Shown here in pieces: positions 1 through 64,000 of a stretch of 64,000 nt of DNA; position 1 is the first letter of the stretch, and every line of letters begins with the position of its first letter. Under the pieces are notes generated by a model. The model saw only the letters and a list, made by a program, of their open reading frames with translations. It was not told the DNA's origin and searched no databases. The DNA comes from Chloranthus sessilifolius (Eukaryota; Streptophyta; Magnoliopsida; Chloranthales; Chloranthaceae), in the NCBI GenBank assembly GCA_021018995.1, contig CM037593.1:35725810-35789809 (forward strand). Reading direction: 5' to 3'. The position numbers were made by a program, and so were the translations under genes.

Positions 1-1585
1 AGAAACTAGAAATCTCGGAGAAGCTCGAAGGGGGGAAGCACCCTGAACGAATTCTAGCCGTAATAACATCTTCCCCTTGTCCCGAGCCAGTAGAAAAGAA
101 AGAATGGCTCACGAAAAGCCACCCAGGACCTGTAGAATCCACCCTTAGAAGCTCTCCTTGGAAACCATAATAAGGGAAAGCAACTAACATGGAATCCGCA
201 AACCCTACCGAGAAAAAATAGGTATCGGTCACGAGAATTTTGACCCTGCCTTATCCTTGGGTTCCCTTTCTATCACCTTTTTCTCCTCCACCTCTTCCCT
301 TATCATGGCAGTAATTTGACTGCTACCTCACATTCCCAATCCCGTCCATTCTCAATAATCCACTCAATAAACACATCTCTTCGGGTCCAATACCCGGGAT
401 ACAAAAAAGAAAGGAAGAAAAGACATTAATGAACAAAAAATGCTCAAAATCACAAAAAATGCCCTAAAACTTTTAATCCTAAACTTGGAATAAAATTCAA
501 AACAACAAGAACCCAAAACTTTTAGCTCACACATTTATAAACTATACCTCCTGAATTACCAAATGAAAAGTGTCACAACTTTAAACCCTTCCAATCTAAT
601 TAAATCTAAACCAAACACATACCCCTTTGAAAGACCACAATCCAGAACAAACCTAGATGAACCAATGATCACACAACGCTTACCCCTTCAAGGAAACATA
701 GATCTAAAGCAAAGTAAACAAGCTAATAAGATTTAAACACTTAACACCCATCCAAAACTTTTGAAAAACTCACACCTTTTAACAAGTTTCACCTATAGTC
801 AAACAAAAGACTAGAACAAAATACCTTAAACTTCACTCTAAAAAAAATAAAACCCTAAATTGTTTGGGACCCCGCTAAGAAAAATGCCCCAATCAAACCC
901 ATAGAAACCAAGTAAACCCTCTAAACAAACCTCATAAAATAAACTAAACTCCAAGCTAAACTAAATCCTAAAATAAGTCAAACAAATCAGATAAATCCAA
1001 CTAATCCACTAATAAGTTTAAACGAATAAACAAGTATGATAAAATAAAAAATGCCTCTTTATTTATAACTCAAAAGTTTTACAAGTATCACTGGAGGCAT
1101 ACCTCCTGAATTTACAACCCAAAATAAAAACCTAAAACTTTAACCTACAACCCAAAACGAAGACTGGGTTCAAAACTGAGAGGAAGCGAGGAGCAGATTC
1201 CGCTCGGAGAGTCTAATCGGAGGCTTCAGGGAGAATTGGTTGGGAAACACATCCCTCCACTTTTTACTCCTTCTCTTTCGCTATCTTCATCTCCTCCACC
1301 GCCGCCTCCTCAATGCTGCCTTCACTGCTCCCTAAAAAGGACCGATGTGAAGACTAGTGCCCTTATTTCTAATACCGCCCACTCCTAGAATAATGCTATC
1401 CACGAGCATCACCTCGGGAAAGAGATCACGCGAAATAACGAATATAGGAAGAAACGACATCCCAATCATATGATTTGATCCCCCAATATCACTCAAACAT
1501 GAGTTTCAGAACACAAGATATATCCAGAAGAAGATCAAAACTCGAGACTAAATCAGAGAATGAAAAACAAATGAAAGCTACCTCG

Positions 1586-1593
1586 CTTATATA
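1586..1593 (-). promoter_or_regulatory. Possible minus-strand TATA box
   Basis: Read on the minus strand this is TATATAAG, followed by a pyrimidine-rich leader, with the repeated-word region 1630-2562 upstream of it. The arrangement copies the accessory-ORF promoters at 22818-22829 and 49006-49016. No convincing protein follows, only short broken frames, so it is a weak call. Confidence 0.3.
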
Positions 1594-2013
1594 GAGTACA
1601 GACTCAATCATGCGCATATCCATGTGTGTTTAACTCGATCACGCACCAAGCACACAACGCACAATCCAAAACGCGCGGCCTAACCAAAGCGCGCAAATTA
1701 GCCATTTCCCGCGCCAACTGTGCGACACTCCGATCGGCGCACTCCATGAACCGTGCAAATTTATCAAATGATACACTGTCACTGTGTGACCTAAAAGGTC
1801 ACCCGTACATTGACCTGGTGACACCTCGATCATGCGCTATGGTTATAACGCATAACACAATCACACACACACTTACAGCCACGTAAACAACCCCTCAAGC
1901 CCGCGATCACATGCTCGGAAATAGGCACACAATCGTATTGAGTGACCTAAAATAGGCACGCAATACCTGACTTTGGATGAAATCTATATCACATCACGGT
2001 TCAAATTCTTCTG

Positions 2014-2562
2014 TCCCATCGCGTAGCCTCACAAGCTGTTCTGGCAGAAAAGAAAGACCTAATCACCCATCCCATCGCATACTTTTACATGGGAAGGAAA
2101 CATTGATAGCACCCAACCCCATCACGATAACATGTACATAAGCGATATCACCTCAATATCCAGTCCCATTATACTAAATTAACCATACCCTCATGACCCA
2201 TAGCGAGAAGCCGAAAGCAAATCTCTTGAGAATGCGAGCACGCCACTGCTAACTATGCTCAGTCGACATCCCATCGCGAACACCACTACCTGAAAAAAGA
2301 AAAAAAAAAACCTCATACAGCACATGCCACGCCGTGTGACGAAAAGAGAGAAAGATTGATCATGTCCCATCGCTAAGGCAAAGGGCTCTCTCTCTCCCAA
2401 ATTATTCCCCACGTCCCACCAGGACTCACCCAGCACACAACCAAAGAAAGGGAGAATCCCCAGGTCCCATCGCGACATCATTTCTCTCAAGACATCACAT
2501 CACAACTACCAAGCCCTACCACAGCAGATCGAAAGAAGAGAAATCTTCAAAGTCCAATTGCG
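2014..2562. repeat. Dispersed CCCATCGCG word array
   Basis: The word TCCCATCGCG or a close variant occurs near 2014, 2071, 2117, 2269, 2365 and 2465, with a more diverged copy near 2553. Spacing is irregular (about 45 to 150 bp) and the intervening sequence is unrelated, so this is a scattered motif and not a tandem satellite. It resembles the motif arrays elsewhere in the window in density and in carrying CpG, but the word is not a clear palindrome. Confidence 0.6.
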
Positions 2563-3256
2563 ACACTACGGTGCCACCAAACCGTACAAGCTATGCACAA
2601 TCCTGGTAAGTATCACCCCTAGGTAAGTACTACCCACTTTTTTATTTTACTCGATATTTCTCATAAATATATAGTTAGCTATGATTAAGTTAAATGTTTT
2701 CAAAACTCGTCTCTCTCGACTCGCGAATCACTGTAGTCCTCCCATAAGAGACAATCATCAGTACTCGCCGAGAAGGTTAGACAATCATCAGTACTAGCCC
2801 AAACTGGCAACTCCCTTGGGAAACTAAACATTGAGTATATTTAATCTAAGAACTTACAAACACCTATTGGAAAAGGAACGTCTGACGCGCATTGGTGTAA
2901 GCAATGACGCGCCCGGTCTGACATGACTTGCAAAAGCCATCAATATTATATGATACTTCATTTTATTATTATCGGTCCCTGGACCTTGTTTTGGACATTT
3001 CATTGATGCCCCAATACCTCAATGGCATAAAATCCCTCTGTTAGCTTGCACCATGCGGCAGGATGCGCCATGCACCCACAGACACGGAATGTGCCCTTCG
3101 ACAGCTACCATTTGCCCTTCAAATGCTCCATTTTAGCTTACTTCTTTGATGCGTTCCTACTTCGCAAGAGCGCACCGAAGAGGGGTATCTGTAGACACTC
3201 CTATTTTGCCCTCTCGAAATATACAAATTTTTTTGGTCAACCTTTGACCTTATAGC

Positions 3257-3746
3257 CATAATATGGGACAATCTGCTGAAACAATAGTATATGGTTGGAC
3301 ACACGCTGAAACAATAGTTCTGTGGCTCAGGCCCCATACCCTCGACATGGGAACCATGCACTAAAATAATAGTATGTGGCTGAACACAGGCTGAAACAAT
3401 AGCTCTGTGGCTTAGATCCCGACGTAGGGAGACTATATACTGAAACAATAGTATATAGTCAGAATACAGACTGAAACAATAATCTTGCATTTCAGCCCCC
3501 TTTTACCCTAATGTGGGACCATATGCTGAAACAATAGTATATGGCTGAACACAGGCTGAAACAATAGTTCTGTGGGTCAGGTCCCATACCTCCGACGTGG
3601 GAACCATGCACTGAAACAATAGACATGGCTGAACACAGGCTGAAATAATAGCTCTATGGCTCAAATCCCAACATAGGGAGACTATATATTGAAATAATAG
3701 TATATAGTCAAAATGCAGGTTGAAACAATAGTCTGGCATTTCAGAC
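3257..3746. repeat. Two-copy 250-bp repeat built of about 83-bp subunits
   Basis: A unit beginning near GGGACAATCTGC at 3265 is repeated at 3515, a 250-bp period. Each unit contains three subunits of about 80-86 bp. Each subunit carries a pair of CTGAAACAATAG words about 30 bp apart (first unit: 3275/3306, 3361/3391, 3440/3471). It is thus a higher-order tandem repeat. It lies in the presumed U3 of the candidate LTR 3190-6051, a usual place for tandem repeats in large plant LTRs. Confidence 0.85.
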
Positions 3747-3764
3747 TCGACTCAGACTCGAATA

Positions 3765-4195
3765 ACCCTGAATTAAGCGCCAAAAACCATGTGCTCAATT
3801 TGATTGCACGCCAAATCACAAGCGCGCAATCAGTCCCTTCTCAGACCAGACTTCTTTTTCCCAGACCAACTCGAGACTCGATCACGCGTCTGTCATGAGA
3901 CGCGCGATTAGATTGAGCCCCCCATTACTGGCGCACAATTGTCCTACGCCCGGCCTAGCCTCACCGTCCTTGATCCCTAACTTTTCTCGATTAAATGCTT
4001 CGAGAGTGATGCTTAATTGGATTATGCACCCCAAAATGGGCACGCAATTAGTTCTAACGCTATTAGGACTAGGAAACTCATCGAGCAAGTCAGCCAGTCG
4101 CTCACTGGGTTGGTGACCGACTCAAAGTGATTAAGCATTGGGAGATCGACGCACAATTTGATTAAACGCCAGAAATAGGGTGTTTAATTGGAGAA
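3765..4195. repeat. GCGCGCAATT-type word array upstream of a TATA box
   Basis: Words related to GCGCGCAAT, GCACGCAATTAG and CGCACAATT, in both orientations (for example ACGCGCGATT), recur about eight times directly upstream of the TATA box at 4201. Similar words occur at 1630-1990. They carry CpG, and a consensus AATTGCGCGCAATT would be self-complementary, but single copies are diverged. Confidence 0.5.
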
Positions 4196-4200
4196 AAACC

Positions 4201-4207
4201 TATAAAA
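4201..4207 (+). promoter_or_regulatory. TATA box of candidate LTR E6
   Basis: TATAAAA is followed about 30 bases on by a purine-rich leader and, near 4373, a GT donor-like GTAGGTAAAAAT. The motif array lies immediately upstream. This supports plus-strand transcription of the 3190-6051 LTR. Confidence 0.5.
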
Positions 4208-6056
4208 ACTTTTTTTCTTGAAAAGGGAAGAGGGGCTGCGAATTTTGAGAGAGAAGACTGCAAATTCTGAAACCAGAGAGTTCCGAGGACGAATGTACAG
4301 AGAAACCTAGACATGACTTCGAGATTCAAACTCTGAACCTCTGATGATTTCTGTCCACAACCCCAACCGTAGGTAAAAATTTAGTTTTAGAATTAAGATT
4401 CACCTAGGTTTTAATTATTAGTTTTAATTTTCAGTTCGAGACCATAGCACCCTTTTTTTTTAGACCGCGAATTTTTATATCTGGTTGTAGTTCTCCTAAT
4501 TAAGAACTAGTCCTTAATTCGACGGTCTAATTTACCGAACCTAGGCTCTAATTCCATTCTAAAATCTTAATTTTCAGTCCTATCATTAATTTATGGTTCT
4601 AGTCCTTGGATTCTAGAACCAGTCTTTAATCATACAGTCTAATTTTTTGATTTCAGACCCAGATTTAGTCCTAGAAATGTAAAGTTTAATTTTAATTTCT
4701 TTGTTTAATATTTCTAAAAATCCTAAATATTAATTTTAGTTTCTATAATTCTAATTTCTCAATTTTGTTCATAATTATTACTCCGAAATGGACTCTAAAA
4801 AATTCAAAAATACTATTTTATAATCCTAAATCTAATTTATCTTTAATCTCAACCATCCGATTTGCCCAAGGGAGCTTACGGAGGGTACTCTAGAACGAGG
4901 CCAATCCTCCTTCGCATAGCGGGCCCAAACCCCTTTTTTAAAAATTACTTAGTTGCTTTAATTAGGATTATAATATCAGTTTCATAATTTCTTCTTAGAA
5001 TTTTAGTATAGTCAATTTACATACTTTATTTTAATTAAATCCTTAGAATAATTGCTTCGATTAGAACTCCAATAAAATTAGTTCCTTTATTTTAATTAGA
5101 TAATCCTAGCATAGTTAATTCCTCGCTTTATTAGACCCCAGTATCAGTAATCATTCCTTCTATTTCAATTAGAATCTTAGGATAATTAATTTATTGCTTT
5201 GATCATAATTCTAGTCAAATTAATCCTTTATTTTAATTAGAATTTAGTATGATTAATTCATTGCGTTAATTAGATTTCAAGTATGGTTAATTATTGCTCA
5301 AATCAGAATGTTAATCAAATTAGTTTGTTTCCCTCAATTAGATTTTTCTATTTTATTCATATAAAATTAATTCATTGCTTAAATTAGAGTTTTAGTAAAA
5401 CTAGTTCTCTATTTCAATTAGAATTCTGGTATAACTAGTATACATACTCTACTTAGAATTTCAGTATAACTAGCATGCTTGGTTTAATTAAAGTTTCATT
5501 AAAATTAATACACCTGCATTCCTGGTATAATTAGGAGCCCGATGTTAATTGAACTTTTAGTAGTATTAGGACACTATATTAATTAGAACTCTAATAAGAT
5601 TAAGAAACTAAAATTAATTAGACACCTGATAGAATTGGAATACTAAAATTTCCACATAATTAAACTCACAAGAGAATTAGGAAGTCTAAACTGATTAGAA
5701 CTACAATAATAACAGGGGAAGGGAAGAAAAATTAAACTAACTAAATTATAAGAAAAGACATAGCTGCTGACGTTCGTAGGTGGACGATTCAGTAAAGAAG
5801 TAACCCACACCTGCTATAAAGCGTGATCATTGATGTGTTACAGCGTCGTTAAATATCTGTAGCTAGCGATCGCAACAAACTAGGAACCTTCCTAGAAAAC
5901 CCTTTATTTCTAACACTCCAAACACCGCATCGCTAGAGTCTACTTGGACAAAATTGGAGCCACTGATTCAACGGGGACCGAGAAGAACCCAGAAAAAGCG
6001 CGCACCAACAGTACGGTTCTGAGGTCAAAATTTCTGGGACATTACACTTTGTCTAC

Positions 6057-8585
6057 AATCATTTGGTAGAAGTTCCTTTTGGACACTGTTGCTCTGTATC
6101 AGCCTTCTCTTTCAAATCCGCAGTCAGCTTCTTGATCACAACAACTTTTACTTGAATTTCTGTTCTCAGATTTTCTGCTTTAGCCTGTTGTGATAAAGCA
6201 CTTTTTTGTTAATGATTCAATTATCCACTTTTGTTCAGCATTGATGGAGCTTAGGGAATCTTTATCTTCTTGTAGTTGTATTATTTTTCCTTCAGCTACT
6301 GTCAATAAGTGATCCTTTTCACTCAGTTGTTGGTGGAGTTATTGCTGGTAGTTTTTAAGAACTTTTTCTTTTACAGTTTCTGTATCATCTGGGACTACCA
6401 TCAAACTTCCAAACCATTCAAATATAGCTACCATTTTATCTTTATAAACCTTTCTTTCTTCTTTCCAAGTTTGCTAATTTTCGCTTAGTATTCTATTCTC
6501 TGCTTACAGCTAGGTTATCTGTGCTTGAAGGGTTGAAGTGGCATCTTGGACTCTCTTCTCTGTTTCTGATGTCCATCTCGTATGATGGTCTTGTACCAGT
6601 TTTCGTTGCAAGCCCTCCATTATCTCTGTGCGCTCTTGAATCGTCAGGGTAGTATCAAAGACTCTTCTTTAGTCGTTGATATTCCTCCATCCACTTTCTT
6701 ACTATACCTGGCAGTTTGATCAAAGATAGGGCATTTGTAGAAGTCCATTGTTCTAATTCTCTTACCCTTCTCTCTACTTTTGATAATGGCAATAGATTTG
6801 GTTCATGTGTACGTTGCCATTGTTCCACTGCCTTCAATCTCCTTTCTAGCTCAGGGATTGATGTAGTGGTGCCTAGAGAATCCTCAGGGGTACTTCTTCT
6901 CCATTTAATAATTATGTAAAACTCCCTCATGGTAACTCAGAGCTTGGTCCTTCTTCAACATCTTGGGCTATGAAGGTTTGCTCTGTACTGACTATAATTG
7001 TAGGCTAAGCAATAAGTTCTATTGAGGTATGCCTAGAAGTAGCCACAATTTGTTGGTCCATTAGTAAAGGAATTTCTTAGTTTATCTCAACATTTGGGCT
7101 CATAGGGTCTGCTTCTGTAGTAACTGGCAGTGTGTCTGCCTCTGTTGAAGGGGGCATAGCAAGCCCTACTGGTGAGTCCAAAGCAGGGTCATACAGACTG
7201 GCTTGGTCTGCAATTGAGATTCCTAACTCGGTTATTCTTTCTTGTACTGGAGAGCTGATCTCTGCTCTCACCTGAGGTGGAGTAGAAGTACTCACACCTT
7301 CTTCCATAACTACTTCTGGGGCTACGATTTCTGCTGGCTGCTCTATGGCAGTTTCTTCTTGGTTCTCATGAATTTGTGGGACTTGAGGTATAGAGGGGGT
7401 ACTTTTGGTGGGAGGAGTGAGTGGGATTTTTATTTTATTTTTGGCACCTAAAGTTCTCCTATAGGCTGGGATTGTTAAGCCTTCCTCTATTCTCGGGAAA
7501 TCTTTTTCCTTGAGGTCTATACTATAGCCCACATTCATCAGCAGATTTGTGATAAGACCTCCAAATGGCAGGGTCAACTTCTTCGTCAGGTATTTTGCTT
7601 GACACAGTTTCTCCCTCATGGTAGTGATTACTTTAAAAAGGTAAGAGGGCACATTGAACCAATAGCAATTTTCCATTAAATACAATGCCTTGGCAAATAA
7701 GGCCCTTCTCTATGTTCCATGACCCGTGGGGTGAATAGTCTTATGAATTAGCACGCTGAATTTGTGAAATGATAAACTCCTTGATTTCAGGTCCTTTCGA
7801 AGGAAAAAAGGACCTATCTCGTGGAGGATTTCCTAATAGTTATGTTGCCATTTGGATAAAGTTAGGGAGGGTATCTAATGGCATCCTCAAAAGGGTGGCC
7901 TCTAGGTTATCATGGGCCAGTTGTGGTATTTCTAGGGGTGCATGCATTACCCTGGCGACCATTTCCTTTGTAATATGGATCAGAATTCCATCAATGCTAG
8001 TGGAGAGGATTGGGGATGGCCCCTAGCTGCTTTTGATCATATTTTTATAAAACAGCCTTACTAATCTAGGATAGACTGGTGTGACTTCTGGCTTTAAGAA
8101 GTAATGCAGCCCGGAATCCTTAAAATATTTAATGGCTTCTCCACCAATTTCCAACTTTTCTAAAGGTACAACGTCTACCGCAATTTCAGCTCCCACAATA
8201 TGATGTTTCATTGAAGTAGGGAGTCTATCTGTTGGCGTAGCAGAGGACGTTGGCCTTTTGCCTTTAGGTAATTTTAGGCCCTTTTTAGGGGCAGACATGG
8301 ATTCGGTCTTATTTGTGTCTTTAGGATTTTCACTGATAACTACCCCTGAAGATTTGGGCTTCTTCTTGGGTGGGTCTGCTTCTTTTGATTTGGACTTAAG
8401 GGGAGCAGACCGTGCAATACGGTTAATGATTAGGGTGTTATTAGAATTATTGCCTTCTTCTTCCTCTTCCTCTTCCTTTATTGCTTGACCGTCTCATTCT
8501 CTATGCTTCAACTCTTCTCTGTAAAAGTTAATAACAACACCATTAATTAAACTTAATTCCATGTATTGAATAAAAATTTCTTGCA
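6057..8585 (-). pseudogene. Accessory ORF of E5 (YPRLVRLFY family) with coiled-coil tail, broken
   Basis: Translated on the minus strand this gives a basic N-terminal tail, then FLKPEVTPVYPRLVRLFYKN, which matches the signature in the accessory ORFs of E2 (YYPRLVRLFYQ) and E3 (YYPRLVKLFY). I believe this is the domain family annotated as putative plant transposon protein. A second conserved part includes LTLPFGGLITNLLMNVGY. It is followed by a Pro/Thr/Glu-rich linker and a long heptad-rich region (PELERRLKAVEQW, KVERRVRELEQW) running almost to the left end. The probable start lies across the E1 insertion near 16222, just downstream of a TATA box. The frame is broken in several places. Function is unknown; the coiled coil suggests a multimer. 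It fills the slot downstream of gag in E5. Confidence 0.7.
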
Positions 8586-8795
8586 GATACTGATCAGTCA
8601 TAGAATTTGCCATTTTATCACCCTTAACTTAGTGATGCTAGGACTTAGTTTGCTACTAATAAGTTAACGATGTACATATATTAAGGACAAATTACAAAAG
8701 AGAGCCAAAGTGTTAATATTCGTCAAAATGAACTGAAAAAGCAGTAAAAAGATGATTGATCGAAAGAAGACGATTCGCCGCTGATGAAAGCCAAG

Positions 8796-8997
8796 AGATC
8801 TTAATTTATGATTGTGCGCTAAAGCTGAAGACGAAAGAAAGAGAAAAGCTAAGAAATCGTAATTTACGATTCTTCAAAAGATGATTCTTCAAAAAGCGAC
8901 AAAGGAATAAAAAGTGATAAAAGAAAGCGATCGTTTGTTATAGAAAATTGTCCAGTAAGAAAGTTGTGTGAAAATGAGAAATCGTAATTTACGATTG
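8796..8997. repeat. E1 palindrome array, AATCGTAATTTACGATT
   Basis: The word has 8-base arms AATCGTAA/TTACGATT around one base. There are full copies near 8852 and 8973 and a decayed copy near 8800; a related half-site region surrounds 8880. The array is repeated in the 3' LTR at about 14918-15118. Each arm carries a CpG. The decayed copies differ partly by C-to-T or G-to-A changes. Confidence 0.8.
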
Positions 8998-9308
8998 TAT
9001 AAAAGGAAAAGCTTTCCCTCTGTTACATCTGCTGTTGATGATCACATGAGTGAAAACTATCACCGCCATGCAACAAATTAGAAGATCTCTGAAATTAGAA
9101 GTTTGGTGAATCACGGATCTAAGAAGATTGATGAAGATAAATTCTGAAGATCTTTGCTGCTATTACCAAGATCAATCCGGAAGCATATCAACCGTTTGAA
9201 AGCAAGGAAGAATAAAATTAGGAATTAGAGTTATATTAGGAATCTTTTAACTTTAGTAGTTTCTTCTATTAGAATTAGAAGTCTTTGTAAAGTGACTCCT
9301 TATGATCT

Positions 9309-9316
9309 ATAAATAA
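9309..9316 (+). promoter_or_regulatory. TATA box in E1 5' LTR
   Basis: TATAAATA lies within CTATAAATAAGAGAGCCC and is kept in the 3' LTR at 15424-15431. The position, about 720 bp into the LTR, fits the U3/R boundary. Confidence 0.75.
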
Positions 9317-10083
9317 GAGAGCCCGGTGTAGGAATAATCGATCGAAGAATTGCATCATCAATTGACGACTGAGGTTCGATTTTCTTCCAATCAGTAGTAT
9401 ACAATAGTTAGAGTACATTAGATATCAGAGGTTTCTCAAGAGCAATTGACAACTACTATTGGGTGTTGAAGATTAGTGTAGATATCCTAGTTTTACAGAA
9501 GTAATTGACGACTACAGCTAAGGGGTGAAAGATATATTTACTTTACTTTCTAGTTTAGATTTTATTTGCTTTATTTACTACTTTGTAAACATCTTCAAGT
9601 TTTAATTTGAATTGAGACTCAAGTTAGAATTTGCAGATTAGTGTAACGGTTTTTACTTTTCCATCTTCAATTTTTATAGAATTTGATTGACACCCAAATT
9701 TTAGGAGATTGTTGATTAGATTAAATCTGTGTTAAGGAATTTTAGTTTTGATTGAGGCCCAAATTCTAGAAGACTGTAATACAGTGTAACGGTACTGTTT
9801 ATTTTTATAAATATCTGATTGTTGAAGATTGGGATTGGCGACCTCAATCTAAAGAATGAGGATTAGGATTTATTTTATGCACCTTAGATTAAAAACTCAT
9901 TCTTTATTCATATTTCTCAAGTAGTTTAGAACCTTAAAAGATAAATATAAACTTTAAAATAGAAATATAGATAAGATAACACTTTCTCATGGGAATGATC
10001 CTATACTAGCTCTACAATTTTCATTGTGCGCTTGCAATAGGTTAAGACTTAATTAGATACACATAAGTAGCTGACCAAGTTTT

Positions 10084-10101
10084 TAGCGCTGCTACCGGGG
10101 A
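10084..10101 (+). other. E1 primer-binding site
   Basis: TAGCGCTGCTACCGGGGA lies 6 bases after the LTR end. It resembles the Athila primer site TGGCGCCGTTGCCGGGGA with three differences. The same site in E5 reads TTGGCACCGTTGCCGGAGA on the minus strand. Confidence 0.8.
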
Positions 10102-10376
10102 AGTAATTTATCTTTCTGTTTATATTTTCATTTTAAAAATAAATATTTATCTTTCTCTTTTTATATTTTTTTATATTTTCAACTTTCTTTGATCACTTCT
10201 TAATCTTTCGCAGGTTTATTCGGAGTGACAACTAAGAGTCTCAAGTTCTCCTGATCAGTGAAGCTTGAAGCTCAGATTCATTTTCTCTCCCTGCTTTCTA
10301 GCATAAAAATCATATAAAACTAAACCAAAACTAGACATATTGTATCTTAGCCAACCTGCCTTGATTCCAAATCAAT

Positions 10377-11515
10377 ATGGATATGGCAGGAGTAAATCAA
10401 AGTAAGCCTAAAATGATGGGAGAATACTATGCATGGACACTTCTTACACTATCCCCATGTATTCAAACCCCTATTGCCAGTTATGAGGCTTTCAAACTTA
10501 CGTCGAATATGCTTCAAATACTTCTTACTTTTTCACAGGCTGATTGAGGAAGACCCCCAAAGGCATTTAAATAATTTTATATAAATGTGTAACATTATTC
10601 GAATCAAAGAATTGACAAGAGTACCCATTCGCTTGAGGCTATTCTCATATTCTCTTAGAGAGGAGGCAAAGTAGTGGCTACACTCTTTACCCCGAGATTT
10701 GATTGCTGATTGGGAGGGATTAAAATGCAAATTACTTATGAAGTACTTCCCAATGTGCAGAACGAATAGAATCCGACACCTTATTTTAACGTTCCATCAA
10801 TTTTCGGATGAACCTCTTCAAGAGAGCTGGAGTCGCCTCGAGGATCTTCTCTATATGTGCCCTCATCATGGGGTTGCGAAATGGCAAATAGTGCTCACTT
10901 TCTATGAAGGATTAAATGAACCAAATAGGCATATGGTTGATGTTTCCTATGATGGTATGTTTTGTAATTTAATAGCAGTAGATGCTTGGGAACTCTTTGA
11001 GACCCTTAGCAAAGAAACGGTGCAACACGATGCACCGGGTGAGATTGATTTGGAGACTTCTAAGAATATACCCTCTATGCAAGGAGGATTATATAAATTA
11101 AAGTCAATGATGAAAGGTCTTCTGAACCTAAAGCTTTGTAAAGGAAAAATTCAACCTCTGGTGGGTACAAAATCGCACCCAACATCTGGACAAGGTAAAG
11201 CCTGTGGTCCTAACCATGGACCAACTCAATCAGTTTCCCAACCTCCAACTCTTCCTCCTTACCTCACAGGAGCCCATTACTACACTGCTAATGAGGATGC
11301 CTTGCTGTAAATAGCAAACAGCTGGGTGCAATATAGCCACATCCAGACAAAGTTACTCAATCACCTGCGACAATCTATCGGAAGGTTGAAAACTCAAATT
11401 GAGAAGCTAACCCTTTTGGGAGGAGAGAGTAACGTACTACCTTCACATGCAGTTGGTACATCTAGAGGATGTATGTTTATGGGAGGCACATCAACTCCCT
11501 CTATTTTTAATTAAT
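10377..11515 (+). pseudogene. E1 gag, Athila type, broken
   Basis: The region opens with ATGGATATGGCAGG and includes a recognisable capsid-type gag core (FPMCRTNRIRHLILTFHQF, ESWSRLEDLLYMCPHHGV, FYEGLNEPNRHMVD). These match the Retrotrans_gag pattern in E5 (ESWERMKDLLQKCPHHEV, FYQGLIEPSQSTVD). After the core comes a Gly/Pro/Gln-rich tail and a short C-terminal block with LRQSIGRLKTQIEKL, the usual Athila gag end. It would form the particle shell. There are several breaks. The homologous gag of E5 is on the other strand at 56886-57866. Confidence 0.82.
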
Positions 11516-12960
11516 TCCCTCTAGAACCTGTCGAACTACTGACTCACCCGTAGCAAACACTTAAAATTTATGTATATAATATTAGCAAAAGAGTATTCTA
11601 TGATCTATGGTATGTAAAAGTCCAGTCAATCGTAAAAATCTCTTTTAGGTCACAATCACTTAAAGACGTATGGAGTTACAATTGCAGGTGATTCGTAGAC
11701 TCAAATCGTAGTGAGTATGATTTAAAGCGTCAATGAGTCTCACTTTTGTCCTATAGAATTGGAAATGACAATTCTAGGAATAGGCGATTCCAGTGGTTTG
11801 TCTTATCAGTTACATTGGAATTCAGACCCATTAAATTTATAAGGGAAACAAACAAACAATGCATTCAAGACTACCACTTCCCAACTACCCTAACCTAGAA
11901 ACCTACACATCAACATTTACTTCGAAGTGACAATTCAAAGCCGAGTCTCTTCCCTATAAATCCATACCCATTCATAAACCAACTCGTCTTTTTTGTCTTC
12001 CACCTTCCATACCTAAAACCCAATGACGGAAGAGCATAACTAGAGCGATTTAAGTAAGAGACTTGACAAAATTCTCGAAATACATAGAGCTGAGCTCCTA
12101 GCTGCAGAAAAGAAAGTAGAAAATCTGAAGCGCCAGCACTTATTCAAGATGCTGAATCGTCTACTAAAATTATCCTTGACCCTAAACCTAACCCAAATCC
12201 AACACCATATGCCAAGAACCCATCTTCCCCCACTTCCTGACCTTTACACCATTACAACCCACCCCGAATGTAAACTCCCATATGATGATGGTAGCTTGAG
12301 CAGTCCCTCGCCACCCCTCTCCATTGCTTATCTTCTCCCTTCACTTTCCCTACATTCCCTTTACATAGTCTTCGCAAGGGAGTAGTATAGGTGACGGGTG
12401 ATCTGGAGATGTGTTCACTTCCTCACCCTTTGAAGCACTCCCCGTATGACATTGCATTTCTTCTAAGGAAGACCTGTTATGTGCTCAGTTTGGGGGATGC
12501 AAGATAAAGAAGGGCACAAAGGAAAGTGTTTCGACATGGTGACCCTACCAAGGTGTGGATACTCCTTTGGTAGGAAGGGATGAGAGACTCTGATTGAAGG
12601 TGGTTAAAGCCGAGGACCGATCTTTATCGAAGATTTCTTTTCGGGTGTTGCTGCCAGTGTCATAGTTTAGTGTGGGTCTAGATTTTTCTTAGGTTTAATC
12701 CTTTATGTAAACTTCTCTTTATCTCATGTAAATATTTTGTTCAATATATATGATAATTTCTTCTAACCATTTTTTATTACTTCTAACTATTTCTTTATAG
12801 AATAAATTTTTTGTTTATATCGGAGTACTTTCTCCTAAAGTTTAGGGGGAGGATTTTTGAATATTTTTACAGATCATAAACCCGATAACTGAATAGCACC
12901 ATTAAGGTAATATTTTTTTTTCTGTGTCCCCTGTTTTGAACAATGAGGACATTGTCCTAT
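11516..12960 (+). pseudogene. E1 second transcription unit: internal promoter plus small coiled-coil ORF
   Basis: Downstream of gag, 11630-11790 holds words related to the E1 palindrome (AATCGTAG, GGCGATTCC, GTGATTCGTAG). A TATA box follows at 11955-11960 (CCCTATAAATCC), then a C/T-rich leader and an ATG at 12024. The frame contains SKRLDKILEIHRAELLAAEK, a likely coiled coil, then a Pro/Leu/Ser-rich stretch to about 12385. The layout copies the internal promoter plus accessory ORF of E5, but no YPRLVRLFY signature was seen. Near 12963-12977 a second polypurine-like run (AAGTTTGGGAGGGGA) follows a GAGGACATTGTCC block typical of Athila elements. The ORF is broken and its function unknown. Confidence 0.5.
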
Positions 12961-12977
12961 TTAAGTTTGGGAGGGGA

Positions 12978-14698
12978 TACACAACGTTTTGTGTATATTA
13001 GAATATTAGTTTAAATTAGTTTAATTTTTCGTTTAAATTTTATCTTATTTTACAAAAAAAAAAAAAATAATAATTTAGATTCGTTAATCATTATATGCAA
13101 AGTATGATAGAAATTTTTTTCCTGAAAACTTTACAATCCATCATAGCAAAAGTTCAACATTCAAAATAAAATAGTTGCAATTCATGTATAGCACCTTTGA
13201 ACATTGTATTTGATGAATGTTTGAAACTATATGATTAATCTGAACTGTAATATTTAGATTATAGTTTCAAAATTATAAACCAGTGAGATCTTGAACTTTT
13301 ATCCTCTTTATATTTTGAGAGAGACTATTTTATTCAAGCATAAATTTTTTTGAACTTCTACTAATAAATCTCATATTACTGAACTTAGAATCAAGATATT
13401 ATGTGATTATGATAATTTATTTCTTTAGAACTATCTATTAAATATATCAAAACAAGGAGATATCCATACTAGCAAATCGTGAAAATGACCAAAGGCCATC
13501 TTTTGATTAAACTAGAGCCAAAAAGTCAAAATCCCAAAAAAGAGTTTATCTTTTGAACCTATATTAGAAGCCTGAAACCAAATTTCTTTGTACCAAATAT
13601 TTTATAAACCTTTAACCATATGTACTACCCAAATCTTTCTACCTTTAACCTTTATAATTTCTGAGAATCTAGAATGGAAAAAAGGGAAGAGGGAGTGAAA
13701 GGAGTAAACGCTTAACAGATAAGGGATCTGCTAAAAAAGGTACAATAGAGAAGAAATACAATCATATGAAAAAAATATGAGAAAAAAAAAGGAATTTGCA
13801 AAACAAAAAACCAAAAAAAAAATAGCGAAAAGCTTCTCACTGAGAAAAAGAAAAGAGATTTACACAAGAAAACAGAAAAGAAAAATGGGAAGAAATCATC
13901 CAACTTTTCAAATACTTACTGAAGCAAAAAAGAAGGAAAGAAGAATAAGAGAAGGAAGAACTAAATTCTCAGAAACTTTTGAACCCTATCTGCCTTTCTT
14001 TGAAACTTTTTTAACCCAAAGCCCCATTATAAGCCGAAGGAAAGACCTTTGTGATTTACGATTTACAAAAGTATGAGTCTAGTAGAGATGTATGAAATAG
14101 ATACTACGAATGAATGAAAAATCATATGATCAGGATTGATTATCTATTCCATGAGATTTACTTTCTGAGTTGATTATCCTTTGAAATTTATCGTACATAT
14201 CATAGTGAGAGAACCAAAAATTTTGATATTTTTTTGACAGTATGCCAGTAGTGGGAGTTTAGATAAAAATATTTTCTAAATCTACAGTTTAGAGAAAAAT
14301 CTATGATGAATAAACTTTTCATGGATATGCACACACTCCACGCTGTATAGAATTGAAATTGCTGAGTTTTGATCAAGGATAATTATTGTGATGGAAGGTA
14401 AAAGTGAAAGATTTAGAATTTTTGAAAATCATACCAAACATATGATGATTAATTTAACCAGTAATATAAATTTATTTCTTTATGAAAAGTATTTTGAAAA
14501 ATCCAAAAATATTTGACGTTTGTACGTAATTTCACTGAAAACCTTCAGGAGACTATAACTCCTCCACTAGGGATCACCTAGGGGTTTAAAGACTTGTTGC
14601 ATCTGCTAAATGCAATCATGCTTCCTACGAAAGTGGTATTTAAATTCATAGTTTTAGATATTTTATGTTTCCTTGTTTGCTAGGGACTAACAAAACTT
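12978..14698 (+). other. E1 3' non-coding spacer
   Basis: This is A/T-rich sequence with long homopurine stretches (13670-13960). Long apparent frames there are Lys/Arg- or Phe-rich and are composition artefacts. The last 60 bases (GCTAGGGACTAAC and AAACTTAAG) match the usual approach to the Athila polypurine tract. Confidence 0.7.
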
Positions 14699-14711
14699 AA
14701 GTTTGGAGGTG
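14699..14711 (+). other. E1 polypurine tract
   Basis: AAGTTTGGAGGTG directly precedes the 3' LTR start TGATCAGTCA, the expected place for plus-strand priming. Confidence 0.8.
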
Positions 14712-16185
14712 TGATCAGTCATAGAATTTATAATTTTATCACCCTTAACTTAGTGATGCTAGGACTTAGTTTGCTATTAATAAGTTAACAATGTGCAGAT
14801 ATTAAGGATAAACTGTAAAAGAGAGCCAAAGTGTTAATATTTGTCAAAATGAACTCAAAAAGCAGTAACAAGATGATTGAGCGAAAGAAGACGATTCATC
14901 ACTGATGAAAGCCAAGAAATCGTAATTTACGATTGTGCACTAAAGCTGAAGACGAAAGAAAGAGAAAAGCTAAAAAATAATAATTTATGATTCTTTAAAA
15001 GATGATTCTTCAGAAAGTGACAAAGGTATAAAAAGTGATAAAAGAAAGCGATCGTTTGTTATAGAAAATCGTCCAATAAGAAAACTATGTGAAAACGAGA
15101 AATCATAATTTACGATTGTATAAAAGGAAAGCTTTCCCTCTACTACATCTGCTGCTAATGATCACATAAGTGAAGACTATCACTGCCATGCACCAAATTA
15201 GAAGATCTCTGAAATTAGAAGTTTGGTGAATCACGGATCTAAGAAGATTGATGAAGATAAATTTCAAAGATCTTTGCTAATGTTACCAAGAACAATCCAG
15301 AAGCATATCAACCATTTGAAAGGAAGAATAAAATTATGAATTAGAGTTATATTAGGAATCTCTTAACTTTAGTAGTTTCTTTTATTACAATTAGAAGTCT
15401 TTGTAAATCGACTCCTTATGATCTATAAATAAGAGAGCCCGGTATAGGAATAATCGATCGAATAATTTCAGCATCAATTGACGACTGAGGTTGGATTTTC
15501 TTTCGATCAGTAGTGTACAATAGTTAGAGTAGATTAGATATCCGATATTTCTCAAGAGAAATTGACAACTGCTATTGCTGAAGATTAGTGTAGATACCCT
15601 AGTTTCACAGAAGCAATTGACGACTGCGGTTGAGGGGTGAAAGATATATTTACTTTGCTTTCTAATTTAGATTTTATTTACTTTATTTATTGCTTTGTAA
15701 ACATTTTCAAGTTCTAATTTGCGTTGACGACTCAGATTGGAATTTGCAAATTGGTGTAAAACTTTTTACTTTTTCCTCTTCAATTTTCTAGAATTTGATT
15801 GATGCCCAAATTTTAGGAGATTGTTCATTAGATTAAATCTGTGTTAAGGAATTTTAATTTTTTATTGACGCCCAAATTCTCGAAGACTGCAATACAGTGT
15901 AACGATATTATTTATTTTTATAAATGTCCAATTGCTGAAGATTGGGATTGACGACCTCAATCTGAAGAAGGAGGATTAGGATTTATTTTATGCACCTTAG
16001 ATTAAAAAATTATTCTTTATTCATATTTCTCAAGTAGTTTAGAACCTTAAAAGATAAATATAAACTTTAAAATACAAATATAGATAAGATAACACTTCCT
16101 CGTGGGAACGATCCTACACCAGCTCTCCAATTTTTATTGTGCGCTTGCAATAGGTTAAGACTTAATTAGATACACATAAGTATCA
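14712..16185 (+). repeat. E1 3' LTR
   Basis: This is the copy of 8591-10077, ending AAGTATCA before the GATAC target duplication. It carries palindrome copies at about 14918-15118 and a TATA at 15424-15431. By eye it differs from the 5' copy every few dozen bases, which marks E1 as older than E2 and E4. Confidence 0.92.
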
Positions 16186-16190
16186 GATAC

Positions 16191-16793
16191 CCTTCCATTC
16201 GGCCATTAAAATCGTCACCTTATCTCTTGAAGATTGAAGCCCTAATTTGTAATTGTGGAAAAAAATGCACACAGGGTTCTTCACAGTAAAAAAGAGGAAG
16301 TAAGGGGTTTATAGGAAAATAAACGGATGGGTTGAGTGGAAGAACGGTTGGGATTACGGACGTTAGAAAAAGAGAAGGAAGGTAGGAGGGGAAAACTTAA
16401 TGGTTTTGAAAATGGGGTCGACATATCCTTATTAAGAATATATAGGTCCTCTTTTCAGTGACGACTTGCTGAGCTGGTCATCACTTGAGTTTTGACCTAG
16501 AATCGTAACTTGATTCTAGCTTTCAGTAAGTAAGAATCGCAATCATTGCGCGTCTGATAGACATAACGAAGATCAATCGTAAATCCATACGATTGTCCGT
16601 TATAATGTACAGTAGGTATAATTTACGATCTATCATTTTCCAATGATTTAGGTCGTATTGTAATGCCGAAAGAAAAAGAAAAATAAATAGTTTACATAAT
16701 TTACAATTGGTGCTACGGATGAGTCGGTAACCCGACAATCCAAGAGGTTTTCATATTTTTTTTGGGGAGGCAATTTCTCTTCCAAGAACACTT
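16191..16793 (-). promoter_or_regulatory. E5 segment: gag remnant, motif region and accessory-ORF promoter
   Basis: Read on the minus strand from 16793, a short gag-like remnant (FLEEKLPPQKKYENLLD) leads into a region with AATCGTAA/TTACGAT half-sites and a near palindrome CAATCGTAAATCCATACGATTG (16583-16604). After these come TATATATTC and TCCTATAAACC (TATA at about 16308-16314), a C/T-rich leader, and an ATG near 16222 that would begin the accessory ORF continued at 8585. The half-sites are the same words as the E1 palindrome, which fits their common family. Confidence 0.6.
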
Positions 16794-16875
16794 GTCCATG
16801 TAGACACCCAAATTCGGCCCAACGCCCGATCAATCTGTACTTCGGGGGAGATGTACCCCTGTGCTTCCGATGGCA

Positions 16876-16975
16876 CCCCTGAACCCTTAGGGATCTACCC
16901 AAGCCTTTAGGAATCACCCTAAACCTGTTAGAGCCATTCCCCAACCCTTAGAGATCACCTTTAAACCCTAGAATC
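16876..16975. repeat. AACCCTTAGG/AATCACCCT tandem words in E4 U3
   Basis: There are about four degenerate units of 20-25 bp. The 3' LTR (42565-42690) carries one more unit than the 5' copy. E7 has the same kind of array on the minus strand at about 59880-59995 (AAGAATCACCCTAAACCCTT). It resembles plant telomere repeat only superficially. Confidence 0.7.
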
Positions 16976-17183
16976 CCTTCCTAGACCCAACTTGAACCCT
17001 TCTGGCAGTCGATGGGAGGAGAGCTACAAAATTTAACACAGACCATTACCATAGATGATCCATATACCATTAGAAAGAGAACTTCTCCAGCTTTCCAACA
17101 AGCCAAAGATCACCCAATTTAGAGCTACGGTTCAAAAGTTATGGCCGATTGAAGTATCACATAAAATCATAGGACTTTTACTC

Positions 17184-17401
17184 AGGCGTTAGATATTACA
17201 TACGCCCAGCCATTTTTGCCCCAGATTAGTCAGGCGTATATATTATATACGCCCGCCTATTTTGGGGAAATTTTGGCCGGGCGTATATAATATATATGCC
17301 CAGTATAGGTGGGACCCACCACGGGTTTCATCTACCCAGGGCTCCCCTGTTTTTGATGAAATTTACTATTCCTAAATCGGGCGTATATAATATATACGCC
17401 C
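17184..17401. repeat. E4 palindrome array in 5' LTR
   Basis: Four copies of a 21-bp palindrome with 10-base arms GGCGTATATA and its reverse complement around one A occur near 17184, 17233, 17279 and 17379, often flanked by extra paired G/C. The first copy is the most diverged. The same four are in the 3' LTR at 42902-43122. Four more lie in the leader at 29162-29329. Each arm carries one CpG. Confidence 0.9.
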
Positions 17402-17648
17402 AGCTTAGCTACAGTAACTGTCATCAATAGCTCGATTTTCCTCCATCTAGTTTGACCCTTGGTTGAGGTGGGTGTCTTGAGATTGGTTGCCCCCCCTTTG
17501 AGCTTATTGGCAACCCTTAAGTCACCCATGGTCTCACCCCATCATCCGCCATTGAAACCAGTTTCCCCAAAACCCTAGGACCTTGAAAACCCAAAAAACC
17601 TTAGATGGGGGATTACCTAATTGCTAAACCAGTTAGCTCGTAAGTAAG

Positions 17649-20329
17649 TGTAATAACCCGAAAAAGCACGTCAAACGAGGACCTCGGGATCCGTGCCTGA
17701 TTGGTCTTAGGTTTGACCATGAGATAGTTCATTGATAAACTTATGGTGAGATGAGCGAATGTGATGTGTGAACCAGTGTAGAAGAGTGGAGAAATAGAGG
17801 AGTGTGTAGAGTGGCATACACTGATGAGTGTGTATGTGCTCCACACCGAGAAAAGAGATAAGATAAAAAGGGTTGAAAACCCTAACTTTCATGTTTTGGT
17901 GGTTGAGGGAAGTAAAGAAGAGAGAGAAAGAGAGAGGAGTAAGAGAGGAGTTATTGTGGGTGATTGGAAGAAGGATTCAAGCATTAAAGAGGCCGGAATT
18001 GACGCAAGGAATCCGTTAGAAACCAAAGCTGGAACCCTAGCCTTCCAACCCTAGATTTGAAATCAACTTGAGAGCTATTCAAGGTAAAATTTTCGTAAAT
18101 AAGATGCATAGATTATAGGGGTTAAGTTGCAGTAAAATGTGGGTTAAATCATAGGATAATGGCTTAGAAAAATAGAAGAAAAAGTATGGGAAAAGATTGG
18201 GAAGAACAGCTCGAAAAGGGCTGAATCTGACAATTTCGATTAATCGAAATTGGGTTTCGATTAATCGAAATTGGCCAGGAAGTTGAAGGGTCGGAGGACC
18301 CCGATTTCGATTAATCGAATTGAATTTCGATTAATCGACTTTGGATTTCGATTGATCGATTTGGGAATCGATTAATCGATCGAGAACCTCCAAAGTGGAC
18401 CCTGTGGTTAAAGGAAATGACTTGAGGAAAATTGGACTAATCGAAATGGGATTTCGATTATTCGATTTTGGTTTTCGATTAATCGATTTGGAATCGATTA
18501 ATCAACTTGTGAAACTCAACTGTTCGAACTGAGGGTCTACTTATGAAGAAGGATTTCGATTAATCGAAATTGGATTCGATTAATCGAATGAAAACTCAAT
18601 CGTCGAATAAAGGAATTTGCTTTATGAAGAAGAATTTCGATTAATCAAAATTGATTCGATTAATCGAATGAAAACTCATCGAACAAAGGAATTTGCTTTA
18701 TGAAGAAGAATTTCGATTAATCGAAATTGATTCGATTAATCGAATGAAAACTCATCGCTCGAATCGAGAATGGACTTTAGAAGGAGAATTTCGATTAATC
18801 GAAATTGTTTCGATTAATCGACAGATTCGATTAATCGATTTTGGAATTCGATTAATCGACTGTAGTAAACTATGTTGACTTTTGGTCTGACTTTAAGATT
18901 CTTGGGGGATCTTATACCTTCTTTATTGCATCCTTTGTGATGTGTTTCACCTGTGTTATGGTATCATAGGTGATACGTATGGAAGTGTGGACTAGTGCAC
19001 AAGGAGTCACGTGGGACCTTGATGCATTGATCAAGTGGAGACCTAAGGTAGGGAACACCTTGAACATGTACCTTATTTTACAAGAGCATGTATGTAGTGA
19101 TATAAATTTCCATTCAAATATTTTTACTGCTTAAAGAATTGTGAAAAGTGTGTGTGTGTGATATTCATAAGAGTAAACTAATGAGCCATCCCCAGGGGAT
19201 GAAGAAGTAAAGAGAAAAGAGCATCAGGTGTGATGCAAGTAAATGGATACATCCCAGGGATGTATCCAAGGATTGAATCATGCTTGATAGGGCCTAACTG
19301 ATATAAGATAGCACACTTACACGGTGAATAACTATATGTAAGGCACCGATATTTTTGTTATTTGAGGTTTGATAGGTTACCCCACCGACGTGGCGGGATA
19401 TCCACGACTGACACGGCAGGATATCCGTGACCGATACGGCGGCGAAACCGTAGGCCAGTGCGGAGGCTTATCCGTACATAGTAAGCACACCCTGTGTTGA
19501 TGAGATGTGAAACCCGCCACCAATCCCCGGGAAAGGGGCTTGGTACTATTGGTATTCCTGTGAATACATTTAAAACCGCCTATATAGATGACGATGAAGG
19601 GTATCTCGTCGGGCTCGATGCTATATTGCTCGGGATTATTTAAGTTGAAGTTTAAGTTTTGCTTAGGCCTTCTCAAAGATCATTCATGATTAACTAAAAG
19701 ACATGAGTAATCTACCAGTAATTGAAGTGTTTTTAACTGTTTTTCATCAATAAATGCATAGACACATCATGCATGCATATCATAGAATACATGTGAGTTA
19801 TATTTTATATGTTCAATTGTGTTCTGTTCCCTATTGAGCTAGGATGTAGCTCACCCTATAGACTATACGTCGCAGGTCCACTACTAGCAGCTGCCGAGGC
19901 TTCAGGAGACGCTGATCCTGGCGAGTCGGACCTTGCGACCAGCGAGGAGTTAGAGTCACCTCCAGAGGACTTCTTCTAGAGGACTCTGCTGTGCGACTTT
20001 GAGGAGTTTTAGTTGGAGATTGTACGGCTTGGTATGTCAAGCCTGGTTTTTGATTAAACCTTGTGTATATGGATATCAGAGTATTCCTTTGGGCGAACCA
20101 TCCATGATGATGGTTATCATCGATGGTTCGGATCGGTTCTCCCTTCATGCAGAGGCATGAGGGTAGAACTGTCTTTTGAGAAGTGTTTTTATGTAGATTT
20201 AAATTCCGCAAGTTGTTCTTATTTATTTTATGCTTGATATACCAGTGTTCCGTGCATAGTTGAGGGGCACGGTCAAGATGATCGTGCTGATGGCACGGGT
20301 TTCGGGGTGCCGAAATCCGGGCTGTCACA
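17649..20329 (+). repeat. E2 5' LTR
   Basis: It begins TGTAATAACCCGAAAAAGC. A TATA-like GATAAAAAGG near 17866 is followed by a leader (ACCCTAACTTTC) and a GT donor-like CAAGGTAAAATT near 18081, so the palindrome array at 18236-18860 may fall in an intron of the leader. A block of GGATATCC words with CACGGCGG (19381-19450) is shared with E3. It ends GGCTGTCACA. Confidence 0.95.
18236..18860. repeat. E2 palindrome array TCGATTAATCGA in 5' LTR
   Basis: About 15 exact copies of the 12-bp perfect palindrome occur, with several one-base variants, often as close pairs separated by AATTGG- or TTTGG-type linkers. The middle part has a longer period of roughly 85 bp that includes ATGAAAACTC and AAGAAGAATT. 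The 3' LTR array is at about 25478-26120. Each copy ends in TCGA, so there is a CpG in each arm. Confidence 0.95.
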
Positions 20330-20331
20330 GT

Positions 20332-20344
20332 TGGTATCAAAGCC
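20332..20344 (+). other. E2 primer-binding site (initiator Met tRNA)
   Basis: TGGTATCAAAGCC follows the LTR end after two bases. The usual chromovirus site is TGGTATCAGAGC, one base different. E3 has the same site on the minus strand at 54518-54530. Confidence 0.88.
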
Positions 20345-20431
20345 ATTTTCTTTTAGCAATTCTGACAAGGGTTCTTTCGTCAGAACATAGGGGCTTCTGC
20401 TAACGAAACTTTAGTTTCAAATGCAGCCGCA

Positions 20432-22023
20432 ATGTCAGCTAGAGGGAGAGGCCGACCAAGGGGAGGCCATCAAAGGAGTTTGCGTAGTGGAGATGATTTC
20501 ATCTCTCCTACCAACAGAGTCAAAGGACACTGGATACGAACATTGAGTCAAAGGACACTGGATCCTTTTTGGCTAACATATCAGTAAAGCCAGTGATATT
20601 TGAGCATATACACGATCTACAGATGAAAGATCCAGCGTTAACGAAGATTCATCAAGACGTGAGTGAAGGCATTAGGTCAAACTTCTCAGTAAAAGAAGAT
20701 GGTTCTTTATTGTTCAAGGGCCGTCTCTGCATTCCGGACAATGCCGACCTAAGACGAACAATTCTTGATGAGGCTCATAAGTCAAATTATGCTATCCACC
20801 CAGGTAGCACCAAAATGTACCAAGATTTGAAAAAGAATTACTGGTGGAGAGGACTGAAGCAAGGCGTGGCCGAGTATGTGTCACGATGTTTGACTTGTCA
20901 GCAAGTGAAGGTTGATCATAGACATCCTGCGGGACTATTGCAACCTTTACCAATACCAGAATGGAAGTGGGAATCGATCTCAATGGATTTCATCGTTGGA
21001 TTACCCCGTACTGCCAAGAGACACAATGCCATTTGGGTCGTCGTAGACCGATTGACCAAATCAGCGCACTTTTTGCCGTACAATACCACATATACAGCAG
21101 GAAGACTGGCAGATTTATACATGAAGGAGATTGTAAGATTACACGGGATTCCAAGCAGCATCGTTTCAGATCGTGATCCACTATATACGTCCAAGTTTTG
21201 GAAGAAATTTCAAGAAGGAATGGGAACACGACTAGACTTTAGTTCAGCCTTCCATCCTCAAACTGATGGACAGACAGAGCGAGTGAACCAAGTAATAGAA
21301 GACATGCTCAGAGCGTGCATGCTTGATATGCAAGGATACTGGGATGAGTATCTACCGATGCTCGAGTTCGCATATAATAACAGTTTTCAAACGAGCATTG
21401 GCATGGCACCGTATGAAGCTCTGTATGGACGACGATGCAAGTCACCTCTCAATTGGGAGGAAACAGGTGAGAAATTTGTATTAGGACCAAAGCTACTTGA
21501 AGATAATGCTACCGCTGCTCAATTATCGTGAGAAAGGTTGAAGACAAAGACAAAGTAGATGTAAAAAGTTACCGATATGAAGCGGACTAGTGTTGAGTAC
21601 AAAGTGGCGTGAACGCCTTTGTGAAGGTATCACCTATGAAAGGTGTAATGCGATTTGGCAAGAGGGAAGTTAAGTCCACGTTATGTTGGACCATTTGAAA
21701 TTTTGGGAGTAGGTGAAGTTGCATATCGCATTGGTTTACCACCGCTATTTGATCGAGTACATAATGTTTTCCACATATCGATGCTCAGAAAGTACGTGAA
21801 TGATCCGTCTCATGTGTTGGGAAAGCAACCTATAGAGATGTGTGAGGGCATGAGCATGGTAGAGGAACCAGTGTAGATTCTGGATCGAAAAGAGCAAGTA
21901 CTGCGCACTAAAGTGATTCCCTTAGTGCTTGTTCGGTGGAACAATCATCCAAAAGAAGAGGCTACTTGGGAACGAGAGGCCGATGTGAGAGCACAATATC
22001 CGGCCTTGTTTCCAACGACGTGA
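20432..22023 (+). pseudogene. E2 remaining gag-pol: gag N-terminus, integrase and chromodomain-like tail
   Basis: It starts ATGTCAGCTAGAGG (MSARGRGRPRGG), the same basic N-terminus as E3 gag. The main frame, 20569-21531, is integrase: an H2C2 zinc finger (HKSNYAIHPG, CLTCQQVK), then the catalytic core with MDFIVGLP, IVSDRDPLYTSKFW and FHPQTDGQTERVNQVIE (the D, D and E residues). The C-terminal part at 21655-21876 has SPRYVGPFEIL and VFHISMLRKYV, followed by a chromodomain-like tail (VRWNNHPKEEATWE). It would insert the cDNA, with the tail steering it to chromatin. The E3 homologue is at 49446-50800 on the other strand. Broken. Confidence 0.9.
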
Positions 22024-22159
22024 GAAGTCAATGTAAACCACAAATATGTTGTAAAATCTCCACTATGCTTGAAATACAATGGAAATTTGATCTAATCATT
22101 ATAAATTGTCAAATGTAGTAAAAGAACCAAAGAAATTGACAATCTACACAATTTGGGCA

Positions 22160-22810
22160 AAACCGATTAATCGAATTTCAAATCGATTAATCGATTTGGA
22201 ATTTCGATTAATCGATTTTGTTCGATTAGTCGACTGGCATGTGCCAGTGACTGGAAATGTGAAAGAGAGTTAGAATATACATAGAAGACCAAATTCGATT
22301 AATCGAATTGGACATTTCGATTAATCGATTTGGAATCAACAAGTCGATTTGGACATTTCGATTAATCGAATTAAATTTCGATTAATCGATTTACTTAAGA
22401 GATTTGAAGAAATTGAATACAGATAGACAATTTCGATTAATCGAAGATAGTTTCGATTAATCGATTTTGAAGTTTCGATTAATCGAAATGAGTTTCGATT
22501 AATCGATTATTTAAAGAATTCTGAAAATTGAGAAGTTACCACACGATTTCAATTAATCGAAGTGAAAACTCGATTAATCGATTTTGGAATTTCGATTAAT
22601 CGAAATGGATTTCGATTAATCGACTGGCTCGCGCCAGTGAGCTTAAAAATTTAAAATTTTAATTAGATACGATTTCGATTAATCGAAATGATTTCGATTA
22701 ATCGAATTTGACTTTCGATTAATCGATTTTGGAAATCGATTAATCGATTTTACGCGGCTTAACCTAGTTTTGAATCTCGATTAATCGATTCTGAATTTCG
22801 ATTAATCGAG
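22160..22810. repeat. E2 internal palindrome array upstream of the accessory ORF
   Basis: Nearly 20 exact copies of TCGATTAATCGA plus variants lie between the end of pol and the TATA box at 22818. The same palindrome fills both LTRs. Two copies of another inverted repeat, ACTGGC and GCCAGT with a 4-base spacer, lie at 22233-22248 and 22623-22638. Confidence 0.95.
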
Positions 22811-22817
22811 CCGCGGG

Positions 22818-22829
22818 CTATATATATAA
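22818..22829 (+). promoter_or_regulatory. TATA box of the E2 accessory ORF
   Basis: CTATATATATAAG lies directly after the last palindrome. The ATG of the accessory ORF is at 23047, about 220 bases on, after a leader containing CTAGGGTTT and AACCCTAGA blocks typical of plant 5' leaders. E3 has the same arrangement. Confidence 0.7.
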
Positions 22830-23046
22830 GATTGGGGATTTTATTCCCCATTCGAAAAATTTTCTTGCTTTGGGGTTTTGGCGCTTCACCTTCTTCCGTC
22901 TTCTCCAACCAACCGAGCACTCTAGGGTTTGCGTTTTCAGTGGTTTCGGATCGGATTCAACTACCATCGCATCCAAAACCCACGGTAAACCCTAAATTCG
23001 TGTTTTCCTTTCAATTTCAGTTAGAAAACCCTAGATTTTTCCCAAT

Positions 23047-24573
23047 ATGCCGCCCAAAACCCGATTGTCTTCGAAGAAGGCAACTTCTAAACTTCCGGTA
23101 CGGCGTAAGAATGCCGCACCACCACCGCCTACCCCATCGCCGGTGAGGACTCCATCACCGTCGGAGTCGGAGACCACCTCCGGTTCGACGAAGGCGTCAC
23201 GCGAAGTCTTCCTTAATCCACCCCCATGCCACCACCACCCACCAACGTGGAGCAACCAAACGAGTGGTGGGCTGCCAAGACCTTTGAGGTCGAATATACC
23301 ATCGACCCTACCCTTTTCACCGATCCCGACGTACCGGGCGAGACCCAATGGGCTCAAAACTATATAAACAATGCCGGTCTCGGCAGTCTTCTCAAACCAA
23401 TCCGGGGTTCCTACTACCCTAGATTGGTGAGATTATTCTACCAAGGGCTAACCCATGGCCCTACCGACGACTGCATCATCACCAAGATCGAGGGTCGTCT
23501 CTACACGATCACCACATACATTCATGAGGTGCTCGAGTGCTACCTCGAGTTCACCCCGGAGACCACCCTATTCCCACCCTTTGTGGAAGACCCCCGATTT
23601 GAGGAAGTCATGACCCTCATGACAAATGGCAAGAAGGGGTCGGGCACTTCCATCAAGAGGGTCGATCTTCCACCCTACATGTGGATGCTCGACTCCATAA
23701 TAAAATGCAACCTTTACCCGATGCGCCACGACATGAGCGTGGACAAAGTGCAACATGCACTTTACGCGCCTTCGTGGCGATGGTTTGATGCTACCAAGGT
23801 CATCCTAGAAGGGATGAGGTACATCAAGGCAAATTGATGAAGAGCAACATGAGGCCCAAGGAAAAGATGCCCTATATGCTCATCTCTAGCATGTTGGAGT
23901 GCTACTCCAACGAGACACCCTACACCATCTCACCTCACGAGGTGCGGGCTACGGATCGCGTGAAGACGTTCACAAAGTCTTCATGGACCCGTAGCTACAA
24001 CCTGCTAAAGCGGACCCTACCAGCTCCGGTCCCGCTCCACCCAGAATCCAGAAGACCAGCAGAGCACTGCCACCACCCACCACATGGCGGGACCCACACC
24101 CCGCTCCCGCGCACCCGCCGAGCCGTCTGTGGGAGGGCTACTTCCTGCAACGCAACACCCACACCACCCGCCCACTCCGGCAACTCCTACCTCATCCTAC
24201 ACAAGGCCTCTCCATCCGGTCCTACCATAGAGGACGTGTTGGCGAATGGACGCGAATAGGATGAACCGAATTGATTTCCTCATGTTTCACACCCTCCAGT
24301 TCATCTACCCCACACCTACATGGATATCTTGGCCAAGAAGAATGGACAGCCGGCACCTGACCTTTCATCGTGGCCGGTCTTTAGGACGCAATTACATGAC
24401 GCGGGTGCCTCTACATCCACCGCCGTTCCACCTACCGACGCGCCGCAGCCACCTCCGACTACCCAGATACCACCATCGCCACCACCGCCGCCACCGACAG
24501 CTACCACAGCACCACCACCGCCGACCGAGGAGCCTGCTCCAGTACTCAACCAGACTGGAGGGGAGACAGCCTG
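23047..24573 (+). pseudogene. E2 accessory ORF (YYPRLVRLFYQ family), few breaks
   Basis: Starting MPPKTRLSSKKATSK, it has a basic and Pro/Ser-rich N-terminal tail and then EQPNEWWAAKTFEVEY, LLKPIRGSYYPRLVRLFYQG, VDLPPYMWMLDSIIKCNLYP and ILEGMRYIKA. It ends in a long Pro/Thr/Ala-rich tail (SPPPPPPTATTAPPPPTEE) and GGETA. The E3 ORF shares EQPNEWW, YYPRLVKLFYQ, LPHYLWMLDTIIKCNLYP and FEGMRYI in the same order, so these are homologues. I take it to be the family annotated as putative plant transposon protein; its biochemical role is unknown. Extra ORFs downstream of pol are known in plant Ty3/gypsy elements. Its own TATA box and palindrome array suggest separate transcription. It carries a few breaks. 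Confidence 0.85.
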
Positions 24574-24881
24574 ATTTTTTTTGTTTATCATTTTGATTGT
24601 ATACATGTATAGTTTTGTACGCCAACTTATGTGGCGCTTTGTAACAGTTTCAATTATTAATACAAATGAAATTTTTGGACGTAAATGAAAAGTATTTATG
24701 AAAAGTTTGGTTGTCTACATTGTTGTATCGTGTAATTGCAAGTTTCATTTAAATTCACACTCTACTCAGAATTATCGACTCAACGTCTAAGTCGAATAAT
24801 CCACCTCACCTCAGAGTGTGGGGGGGGGGGTTGAGATCAGACCACCACACCTTTGGGTGGTTTTCGAGGACGAAAATTCCC
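24574..24881 (+). other. E2 3' non-coding stretch
   Basis: This is a short untranslated stretch after the accessory ORF, with a poly-G run near 24823 and then GAGGACGAAAATTCC, which also precedes the E3 polypurine tract (AGGGACGAAAATTCC on the minus strand). No other structure was seen. Confidence 0.7.
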
Positions 24882-24894
24882 AAGGTGGGGAGGA
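24882..24894 (+). other. E2 polypurine tract
   Basis: AAGGTGGGGAGGA abuts the 3' LTR start TGTAATAACCC, which is typical of Tekay/Del chromoviruses. Confidence 0.88.
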
Positions 24895-27578
24895 TGTAAT
24901 AACCCAAAAAAGCACGTCAAACGAGGACCTTGGGATCCGTGCCCGATTGGTCTTAGGTTTGACCATGAGATAGTTCATTGATAAACTTATGGTGAGATGA
25001 GCGAATGTGATGTGTGAACCAGTGTAGAAGAGTGGAGAAATAGAGGAGTGTGTAGAGTGGCATACACTGATGAGTGTGTATGTGCTCCACACCGAGAAAA
25101 GAGATAAGATAAAAAGGGTTGAAAACCCTAACTTTCATGTTTTGGTGGTTGAGGGAAGTAAAGAAGAGAGAGAAAGAGAGAGGAGTAAGAGAGGAGTTAT
25201 TGTGGGTGATTGGAAGAAGGATTCAAGCATTAAAGAGGCCGGAATTGACGCAAGGAATCCGTTAGAAACCAAAGCTGGAACCCTAGCCTTCCAACCCTAG
25301 ATTTGAAATCAACTTGAGAGCTATTCAAGGTAAAATTTTCGTAAATAAGATGCATAGATTATAGGGGTTAAGTTGCGGAAATGTGGGTTAAATCATAGGA
25401 TAATGGCTTAGAAAAATAGAAGAAAAGTATGGGAAAAGATTGGGAAGAAAACGACTCGAAAAGAAATTTGAATCGACAATTCGATTAATCGAAATTGGGT
25501 TTGATGTCGAAATTGGCGAGGAAGTTGAAGGGTCGGAGGACCCGATTTGATGTCGAATTGAATTTCGATTAATCGACTTTGGATTTCGATTGATCGATTT
25601 GGGAATCGATTAATCGACTGAGAACCTCCAGTGGACCCCAGGGGTTAAAGGAAATGACTTGAGGAAAAATCGACTAATCGAAATGGGATTTCGATTAATC
25701 GATTTTGGTTTTCGATTAATCGATTTGGAATCGATTAATCAACTTGTGAAACTCAACTGTTCGAACTGAGGGTCTACTTTGCGAAAAGAAGGATTTCGAT
25801 TAATCGAAATTGGATTCGATTAATCGAATGAAAACTCGACTGTTCGAACAGTGAATTTGCTTTGCGAAAAGAAGAATTTCGATTAATCGAAATTGGATTC
25901 GATTAATCGAATGAAAACTCGACTGTTCGAACAGTGAATTTGCTTTGCGAAAAGAAGAATTTCGATTAATCGAAATTGGATTCGATTAATCGAATGAAAA
26001 CTCGACTGTTCGAACTGAGAATGGACTTTGCGAAAAGGAGAATTTCGATTAATCGAAATTGTTTCGATTAATCGAATTAGATTCGATTAATCGATTTTGG
26101 AATTCGATTAATCGACTGTAGTAAACTATGTTGACTTTTGGTCTGACTTTAAGATTCTTGGGGGATCTTATACCTTCTTTATTGCATCCTTTGTGATGTG
26201 TTTCACCTGTGTTATGGTATCATAGGTGATACGTATGGAAGTGTGGACTAGTGCACAAGGAGTCACGTGGGACCTTGATGCATTGATCAAGTGGAGACCT
26301 AAGGTAGGGAACACCTTGAACATGTACCTTATTTTACAAGAGCATGTATGTAGTGATATAAATTTCCATTCAAATATTTTTACTGCTTAAAGAATTGTGA
26401 AAAGTGTGTGTGTGTGATATTCATAAGAGTAAACTAATGAGCCATCCCCAGGGGATGAAGAAGTAAAGAGAAAAGAGCATCGTGTGATGTAGTAAATGGA
26501 TACATCCTGTGGATGTATCCAAGGATTGAATCATGCTTGATAGGGCCTAACTGATATAAGATAGCACACTTACACGGTGAATAACTATATGTAAGGCACC
26601 GATATTTTTGTTATTTGAGGTTTGATAGGTTACCCCACCGACGTGGCGGGATATCCACGACTGACACGGCAGGATATCCGTGACCGATACGGCGGCGAAA
26701 CCGTAGGCCAGTGCGGAGGCTTATCCGTACATAGTAAGAACACCCCAGGGGGGTTGATGAGATGTGGAACCCGCCACCAATCCCTGTGGAAAGGGGCTTG
26801 GTACTATTGGTATTCCTGTGAATACATTTAAAAGCCTATATAGATGACGATGAAGGGTATCTCGTCGGGGCTCGATGCTATATTGCTCGGGGATTATTTA
26901 AGTTGAAGTTTAAGTTTTGCTTTAGGCCTTCTCAGCATCATTCATGATTAACTAAAAGACATGAGTAATCTACCAGTAATTGAAGTGTTTTTAACTGTTT
27001 TTCATCAATAAATGCATAGACACATCATGCATGCATATCATAGAATACATGTGAGTTATATTTTATATGTTCAATTGTGTTCTGTTCCCTATTGAGCTAG
27101 GATGTAGCTCACCCTATAGACTATCGTCGCAGTCCACTACTAGCAAATGCCGAGGCTTCAGGAGACGCCGATCCCATGAGTCGGACCTTGCGGAGGAGTT
27201 AGAGTCACCTCCAGAGGACTTCTTCTAGAGGACTCTGCTGTGCGACTTTGAGGAGTTTTAGTTGGAGATTGTACGGCTTGGTATGTCAAGCCTGGTTTTT
27301 GATTAAACCTTGTGTATATGGATATCAGAGTATTCCTTTGGGCGAACCATCCATGATGATGGTTATCATCGATGGTTCGGATCGGTTCTCCCTTCATGCA
27401 GAGGCATGAGGGTAGAACTGTCTTTTGAGAAGTGTTTTTATGTAGATTTAAATTCCGCAAGTTGTTCTTATTTATTTTATGCTTGATATACCAGTATTCC
27501 GTGCATAGTTGAGGGGCACGGTCAAGATGATCGTGCTGATGGCACGGGTTTCGGGGTGCTGAAATCCGGGCTGTCACA
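24895..27578 (+). repeat. E2 3' LTR
   Basis: This is a copy of 17649-20329. It is identical over long runs, but differences are clustered in the palindrome array (25478-26120) and at a few short blocks, as discussed in the findings. It ends GGCTGTCACA before GTAAG. Confidence 0.95.
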
Positions 27579-27583
27579 GTAAG

Positions 27584-28324
27584 CCCCTAACCCATCCCTT
27601 CCCTATAAATAGAGAGGCCCCCCTCTTCCCAAAGGGTTGAAGTTTTGGTTGAATTTTTGTTGAAGGATTAGAGAGTGCTTAAGAGAGAACCCTAGTGAGA
27701 GAAAATGCCAATATTTTTCCAGAATTCCAGCATGCATACTTCACCTATTTCAGTCCATTTCCACCATTAGATCTCTCCTTTTAGCTAAAACCTAGCCTCT
27801 AGCTTCACTCTACACCCCCTATTTTATTGAATCCTAGTATTAGAACCCATTTTCACACCATTTAAGCCATCGAAAGCACGCCAAAGCGAAGATCTTCCAC
27901 GGTGCAACAAGGGCCCGTGAGCTCCGGCTCACCCCTCTCTTCCTCTACCTTCTTGGTGTCTCCTCCGTCCAAGGATTCAAGCCGTTACGCCATCGAAATT
28001 TCGATTTGGTTCAAAGCTTGATAGGACCGTATTGCCTTCGGGCAAGGGGAAACTCCGCCCTTTTTATTTTTATTTTGGCCATAGATAGAGACCGCTACAT
28101 ACGGGTTGATCGGGTGCCTAAACCCTTCCCGATCGATAACCGAAGCCCCTACCCTAGAGCCTTTGGCAAAGACCGGTAAATCAGAGTCATATTTAGCACT
28201 TCGGTGCTCAAAATATAGATTTGAAGGTTTCCCGGGTCACCAAAAGCTCCGGGTGGCGACTCCACATTTTCATCAAAGGTGAGGGCATCGCCGCGACGGG
28301 TTTGAGAGGATCCACGGTCGCACA
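27584..28324 (+). repeat. E4 5' LTR, second part (TATA, R, U5)
   Basis: This resumes E4 after E2 and its target duplication. A TATA box (TATAAATAGAG) is at 27604-27612, followed by an AGAGAGAACCCTAG leader. The end GGTCGCACA matches the 3' LTR end at 44119. Confidence 0.93.
27604..27612 (+). promoter_or_regulatory. TATA box of E4 5' LTR
   Basis: TATAAATAG is conserved in the 3' LTR at 43399-43407 and in the E7 LTR at about 59143-59151 (minus). Because of E2, the U3 palindromes are now about 10 kb upstream of it instead of about 270-490 bp. Confidence 0.8.
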
Positions 28325-28326
28325 GA

Positions 28327-28344
28327 TGGCGACTCCGCTGGGGA
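28327..28344 (+). other. E4 primer-binding site
   Basis: TGGCGACTCCGCTGGGGA starts two bases after the LTR. This sequence, complementary to an Arg tRNA in related elements, is characteristic of the Tat/Ogre group. Confidence 0.88.
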
Positions 28345-29966
28345 TTTCACCCTAGCGCTTCCCCTCTTGTTCGCCTTTCCTTTTATTTTGTTATTTTACT
28401 AACCATGGCTGTTTTTTGTTCTAATTTGCTACTGTTTTTCATTATTTTTTGTTGTTTTTACTAACATACTCACCCCTACGATTCAGTCCTTTAAGTGCCT
28501 TAGCCGTTTGGCCTACTTGCCTTTAAATTTCAGCTTTACGATTCTTGTCATTTAAGCCGCCTTAGCGTTGGTGGGCCCGCCGCATTTATTTTCACGTCAT
28601 TTAAATTTAGGTCATTTACAAGGTCATTTAAGCCTTAGCTTTGGCGGGCCTACTTATGCACTTTATTTCGATCATCATATTTCACCTTTGAGGCCCGTTG
28701 AGTGACGGGCTTGTCATCCCCGACCCGATTTTGAACTTAATTTCACTCCCCTATAAAAATTTATAATTAAAAGTGAACCAACAGTATGGGGACATAATTG
28801 AATTTATTTTTGTGTTTTTGGGTAGTTTTCGAGGGGTTTAGGCACAGATACAATTTACGGTTCGATGAAGCGGCAGCCCTAGTGGTGATGATCCTGAAAA
28901 GAACTACCCCTTCCAGTACCTGAGAAGGCGCTTGCGCTAGAGGTATATTGGTTGGGTTGCCAATTCCGATCAAGCTGTAAAACCCTCATTGGTGAGAGCG
29001 TAGAAAACCCAAAATTCAGTCGTGTATCCCTAGGAAACGGAAAGGAGGGACCCGATAACATACACAGCAGTCCCCGGGAGCATTTCTCCCAAGAAACCAG
29101 TTCAAAGACCCACATTCGGGCTTGCTGTCCACTGTCAAAATATAATTGACAGAACCTTTTGCCTGACGTATATAATATATACGCCCAGCAGAAAAGCCCC
29201 AGATTTACACAGGCGGATATAATATATACGCCAAGCAAAAATCCCCAGATTTAAGCCAGGCGTATATAATATATACGCCCAGCGAAATCTGTTTACTTTT
29301 TGGTCGGGCGTGCATAATATATACGCCCAGTATATACTAGGCTGCAGCAACCCGACCTGAGGCCCAACCCACCACCCCAATTCCCCGATTAGTGGTATTA
29401 GTGTCCGCGGTAGCCTCCCACATTCTCTAACACCCAATATGCCCCCGCCCAGTTAAAAGAAGGCGACTTCTTATTAATTTGCTCCGGGGGATCGGGTCAT
29501 TTGCGTGGATTCCCTCGCCTTCAATAGTACGAAAGGGTTCCCTTTCGCTTCTTCTGAAGTGTGTCGGATCCCGCCGTGGGACCTACTAAAGGTACATATA
29601 TCACCCGAAACGGAAGTTGACCCTGGGCACCAGGTCATCATTCATCTAAGTAGAGGGGAGTTAATCGCAATTTGAAAAAAAGAGAGAAAGAAAATCCTCA
29701 TCTTAAAAAAAAATCCACCTTAAAAAAAAAAAAAAAAAAAAATCAATCAAAGTCAAAAATCAAAAATAACAACAAAAAATTCACTTTTCAAAAAAAAAAC
29801 AAAAAAATAAAATCATCATCATTTTCTAAAACCCAAAAACAACACACAAAGAAAAACAATAAAAAATATACCTTGGTGTTACTACGACCTCAAACGACCT
29901 CAAAAGCCCATAGGAGAAGAACCAGGAAGGTATTTGGCCCTTACACCGTGACATCAATTTTAACAC
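28345..29966 (+). other. E4 leader with internal palindromes
   Basis: This is a 1.6-kb non-coding leader. Four more copies of the E4 palindrome lie at 29162-29329. A long A-rich stretch (29670-29860) yields a Lys-rich frame that is a composition artefact. Long leaders are usual in this group. No splice sites could be assigned with confidence. Confidence 0.75.
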
Positions 29967-31500
29967 TTGTCTGAGATCATGACAAGAGCCGATACATCCC
30001 CACCGTCATCCCCTTCCCATTCCCGTATAGGAGAAGACCCGATCTCCGACACCTTCACCCAAACCAGGTTCGATATCACGGGCCCATTTGGGGCGCCAGT
30101 GTTCACCTCCACTTCATCCCCTTCCCTCACATTCTCCCAACATACCCCTTTTTCATCCCCCACTGAAACCCCTCATTTCCCAACCGATCCTTACATCCCC
30201 ATCTCCCATCCAAACACCCTTACCGCATCCCCATACTTCCAAAGACCCCCAGGAGTCCCATCCCCGCCTACTTCCCACGTTCCATCCTCTCATCACCCAT
30301 GCCCCCAACCCCCACATCCCCTCCACCCCATCTCACATACCATTCCCACCACATGGCCCATCCACATCCCAACATACCCCCCCATTTACCCGGGTCATGC
30401 CCAATTTCTCCCAACCACCTCCACCCTTAAGTGATCCATCACCCCCCAATCTCACACCTGAATCCATGCCCTCGATGGAGAACATGAGAACGATGTATGC
30501 CCTGTGGGCTGCTTCTCGCAACCCTACCTCTCAAACCCCGCATCCAAATTTCCAAAACCTCCATACCCCATTCCCTCCTAACCATGCCCAACCACCCATC
30601 GTCCATACCTCCCAAAATCCCCAACCTCAATTCCAAACCCAAACCCACACAAATCCATGGGCCCTAGCCCAAACACCTCTAGAGCCATGGGCCCAGGCCC
30701 AAAACCCTCAAAACCCATGGGCCCAAGCCCATCAGGCCCAGGCCCCAGCCCAAACACCTCCAAACCCATGGGCTCAAGCCCAAACCCACCAAACCCAGGT
30801 CCAGACTCAAGACCCTCAAAACCCATGGGCCCAAGCCCATCAGACCCAGGCCCAGGCTCAAAACCCTCAAAACCCATGGGCCCAAGCTCGAGCCCATTAG
30901 ACCCAGGTCCAGGTCCAAGCCCCCAGGACCTTTGGACCCAAACCTATCAAACCCAAGCCCAGGGCCTATGGACACAAACCCAACCCCCTCATGGCCCAGT
31001 AACCCAAACTCAACAAGGCCCATTGGCCCAAAGTCATATTAAGCCCAAGGCCCGTCCACCAAGCCTTCCAAAACCATCAAACCCAAATCCCTCAAACCCA
31101 AGGCTCATCCGCCCACGCTCATCAAGGCCCATTCACTAACTCCATACCCCCCCACCAATACCCTTCATTCACCTATACCCCTTACGCCCCCATCCCACCT
31201 CCAACGGGAAATCCAATCCATCCCATTCCTCAAAACCACAACATCCCACCACCTCAATCACACCCCCATCACCCCCATCACCCCCAGAACGTGCACCCAA
31301 CTCAGCACGTCACTTACCCACAAAACGCTCACCCATTTATCCCTTCTCATCCCCTACAAACCATATGACCCCACCAGGTCATCCAACCCCTCACCCCCCA
31401 AGTCCAAATAGCAGAACTCGCCCCTCACCAATACCATGACCAACAGTACGAGGAGGATGAGATTCACAACAGTGGAGGAGCTGCTAGTTTTAACCCTCCC
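29967..31500 (+). pseudogene. E4 region N-terminal to gag: Pro/Ser- and Gln/Ala-rich repeats
   Basis: This region opens with MTRADTSPPSSPSHSRIGED and is a low-complexity Pro/His/Ser/Thr-rich stretch. Between 30640 and 30960 there is a coding tandem repeat with NPWAQAQ and PWAQAHQ units, joined by TQ or NPQ linkers. The DNA repeats are rich in CCCATGGGCCCAAGCCCA words. Ogre-like elements carry an extra ORF or a long N-terminal extension before gag, and this could be its equivalent. No enzymatic domain was seen. Broken. Confidence 0.55.
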
Positions 31501-31515
31501 GGGCCCACCATCATC

Positions 31516-33750
31516 ATGCCTAGGGTCGAACCAAATCAGGGGGAAGCGATCCCCACCGCAGCCTCAAAGGAACCAGAGCAGCTGAAAGAACAGATAGACA
31601 GAATACAGAAGCAGCTGATGAAGATGGGAGGAATGGAACTACACTCAATAGGCTTTTTAGACTTATGTCTATTCTCTGATGTACCCTTGCCACAGAAATT
31701 CAAGATGCCATCATTCGATAAGTATAATGGCACTGGCAACCCCATCACCCACTTGAAATCTTACTGCGGGGATATGTGCTAGTATGGCGGAGATGAAGGA
31801 CTCCTCATCAAAGTATTCCAGAAGAGTTTAACGGGCCCAACATTGAGATTGTTCACATCCCTGGAACCGTCCATGATAAAAAATTTGAAAGACCTGACAC
31901 GATTATTTCAAGAACAATATGTCTATAACATGGACATAGAACCAAGGAAGTCGAACTTGGCCCGATTAAAGCAAAGACATGATGAAACATTCAATGCTTA
32001 CTTAGGGAGGTGGAGGGCCTTAGCCGCTCAGGTAACTCATCGGATTCCCGATGATGAGCAGATTGAATTGATAACCAAGGGAGCCCTCCCAGTCATCACA
32101 AATTTTTTAGTATATCAGCAGCAATCAAGTTTTGCTGATCTGGTCCGAAATGCCAATCGTTGCGAAGACGCCATTAGAGAGGGAAGGTTAGGAAGGAATG
32201 TGGCCAACGGAACCACCGGGATTCGAAAAGCCGCCGAACCAAGAATTGAAAGAAGACCAGGGACAGAGGTACAGAACATTGTTTACCCCCATGCCAATAC
32301 CAACGCCCCCCCGATACAACTCCAGGTTACACAACCACCCCCGAACCGTTTCGAGCAAGTATCAAGGCCAAGCAATGGCCCAAGAGCCCCGTTTACCCCG
32401 GAACAGATGAAAGCACATTTCGAATGAGTATTCACCCCGTTGGGGCAATCCTTGAGTGTCTTACTGCCAGTATTACTACAGAAAGGCCTGGTCAATTTAC
32501 TCCAACCTCGCCCGCCACCCCACCCAATACCAAGGAATTATGATCCGAATCTGCATTGCAATTTCCACCAAGGACCGGGTCACCCTACGAACCGGTGCTT
32601 CTCGTTAAAGCACGCGGTCCAAGATCTGATAGAGGCAGGAAAGATCATACCCCCGCCACTTCCCCAAGGGCAGAACCAAAATATCCATCAAGCCCCTCTA
32701 CCACCGCACCCAGGAGGCCCCAGGCCTAACATAAATTGGATAGAGGAAGAAGAAGAAGAGTTTGACCCTTCATATTATATTAGCAATCAGGAGGAATTTT
32801 CACTCCCCAGGCCGAACGAAGATGAACTATTTGTTGGGATGATCGAGTCACTGTATCTTGCCGATTATTTTCCCACACCGGCTTGCTAAGAGGAGCCCTT
32901 AGATTTAAGGCAGTATTTTTCCACCCCCGCTCCCGCCTATCAAATCCAAACGGGCACAGCCCCGCCGCAATCATACGCATATCCACCCCACGCCTAATTT
33001 ACCCCATACACCCCTCCGTCACACATAAATCATCCTGTTCCCTACGCAATTCTGCCATCCCCATATTATCCTACCCCATACACCCCTCCATCGTCCCTGA
33101 ATTACCCCACTCTATGCACAACTCCATCATCCCCAATCTATCCCATTTCATCTACTAACCCCTCATCATCCCACCATGCCACAAACCCTTTATACCCTCC
33201 CATTCCACCCACGACCCCGCCATATCCAAACCATCCCGCTCAATGCACAACTCCATCGTCCTCAATTTACCCCACTTCATCCACAAACCCATCACCATCC
33301 CATCATACCTCCCCATATACAAACCCTTCATATCCCTATCACCCCGCGCCCACCACACCTCAAACGTCTCCCCATCCCTCTAGCCCAGTCACACTCCCAC
33401 CATCCCTTCGCTATTTTTGCCCCAACCCAACTCCACCGCCACCCGGACAAGCAAACCCTCACCCAATCCCCTCATCACCCAATCACCACTGGTCCTACCA
33501 TGCCTAGGTAACACCAGTACAAGCCCCTCCGTGCCCATAACTCCAATTCTGTCAATTCCCCCCACTATCATTCCACCCCCCATTGGAGTTAACCTCGTCG
33601 GACCCGAGAAACCAGTATATCCAGCCCAATCCTCCCCGGAATCCTTACGCACTCCATTTCTCATCCCAAAACCCACTTATGACCCGCATCAGGTACCATT
33701 GAGCTATGAACAGACAGACATGAATGTCGGGTGCAACTAAGAAGAGGTCA
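31516..33750 (+). pseudogene. E4 gag with zinc-knuckle-like motif, broken
   Basis: The gag core includes LPQKFKMPSFDKYNGTGNP, LTRLFQEQYVYN, ETFNAYLGRWRALAAQV and ANRCEDAIREGR, the Retrotrans_gag pattern of Tat/Ogre elements. A Cys/His motif, CNFHQGPGHPTNRCFSLKHA (near 32550-32610), is the group's variant zinc knuckle and would bind RNA. An acidic patch (WIEEEEEEFDP) follows, then a long Pro-rich low-complexity stretch at 32900-33500 with repeated CCCCATACACCCCTCC-type words. This part would build the particle. It is broken at a few points. Confidence 0.85.
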
Positions 33751-33920
33751 TTGAATTAGTTACTGATCGGCGGATTTCAGCCCAAAGTAAAGAATCGAGT
33801 GATCGGAGAGAAGAAAAGAAGAGAGAGCAGGCCACAGGAAATCCCTTTGAAAAAATGGCTAGGGAGCATATACTGGAGACATAGCTCAAGAGAACACCCG
33901 CACATATTACTGTGTGAGAT

Positions 33921-34376
33921 TTGTTAATCACGTCTCCACTCCACTTTCAAGCCCTAATGGGAGCGCTCAAGGACGCGCATGTCTCCACCCATGTAACTCC
34001 AGATGAAGTAGGGGAAATAATAGGGCAAGTGTTGGCCCCAAACGCCATCTCTTTTACCAATGCAGACCTACCGATCGAGGGGAATGACCATTCTAAACCC
34101 CTGAATATAATAGTGGAAGTAGGGAACTTGGTGGTACCGTTGGTCCTGATCGACAACGGGTCGGCGCCAAACGTATGCCCTCTAAGGACGGCAATCAAAA
34201 TTGGGGCGAACCCCGACACCTTCCGGCCATCCATATCAAGTGCACGGGGATTCGACAACACTAGAAGGGAAATCATAGGAGAAGTAGACCTTGACCTGAT
34301 CCTCGGACCGCAAACCTTCACCACCCCCTTTCAAGTGATGGATATCAAGTCTACCATTGGGCGGGTGGATACATAA
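33921..34376 (+). pseudogene. E4 protease
   Basis: An aspartic protease fold is shown by VVPLVLIDNGSAPNVCPL (DNGS in the position of the usual D-S/T-G), followed by a hydrophobic flap-like stretch and LDLILGPQTFTTPFQVMDI. It would process the gag-pol polyprotein. It lies between gag and the G-patch region, in the normal order. Confidence 0.85.
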
Positions 34377-34467
34377 GCTCGGAGCAATATCATCTACCCT
34401 GCACCAAAAGCTCTGATTCATCTCAAAAGGAAAAATTATCACCATCATAGGTGAGAGCAGAGAGGAC

Positions 34468-35160
34468 ATGGGGAAGAGCGCTCTGCACATTGAGAATCAA
34501 AAAGTACTAAACATACCACACACAGCCGAGGACGCCGATCTCCACCGATTTGAGTATGACTTCTCAAGTGTTACCCTCGAACCAATTGAAAAGACCCCGG
34601 ATAAAACTAGAGGAGGAATGGACGCAGCTGTATTCATGCTCCACAGATGGGGCCATCAAAAAGGGAAAGGACTGGGCCCATGCCTTCAAGGAAGAAGAGA
34701 CCCCGTCAAGGCCAAGGGGCAACAAACTAAATTCAGCTTAGGCTACAGGCCCAGAGAAGAGGAAGTTAGAGAAGCCAAGGAAAAGATGAGAGCCGCAGCA
34801 GCCGCCAAGGCCAGAGGAATCATCTTGGAAGAGGAACCTCACGCTCGCCCCCACATCCGTGAAACCTTTGTGAGCGCCGAGGTAGTAAAAATCAATCTGA
34901 ATGGGGAGATGAGGGTAACCCCACATAAGCCTAGTTCAATCCACCCCACCAATCCCTACATCATCCCCCCAGACTTCGAAATGGACTTAGCCGCCCTTTC
35001 CTTGTTTGAGGAAGAAGTTCCCCGATCCACCCCTCACTTCAGCACCAACCACTCTGGGCCCCTCCTAACCGTAGAGGACAAGGTCCCGGAGGATCCCTCT
35101 GTAAATATGTTGAGGGAAGAAATGAAGAGAGGTAAAGGCCGAACGCCTCAAGGTGAGTAA
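34468..35160 (+). pseudogene. E4 G-patch region between protease and reverse transcriptase
   Basis: A Gly-rich motif, RWGHQKGKGLGPCLQGR (34640-34695), fits the G-patch consensus (hhxxxGaxxGxGlG). In retroviruses and Ogre-like elements a G-patch next to protease is known and is thought to bind nucleic acid. After it comes a basic, Ala/Lys/Glu-rich probable helix (AKEKMRAAAAAKARG) and a linker to reverse transcriptase. Confidence 0.75.
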
Positions 35161-35519
35161 TCGGGTATCCTTACCCCAACTCTTGAGAGCCAAATGCCAT
35201 GAAAATGGCACCACTCTCTCAAAAAAAACAACTGTAAAAAGTGAGGTTAGCCTCTGGACCACTCTACCTTGTATATATAGAGATCCACTGTAATGACCTC
35301 TGAAAAAATACAAAAGATCATAAAAATAGAAAAAATACCAATTCCAAAAATATTGTCCTTTAAAATTCCCAATAAAATTAAAATCAATGTCGTGATACCC
35401 GTCCCATGTGAAGCCAACCCCTTCCCTGTAGAAATACGAGAAGAGGTAGGAGTCACGAATCTGGACGAGGAAGGCCAAACCGACGAGCTCCCCAGTGAGC
35501 TCCTCAAACAATTTGCCGA

Positions 35520-36470
35520 TTTTGAGCATGGCCCTACCCCGATGTCAATTTGGGCACCACAGAGGCCCCCAGAATCACCAAAATCGAAACGTCGCTGTCC
35601 CCTGTGGAGAGGAAAGGTATGATAGACTTCCTTCGGTCATACCAAGACGTCTTCGGATGGTCGTATGAGGACATGCCTGGTTTGGATACCGATCTGGTTG
35701 AGCATGAGTTGCCACTCTACCCCGATGTTAAGCTGGTGAAATAGAAGCTGAGACGACTCCGACCCGAATGGATGTTGAAGGTGAAGGATGAGGTCATTAA
35801 ACAGTATGATGCAGGTTTCCTCATGATATCCAAGTACCCGCAGTGGCTAGCCAATATCGTCCCCGCACCAAAGAAGGATGGAAAGGTTTGAATGTGTATC
35901 GACTTCCGAAATCTCAACAAGGCGAGCCTTAAGGACGATTTCCCACTGCCACACATCGATATCTTGGTTGATAACACCGCAAAGCATGGAATGATCTCAT
36001 TTATGGATGGATTCTCAGGATACAATCAGATAAAGATGGCAGAGGTTGATCGCCAGAAGACAGCGTTCATTACCCCCTGGGGAACCTTCTGCTATAAAGT
36101 AATGTCATTCGGGCTGAAGAATGCTGGGGCAACCTATCAAAGAGCAATGACGGCCCTGTTCCATGACATGATGCATCGAGAGATCGAAGTATACGTCGAC
36201 GACATGATTGCCAAATCACCAGAAAGGGAGGACCACTTGATAAACCTTCAAAAGCTATTCGAGAGGTTGAGAAAATACAGATTGCGGTTGAATCCCCAGA
36301 AGTGCACCTTCAGCGCTATGTCCGGAAAGTTGTTGGGCTTTATTGTTAGTAGGAGAGGGATCGAGGTCGATCTGACCAAGATCAAGGTCATCACTGAAAT
36401 GCCACCACCATCTACAGAGAAGGAAGTCAGAGGATTTTTAGGCAGGATCCAGTACATTAGCTGATTCATC
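35520..36470 (+). pseudogene. E4 reverse transcriptase
   Basis: Recognised blocks are FGWSYEDMPGL, WLANIVPAPKKDGK, MCIDFRNLNKASLKDDFPLP, FMDGFSGYNQIKM, TPWGTFCYKVMSFGLKNAGA, the catalytic EVYVDDMIAKS and LLGFIVSRRGIEVD. Together they are the Ty3/gypsy reverse transcriptase core that copies the element RNA into DNA. Broken at a few points. Confidence 0.92.
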
Positions 36471-36596
36471 GCACAATTAACTCCGATATGCGCACCAATC
36501 TTCAAGCTACTGAGAAAGGACTCACCAGTTGAGTGGAATGATGACTGCCAGGCTGCATTCGACAAGATTAAAGGTTATCTCCTGAAACCTCCTGTA

Positions 36597-38790
36597 TTGG
36601 TACCGCCCGTACCTGATAGACCCCTGATAATGTACTTGTCCACGACTGAGTTTTCTATGGGCTGTGTGTTAGGACAGCATGATGAGACGGGAAGAAGAGA
36701 GCAGGCCATCTATTACCTAAGCAAGAAATTCACTGATTACGAGACGCATTATTCTCATCTGGAGAAAGCATGCCTGGCGCTCGTTTGGGCTACTCAGAGA
36801 CTTCGACACTACCTGTTATCCCAGGCCGTTCTACTTCTAGCACGGATGGATTCGTTGAAGTACCTATTCGAGAAACTTGCTCTCACTGGCCGAACTGCAC
36901 GCTGGCAACTACTCCTATCCAAGTTTGACATTACTTATGTCACCCAGAAGTTGATTAAGGGGCAGGTGCTCGCCGATCATCTTGTTGAGAACCCTCTGCC
37001 GAACTATGAGCCTCTAAGGACCGAATTCCCCAATGAAGACATTTTTTTCATGGCCGACGAGGATACAGAGGAAACGGAGGAGCCCTGGGTAATGGACTTC
37101 GATGGGGCATCGCATGTTGAGGGCCAAGGAGTTGGCGCCATTCTTATCTCTCCAAAAGGATCCCATATACCCATCTCAATCAAATTGAACTTCCCATGCA
37201 CCAACAATATGGCCGAGTATGAGGCACATGCTGGTAGTTCTGACATTGTTGATCTAAATATAACTCACCTTAGGGTCTTTGGAGATTCACAGTTAATTAT
37301 ATGCCAAACCAACGGGGATTGGAAGACCAAGGATGAGAAACTGATCCCATACCATGAACATCTGGAGGATCTGATAACCTGCTTTGAGGAGGTCACCTTC
37401 TCCTATGTGCCACGAGCAAGAAATCAGTTTGCTGACGCCCTGGCTACCCTGGCCTCCATGGTTGAGATTCCATATGGAGTGGTGATGAAGTCGATCATGA
37501 TAGAGCAGAGGAACGAACCGGCTTTCTGTCACCTGATCGAAGGACCTACGGAAATAGAGGACCAACCACCCTGGTTCTCAGACATCAAGAATTTCCTCGA
37601 GACCCGAACTGTCCCGAAAGAAACATCAAAGGTAGACAAACGCACCATCCAGCGATTGGCAACAAACTACGTAATCTACGATAATCTCCTGTATAGACGG
37701 TCTCACGACAATATTCTGCTCCAATGCCTAACCCAGAAAGAAGCGATTGAGATCATGAAGGAGATTCATGAAGGGGTCTGTGGAGGCCACGTCAGCGGTC
37801 ACATGCTCACTAAGAAAATTCTAAGGCAAGGATACTTTTGGATTACTTTGGAGACTGATTGCTGCAAGCACGTACAGAGGTGCTACAAATGTCAAGAACA
37901 CTCCAGCTTAATACATGCTCCGGCCATTGACTTGCACAGCATGGCCACTCCTTGGCCATTCGCCACCTGGGGTCTCGACGTCATCGGCAAGATCAATCCT
38001 AAGACTTCCAATGGACATCAATTCATCCTCATCGCTATGGAATACTTTACAAAATGGGTAGAGGCGGCCTCCTATACGAGCATTAAGGCTAGCCATGTTG
38101 AGAAGTTCATCAAGAACAACATCATTTGTAGATTCGGCATACCCAAAGATATCATCACTGATAATGGCATTAATTTCTCTAATAGGCGCATCCGGGCCTT
38201 GTGTGAGCGGTTCACGATCAAGCATCATCGTTCATCCCCGTACAGGCCTCAGACGAATGGAGCTGTGGAGGCAGCCAATAAAACTCTGATCCGCATCCTG
38301 GAGAAGATGGTAGTTACTTACAGAGATTGGAGTGAGCAGTTACCCTTCGCACTTTGGGCCTATAGAACGTCTATCCGCACCGCAACTGGGGCAACACCAT
38401 TCTCCCTTGTGTATGGGACCGAGGCCGTGCTATCCGTTGAGGTCGAGGTACCGTCACTCCGTATCCTTTTAAAATCCCATCTACCTGAGGCTGAGAGGGA
38501 AAGAGCCCATTTTGAACTGCTAGACCTAATTGACGAGAAAAGACTCCTAGCCTTGTGCCACACTCAGGTCTATCAGGAGAAACAATAAGCATCCTGAGAT
38601 CGAAGGTAGGAGACAACTCAGATCAAGAAAATTTTTCGTCTCTCACGCCGATCCGAGAGGAAGTTTAAGCGAATTGGGAAGGACCCTCGTCATCCTAGAG
38701 GTTCTGGAGATACTGCTCACCGCCACCATGGACGGAGACCACTTTCCTGAGCCCATCAATGCTGGATACCTCCGTAAGTTCTACTCATAG
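36597..38790 (+). pseudogene. E4 double RNase H and integrase
   Basis: A 663-residue open frame begins in the first RNase H (FSMGCVLGQHDETGRREQAI, THYSHLEKACLALVWA, near 36597-36990). A second, archaeal-type RNase H follows (WVMDFDGASHVEGQGVGAIL, MAEYEAHAG, LRVFGDSQLI, NQFADALATLAS, about 37080-37480), a hallmark of the Tat group. Integrase comes next: zinc finger (HVSGHMLTKKIL, CYKCQEHSS) and catalytic core (WGLDVIGKINP, DIITDNGINFSN, PYRPQTNGAVEAANKT). Its C-terminal part continues to about 38790. It is the best-preserved part of E4 and has a close homologue in E7. Confidence 0.93.
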
Positions 38791-41700
38791 GTCTTGGGAC
38801 AAGGTAAGTTTCGATAAAAGTAGATGCGTGACCGCTTAAGGGATCCATAAAAGAGGCCATCATTTCAAAGTCAAGTAGCCCAAAAGAATATTCCCTGAAA
38901 ACCTTCACCCTTTTTGCTACACACTTCGGGCCAATAACCATTTCTTTCATATACCCCACCCAAAATTCTAAGAAAAAGAGAACAGAAGAAAAGGGAGGAA
39001 AAATCCAAACCAAAAGAAGAAGAAGAAGGCGCCCCCCCAAAAAAAAAAAAAAAACAAGAAAGAAAAAGAGGGGTACCCAAAAAAAAAAACGATGACTAGG
39101 GCATAAAAAAGCCTTTGGAAAGAAAAAGGAGTCACCCAATCTGAAATTCACTCAAAGCTTAGATCCAAATCCCCAGAAAAACCCAACCTGTTTGAACCCC
39201 AACCACATTACAACCCGGAAGAAAGCCCTCTTTAAGGTCCACAAGCAGTTATAACATCTACTGCATCAGAACACGCCGAGTTAACAAACCACAGAGAACT
39301 TCATTCAGCCGGCTATGACGGAATCGACGCTCATGTCGTGGCTTTCTGGTTCTTGAAGAAAAAAAAAAAATATTAATTTGAGTTCAAAGCAAGACGGACA
39401 TGGTGAAAACCCGAAAGGGCGCCACGGGTAAAAACAGCGAACTCACGCGGACCAGGTGAAAACCTGAAAGGGCACCTGGGGTAAGAGAGCGAACCCATGG
39501 ACGTGGTGAAAACCCGAAAGGGCGCTACGGGTAAAAACAGGGATGACAGGCATGGCGAAAACCTGTCTTGGGCGCTATGAGCAAAAAATGTCAAGAAAAG
39601 AGAGATTAGGAGAAGATCTGTCCTAGCCTGCCTGCTTTTCTTTGGACCCCTTGAGCCTCTTCTCCTCTTTACTGGGCCACTCATGTGAAAATTGGATCAG
39701 ATCCCGATCAAGTATGTCGTCTCTACCGCGGCGTCTGACGCATGATCAAAGGAAAAGACAGAAGGCTAGACCAATCTCGGGGAAGCTGACCTTCCCACGT
39801 TTAAAGAAAAAACCTGCATCTAACGAACAGGGTTCAGCCATGCTCAAAAAAGGGACCCGCTGGTTTGGCCTTGTGGTTACCGGCATCACAAAAGAAAAGA
39901 AAATTTCAAAAAAGATAATAGATTTCCCTTTCCCATAAAAAGCCCCCACATTGTGGAGGAGAAAATTTCAAAAAAAAAGAAAATAGATTTCCCTTTCTCA
40001 TAAAAAGCCCCCACACTGTGGAGGAGAAAATTTCGAAAAAGAAAATAGATTTCCATTTCCCATAAAACAACCCCACTTTGTGAAAGAGAAAATCTCCATA
40101 AAAAGTCTTACATTGCAGAACTACAAAAAAAAAAAAAAAAAAACACGAAAAATATATGTATGTATGGATTTCATTCCTTACAGTGCTGCCTACAGAGTGT
40201 CACGTCCCAAAAAGATAACGACATGACACACTTTCTATTTTGCTGCTTTCTTTACAAAAAAAAAAAAAAAGAAAAACCAAAATGTATATATCTGTATATA
40301 TATGACAAAAAAAAAGAGAAGAAAAAATAACCCAAAAAGAGATCTCTGTTAGGGGGCATTCCTCCCCCCGTGTATATGATCTATGATATGTGCAGGAACA
40401 GGTCAAGGGAAAGGAGCATGCTTCAAAGCACTGATCTCTATAAGGAGAGAGTCCTCACGGGCATTTCAATCAGACAACCACCTACCATGAAGACTCTTAC
40501 GCGTCTCCATGACATCTTCTTGAGATTCAGTCAAAAGCCCAGTCAATCGAAGAACCTCACTCTCAACTGTAGCAGCTCTCACCTTTGCAATCTCGGCTCT
40601 GACCCTGTGTATGCCCCATATCAAGGCTCGGACCATCGGTTAAGCCCACGTATCAGCAGGCAAAGGTGCACGCATCCCCAAATGACCCTTCAAGTTTCCT
40701 TTGATTGGCCCAAAGGGACCGTGCTACAACAAACGGATCCAGATCCGTAGGCGCCCCCTAATGCGCCCACAAAATCAAAAAAAGAGAAAAAAATAAAAGA
40801 GAAAGAAAAATAAAAAAAATACAACGCTGGTTCTCACAAGAGCGTCGCAACGTCTGTTTGCCCCACCCCGAGAGCCGTGTTAAATCAATTCGGAATGATC
40901 GGGTTCACCCGAAAGTTCTCGAACCCCGTTTCATGCAGGGACTCTTTGTACCTGATCCGACAGGCAAATGAATTTCATTCATCACCGGGAGCATACACTT
41001 AGCCCCAGATCTCCCCCAGCAGAAGTCAAGGTCTGATCCAACAGGCAAACCAAGAACCCATCACCGGAATGCACACGTCCCTAAAGAGGATCAACATGGC
41101 AAATTGATTCGCCTAAGGATACGTGCAGAGATAAAGGCAATTTGAGCATGCCCAGAGTCTCAACCTGACATGAAAAAATAATAACAAAAAAGGGGGAGAA
41201 GAAATAACAACCTGTTGCTGCTTAGTAAAAATCCTGAGTGGGTTGACCCCACCTTCCAAGCATTCACTCTGGTCATCCACCTTCGGATCTCTGTTGACCA
41301 GGAGTGCCCCCGACTTCAGACCATTCGAAAAGTCTATTGTCAGTGAAACTGACCAGTCAAAAATGAAATTACAACCAACCAAACTATGTGCGAACATACA
41401 GACTAAAGGGCTCTTTTCCCTTTTTATTTCCTTTTACACGGGCTTAAAACCTGTATAGGCACGGTGTCCCTGTTGAATGTACGCACTTGCGTCTGGGTAT
41501 CCGCAGGATGGTCGTTGTCCTCGTAAATTGTACCTTAGGGTCAAGGCTTCCGTTCGCACCTATTTTTGCTGCTTATCGCCCCTGATGGGTGTATGTCTGT
41601 ACATAGTTAGTAAGATGTGATTTCATTAGGGATGGAGGCTAGAATTGGCCATCTCTTTCGAGGGATGATTGGTCCTAGCCCGATCATTTCAGCTTTGTCT

Positions 41701-42482
41701 CAAGTTAAGGCACTCCGGTCCGTGTGAATCAGGAGCACCTCACCACTGGAACGTGCACATCCCCAAGGTGCACCTATCCCCAGCATGGCGCATGCATTCT
41801 AAAAGCGTATCAACTGGCATTTGATCCACTTAAAGAGTTGTGCAAAAATAAAGTTGTCAGAGGTCATCGAGCTCTGCTTAGAGGCCTCGAAACAAAAGAA
41901 AATTCAAAAAATGACAAAAAAATTTACTCGAAAAATGAGCATGCATTCCCAAGAAGTGTTGCGACATCAATATTCGCTCCACTCGGGTAAATCATGCTAA
42001 AGCAACCTCGAGGTTGATGGGTTCGCCTAGAAACTCCGAGCCTTACCTAGGTAAGGGCACCTGTGGCCAACCCAATGGAGCTGTCAATATCCCATAGAGT
42101 TGGACACAGTTTGAAGGCCTTCGCTTTGTGTGCTTCGCATCAATTCCGAAGCATAGATCGATCATCCCGTTTCATGGAGCATGCAGTTGGGTTAATACTC
42201 AACATCACAAATCTATAATTTCCCTCAAGAAGTGGACGATATCCCGGCTAGCGGGCTTACACTTTTTGTGATCATCGTAGTTATGCCTAGTAATGTCGCA
42301 ATGCGCTTGGGGACTGTTAGCTTTGAGGTACAGATGATATCCCGAAATGAGAGGGCTTACGTACATTCACCATCACCATGGGTGTTTGAGAATTGAGTTG
42401 AACCAGGTGGACCCAATAAACGTGCCTTGGACCTCTTCGGATGTCTCTTGTCTTTGGCATCCGATCATTAATGATCGAATAC
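38791..42482 (+). other. E4 long 3' non-coding region
   Basis: This 3.7-kb stretch between pol and the polypurine tract has no recognisable ORF. It holds A-rich blocks (38940-39110, 39900-40350), the hairpin array at 39399-39579, and sequence shared with the opposite-strand E7 region, for example around 41400-41530 against 60890-61060 (GGCTTAAAACCTGTA, GGGTATCC). Conservation between two distinct families suggests a function at the RNA level. Confidence 0.8.
39399..39579 (+). ncRNA. Array of four covarying RNA hairpins in E4 3' region
   Basis: Four units repeat about every 50 bp, starting at 39399, 39452, 39502 and 39551. Each reads: 7-base arm, AAAA, CC(C/T)GAAAGGG, second arm. Arm pairs are CATGGTG/CGCCACG (one mismatch), CCAGGTG/CACCTGG, CGTGGTG/CGCTACG and CATGGCG/CGCTATG. 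Allowing G-U pairs, three of the four are fully complementary despite different sequence. The cap is a CCC-GAAA-GGG GNRA-type tetraloop in the first three. E7 carries three more units. A structural RNA element, perhaps for packaging, dimerisation, translation or RNA stability, is inferred. Confidence 0.75.
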
Positions 42483-42496
42483 CAAAGAGGGGCATC
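42483..42496 (+). other. E4 polypurine tract
   Basis: CAAAGAGGGGCATC directly precedes TGTAGACACCC. E7 has the same sequence on the minus strand (60072-60085). Confidence 0.85.
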
Positions 42497-44119
42497 TGTA
42501 GACACCCAAATTCGGCCTAAGGCCCGATCAATCTGTACTTCGGGGGAGATGTACCCCTGTGCTTCCGATGGCACCCTTGAACCCTTAGGAATCACCCTGA
42601 ACCCTTAGGGATCTACCCAGACCTTTAGGAATCACCCTAAACCTGTTAGAGCCATTCCCCAACCCTTAGAGATCACCTTTAAACCCTAGAATCCCTTCCC
42701 AGACCTAACTTGAACCCTTCTGGCGGTCGATGGGAGGAGAGCTACAAACTTTCACACAGACCATTACCATAGATGACCCATATACCATTGGAAAGAGGAC
42801 TTCTCCAGCTTTCCAATAAGCCAACGATCACCCAATTTGGAGCTACGGTTCAAAAGTTATGGCCGATTGAAGTTTCACATAAAATCATAGGACTTTTACT
42901 CAGGCGTAGATATTACATACGCCCAGCCATTTTTGCCCCAGATTAGTCAGGCGTATATATTATATACGCCCGCCTATTTTAGGGAAAATTTGGCCGTGCG
43001 TATATAATATATACGCCCAGTATAGGTGGGACCCACCACGGGCTTCATCTTCCGAGGGCTCCCCTGTTTTTGATGAAATTTACTGTTCCTAAACCTGGCG
43101 TATATAATATATACACCTAGCTTAGCTACAGTAACTGTCATCAGTAGCTCGATTTTCCTCTATCTAGTTTGACCCTTTGACCATCCCCTTGGTTGAGGTG
43201 GGTGTCTTGAGATTGGTTGCCCCCCCTTTGAGCTTATTGGCAACCCTTAAGTCACCTATGGTCTCACCCCATCATCCGCCATTGAAACCAGTTTCCCCAA
43301 AACCCTAGGACCTTGAAAACCCAAAAAACCTTAGATGGGGGATTACCTAATTGCTAAACCAGTTAGCTCTTAAGTAAGCCCCTAACCCATCCATTCTCTA
43401 TAAATAGAGAGGCCCCCCTCTTCCCAAAGGGTTGAAGTTTTGGTTGAATTTTTGTTGAAGGATTAGAGAGTGCTTAAGAGAGAACCCTAGTGAGAGAAAA
43501 TGCCAATATTTTTCTAGAATTCCCGCATGCATACTTCACCTATTTCAGTCCATTTCCACCATTAGATCACTCCTTTTAGCTAAAGCCTAGCCTCTAGCTT
43601 CACTCTACACCCCCTATTTTATTGAATCCTAGCATTAGAACCCATTTTCACACCATTTAAGCCATCGGAAGCACGCCAAAGCGAAGATCTTCCACGGAGC
43701 AACAAGGGCCCGTGAGCTCCGGCTCACCCCTCTCTTCCTCTACCTTCTTGGTGTCTCCTCCGTTCAAGGATTCAAGCCGTTATGCAGCCAAAATTTCGGT
43801 TTGGCTCAAAGCTTCATAGGACCGTATTGCCTTCGGGCAAGGGGAAACTCCGCCCTTTTTATTTTTATTTTGGCCATAGATAGAGACCGCTACATGCGGG
43901 TTGATCGGGTGCCTAATCTCTTCCCGATCGATAACCGAAGCCCCTACCCTAGAGCCTTTGGCAAAGACCGGTAAATCAGAGTCATATTTAGCACTTCGGT
44001 GCTCAAAATATCGATTTAAAGGTTTCCCGGGTCACCAAAAGCTCTGGGTGGCGACTCCACATTTTCATCAAAGGCGAGCGCATAGCCGCGACGGGTTCGA
44101 GAGGATCCATGGTCGCACA
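42497..44119 (+). repeat. E4 3' LTR
   Basis: This is a complete 1.62-kb LTR, uninterrupted here. It has tandem words at 42565-42690, palindromes at 42902-43122 and TATAAATAG at 43399-43407. It ends GGTCGCACA before GTCCA. It closely matches the split 5' copy, with one extra tandem unit and a short extra stretch near 43170. Confidence 0.95.
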
Positions 44120-44124
44120 GTCCA

Positions 44125-44456
44125 CTAGGATTATTTACAGGTTGCGTAGGTAATTGACCACTCTCCCTTTAGGCCACTTGAGAAGCTAGCTGGCCTATCG
44201 GGCTTTTCAGCTTTGAAATAGACTGCGTATGTGAAATAAGTACTTGGGAGAATTAAGCAAGCTAGTGTAAGTTTTTCGAATGCTGATGCGACTGTTACTG
44301 TAAATCCTGGAGGATTTGGACAACTGTTTCATCAGGTGCATTGCTTTGTGGTCCAAATTGGGGCTACGCAGTTGGCACTTGAGGTATTTGGTGGAAAGCT
44401 TGAGTCTTGAGAAATCTCGGCAGCACAACTGTTGGTGCAAGTGGTGCTCCTCCTGT
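44125..44456 (-). pseudogene. E5 gag, C-terminal part
   Basis: Read on the minus strand it contains SNAPDETVVQILQDLQ and SISKLKSPIGQLASQVA, the short conserved block that closes Athila-type gag. It is bounded by E4 on the left and E3 on the right, and continues the gag of 56886-57866. Broken. Confidence 0.7.
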
Positions 44457-46802
44457 TGTGACAGCCCGAATTTTGGCACCCTGAAACCCATGCCGTCTGT
44501 GAGGCCCTTAAGGTCGAATCCCTTATACAAACGGAACACTTGATACATCCACGCACAAAGCAGAACAAAGCATAAATCTAATCAAGCAGATAGAGTCATC
44601 ATAAGAAATAAATTTCCATTTCTATACAATGACATAACCAAAATATATCAAAAGACGATTCTAATCCTATGCCCCTCACATGGCTAATAGAATCGATCTG
44701 AACCATCAGTGGCACACGACCATCACAATACATGGTTTGCAAAAAGAATATATTGCACGACATATACAAATATCCTAACAAAAGCAACTGGTCAAACGTA
44801 CCAAGCCGTACAAATCTAGCTCTCAAAATACACAAGTGTAGCACAAATCTACTAGAAGAACTCCTCTGGAGGGGGCTCAGTCTCCTCCTCAGGAACGTAC
44901 TCAGAGGCCTCTGGATCAATGTCCTTAGAACCCGCCACTGCCTCTGAACCTGTGACGTATAGTTGAGGGGTGAGCTACATCTAAGCTTAATAGGGAAACA
45001 TAAGCAAGATGCATATTATGATGTCAAACATATATTTCATGGCATAATCGGAAGCATATTTATCTTACTGTCAGTTACAAGTTAAAAACATTTAAATTGA
45101 CTGAAACACATATCAGATACAAAGCTTCAAACATACTTGTCATAATTACTCGAGTTGTTCTCTTAACGCACAAACACACTTAAGCGAATCACTTAAATAA
45201 TCTCTCGAGCAAATATAGCATCGAGAGCCGTACATTATACCAATGGAATACCCCACATATCGTCGTTCAATGAACAATTCACATGAAGTTGCCCAAGCCC
45301 CTTTGAATTAGGAGACTTGTGTCGAACGAAATGTTTCCACGAATTGGAAACCAAAGAACGGATATCCCGCCGTTCCGGAGCACAAGTATGGATATCCCAT
45401 CGTATCGGTCACGGGTATACCGCCGCGTCGGTAGGGGATTCAACACATAAACTATAAATCAAGTGCAAAAGCTATATATAGATATTCACCGTGTATTGTG
45501 ATAATTCATATTAGTTCTAATTTCGAAGTTCACCCACATACACATTGTATTTCTAGTATCACACACACCTATAATTCATTCTTATTAAAGTCACATGCTC
45601 ACTTATCACATTTCATGCTCACACACATGATTGACAAAACTACACGCTCTTACACTCACCAATCATATCATAAAATCATGCTAACACAATCAAATGTACA
45701 TGTTGCATAGTTTTCCCTACCTCACACAAAGTCACACTTAATTCCTTTAACTCAAGTTAGCTCTTCTAGCCCACATCTCAAGCTCATACCTAACATACAC
45801 AAATTCATAAATAAAACGTCAAAAATGACGTAAAATAGAAAGATACAAAGTCTCCCTAAAGTTCTCATTTCAAAACAAAGCAAAGCCCATAAGTTGTCAA
45901 AATCGACTGGTCAATTCCCAAATCGACCGGTCAATTTTCTGAATTGACCGGTCAATTTCAATTCGACCGGTCAGCTTCCTTCAGAAACCCTGACCTCTTG
46001 CACATGAATACCGATTAGTTGATTTCCTAATCGACCGGTCGGTTTTTCAAAATCGACCAGTCGAATGGTCGATTTCTCCAAAACTCATTTTACACGCTCA
46101 CTATTTTTCATAAATCGACCAGTCGTGTTGTTTTCGATCGGTCGATTTTGTGCTAAGGCCTTTAGGTCTCATAATGTGACAAAATTGATTGGTCGATTTT
46201 CCAAATCGACCGGTTGGTTTTATCAGATTTCACCCAGCTCGGGTTCGAACTTCCCTAACCCATTTTCCTTCAAATTTTTACCTTCTTCAAATTCTTCACT
46301 CATATACATAAACTAAACTTACACATCTATTCACTACAATTTCACACAATTTCTTACCTTTAAATCGATCGATTCCTCGATCCAAGCCTTCTCACACAAC
46401 TACGGTTTCATAGCTTGAAGCTTGGATTCCACACGATTCAATTTCGCAATTAATACACAGCCTTAACTCTTCGTACGCACACTCACTCCACCGTATTGAT
46501 TGCTCTTCCCTCTTCTCTCCCTCTCTCAATAACTCTCTCAACTACTATTTCACAAGAGAAATAAATTCTCCTAAAGTTTAATTTCCTTATATCTAAACTT
46601 AGGCTTAGGTGTTAAGCACATACACCATAAATATGTATATACGAACTCATCCAAAGGTCCACACCAACCTCACTCAGCCTTTTTCACTTAACACATAACC
46701 TAACATAACTTACCTAATTATTTTCACAAAGTAGGGTACGTGACCAGTTGGGCACGCACACTGAGGTATAATGTTCATAGGTCAGAATTTCGGGATATTA
46801 CA
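44457..46802 (-). repeat. E3 3' LTR
   Basis: On the minus strand it starts TGTAATATCCCGAAATTC and ends GGGCTGTCACA. The purine-rich leader and a GT donor-like AAAGGTAAGAAATT near 46357 lie upstream of the palindrome array at 45897-46222. GGATATCC words with CGGTAC/CACGG at 45360-45440 match E2. Confidence 0.95.
45897..46222. repeat. E3 palindrome array (consensus TCGACCGGTCGA) in 3' LTR
   Basis: About eleven copies of a 12-bp palindrome occur, mostly flanked by AAA/TTT. Most copies have one to three changes, often C to T or G to A (TCGACTGGTCAA, TTGATTGGTCGA). The 5' LTR array is at 55977-56296. The consensus contains three CpG sites. Confidence 0.85.
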
Positions 46803-46815
46803 TTCTCCCCTCCGT
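46803..46815 (-). other. E3 polypurine tract
   Basis: On the minus strand, ACGGAGGGGAGAA precedes the LTR start TGTAAT and follows AGGGACGAAAATTCC, as in E2. Confidence 0.82.
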
Positions 46816-47544
46816 AGGAATTTTCGTCCCTGAAAATTGACTAAGGTCTTTTGGTTTTATAGTAAGGCATCACTCCCTATGGTGCGAAGCACACATTCTC
46901 ACAAGATATCAAATCAACATAATGATTTCCCCTTTTAGAGAACCCAACCCTTTAACGAGGACTTAAAAGTCATATCTTATATTAAAGTTCTAGCCAAGGC
47001 TAGACCATACTTCTAACTAATCAATGTAGCACACCACATACAAAATCACGACATTCACCATCTCATAGTAAACCATGTGGTTCAATTTAAACCCGCTTAA
47101 CGTACCTACATGAAGAGTCATTCACAAATGCATATCAACAAAGGAATTTTATTTTCAGTTATGAATCTGTCACAAAGAAAGTAAAAATTTCTATCATTCA
47201 CATCCAAAACGTTATTTATACCATTAGAAGGTGGCAATCAAGCCACAATAGTTAAAAGCTTATAAGATTGACCTGTATTATTAATTACAAAATTTTCCTA
47301 AAAAAAAAAACCACAGAATATCCCAGCACATCCCAAAAAGATAAGCCCACATTCTACACAGCAATACTCAAGCCGCCGCGTCACCTAACTGCTCATCTGT
47401 GGGTCCAGCCTCCTCCTCCGCCGTGACATCGTCTCCGACAGTACCGCCAGATGTAGACGCTCCAGTGGAATAGTACCATGGATCCGATACTGAAGCATGA
47501 GCATCTGCAAGTTAGGACTCGTAATCCGTCAGATACAGCTATCA
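46816..47544 (-). other. E3 3' non-coding stretch
   Basis: About 0.7 kb separates the accessory ORF from the polypurine tract. No reading frame or repeat stands out. It is longer than the E2 counterpart. Confidence 0.65.
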
Positions 47545-48803
47545 CATCACACACGTAAACACCTCATGATAGTCCAAGCGTCTGTGCAAGTGACGATTAT
47601 TCTCTGTCATTTGACGAGTGTTCTCAGCCATAAGGGCGAGAACATCTTCAAAAGTTGCATGGGCATGTTGTGTAGGAGGTACATGGTACTAAGGTCGTTG
47701 CTAAGCTGGGACATCAGCTGCTAGCGGTTCCTAATATGGTGGTAGTGGCTATTCCTGGTCTTGTCCTTGTTCTTGTTGGGCATCCGGTGTAGGAGGTGCT
47801 ACTTGTTCTCCAAGAGATAGTCTTTTTCAATTGGTTATATATATGATTCCAATCTGAAAAGCAATATAATTCCATGTGATCATTTGCTTTGCACTCATCA
47901 TCAAAAATTTTGTACTCTTCCGCCTCTAAGTACTCCTCAAACATACTCAATATAAGATGAGCATATGGAATATGCTCTTTCGGTTTTGCTCCTCCTTTCA
48001 TCAACTTTCCCCGTATATACCTCATCCCTTCAAAAACCATCTTGGTTGCACTAAACCATCGGCCCATAAAAGCCTATTGTACATCCCCTACCCTTTCAGT
48101 GTTGTGGCACATAGGGTAAAGATTGCACTTGATGATCGTGTCTAACATCCACAGGTAATGAGGCAAATCAATCCTCCTTATTGCCTTTTCTGACCCTTGT
48201 CGTCCCTGGGTCAACTGCTCTTTTATTACTAAAAAGTCCATCGGTGCAGGGAATGGAGGCAACAATTCAATATTGCGCCCATATTCGTCATAGCATTCTA
48301 GGGCTTTAAAATCGTGTTCTAGAGTGAATTTATAATCGCGACTATCAATCTTGGTCACGATCGAATTGGAATCACCAGTCAGACTCATGTTCTGGTAAAA
48401 TTATTTCACCAGACGAGGATAATAATAATTATTCAATGGCTTTAAAATATTCTTCAAACCGGCCTTAACGATATACTCCCTAGCCCATATATAAGGTATT
48501 TCCCTAGACATCCTGTTCTTGGAATAGGACCTCATCAATAATATACTCATCCTCAAAATCCTTACTCTCCCACCACTCGTTGGGCTGCTCAAGTTGTGGT
48601 GATGGCGGTGGTGAAGAGTGGCGTGATGACGATGCGGATGATGAAGAAGACTGTGGTGATTGTGGTGGTGATGGTGTCGGCGATGGTATAGAAGTACTAG
48701 GGCACCTAATTGATAGTTTCGAAGCCATAGTCTTCGTGGCTCTTGTCAATTTTTGGGAGGCATTTCTAAGGTCCTTCAAGGAAAAATTGAAACTAGGGTT
48801 CAA
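47545..48803 (-). pseudogene. E3 accessory ORF (YYPRLVKLFYQ family), broken
   Basis: On the minus strand it has a Ser/Pro-rich N-terminal tail (SIPSPTPSPPQSPQSSSSS), then LEQPNEWWESKDFEDEY, LKPLNNYYYPRLVKLFYQN, RRIDLPHYLWMLDTIIKC, MVFEGMRYIRGKL, and a C-terminal helix-rich part (MAENTRQMTENNRHLHRRL). It is homologous to the E2 ORF through the central domain, while the tails differ: E2 is Pro/Thr-rich, E3 helical. A nearby MPPK start parallels the E2 start. It lies between integrase and the 3' LTR, behind its own TATA box and palindromes. Biochemical role unknown. Several breaks. Confidence 0.82.
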
Positions 48804-49005
48804 AATAGAAATGAAAACTCAAGTACAAGAGTTCAAGAACTAGGGTTTTACCTTTGAGGAGCGATTTCGAGTTTGATTCTTCGAAGAATCCGAGCTACAT
48901 ATCCTTGAAACTCACCTCTATTAGCTCCCAAAGGAAAACAAAAGGAAACCCTAAGAAATAAGAACCCAAAATCTGAAATTTTGAATCCACAAACAAAAAC
49001 CCAAC

Positions 49006-49016
49006 TTATATATATA
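49006..49016 (-). promoter_or_regulatory. TATA box of the E3 accessory ORF
   Basis: TATATATATAAG on the minus strand lies between the palindrome array (49021-49265) and the accessory ORF. It is the same layout as E2 at 22818-22829. Confidence 0.68.
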
Positions 49017-49020
49017 CGGA

Positions 49021-49265
49021 CAAATCGACCGGTCGGTTTTATATGTAAAACACTTGCTCGTCGATTTCGATCGATCAATTCTCAAATCGACTGGTTGGAT
49101 TCCAAAATCGATCGGTCAGTTTTATTTTTGATCGGTCGATTTTCATAGGCTTTCTTTTAGTTCAAAAACTGCTCTCCGTTTTCACCAATTCGACCGATTG
49201 TGCTGTTTTCGATTGGTTGAATTTCAAAATCGACAGATTGGTTTTATTTCGACTGGTCGATTTGA
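49021..49265. repeat. E3 internal palindrome array
   Basis: About eight to ten copies of the TCGACCGGTCGA family, many decayed (CGACTGGTTGG, CGATCGGTCAG), sit directly upstream of the accessory TATA box and just after the end of pol. It is the same word as in the E3 LTRs. Confidence 0.82.
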
Positions 49266-49445
49266 ACAGGAAAGTCCCAAATTGTGTTTTTCACTTCAGA
49301 TTTAGTGTAGGTTCTCACCTAGCTAGATATAGCTCCTCATACTGCATTAACCATCTTCCTATACAAAATTCTCATCTTCTATAACGCAATCATTAATGAT
49401 ACATCAAAATTTTCAATGAAAATAGAGTTACAAGCACACTCCCTC

Positions 49446-50800
49446 TCAACTCTCATTGAACAAGTGAGGGTATTGTTCCTTAATTTCCGCCTCGTGCTCC
49501 CAAGTAGTCTCTTCAACTAGATGATTCTGCCACTTGATAAGCACTAACGAAATACTCTTCATATGCAAAATTTGTTCCTTCTGATCAAGTATTTGTATTG
49601 GCTCTTCTATTAACGTCATATTCTCCTCAATTTCGATCGGTTGATCACCCAAAACATGAGTCGAATCTTTCACATATTTCCGGAGCATAGATACATGAAA
49701 CACATTATGTAGTGCAATCCTGTAAGCGACCTCACCTACTCTGCCTAAAACTTCAAAGGGTCCAAAATAGTGTGGGCTTAACTTTCCCCACTTTCCAAAC
49801 CTCATCACACCCTTCATGTGTGAGATCTTAACGAATACATGATCGCCAACTTCTAAATCCATACTCGTTCTCTTGTTATCAGCGTAACTCTTCTACTTGC
49901 TCTAAGTTGACTTGATTCTTTCTCTAATCAAATAGACAATCTCGTCATTGCTTTCAATCACTTTCGAACCTAACACAAACTTTTCTCCGGTCTCTTCCCA
50001 ATTGATCGGTGATCTACATCGCCGTCCATATTATGCCTCATAAGGTGCAATATCGATACTCGTCTGAAAACTGTTGTTGTATGCAAACTCGATCAATGGT
50101 AAATGTTGATCCCATGATCCCTGAAAATCAAGCATACATGCTCTGAGCATATCTTCTATGACCTGATTTACCCGCTCTGTTTGTCCATTCGTCTGTGGGT
50201 GGAATGCAGAACTGAAATCTAACCATGTACCCATACCCTCTTGAAACTTTTGCCAAAACTTTGACGTGTATAACAAGTCATGATCTGAAACAATACTAAC
50301 TAGAATACCATGTAACCGGATGATCTCTTTCATGTACATCTCTACAAGCCTCCCTGCCATATACATAGTATTGTACGACAAGAAGTTTGCTGACTTGGTC
50401 AATCGGTCAACAACTACCCAAATGGAATTGTGTCGCTTCGTCATCCATGGTAATCCCACTATGAAATCCATAGAGATTAACTCTCATTTCCATTCTGATA
50501 TAGGTAGAGGTTGCAACAAACCTGTCGGATGTTTATGATCCACTTTCACTTGCTAGCATACTAAACACTTTGACATGTATTCAGCTACATCCTGCTTCAA
50601 ACCTCTCCACCAGTAGTTCTTCCTCATGTCTTGACACATCTTGGTGCTATCAGGGTGAATTGCATATTTAGACTTGTGGGCTTCATCTAAGATAGTTTGC
50701 CATAGGTCGACATCAATTAGTATGCATAGACATCCCCTGAACAAAAGTGATCCATCCTCCTTGATGGAGAAATTTGGTCTAGTGCCATCAAGCACACCCT
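49446..50800 (-). pseudogene. E3 integrase and chromodomain-like tail
   Basis: Zinc finger (HKSKYAIHPDSTKM, MSKCLVC) at about 50553-50700; catalytic core (MDFIVGLPWM, SIVSDHDLLYTSKFW, AFHPQTNGQTERVNQVIE) at 50031-50471. The C-terminal part (LSPHYFGPFEVLG, VFHVSMLRKYV) and chromodomain-like tail (LIKWQNHLVEETTWEHE) are at 49446-49862. It is a close homologue of the E2 integrase. Broken at several points. Confidence 0.9.
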
Positions 50801-51049
50801 ACCTGATCTTTCCTAACTCGACACCTTTCATCTGTAGTTCCTGAATTTGGTTAAAGATCGTCGGTCGAATAGTAATGTTAGCCAACAAGGCCCCTGAAGC
50901 TTGTACTTCGATCCTTGTATCATACAAAGAGCGATCCTCTAGCAGCTTCCATCAATGGATCCCCATGATAGGGCTAGATAGTCGAACTCTCCTGACTCAA
51001 ATCATCTGCCACATGATAAGGCTAGATAACTTCCATCTACAAAGAGAGA

Positions 51050-52333
51050 TCCTCTAGCCGAACTCTTCCAACTCAAAGCATCTGCCACAACGTTAGCCTT
51101 GCCTTGGTGGTACTGAATGGAGCAATCATAGTCCTTGAGAAATTCCATCCATCGGCGTTGCCTCATATTGAGCTCTTTCTATGTAAATAAGTATCTAAGG
51201 ATTTTATGATCTGTGAATATCTCAAAGGTCTCACCGTATAAGTAGTGTCTCTAAATTTTCAACGCAAAAATCACCGCTGCTAGTTCTAAATCGCGTGTTG
51301 GGTAATTTTTCTCATGGTCCTTAAGCTGTCTCGACCCATAAGCAATCACCTTCCTATTCTGATTAAGCACACAGCCTAAACCACTGTGTGAAATATCGAA
51401 GTACACCGCAAACCCTCCACTGCCTGAAGGTATAGCCAACACAGGTGTTGTAGTTAACCTCTTCTTGAGTTCTTGAAAACTCCTCTCACAATCATCAGTC
51501 TACTCAAACTTCTCATTCTTCCTTATAAGCTTTGTGAGTGGTCCTGAAATCTTTGAAAATCCCTCTATAAACCGTTTGTAGTACCCAGTCAGACTAAGGA
51601 AACTGTGAATCTCAGTCACAGTCTTTGATTGTTCTCATTCTACTACTGCCTCAATCTTTCCTGGATCCACTGTAACACCATCCTTTGAGACTACATGTTC
51701 CAGGAAACTGACTTTCTCTAACCAAAACTCATACTTACTGACCTTTGCATATAATTGGTGTTCACACAATATTTGTAGAGCAATCCCCAAGTGCTCTTCA
51801 TGCTCTTCCTTGGATTTAAAGTAGATGAGAATGTCATCTACGAACACTACTACACAAGTGTCTAAGTGTGATTTAAACACCCGATTTATCAGATCCATGA
51901 ATGGCGTTGGTGAATTTGTCAATTCAAACGGCATCACCAAAAACTCATAGTACCCATATCATGTCCTGAAAGTCGTCTTCTGTATGTCCTTGGCCTTAAC
52001 TCTCAACTGATGATATCCAGATCTTAGGTCGATCTTGGAAAAGAATCTCGCACCCTGTAACTGATCGAACAGATCATCGATCCTGGGCAAAGGGTATCGA
52101 TTCTTAATAGTTAACTTGTTCAGCTGATGATAGTTGATGCATATTCTTATCGACCCATCCTTCTTCACAAACAAGATCGGTGCTCCCCAAAGAGACACAC
52201 TAGGCCTTACAAATCCTTTATCTAGGAGTTCTTGTAATTGGTCCTTCAACTCCTTCAACTCAATTGGAGCCATTGGATATGGTGCTTTATATACTGGCTC
52301 CGTACCCGAAGTTAAGTCAATGGCGAATTCCAC
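51050..52333 (-). pseudogene. E3 reverse transcriptase and RNase H
   Basis: Reverse transcriptase blocks are [51 protein letters not shown] and the catalytic [13 protein letters not shown]. RNase H follows with [19 protein letters not shown] and [20 protein letters not shown]. This is the standard chromovirus order. Broken at several points. Confidence 0.9.
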
Positions 52334-52892
52334 TTTCTGATGGTAACCCTAGCAATTCTTCTAGAAACACGTCTTCACATTCACATGCAATCAGAATCTT
52401 AGTGATAACATTTTTCTCTTCCTTGTGCTCCTTCAAAAAAGCTAAGTACCCATTGCATCCCTTCTTTATCAAATGTTCAGCTCTGACTACAGAGATAAGC
52501 GGTATAAAAGTCGACCACATTCCTAGAAATCTGAATGATCTCCTCTTATTCGGTCTAAAGGTAACCACCTTTCTCCGACAATCAACGATCACATTATGAA
52601 TAGATAACCAATCCATGCCAAGGATTACATCGAATCCTTGCATATCCATCAGGATCAAGTCGACCACTAACTCATGATCCTCATAATCTCTGACAACAAC
52701 CCTAACTGATCGGCATATAGTATCAGTATTGGCCGCATTCCCCATTGGAACTGACACTTTCAAAACAAAATCCAAGGTCTCGAGGATGACCTTTACTTTC
52801 CTTGCAAACTGAGGTGTAATAAACGAGTGGGTAGACCCTCGGTCTATCAACACTCTTGCTTCATAACAAAGGTAATCGCCCTCACCATACAT
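52317..52892 (-). pseudogene. E3 protease
   Basis: The aspartic protease region contains EARVLIDRGSTHSFITPQFA and MQGFDVILGMDWLSIHNVIVDC, both typical of chromovirus pol. The second motif, ILGMDWL, is the conserved end of the protease. Confidence 0.87.
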
Positions 52893-53029
52893 TTGTCAGG
52901 TACCTATATTTAATCAATTTACTTATGCATCAAAAGTTAGGCATGTAAGAAATTTGATTTAAAACAACTTCCTAATCTAGATATAGCTTCTCTATCTAAA
53001 GGTAAAATCAATGCAATAATTTAATTAAA

Positions 53030-54423
53030 AGAATTTTCACCTTGGATGATGTCGTTACTATTCTGGGCATCCTGGGCTATTACGGCATATGCTCTCCCTT
53101 GTACCGTAGGCTTCTTTGTCTACAACGGTGTAGGCATAGGAGCTGATGCCGTCCTCTTCTTTCTCATCTTTGGGCAATCCTTGATCATATGCCCATTTTT
53201 CCGCACTTGAAGCATCCACCTATACCCTGCCTGCAATCAGACATTTTGTGAGACTTGCCACATCTGGCACACGTCTCAGCTAGGGTAGATGATGCTGCTC
53301 TAGAGAAACCCTGAGTAACTGATACTCCTATAGTGGTCGGAGGGCTCTCATAACGAATCGATCTCACAGAAGTAAGCATAGGTGGCCTAGACTCCTATAG
53401 TGGTCGGAGGGCTCTCATAACTGATCGATCTCACAGAAGTAGGCATAGGTGGCCTAGAGTAACTGATCTGATGTGGTCTGCAATACTGTGTCTATGTAAA
53501 CAGCCTCTGAATAGGTGCCATAAAATGCGGCTTTTTATTCACCGATTTGTAGTTACTTGAGACTCCTTAACCCGTCTTTCCCTTATTTTGCTAGTCCCTT
53601 CTTTTGTAAATGCCATCAATTGCCTTCTCAGCAACCAGCACCTTCCCCATCACTTCTGTGTAAGTTTCCAATTCAAATATCGTAATCCTATCACGTAGAA
53701 TCGGCCTCAATCCATTTTCAAATTTATTGGCCTTCATGAGTTCTGTGGCCACATAATCTGGAGCAAATCATGATAATCGTATAAACTTTGTACCGTACTC
53801 CCTAACAGTCATTGCTCCCTGCTCCAAGGTCATAAACCTTGCTGCCATCTAATTTCTTAACTATTTTGGGAAGTACTCTTTGTTGAATACCTCAACAATT
53901 CTCTCCATGTGCATAACCCATCTGGGTGCTCTTGCTCTGTCCTCAATAATACCGACTTCCACCAAGGGTCGGCATCTCCCTCTAGTTGAAATGAAGCCCA
54001 ACTCACTTTCTCTACCCCAGTACATGGCAGTCTCTGTAAGAGCTTCTCAGCCTTATTCAGTCATTTTTTTGCCTCCAATGGATCTATCTGACCATAAAAG
54101 CTAGGAGGTCTCAAATTTCTGAACTCAATAAACCCCGAATGATATGGCACAACAGGTGTAGGTGGTGTCTGCAAATGATTATTTACTATTAAAAATGCTG
54201 CCTACTAAGCCATAGTATTTGCCATTGCTTCCATAGTCTGCATCATCCTTTGTCTTTTGTCTCTTTCTTCATTTCCTTCTTGGGTCCTCACTTCCAGGAT
54301 ACTTCCTTCTGAAATCCTTCTATTACCCAACGAAAATCTATTAGAAGTAGTAGGAAACTCATTCCCACTCCTCAAATTCCTATCATGGCCGCCTCTTGGT
54401 CAGCCCCTTCCTCTAGTAGACAT
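53030..54423 (-). pseudogene. E3 gag with zinc knuckle
   Basis: It starts MSTRGRG, like E2 (MSARGRG). The capsid region is much decayed. Zinc-knuckle Cys/His residues are seen in ARCGKSHKMSDCRQGIGG and CFKCGKMG at about 53185-53280. A near-exact short duplication, CTCCTATAGTGGTCGGAGGG, is visible at 53324-53343 and 53391-53410. Broken at many points. Confidence 0.8.
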
Positions 54424-54517
54424 GACACTCTACAACATGAAACCAAAGTTTTATTAGCAGAAGGTCCCGATACTCTGACAAAATCCAAGACTTGTTAGAA
54501 ATTTCTAAAGAAAATAA

Positions 54518-54530
54518 TGCTTTGATACCA
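54518..54530 (-). other. E3 primer-binding site (initiator Met tRNA)
   Basis: TGGTATCAAAGCA on the minus strand directly follows the 5' LTR end at 54533. E2 has the same site with one different base. Confidence 0.88.
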
Positions 54531-54532
54531 AC

Positions 54533-56880
54533 TATGAAAACCCGGATTTCGACACCCAAAAACCCGTGTCATCGGTACGGCCCTTAAGGCTGAACCCCTT
54601 ATACAAATGGAACACGTGGTACATCCACGCATAAAGCAGAACAAAGCATAAATCTAATCAAGCAGATAGAGTCATCATAAGAAATAAATCTCCATTTCTA
54701 TACAATGACATAACCAAAACATATCAAAAGACTATTTTGATCCCATGCAACTCACATGGCTAACGGAACTGATCCGAGCCATCAGTGACACATGACCGTC
54801 ACAATACATGACTCTCAAAAAGAATACACTACACGACATATACAAATATCCTAACAAAAGCAACAGGCCAGACGTACCAAGCCGTACAAATCTAGCTCTC
54901 AAAATACACAAGCGTAACACAAATATACTAGAAGAACTCCTCTAGAGGGGGCTCAGTCTCCTCCTCAAGAACGTACTCAGAGTCCTGAGGATCAATGTCC
55001 TTAGAACCCGCCACTGCCTCTGAACTTGTGACGTATAGTTGAGGGGTGAGCTACATCTAAGCTCAATAGGGAAACATAAGCAAGATGCATATTATGATGT
55101 CAAACATATATTTTATGGTACAATCGGAAGCATGTTTATCTTACTGACAATTACAAGTTAAAAACATTTAAATTGACTAAAACACATATCAGATGCAAAG
55201 CTTCAAACATACTTGTCATAATTACCCGAGTTGTTCTCTTAACGTACACACGCACTTAAGCGAATCATGTAAATAATCTCTCGAGCAAATATAAAATCGA
55301 GAGCCGTATATTATACCAATGGAATACCCCAAACATCATCGTTCAATGAACAATTCACATGAAGTTTCCCAAGCCCCTTCGAATTAGCAGACTTGTGCCG
55401 AATGAAATATTTTTACGGATTGGAAACCAAAGAACAGGTATCCCGCCATACCGGAGAACAAGTACGGATATCCCGCCGTACCGGTCACGGGTATACTGTC
55501 GCGTCGGTAGGGTTTTCAACACACAAACTATTAATCAAGTGCAAAAGCTACATATAGTTATTCACCATGTATTGTGATAATTCATATTAGTTCTGATTTC
55601 GATGTTCACCCACACACACATTGTATTTCTGGTATCACACACACCTATAATTCATTCTTATTGATATCACATGCTCACTTATCACATCTCATACTCACAC
55701 ACATGATTGACAAAACTACACGTTCTTACACACACCTATCATATTATAAAATCATGCTACCACAATCAAATGTACATGTTGCATAGTTTTCCCTACCTCA
55801 CACAAAGTCACACTTAATTCCTTTAGCTCAAGTTAGCTCTTCTAGCCTACATTTCAAGCTCCTACCTAACATACATGAATTCATAAACAAAATGTCTAAA
55901 ATGACGTAAAATAGAAAGATACAAAGTCTCCCTAAAGTTCTCATTTCAAAATAAAACAAAGCCCTGAAGCTGTCAAAATCGACTGGTCAATTCCCAAATC
56001 AACCGGTCGGTTTTTTGAATTGACCGGTCGATTTTGATTCGACCAGTTGCCTTCCTTCAGAAACCTTGACCTCTGGCACACGAATACCGATTAGTCGATT
56101 TCCTAATCAAACGGTCGGTTTTTCAAAATCGACCGGTCAAATGGTCGATTTCTCCAAAACTCATTTTACACGCTCACTGTTTTTCATAAATCGACCGGTC
56201 GTGTTGTTTCCAATTGGTCGGTTTTGTGCTAAGGCCTTTAGGTCTCATAATGTGACAAAATCGATTAGTCGATTTTCCAAATCGACAGGTCGGTTTTGTC
56301 AGATTTCACTTAGCTTGGGTTCGAACTTCCCTAACCCATTTTCCTTCCAATTTTTACCTTTCTTCTTCAAATTTTTCACCCATATACATAAACTAAACTT
56401 ACACATCTATTCGCTATAATTTCACACAATTTCTTACATTTAAATCGATTGATTCCTCGATCCAAGCCTTCTCACACAACTAGGGCTTTGTAGCTTGAAG
56501 CTTGGATTTCACACGATTCAATTTCGCAATTAATACATAGCCTTAACTATTCGTACGCACACTCACTCTATCGTATTGATTGCTCTTCCCTCCTCCTCTC
56601 TCTCAATAGCTCTCTCAATTACCAATTCACAATAGAAATAAATTCTCCTAATGTTTAATTTCCTTATATCTAAACTTAGGCTTAGGTATTAAGCACTTAC
56701 ACCATAAATAGGTATATATGAAATCATCCAAAGGTCCACAACAACCTCACTTAGCCTTTTCCACTTAACACATAACCCAACATAACTTACCTAATTATTT
56801 TCACAAAGTAGGGTACATGACCAGTTGGACACGCACACCGAGGTGTATTGTTCATAGGTCAAAATTTTCAGGATATTACA
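54533..56880 (-). repeat. E3 5' LTR
   Basis: This is the partner of 44457-46802, with the same blocks and a palindrome array at 55977-56296. The edge next to the primer site has drifted from the TGTCACA end seen in the other copy. The difference between copies is moderate, so E3 is older than E2. Confidence 0.95.
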
Positions 56881-56885
56881 CCTGT

Positions 56886-57866
56886 AAAACCATAATTGAA
56901 TCTAGGTTGGTTCCTCCATGACAGGTTATAAGTGTTCCTATAATCCTCCCTCTGAAAATCCATTACTTGTTCATTTTCCACTACGTCCTAGTATGGTGTT
57001 ACAGTTGGGTTTTCAGTAAAATTGTGAGTTTGACTATTAGAGTAGCTTGCTCAGGAGCTATCCAGAGTGCTAGTCTTGGCTATCATTAATGTCGCGAATT
57101 GATCTTCAAGAGGCAGAATTTTTACACTCATGTCCTCCTCCTTCTTTACTTTATCTTTGTTGATATCGTAAAGTCCATCCCTCGCAAGCGAGGTGTGACG
57201 AGTGACGTCTAGATCAAATCTAAGCAGAGCCTATTTCTACTTTGAGTTATTAATCAGTTTCTCAAATAAGTTCCAGGACTGTTGGCCATTCTGAGTCATA
57301 AAGGCTCCTCCACTTACGACATCAACTGTAGACTGGCTAGGTTCAATCAACCCTTGGTAGAAACTTTGTGCTATCGACCAATTTGATACCTCATGATGAG
57401 GACATTTCTGTAACAGATCCTTCATCCGTTCCCAGCTCTCATGAAATAATTCTCTTGGCTTTTGCCTGAAGTCTTGAATCGCTTGGGGAATCTGGTCAGT
57501 TTTACTAGTTGGAAAGTACTCACCTAAAAACTTGGACTGCAGTTCCTCCCATGTGGTAATACTTCTGATAGGTAACGAAATTAACCATGCCTTCGCCCTA
57601 TCCTTGAGAGAGAATGAGAACAAATGTAGTTTTACGACATCTTTGTTGGCAGTCGATGGATGTAATACTGTGCAAAGCTCTATGAAGTTCCTCAGATGTT
57701 GGTAGGGATCTTCTCAATCAAGCCCATGAAAGGTCGGTACAGATTGAAGTGTATGGTGCTTGATTTCATAATTTTGACCCACAAGCACCTCTAGTATAAC
57801 TATACAAGAAGACTCGGTCAATCCTTTAGGGCTAAAATGTGCCTGGATTGACAAATTGTCAGCCAT
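56886..57866 (-). pseudogene. E5 gag, main part, Athila type
   Basis: On the minus strand it begins MADNLSIQAHFSPKG. The capsid core is LFSFSLKDRAKAWLISLPI, TWEELQSKFLGEYFPTSKT, FHESWERMKDLLQKCPHHEV and SFYQGLIEPSQSTVDVVSGG, followed by a tail with NTYNLSWRNQPRFNYGF, a common Athila gag tail. It continues at 44456 beyond E3. It would build particles. Broken, but the core is one open frame of 128 residues. Confidence 0.85.
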
Positions 57867-58221
57867 GGGTAAGGATTCTCTTACGAAATTTTGGCTTGAT
57901 ACCAAATTACGTTGGAGCGTCCTTTCAATTTATGGATCACACTTGAAGAAATCTAGTCTTTGAGATCAAGTGTGATGCAAAAAAGAAAACTCTATTTTTA
58001 CTATTTTTAATTTTATTCAGTTTTTATTTTAGAAAGCAGGGAGAGAAAACAAATCTAAGCCTCGAGCTTCTCTGATCAAGGGAAGTTGAGACTCTGAATC
58101 GTCGCTCCGAATAAACCTATGAAAGATTTAAGAAGTGATCAAAGAAAATTAAAAATATAAAGAAATATAAAAAGAGAAAGATAAATACTCATTTTCTTAA
58201 ATTAATATATTAAAATGCTGA

Positions 58222-58240
58222 TCTCCGGCAACGGTGCCAA
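58222..58240 (-). other. E5 primer-binding site, Athila type
   Basis: TTGGCACCGTTGCCGGAGA on the minus strand follows the LTR end ACA at 58246 after a short AGTTT spacer. It differs little from the standard TGGCGCCGTTGCCGGGGA. Confidence 0.85.
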
Positions 58241-58245
58241 AAACT

Positions 58246-58521
58246 TGTTAGCGGCTTGTTTATGTCATCTAATTAAGTCTTAATATACTGTAAGTGCACA
58301 AGGGAAATTATAGTACTAGCAAAGGATCGTTCCCATAGAGATAGGTTATATTATATTAATTTAATTTTTTGAAAACTTATGCTTATCTTTTAAGATCCTA
58401 AACTACTAGAGAAATATGAACAAAGAATTGTTATTTAATCTAAATTTGTAGAAAATAACTCCTAATCTTCAAACTTCAGATTGTAGTCGTCAATCACATT
58501 CTTCTGTTATCAGATATTTAT
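58246..58521 (-). repeat. E5 5' LTR, inner end
   Basis: About 275 bp of LTR matches the last part of the E1 LTR (block with TTCATATTTCTC, AGTAGTTTAG and TTAAGACTTAATTAGAT). It is cut on the right by the E7 LTR. The rest lies outside the window. Confidence 0.82.
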
Positions 58522-60071
58522 TGTGCAACCGTGGGATTCGTGACGGTCCCGTCGCAACGACGCGCTCCGGTCCACACCAAAGGCTCTTGGGTAGGGGCTT
58601 CGGTTATCGATCGGGAAGGTGTTAGGCACCCGACCAACCCGCTTAACGCGGTCTCTACTAATGGCCAAAAATAAAATGATATAAAAGCAAAGAAAATAGC
58701 TTCCTCTTGCCCAAATGGGCTTGGAATCCTATTTGTGCCCCTCCGTTCCTACCGAAAAATCGGCGGCGTAACGGCACAAATGAGAGGATGGAGGGAGCTA
58801 GAAAGAGATAGGAGAAGAAAGGGGAGAGCCGGAGCCCTCAGGCCTTTGTAGCACCGTAGAGGAGCCTTGCGTGGCTTGCTTTGATGAGCTTTCGAAGGCT
58901 TGAATGATAGAGAAATGGGTTCTAACCACTTAAGACTTAAAGCTAAGAGGTAGGGGATGGAGGCTAGGGGATCACACACACCTAGGCTAAGGGTTTTGGA
59001 TGCAAGAATAAGCTTGAAATGAGGTTTTAGAATTCTGGAATTTGGATGAAAATAGTGCACAAAAGGGAGGAAGAACTTCTCACTTTGAGCTCTTTCTCTC
59101 TTAAGCAATTTTCTCAACCCTTAAACCAAGGGGTGGGGGGCTCTATTTATAGGAAATGGGTGGGTTAGGGGGCCACTTAGATGCTAATTGTGTTTATCAA
59201 TTAGTTAATCTTGTATCTAAGGATTCTTAGGGTTTTTGGGGCCTTGAAAGGTGTGGGAAGGTCCTCCAATGGTGGATGATGGGGTGAGGCCTTAAGCCAC
59301 TTAAGGGGTTGCCAATAGGTGAGGAATGGGTGCAACAGGACTATCAAAACACACCTCAAAAGTTGAGGTGGTCAACAAGTCAAACCCCCAGCATGAATTT
59401 TGGGGTAAAACTGAACAGTTACTGTTCATATGCCTGGCGCAACTAATAGTTGCGCCAGGCAAATGTACAGTAAAACCTTTATTGCGCCAGGCAAATGTAC
59501 AGTAAAACAGTGTTGCACAGTTCCCTGGAAGTTAGCCTCGCGAGGGGCTGGGGGACCCATTTATGCCTGGTACAACTATTAGTTGCACCAGGCCATTTCT
59601 GGGGGAAAAATACCTGGTGCAATTATTAGTTGCGCCAAGCAAATCCAGGGGGAAAATGGCCTGGCGCAACTATTAGTTGCGCCAGGCAAAAATCCTGAAA
59701 TTCTGCCTGATTCTTAAATGGACATAACTTTTGATGTACAACTCCAATTGGGGTGATTCTTGGCTTGTTGGAAAGCTGGAGAAGTCCTCTTTCCAATGGT
59801 ATTTAGTTTGATATCAGTTAAAGGCCTCAGCTAGTCCTGGTATATCACTCTTCATCCATTGCCCGGGAAGGTTAGGTTTAGGGTTCGAAATGGGTTCTAA
59901 GGGTTGGGATTGGTTTCTAAAGGTTCGGGGTAGGTTCCTAAGGGGTCTAGGGTGATTCTTAAGGGTTTAGGGTGATTCTTAAAGGTTCCATTCATACCAT
60001 CAAAAGCTCAGAATTGTACCTCTCTTAAAAGGTGTTTCGATCGGGCCTTGGGCCAAATTTGGGTGTCTACA
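58522..60071 (-). repeat. E7 3' LTR
   Basis: It is 1.55 kb, starting on the minus strand TGTAGACACCCAAATTTGG and ending CCCACGGTTGCACA. Tandem AAGAATCACCCTAAACCCTT words lie near 59880-59995, palindromes at 59432-59687 and TATAAATAG at about 59143-59151. The end block with ATCGATCGGGAAGG is shared with E4. The frame at 58749-59117 is not a recognised gene. Confidence 0.92.
59432..59687. repeat. E7 palindrome array
   Basis: This is a 29-bp palindrome with 14-base arms GCCTGGCGCAACTA and its reverse complement around one base. Full copies are at 59432-59460 and 59659-59687, slightly decayed copies at 59564-59592 and 59612-59640, and a half copy at 59480-59492. Each arm has one CpG in its GGCGCA core. 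The array lies about 285-540 bp upstream of the TATA box on the minus strand. Confidence 0.92.
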
Positions 60072-60085
60072 GATGCCCCTCTTTG

Positions 60086-62753
60086 GTATCCGATCACTGG
60101 TGATCGTATGCCAAAGAAAAGAGACATCCGAAGAGGCCCAAGGTAATACTGAAGGGTCCGCTGTATTCAGAACGAACTTCAAACATCAAGTGAGTAACAC
60201 GGTGAGAAAATGAAAGCCCTGGAGTGCCAGGCTAATCATTCATTTCTCGAGGTCATCGGTTCCCAAGCGTCTAGCAACATTATTGGGCATAACCGAGGTG
60301 GCATGAGTTGTGAACTCCCTATAGTCGGGAAAGACATTCGCTTCTCGAGTTGCGAAAGCCCGTTAGTCAGGAAAAACGTCCGCTCCTCGAGATGATTTGA
60401 AGGTGATTGATGTTCGAGATTTATTCTGAATACAACAGCTTCGTAAGTAAGAGGGGTGATCGACCCACATTTAAAGATAGGTGCGAAGTAAACATACACA
60501 AGGCTCCACAGTTTGCGTCCAATCCTACAAGGCATATGATGGCCTCATTGGATTATTCGCAGGTGCCCCTGCGGAAAGTAGGGTTCGAGATCTTTGGGTG
60601 AACCCATCGATCCCGAAGTTTATTTAGCATGACCACCTGAGCGAAGTGAATAGATGTCACAACGCTTTTTAGGAGTGCGTGCCATTTTTCAAAACGTGCC
60701 CCAGATCCACATGACCCAAAGTATCCAGTTTCAATTCCTTGAACAGATCTAGCCAAACATTGGGCACCTCCCAAAAGGGGGCATCCAATCCTGGCCATTG
60801 TTGACAATGATCATAATCATCAATTAACTATGCATAATCATGCACCCATCAGGGGCAATAAGCAACAACAAAGGCGATGGAAGCCCCGACCCGAACCCGC
60901 CTGGGTACAATTTACGAGGACAAACGACCATCATACGGATACCCAGACGCAAGGCGTACACTTTATAGGGATACCGCTGCCCATACAGGTTTTAAGCCTG
61001 TAGAAAATAAAAGGGAAATGAACCCTTCTGAATGTATGGTTGCACATAGTTTGATTGACACATAATCTCATTCTCAACAGGTTGGTCTCAACCAACGATT
61101 GACCTTTTTCAACGGAGAATCTGAAGCTTAAGACAACTCAAGTTCACACGAATCCAAAATAGAGCGCTCATCGCTCAAAAGATTTAGCAGTGGAGTCGAC
61201 CCAATCGAAACATTGACTATTTGACCGGGACCAACACCGTTGCTCCTACTTTGAAGTAGGATCCATGGATCCAAGGCGAACCTTTGACCTAGGACATTAA
61301 TGTTGCACATCTGCATTGTCGATAAAATATTGACATTTTACCGCATCAAAACACGCGCATAAATGCCGCTATTAGACTTCTTTTTCTTTTCAAAATAATT
61401 TTCATCATCTTTTTGTTAAACCTGACGTCGGTGGTAAGATGCTTTATCTGATTTGTCCATCGCTAAGAAGTTGCCTGCTTCGAAGCTTTGGACCGTGTGA
61501 TGTTCTTGCACATTCTCGAGAAAACGTCAGTCCCTTTTTTGTTTATACATATAAAGAAAATGCATCCTAAACAATAAAAGAAAAAATAGATTTCTACCTA
61601 CACTTTTTCATTTTCAAGATATTTTTTTGGATTTTTGTTTTTGGAGATTTCTTGTTATTTTTCTTTATTTTTGAGATTGAAATATGATGCTGAAAATATG
61701 TACATGAAAATGAGTAGAAATATATACATAGTTTTTTGGTGTTTGGATTTTTCTTGATTTTTTTGTTTTTGGCTTTTCTTCTTTCTTTTTTTTGTTTTTG
61801 ATGCCTTGATAGTGAGACGGAGTAACAGGTCCCCTTTTGAGCATAGTCGAACTCTTTCATGCAGTCGAACCTGAGTGGGTTTTTAAATTCACCAAAGCTG
61901 GAACGTTAATCCCTTTGGATTGAGTCCAACCTTTCTCCTCGCCTTGGGTCATATGTTTGACAGTGTCGTTTCACAAAGACAATTTCGGTCTGGACCTGAT
62001 TTGAACTAGCATGAGCGGCCCAGTCAGACAAAAGGGTTCAGGAAGAGTAACAGAAGGTTTCCTCAAACATCAATCTTCTCAATTAGTCCAAACCAATTTT
62101 TTTCTTATTCTTTTTTTTCTTTTCTTTTTTTATCTCCCTCTTTTTACCCATGGCGCCCTTTCAGGTTTTCACCACGTCCGTGGGTTTAGCTTTCTTACCC
62201 CAAGTGCCCTTTCAGGTTTTCACCTGGTCCGCACAAGCCCACTGTTTTTACTCGTAATGCCCTTTCGGGTTTTCACCACGTCCATCTTGCTTTGAGCTTG
62301 TATTTTTATTTTTTCTTTTTTTTTCTTTTTATTTTCTGTTCTTTTTTCAACAGCCACGACATAGACCTTGATTCCGTCATAGCCAACTGGATGGGGTTCT
62401 GGTGTCGTCTCACGACTCGACTCATATTAACTTAACAGATATTATGACTGCTTGCGAACCTACAAAGAGGGCTTCCTTCAGGGTGTAGTTTGGCCATGGG
62501 TTAAGTTAGGATTTGAAGGTATGCTGGATTAAAAGGGTTTCCTTGATACGGCTTCAGTTTTCTCAACATACTTTCTTCCTTGGCGGTTTTACTTTACATG
62601 CCCCATGATTCTTCTAGAATTTTTTTATTCTTTTTGCTTCATCTCAGGCAAACTCTTTTTGATTTTTTGTTTTTTCAATTTTTTTTGGATTTTGATAGTA
62701 ACTTTATACACATGCACCTTTTCTCTCTCTTTTTTTTAGTATATGTACACGTA

Positions 62754-62786
<33 letters not shown>

Positions 62787-62961
62787 GGGAATGGGTTTAT
62801 TGAAAGAAAGGCCCAGGCTCAAATGGGGTAGCAAAGGATATCATCATCATTTATTTTTTTTTAGGGATGCTTTTTGGCTACTCTATTTGGAATGATGGCC
62901 TCTTTTGGGTGGTTCTTAAGCAGTCACGTATCTGTTTCATCAATACTTACCTTATCGCGTT
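60086..62961 (-). other. E7 long 3' non-coding region
   Basis: It is non-coding and matches the E4 region 38791-42482 in patches, with T-rich stretches (A-rich in the sense direction) at 61560-61800 and 62640-62800, including an (AT) run near 62753-62770. It holds the hairpin array at 62149-62280. Short frames here are composition artefacts. Confidence 0.8.
62149..62280 (-). ncRNA. Array of three covarying RNA hairpins in E7 3' region
   Basis: On the minus strand the units are at 62253-62280, 62200-62227 and 62149-62176, about 52 bp apart. Arm pairs are CGTGGTG/CATTACG, CCAGGTG/CACTTGG and CGTGGTG/CGCCATG. All seven positions pair in each, counting G-U. The inner part is AAAA then CCCGAAAGGG or CCTGAAAGGG, as in E4. 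Changes in the second arm keep pairing, which argues for selection on RNA structure. Confidence 0.75.
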
Positions 62962-64000
62962 TGACTAAGAGTAGAACCGTCGGACGTATCCAGCATTGAT
63001 GGGCTCAGGAAGATGATCTCCGTCCATGGTGGCGAGGTGGACGGCGTATCCCAGCAGCACTTCTCGGATGACGTAAGGTCCTTCCCAGTTCGGCTTAAAC
63101 TTTCCTCTTGGATCGGCGTGGAGGGATGGGAAGATCTTCTTTAGCACAGTGTCTCCTACCTTTAGATCTCGACCACGGACACGTTTATTGTAAGCGCGTG
63201 CGATTCATCCCTGGTAAACTTGAGTGTGACACAAGGCTAGGAGTCTCTTTTCATCAACTAAGTTCAGCTGATCAAAGCGTGATCTCTCTCTTTCTGCTTC
63301 AGGTAAGCCTGATTCCATGAGGATTCGGAGCGAGGGTACTTCAACCTCCACCGGGAGGACGGCCTCGGTTCCATACACAAGGGAGAATGGTGTTGCCCCT
63401 GTAGCGGTACGGATCGACGTTCGATAGGCCCACAAAGCAAATGGCAGCATTTCACTCCAATCTCGGTAAGTGACGACCATTTTCTCAAGGATGCAGACGA
63501 CTGTCTTGTTCGCGGCTTCCACGGCTCCATTAGTTTGAGGTCGATAAGGGGATGAGCGGTGGTGCTTGATCTTGTATTGCTCACAGAAGTCTCGGATGCG
63601 CTTATTCACAAAGTTTGTGCCATTATCCATTATGATATCTTTGGGTACTCCAAATCGGCACACAATATTGTTCTTGGGAAACTTCTCGACGTGACTGACA
63701 GTGATGTTGGCATATGACGCCGCTTCTACCCATTTAGTGAAGTATTCGATGGCGATGAGGATGAATCAGTGTCCATTTGATGTTTTTGGATTAATCATTC
63801 CGACAACGTCAAGGCCCCAGGTAGCAAATGGCCAAGGAGTGGTCAGCAGTGAAGATCGATGGCAGGAGCGTGTATCAGACTAGAGTGTTCTTGACACTTG
63901 TAGCATTTTTGAACATGCTTGCAGCAATCCGATTCCATAGTGGTCAAGAAGTATCCCTGCCGTAGGATTTTCTTAGCGAGCATGTGACCGCTGACGTGGG
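62962..64000 (-). pseudogene. E7 integrase, cut by window edge
   Basis: On the minus strand it contains the catalytic core (CRFGVPKDIIMDNGTNFVNK, PYRPQTNGAVEAANKT, LPFALWAYRTSIRTATGA) and C-terminal part (GKFKPNWEGPYVIREVL, LPEPINAGYVRRFYS). It is nearly the same sequence as E4 integrase. The zinc finger near 63900-64000 is at the edge. It carries a few breaks. Confidence 0.9.

Follow-up and report, generated by a model that had tools for sequence, protein, structure and literature searches.

Several families of LTR retrotransposons in a 64,000-nucleotide stretch of the Chloranthus sessilifolius genome (CM037593.1, 35,725,810 to 35,789,809; hereafter the window) carry arrays of short palindromes near their promoters, which raises the question of what reads these words. 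A sequence-only reading had proposed that five families (E1, E2, E3, E4 and E7) each own a private palindrome, bound by an element-specific protein, with an RNA-level role as the alternative.

The family palindrome arrays proved to be real. The E2 word, TCGATTAATCGA, was found in 49 exact copies in the window, all within three arrays, and the 2.17 Gb genome has 241,617 copies, versus 55 of the reversed word. The words of E3 (TCGACCGGTCGA; 3,173 versus 33), E1 (AATCGTAATTTACGATT; 2,730 versus 1), E4 (GGCGTATATAWTATATACGCC; 8,531 versus 0) and E7 (GGCGCAACTAWTAGTTGCGCC; 9,336 versus 0) were likewise far above their reversed controls. Enrichment of palindromes over shuffled sequence, set as a test beforehand, was also observed: the window contained two recurrent perfect palindrome words with an even centre and two with an odd centre, whereas 20 shuffled windows gave no even-centred word in 19 cases and one in the remaining case, and no odd-centred word in any. 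The filter required a core of at least three different letters, which left out the AT-only core of E4. Tandem periods in the arrays include 20, 47, 76, 83 and 117 bp.

E2 sits inside an E4 LTR, flanked by a 5-bp target duplication identified by eye (GTAAG). Its 5' LTR (17649..20329, plus strand) and 3' LTR (24895..27578, plus strand), paired by comparison, are 95.4% identical. An integrase ORF piece (20497..21531, plus strand; PF17921, 4.9e-19; rve, 2.9e-5, under its cut-off) starts approximately 170 bp past the LTR, indicating that most of the E2 gag-pol region is missing. Each LTR holds one array, at 18236..18859 (15 exact TCGATTAATCGA sites and 5 with one or two mismatches) and at 25481..26115 (15 exact and 3 with one mismatch). 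The internal array (22163..22809; 19 exact and 3 with one mismatch) agrees with the LTR arrays in its word and ends 9 bp before the TATA box (22819..22829, plus strand) of an accessory gene. The accessory ORF (23047..24574, plus strand), which has a PF20167-like domain (1.3e-5, under the curated cut-off), is frameshifted in the window copy, and longer open copies exist at other loci.

Absence of the arrays from other copies of the same family had been named as a refuting outcome. The arrays were found at 29 of 30 E2 loci, including the window's own copy; the remaining locus, L021, had no array within 1.5 kb. Both the LTR and the internal array, with the same word, were present in 19 of 20 fetched loci, and the twentieth (L053) was only partly covered by the fetched stretch. 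Four of these 20 loci overlap another E2 locus sample. In 12 of the 20 a visible LTR start places the downstream array in the LTR; in the others the assignment follows from its position. The 9-bp gap between palindrome and TATA box was kept in 35 of 45 E2 loci. Exact sites numbered 7-22 per array in the fetched loci, copy number differing between copies. Because the internal and LTR arrays share a word, LTR-to-LTR copying alone is insufficient to keep the internal array matched.

The minus-strand element E3 shows the same double placement. Its 3' LTR (44457..46802) and 5' LTR (54535..56880), defined by pair comparison, are 91.0% identical, and between them an RT piece (RVT_1, 3e-8) is followed by integrase pieces. 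This is the Ty3 order, as in Tekay-like chromoviruses. The integrase C-terminus (49449..49892, minus strand; SH3_Tf2-1, 7.2e-20) has a chromodomain-like end (Chromo, 2.1e-4, under its curated cut-off). Among the RT and integrase pieces scanned, E2 shows integrase only. Identity as a Mutator-like DNA transposon was excluded by the LTR pairs, by the integrase in E2 and by the RT and integrase in E3. Exact TCGACCGGTCGA, attributed to E3 by the sequence-only reading, is absent from the window; instead, 20 sites lie within two mismatches, 10 in the 3' LTR array (45903..46217), 6 in the 5' LTR array (55979..56293) and 4 internally. Three of the four internal sites fall in the internal array (49025..49260), which counts 9 sites by a looser framework. 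The last site lies 8 bp from the TATA box (49007..49016, minus strand) of a fragmented accessory ORF (47714..48818, minus strand; 49.6% identity to the protein of E2 locus L014, 228 aa). The suggested position directly upstream of the accessory TATA box thus held for both E2 and E3.

The words are not unrelated in sequence, as had been claimed. AATCG...CGATT half-sites are common to the E1, E2 and E3 words, and GGCG...CGCC half-sites to those of E4 and E7. The statement that every arm contains CpG is true of the named words; these represent about two independent cases and not five. CpG was found in a 6-nt arm in 71 of 1,116 chance palindromes from the shuffled window, and the recurrent E7 core CAACTATTAGTTG has none. 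Across families, a TCGA-N4-TCGA framework is common and its centre varies (TTAA, CCGG or TCGA). The CCGG centre fits best in the E3 LTR arrays (10 and 6 sites) and is only slightly ahead in the short internal array (CCGG 3, TCGA 2).

From 150 scored matches, ten E3-like relatives were taken for identity spread and mostly for long open frames (57-79% identical to the E3 piece). All ten carried arrays on this framework upstream of the accessory ORF; four of five control stretches had no site and one had a single site. The best palindromic centre was CCGG in six relatives and TCGA in three, with one tie. The TCGA loci, at 57, 58 and 69% identity to E3, are interleaved with the CCGG loci, and no clear co-variation of protein and word emerges among these 10 loci. 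The half-and-half word TCGATTGGTCGA was not rare (969 + 1,013 versus 45 + 46 in the control), indicating that E3-like arrays keep their symmetry only loosely. A pattern joining the loose framework to a TATA box showed no genome-wide enrichment (333 + 510 versus 496 + 418 in the control).

Within the arrays, the palindromes are nearly invariant. In gap-free pairs they had changed at 3 of 1,608 positions, compared with 67 of 2,809 in the rest of the array and 121 of 1,758 in the flanks. The spacer measured 7-10 bp in 521 of 525 close palindrome pairs, and 132 different spacer sequences were found between neighbours. CpG decay was low in internal palindromes, where other changes were low as well and decay is confounded by selection; in a small LTR sample, non-CpG palindrome positions had changed in 6 of 79 (0.0633 + 0.0127), which is not low.

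In the remaining families, the arrays lie mainly in the LTRs. E1 (8591..16185, plus strand), in which only gag was recognised, contains three exact copies of AATCGTAATTTACGATT; its 5' LTR has two exact sites (8855..8996) and its 3' LTR three word-like sites (14918..15117), two of them decayed. An additional dyad in the second LTR is unrelated to the E1 word. E1 is inserted, with a target duplication GATAC (read by eye), in the accessory gene of another element, E0, whose fragmented ORF (6500..8493, minus strand) is a third homologue (tblastn, 34% over 91 aa, 3.4e-7). The E0 upstream region resumes beyond E1 (16440..16640, minus strand) with two dyads, of 8-nt arms separated by 6-7 nt, and then TATATATTC; no dyad with a 1-nt centre and 7/8 pairs was found there. 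The dyads of E4 lie in its 5' LTR (17233..17401; spacing 47 and 100), in its 3' LTR (42903..43117; 47, 47 and 100 bp) and in a second array outside the matched LTR (29165..29327; four dyads, spacing 47, 47 and 48). E7, a minus-strand element, has LTR dyads at 59436..59683 (spacing 47, 47 and 133 bp), and dyad symmetry is maintained between E4 and E7 despite three differing positions per arm. The palindromes are about 310-455 bp (E1), 280-500 bp (E4) and 285-535 bp (E7) from the LTR TATA box, in agreement with the 270-540 bp given earlier. An accessory ORF was not detected in E1, E4 or the window part of E7, and the three longer minus-strand ORFs of E4 had no Pfam match, including to TRP28 (PF04195) of Retand.

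By profile similarity, the accessory protein is clearly a PF20167 relative below the Pfam threshold: it scored 37.5 bits against PF20167 (Transposase_32; curated cut-off 45), spanning positions 4-170 of 177, and the open copies at L014 and L018 matched at E 3e-9. Two long accessory proteins, searched with hmmscan up to E 5, matched PF20167 and DUF7015 only, with neither DUF1985 nor any recognised DNA-binding domain, and no PDB relative was found. The protein starts with a K/R-rich segment. Its structure models were poor (pLDDT 43.6 and 50.6), with a helix-rich core of low confidence.

The sequence establishes that the arrays exist, occupy two places, are conserved and share a half-site framework whose centre changes. 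We give about even chances to the E2 and E3 arrays being putative operators for a symmetric-dimer protein, most likely the element's own PF20167-like accessory protein. Such a reader would bind sites repeated about every 20 bp next to the accessory promoter, amplifying its own production, and on the LTR arrays it would switch on or un-silence transcription of the genomic RNA. In this way the element would label itself with a private word. Here we infer the accessory protein as reader, its dimer state and the activating or anti-silencing outcome. As a general account of the five families, the element-specific protein fared unevenly: the family-specific word, its near-invariance and the double placement in E2 and E3 fit, but E1, E4 and E7 are without a detected accessory ORF. 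The same principle may, less firmly, extend to these three, with a reader supplied from elsewhere.

The E2/E3 pattern fits a trans-acting DNA-binding protein, and the VANDAL precedent invoked earlier is apt (PMC5735166). VANC proteins act in anti-silencing of VANDALs, Mutator-like DNA transposons of Arabidopsis (Hosaka 2017, PMC5735166; Sasaki 2023, PMC10398659). As far as the available text of these papers goes, both systems combine an extra gene with tandem repeats, in non-coding parts of the element, that carry short family-specific motifs, and the word diverges fast between related families. The VANC21 motif, YAGTATTAY, is not a palindrome (PMC5735166, PMC10398659), whereas the words described here are dyad palindromes with CpG, belong to LTR retrotransposons and include one array adjoining a TATA box; unlike VANC, the accessory protein has no DUF1985 match. 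Tentatively, the arrays could form a VANC-like private-word system, in which a PF20167-like reader would keep only its own family active and the centre (TTAA, CCGG or TCGA) would be switched between families with the half-sites unchanged.

Alternatively, a host family of dimeric factors might read the arrays for tissue or stress expression, the centres reflecting host paralogues. Arrays of host-factor sites are familiar from LTRs, and the arrays here adjoin promoters and occupy LTRs upstream of the TATA box, on a framework common to several families and, in E1, E4 and E7, without a recognised accessory ORF. A family-specific centre agreeing between LTR and internal arrays, as in E2, is less expected where every family could draw on one host site (the agreement in E3 is weaker), and the number of exact sites per E2 array is, in our judgement, heavy for a plain enhancer. 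We regard this explanation as rather unlikely. It is improbable that the accessory protein acts through the arrays as a repressor or copy counter of its own element: an operator-like site 8-9 bp from the TATA box would suit steric repression as well as activation, but more than 240,000 copies of the word would sit poorly with tight self-limitation in the family's past.

Neutral duplication, with a 20-bp unit multiplied by slippage and an incidental palindrome, would account for the tandem periods and the differing copy numbers. It is disfavoured and quite improbable, since the palindromes are far more conserved than the remaining array sequence, one word occupies two places per E2 element, and the E4/E7 dyads kept their symmetry while their arms diverged. 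A hairpin role in dimerisation, packaging or the making of small RNAs is very improbable, although the E4/E7 dyads, 21 to 31 bp long, could fold and internal arrays would lie within the genomic RNA: the E2 word is loopless, the TTAA that would form its loop has mostly been retained, and changes among E2 sites, which are related by descent, favour neither G-U-keeping nor pair-breaking substitutions (77 versus 84, p = 0.64), leaving the RNA-level alternative without support.

Plant LTR retrotransposons widely carry extra ORFs, and what these do is an open question (PMC11728184, PMC7264820). In sunflower, Athila has an accessory ORF on the 3' side with a partial match to PF20167, the profile to which the protein described here is also related, and Tekay has one on the 5' side that matched no known domain; these too are extra ORFs in Ty3 elements, but the available text of that source describes no arrays or motif for them (PMC11728184). 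Retand carries an antisense TRP28 ORF with predicted DNA binding and family-specific tandem repeats between pol and the 3' LTR (PMC11963269), and Grande has an extra gene, gene23, with its own promoter (PMC7264820). Both resemble the present elements in the extra gene, Retand also in the tandem repeats and Grande in the promoter; Retand differs in its antisense orientation and domain, and its repeats are not described, in the text available, as palindromic or LTR-shared (PMC11963269). The array at the ORF promoter and in the LTR gives the accessory ORF a concrete candidate target, with one protein, one 12-bp word and two places. If the operator reading is true, sequence-specific self-recognition would have arisen in LTR retrotransposons too and would not be a VANDAL peculiarity, and the TTAA, CCGG and TCGA centres would provide a natural word series for studies of protein-DNA co-evolution.

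The window consists of LTR retrotransposons nested in one another, in a genome of 2.17 Gb whose element types look plant-like. E2 (17649-27578) is inserted into an LTR of E4, and E1 (8591-16185) into the accessory gene of E0. The minus-strand element E3 spans 44457 to 56880, and E7 is partial and runs beyond the window. The LTR pairs are 95.4% (E2), 91.0% (E3) and 90.4% (E1, across 1,481 bp) identical.

Recurrent palindromes exceeded dinucleotide shuffles in the window, in agreement with the sequence-only reading. The E2 word, TCGATTAATCGA, occurs 49 times in the window, confined to E2 and spread over three arrays, and its genome-wide count was 241,617, versus 55 for the reversed word. The corresponding counts were 3,173 versus 33 for TCGACCGGTCGA (E3), 2,730 versus 1 for AATCGTAANTTACGATT (E1), 8,531 versus 0 for GGCGTATATAWTATATACGCC (E4) and 9,336 versus 0 for GGCGCAACTAWTAGTTGCGCC (E7). 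The E3 word as originally given has no exact copy within the window; the E3 stretches carry 20 decayed or variant sites at ≤2 mismatches (10 + 4 + 6). Additionally, a second short palindrome with the core TGTTCGAACA was seen between the E2 sites of the LTR array (25845 and 25928), as well as at the loci L046 and L053 elsewhere in the genome.

The words had been described as unrelated. Direct reading of the sequences contradicts this: E1 (AATCG-TAAWTTA-CGATT), E2 (AATCG-ATTAAT-CGATT) and E3 (AATCG-ACCGGT-CGATT) have common outer half-sites, and only the centre differs. Meanwhile, matching blocks of the E4 and E7 LTRs share 70-77% identity, and the dyads of the two families occupy corresponding places at an equal 47-bp spacing, with 3 of 10 positions per arm changed and the changes mirrored in the opposite arm. 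The rule that every word carries CpG in both arms thus rests on about two independent cases. It is still notable, because an arm CpG was present in just 71 of 1,116 chance palindromes of shuffled sequence. A tandem repeat at 3259-3744 (249-bp unit), outside the named families, has AT-rich dyads without CpG and is a counter-example. Two further repeats were observed elsewhere in the genome: L040 (7563-7790, reverse strand) has three exact copies of the palindrome TCGCTCGAGCGA, another centre on the TCG...CGA frame, two of them 22 bp apart, and L049 (7903-8050) has satellite-like long dyads around ATCGATATCGAT every 66-70 bp.

As had been proposed, E2 uses one word in both its LTR array and an internal array, which ends 9 bp before a TATA box followed by the accessory ORF. 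E3 is organised in the same way, using variants of the E3 word, and has a gap of 8 bp; in its short internal array, a CCGG centre fits slightly better than TCGA (3 versus 2 sites). The arrays recur in other E2 copies. A sample of 30 loci, including the window's own copy, was drawn from 150 scored matches among 41,786 candidates; upstream of the ORF, 29 of them carried 7-21 exact words and one (L021) carried none. A second set comprised 20 longer loci, four of them overlapping this sample; 19 had the word in both arrays, the upstream part of L053 being only partly covered, and the LTR start was visible in 12. The 9-bp gap was present in 35 of 45 E2 loci; the remaining gaps were 30 bp (3), 4 bp (2), 5 bp (1) and 26 bp (1), while the array was absent in 2 and a TATA box within 80 bp in 1. 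In both E1 LTRs, TATAAAA stands 1 bp past the last palindrome (8998 and 15119), a closeness like that seen for the accessory promoters of E2 and E3; the TATA chosen in the sequence-only reading lies ~310 bp beyond. A second E4-word array (29165-29327), with four dyads 47-48 bp apart, is located outside the matched LTR.

Searching with the E3 accessory piece gave 150 scored places including itself, of 27,990 candidates, the others being 57-79% identical. Ten relatives were chosen for identity spread and mostly long open frames, and only their upstream DNA was examined. All ten had arrays on an AAATCGA-N4-TCGATTT framework, with a site spacing of 19-22 bp in 48 of 87 cases. The best palindromic centre was CCGG in six, TCGA in three and a tie in one. 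Their sites are imperfect, and the half-and-half word TCGATTGGTCGA is common across the genome. A cluster of sites like AATCGATCGATCGATT, a TCGA-centre word, was also seen at L041 (5991-6470), outside the E2 copy.

In gap-free array alignments of E2 copies (9 ordered pairs), exact palindromes were changed at 3 of 1,608 positions, compared with 67 of 2,809 in the remainder of the array and 121 of 1,758 in the 100-bp flanks. The rates for palindromes, remainder and flanks were 0.5%, 4.0% and 8.3% with ≤6 gap columns (59 pairs), and 0.9%, 7.4% and 8.8% with ≤20 (157 pairs); through common ancestry, none of these sets of pairs is independent. Because only words exact in one of the two copies were counted, the palindrome rate should be roughly halved, so that a several-fold constraint is still left. 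CpG decay in the internal palindromes was low, inseparably from this constraint.

Long accessory copies (454 and 495 aa) matched PF20167 over almost the entire profile at ~3e-9 and 37 bits, below the 45-bit cut-off. The E2 (L014) and E3 proteins are 49.6% identical over 228 aa. E0 (minus strand, 8493-6500) provides a third homologue, with 34% over 91 aa, and L056 a fourth, with 26% over 185 aa; the scanned pieces of both gave no match to any Pfam family. The E0 ORF is split by E1, and a TATA box and loose dyads lie upstream, on E1's far side (16440-16640). No convincing relative of the accessory protein was found in the PDB or protein collection, and its structure models were of too low quality for any fold argument.

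The best-supported interpretation sees the arrays as rows of putative operators read by a symmetric protein that binds DNA. Among the candidate readers, the accessory protein encoded by the element itself ranks first, with about an even chance of being the right one, because the word agrees at two separate places within E2 elements and differs between families. The main rival, a host factor family as reader, is less likely but still a serious one. The accessory protein would be predicted to read operator rows at both the LTR and the accessory promoter.

No earlier description of the arrays was found in searches of an open-access library. Passages of PMC5735166 and PMC10398659 suggest a likeness to VANC, the anti-silencing protein of Arabidopsis VANDAL DNA transposons, in related proteins and targets and in tandem motifs in non-coding DNA; an excerpt of PMC12859917 mentions a 2025 meeting talk on unpublished VANC-DNA co-evolution. 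Unlike VANC, the accessory protein has no DUF1985 match, and its carrier is an LTR retrotransposon. The nearest retrotransposon cases, as far as the excerpts of these sources go, are the sunflower Athila and Tekay aORFs, Retand TRP28 and Grande gene23; part of a 2026 sunflower methylation study (PMC12844716) asks, without data, whether such ORFs shape the methylation of their own elements. The arrays and accessory protein may be VANC-like in working rather than established members of that system, and the VANC precedent and the position of the arrays would point to activation or anti-silencing rather than repression.
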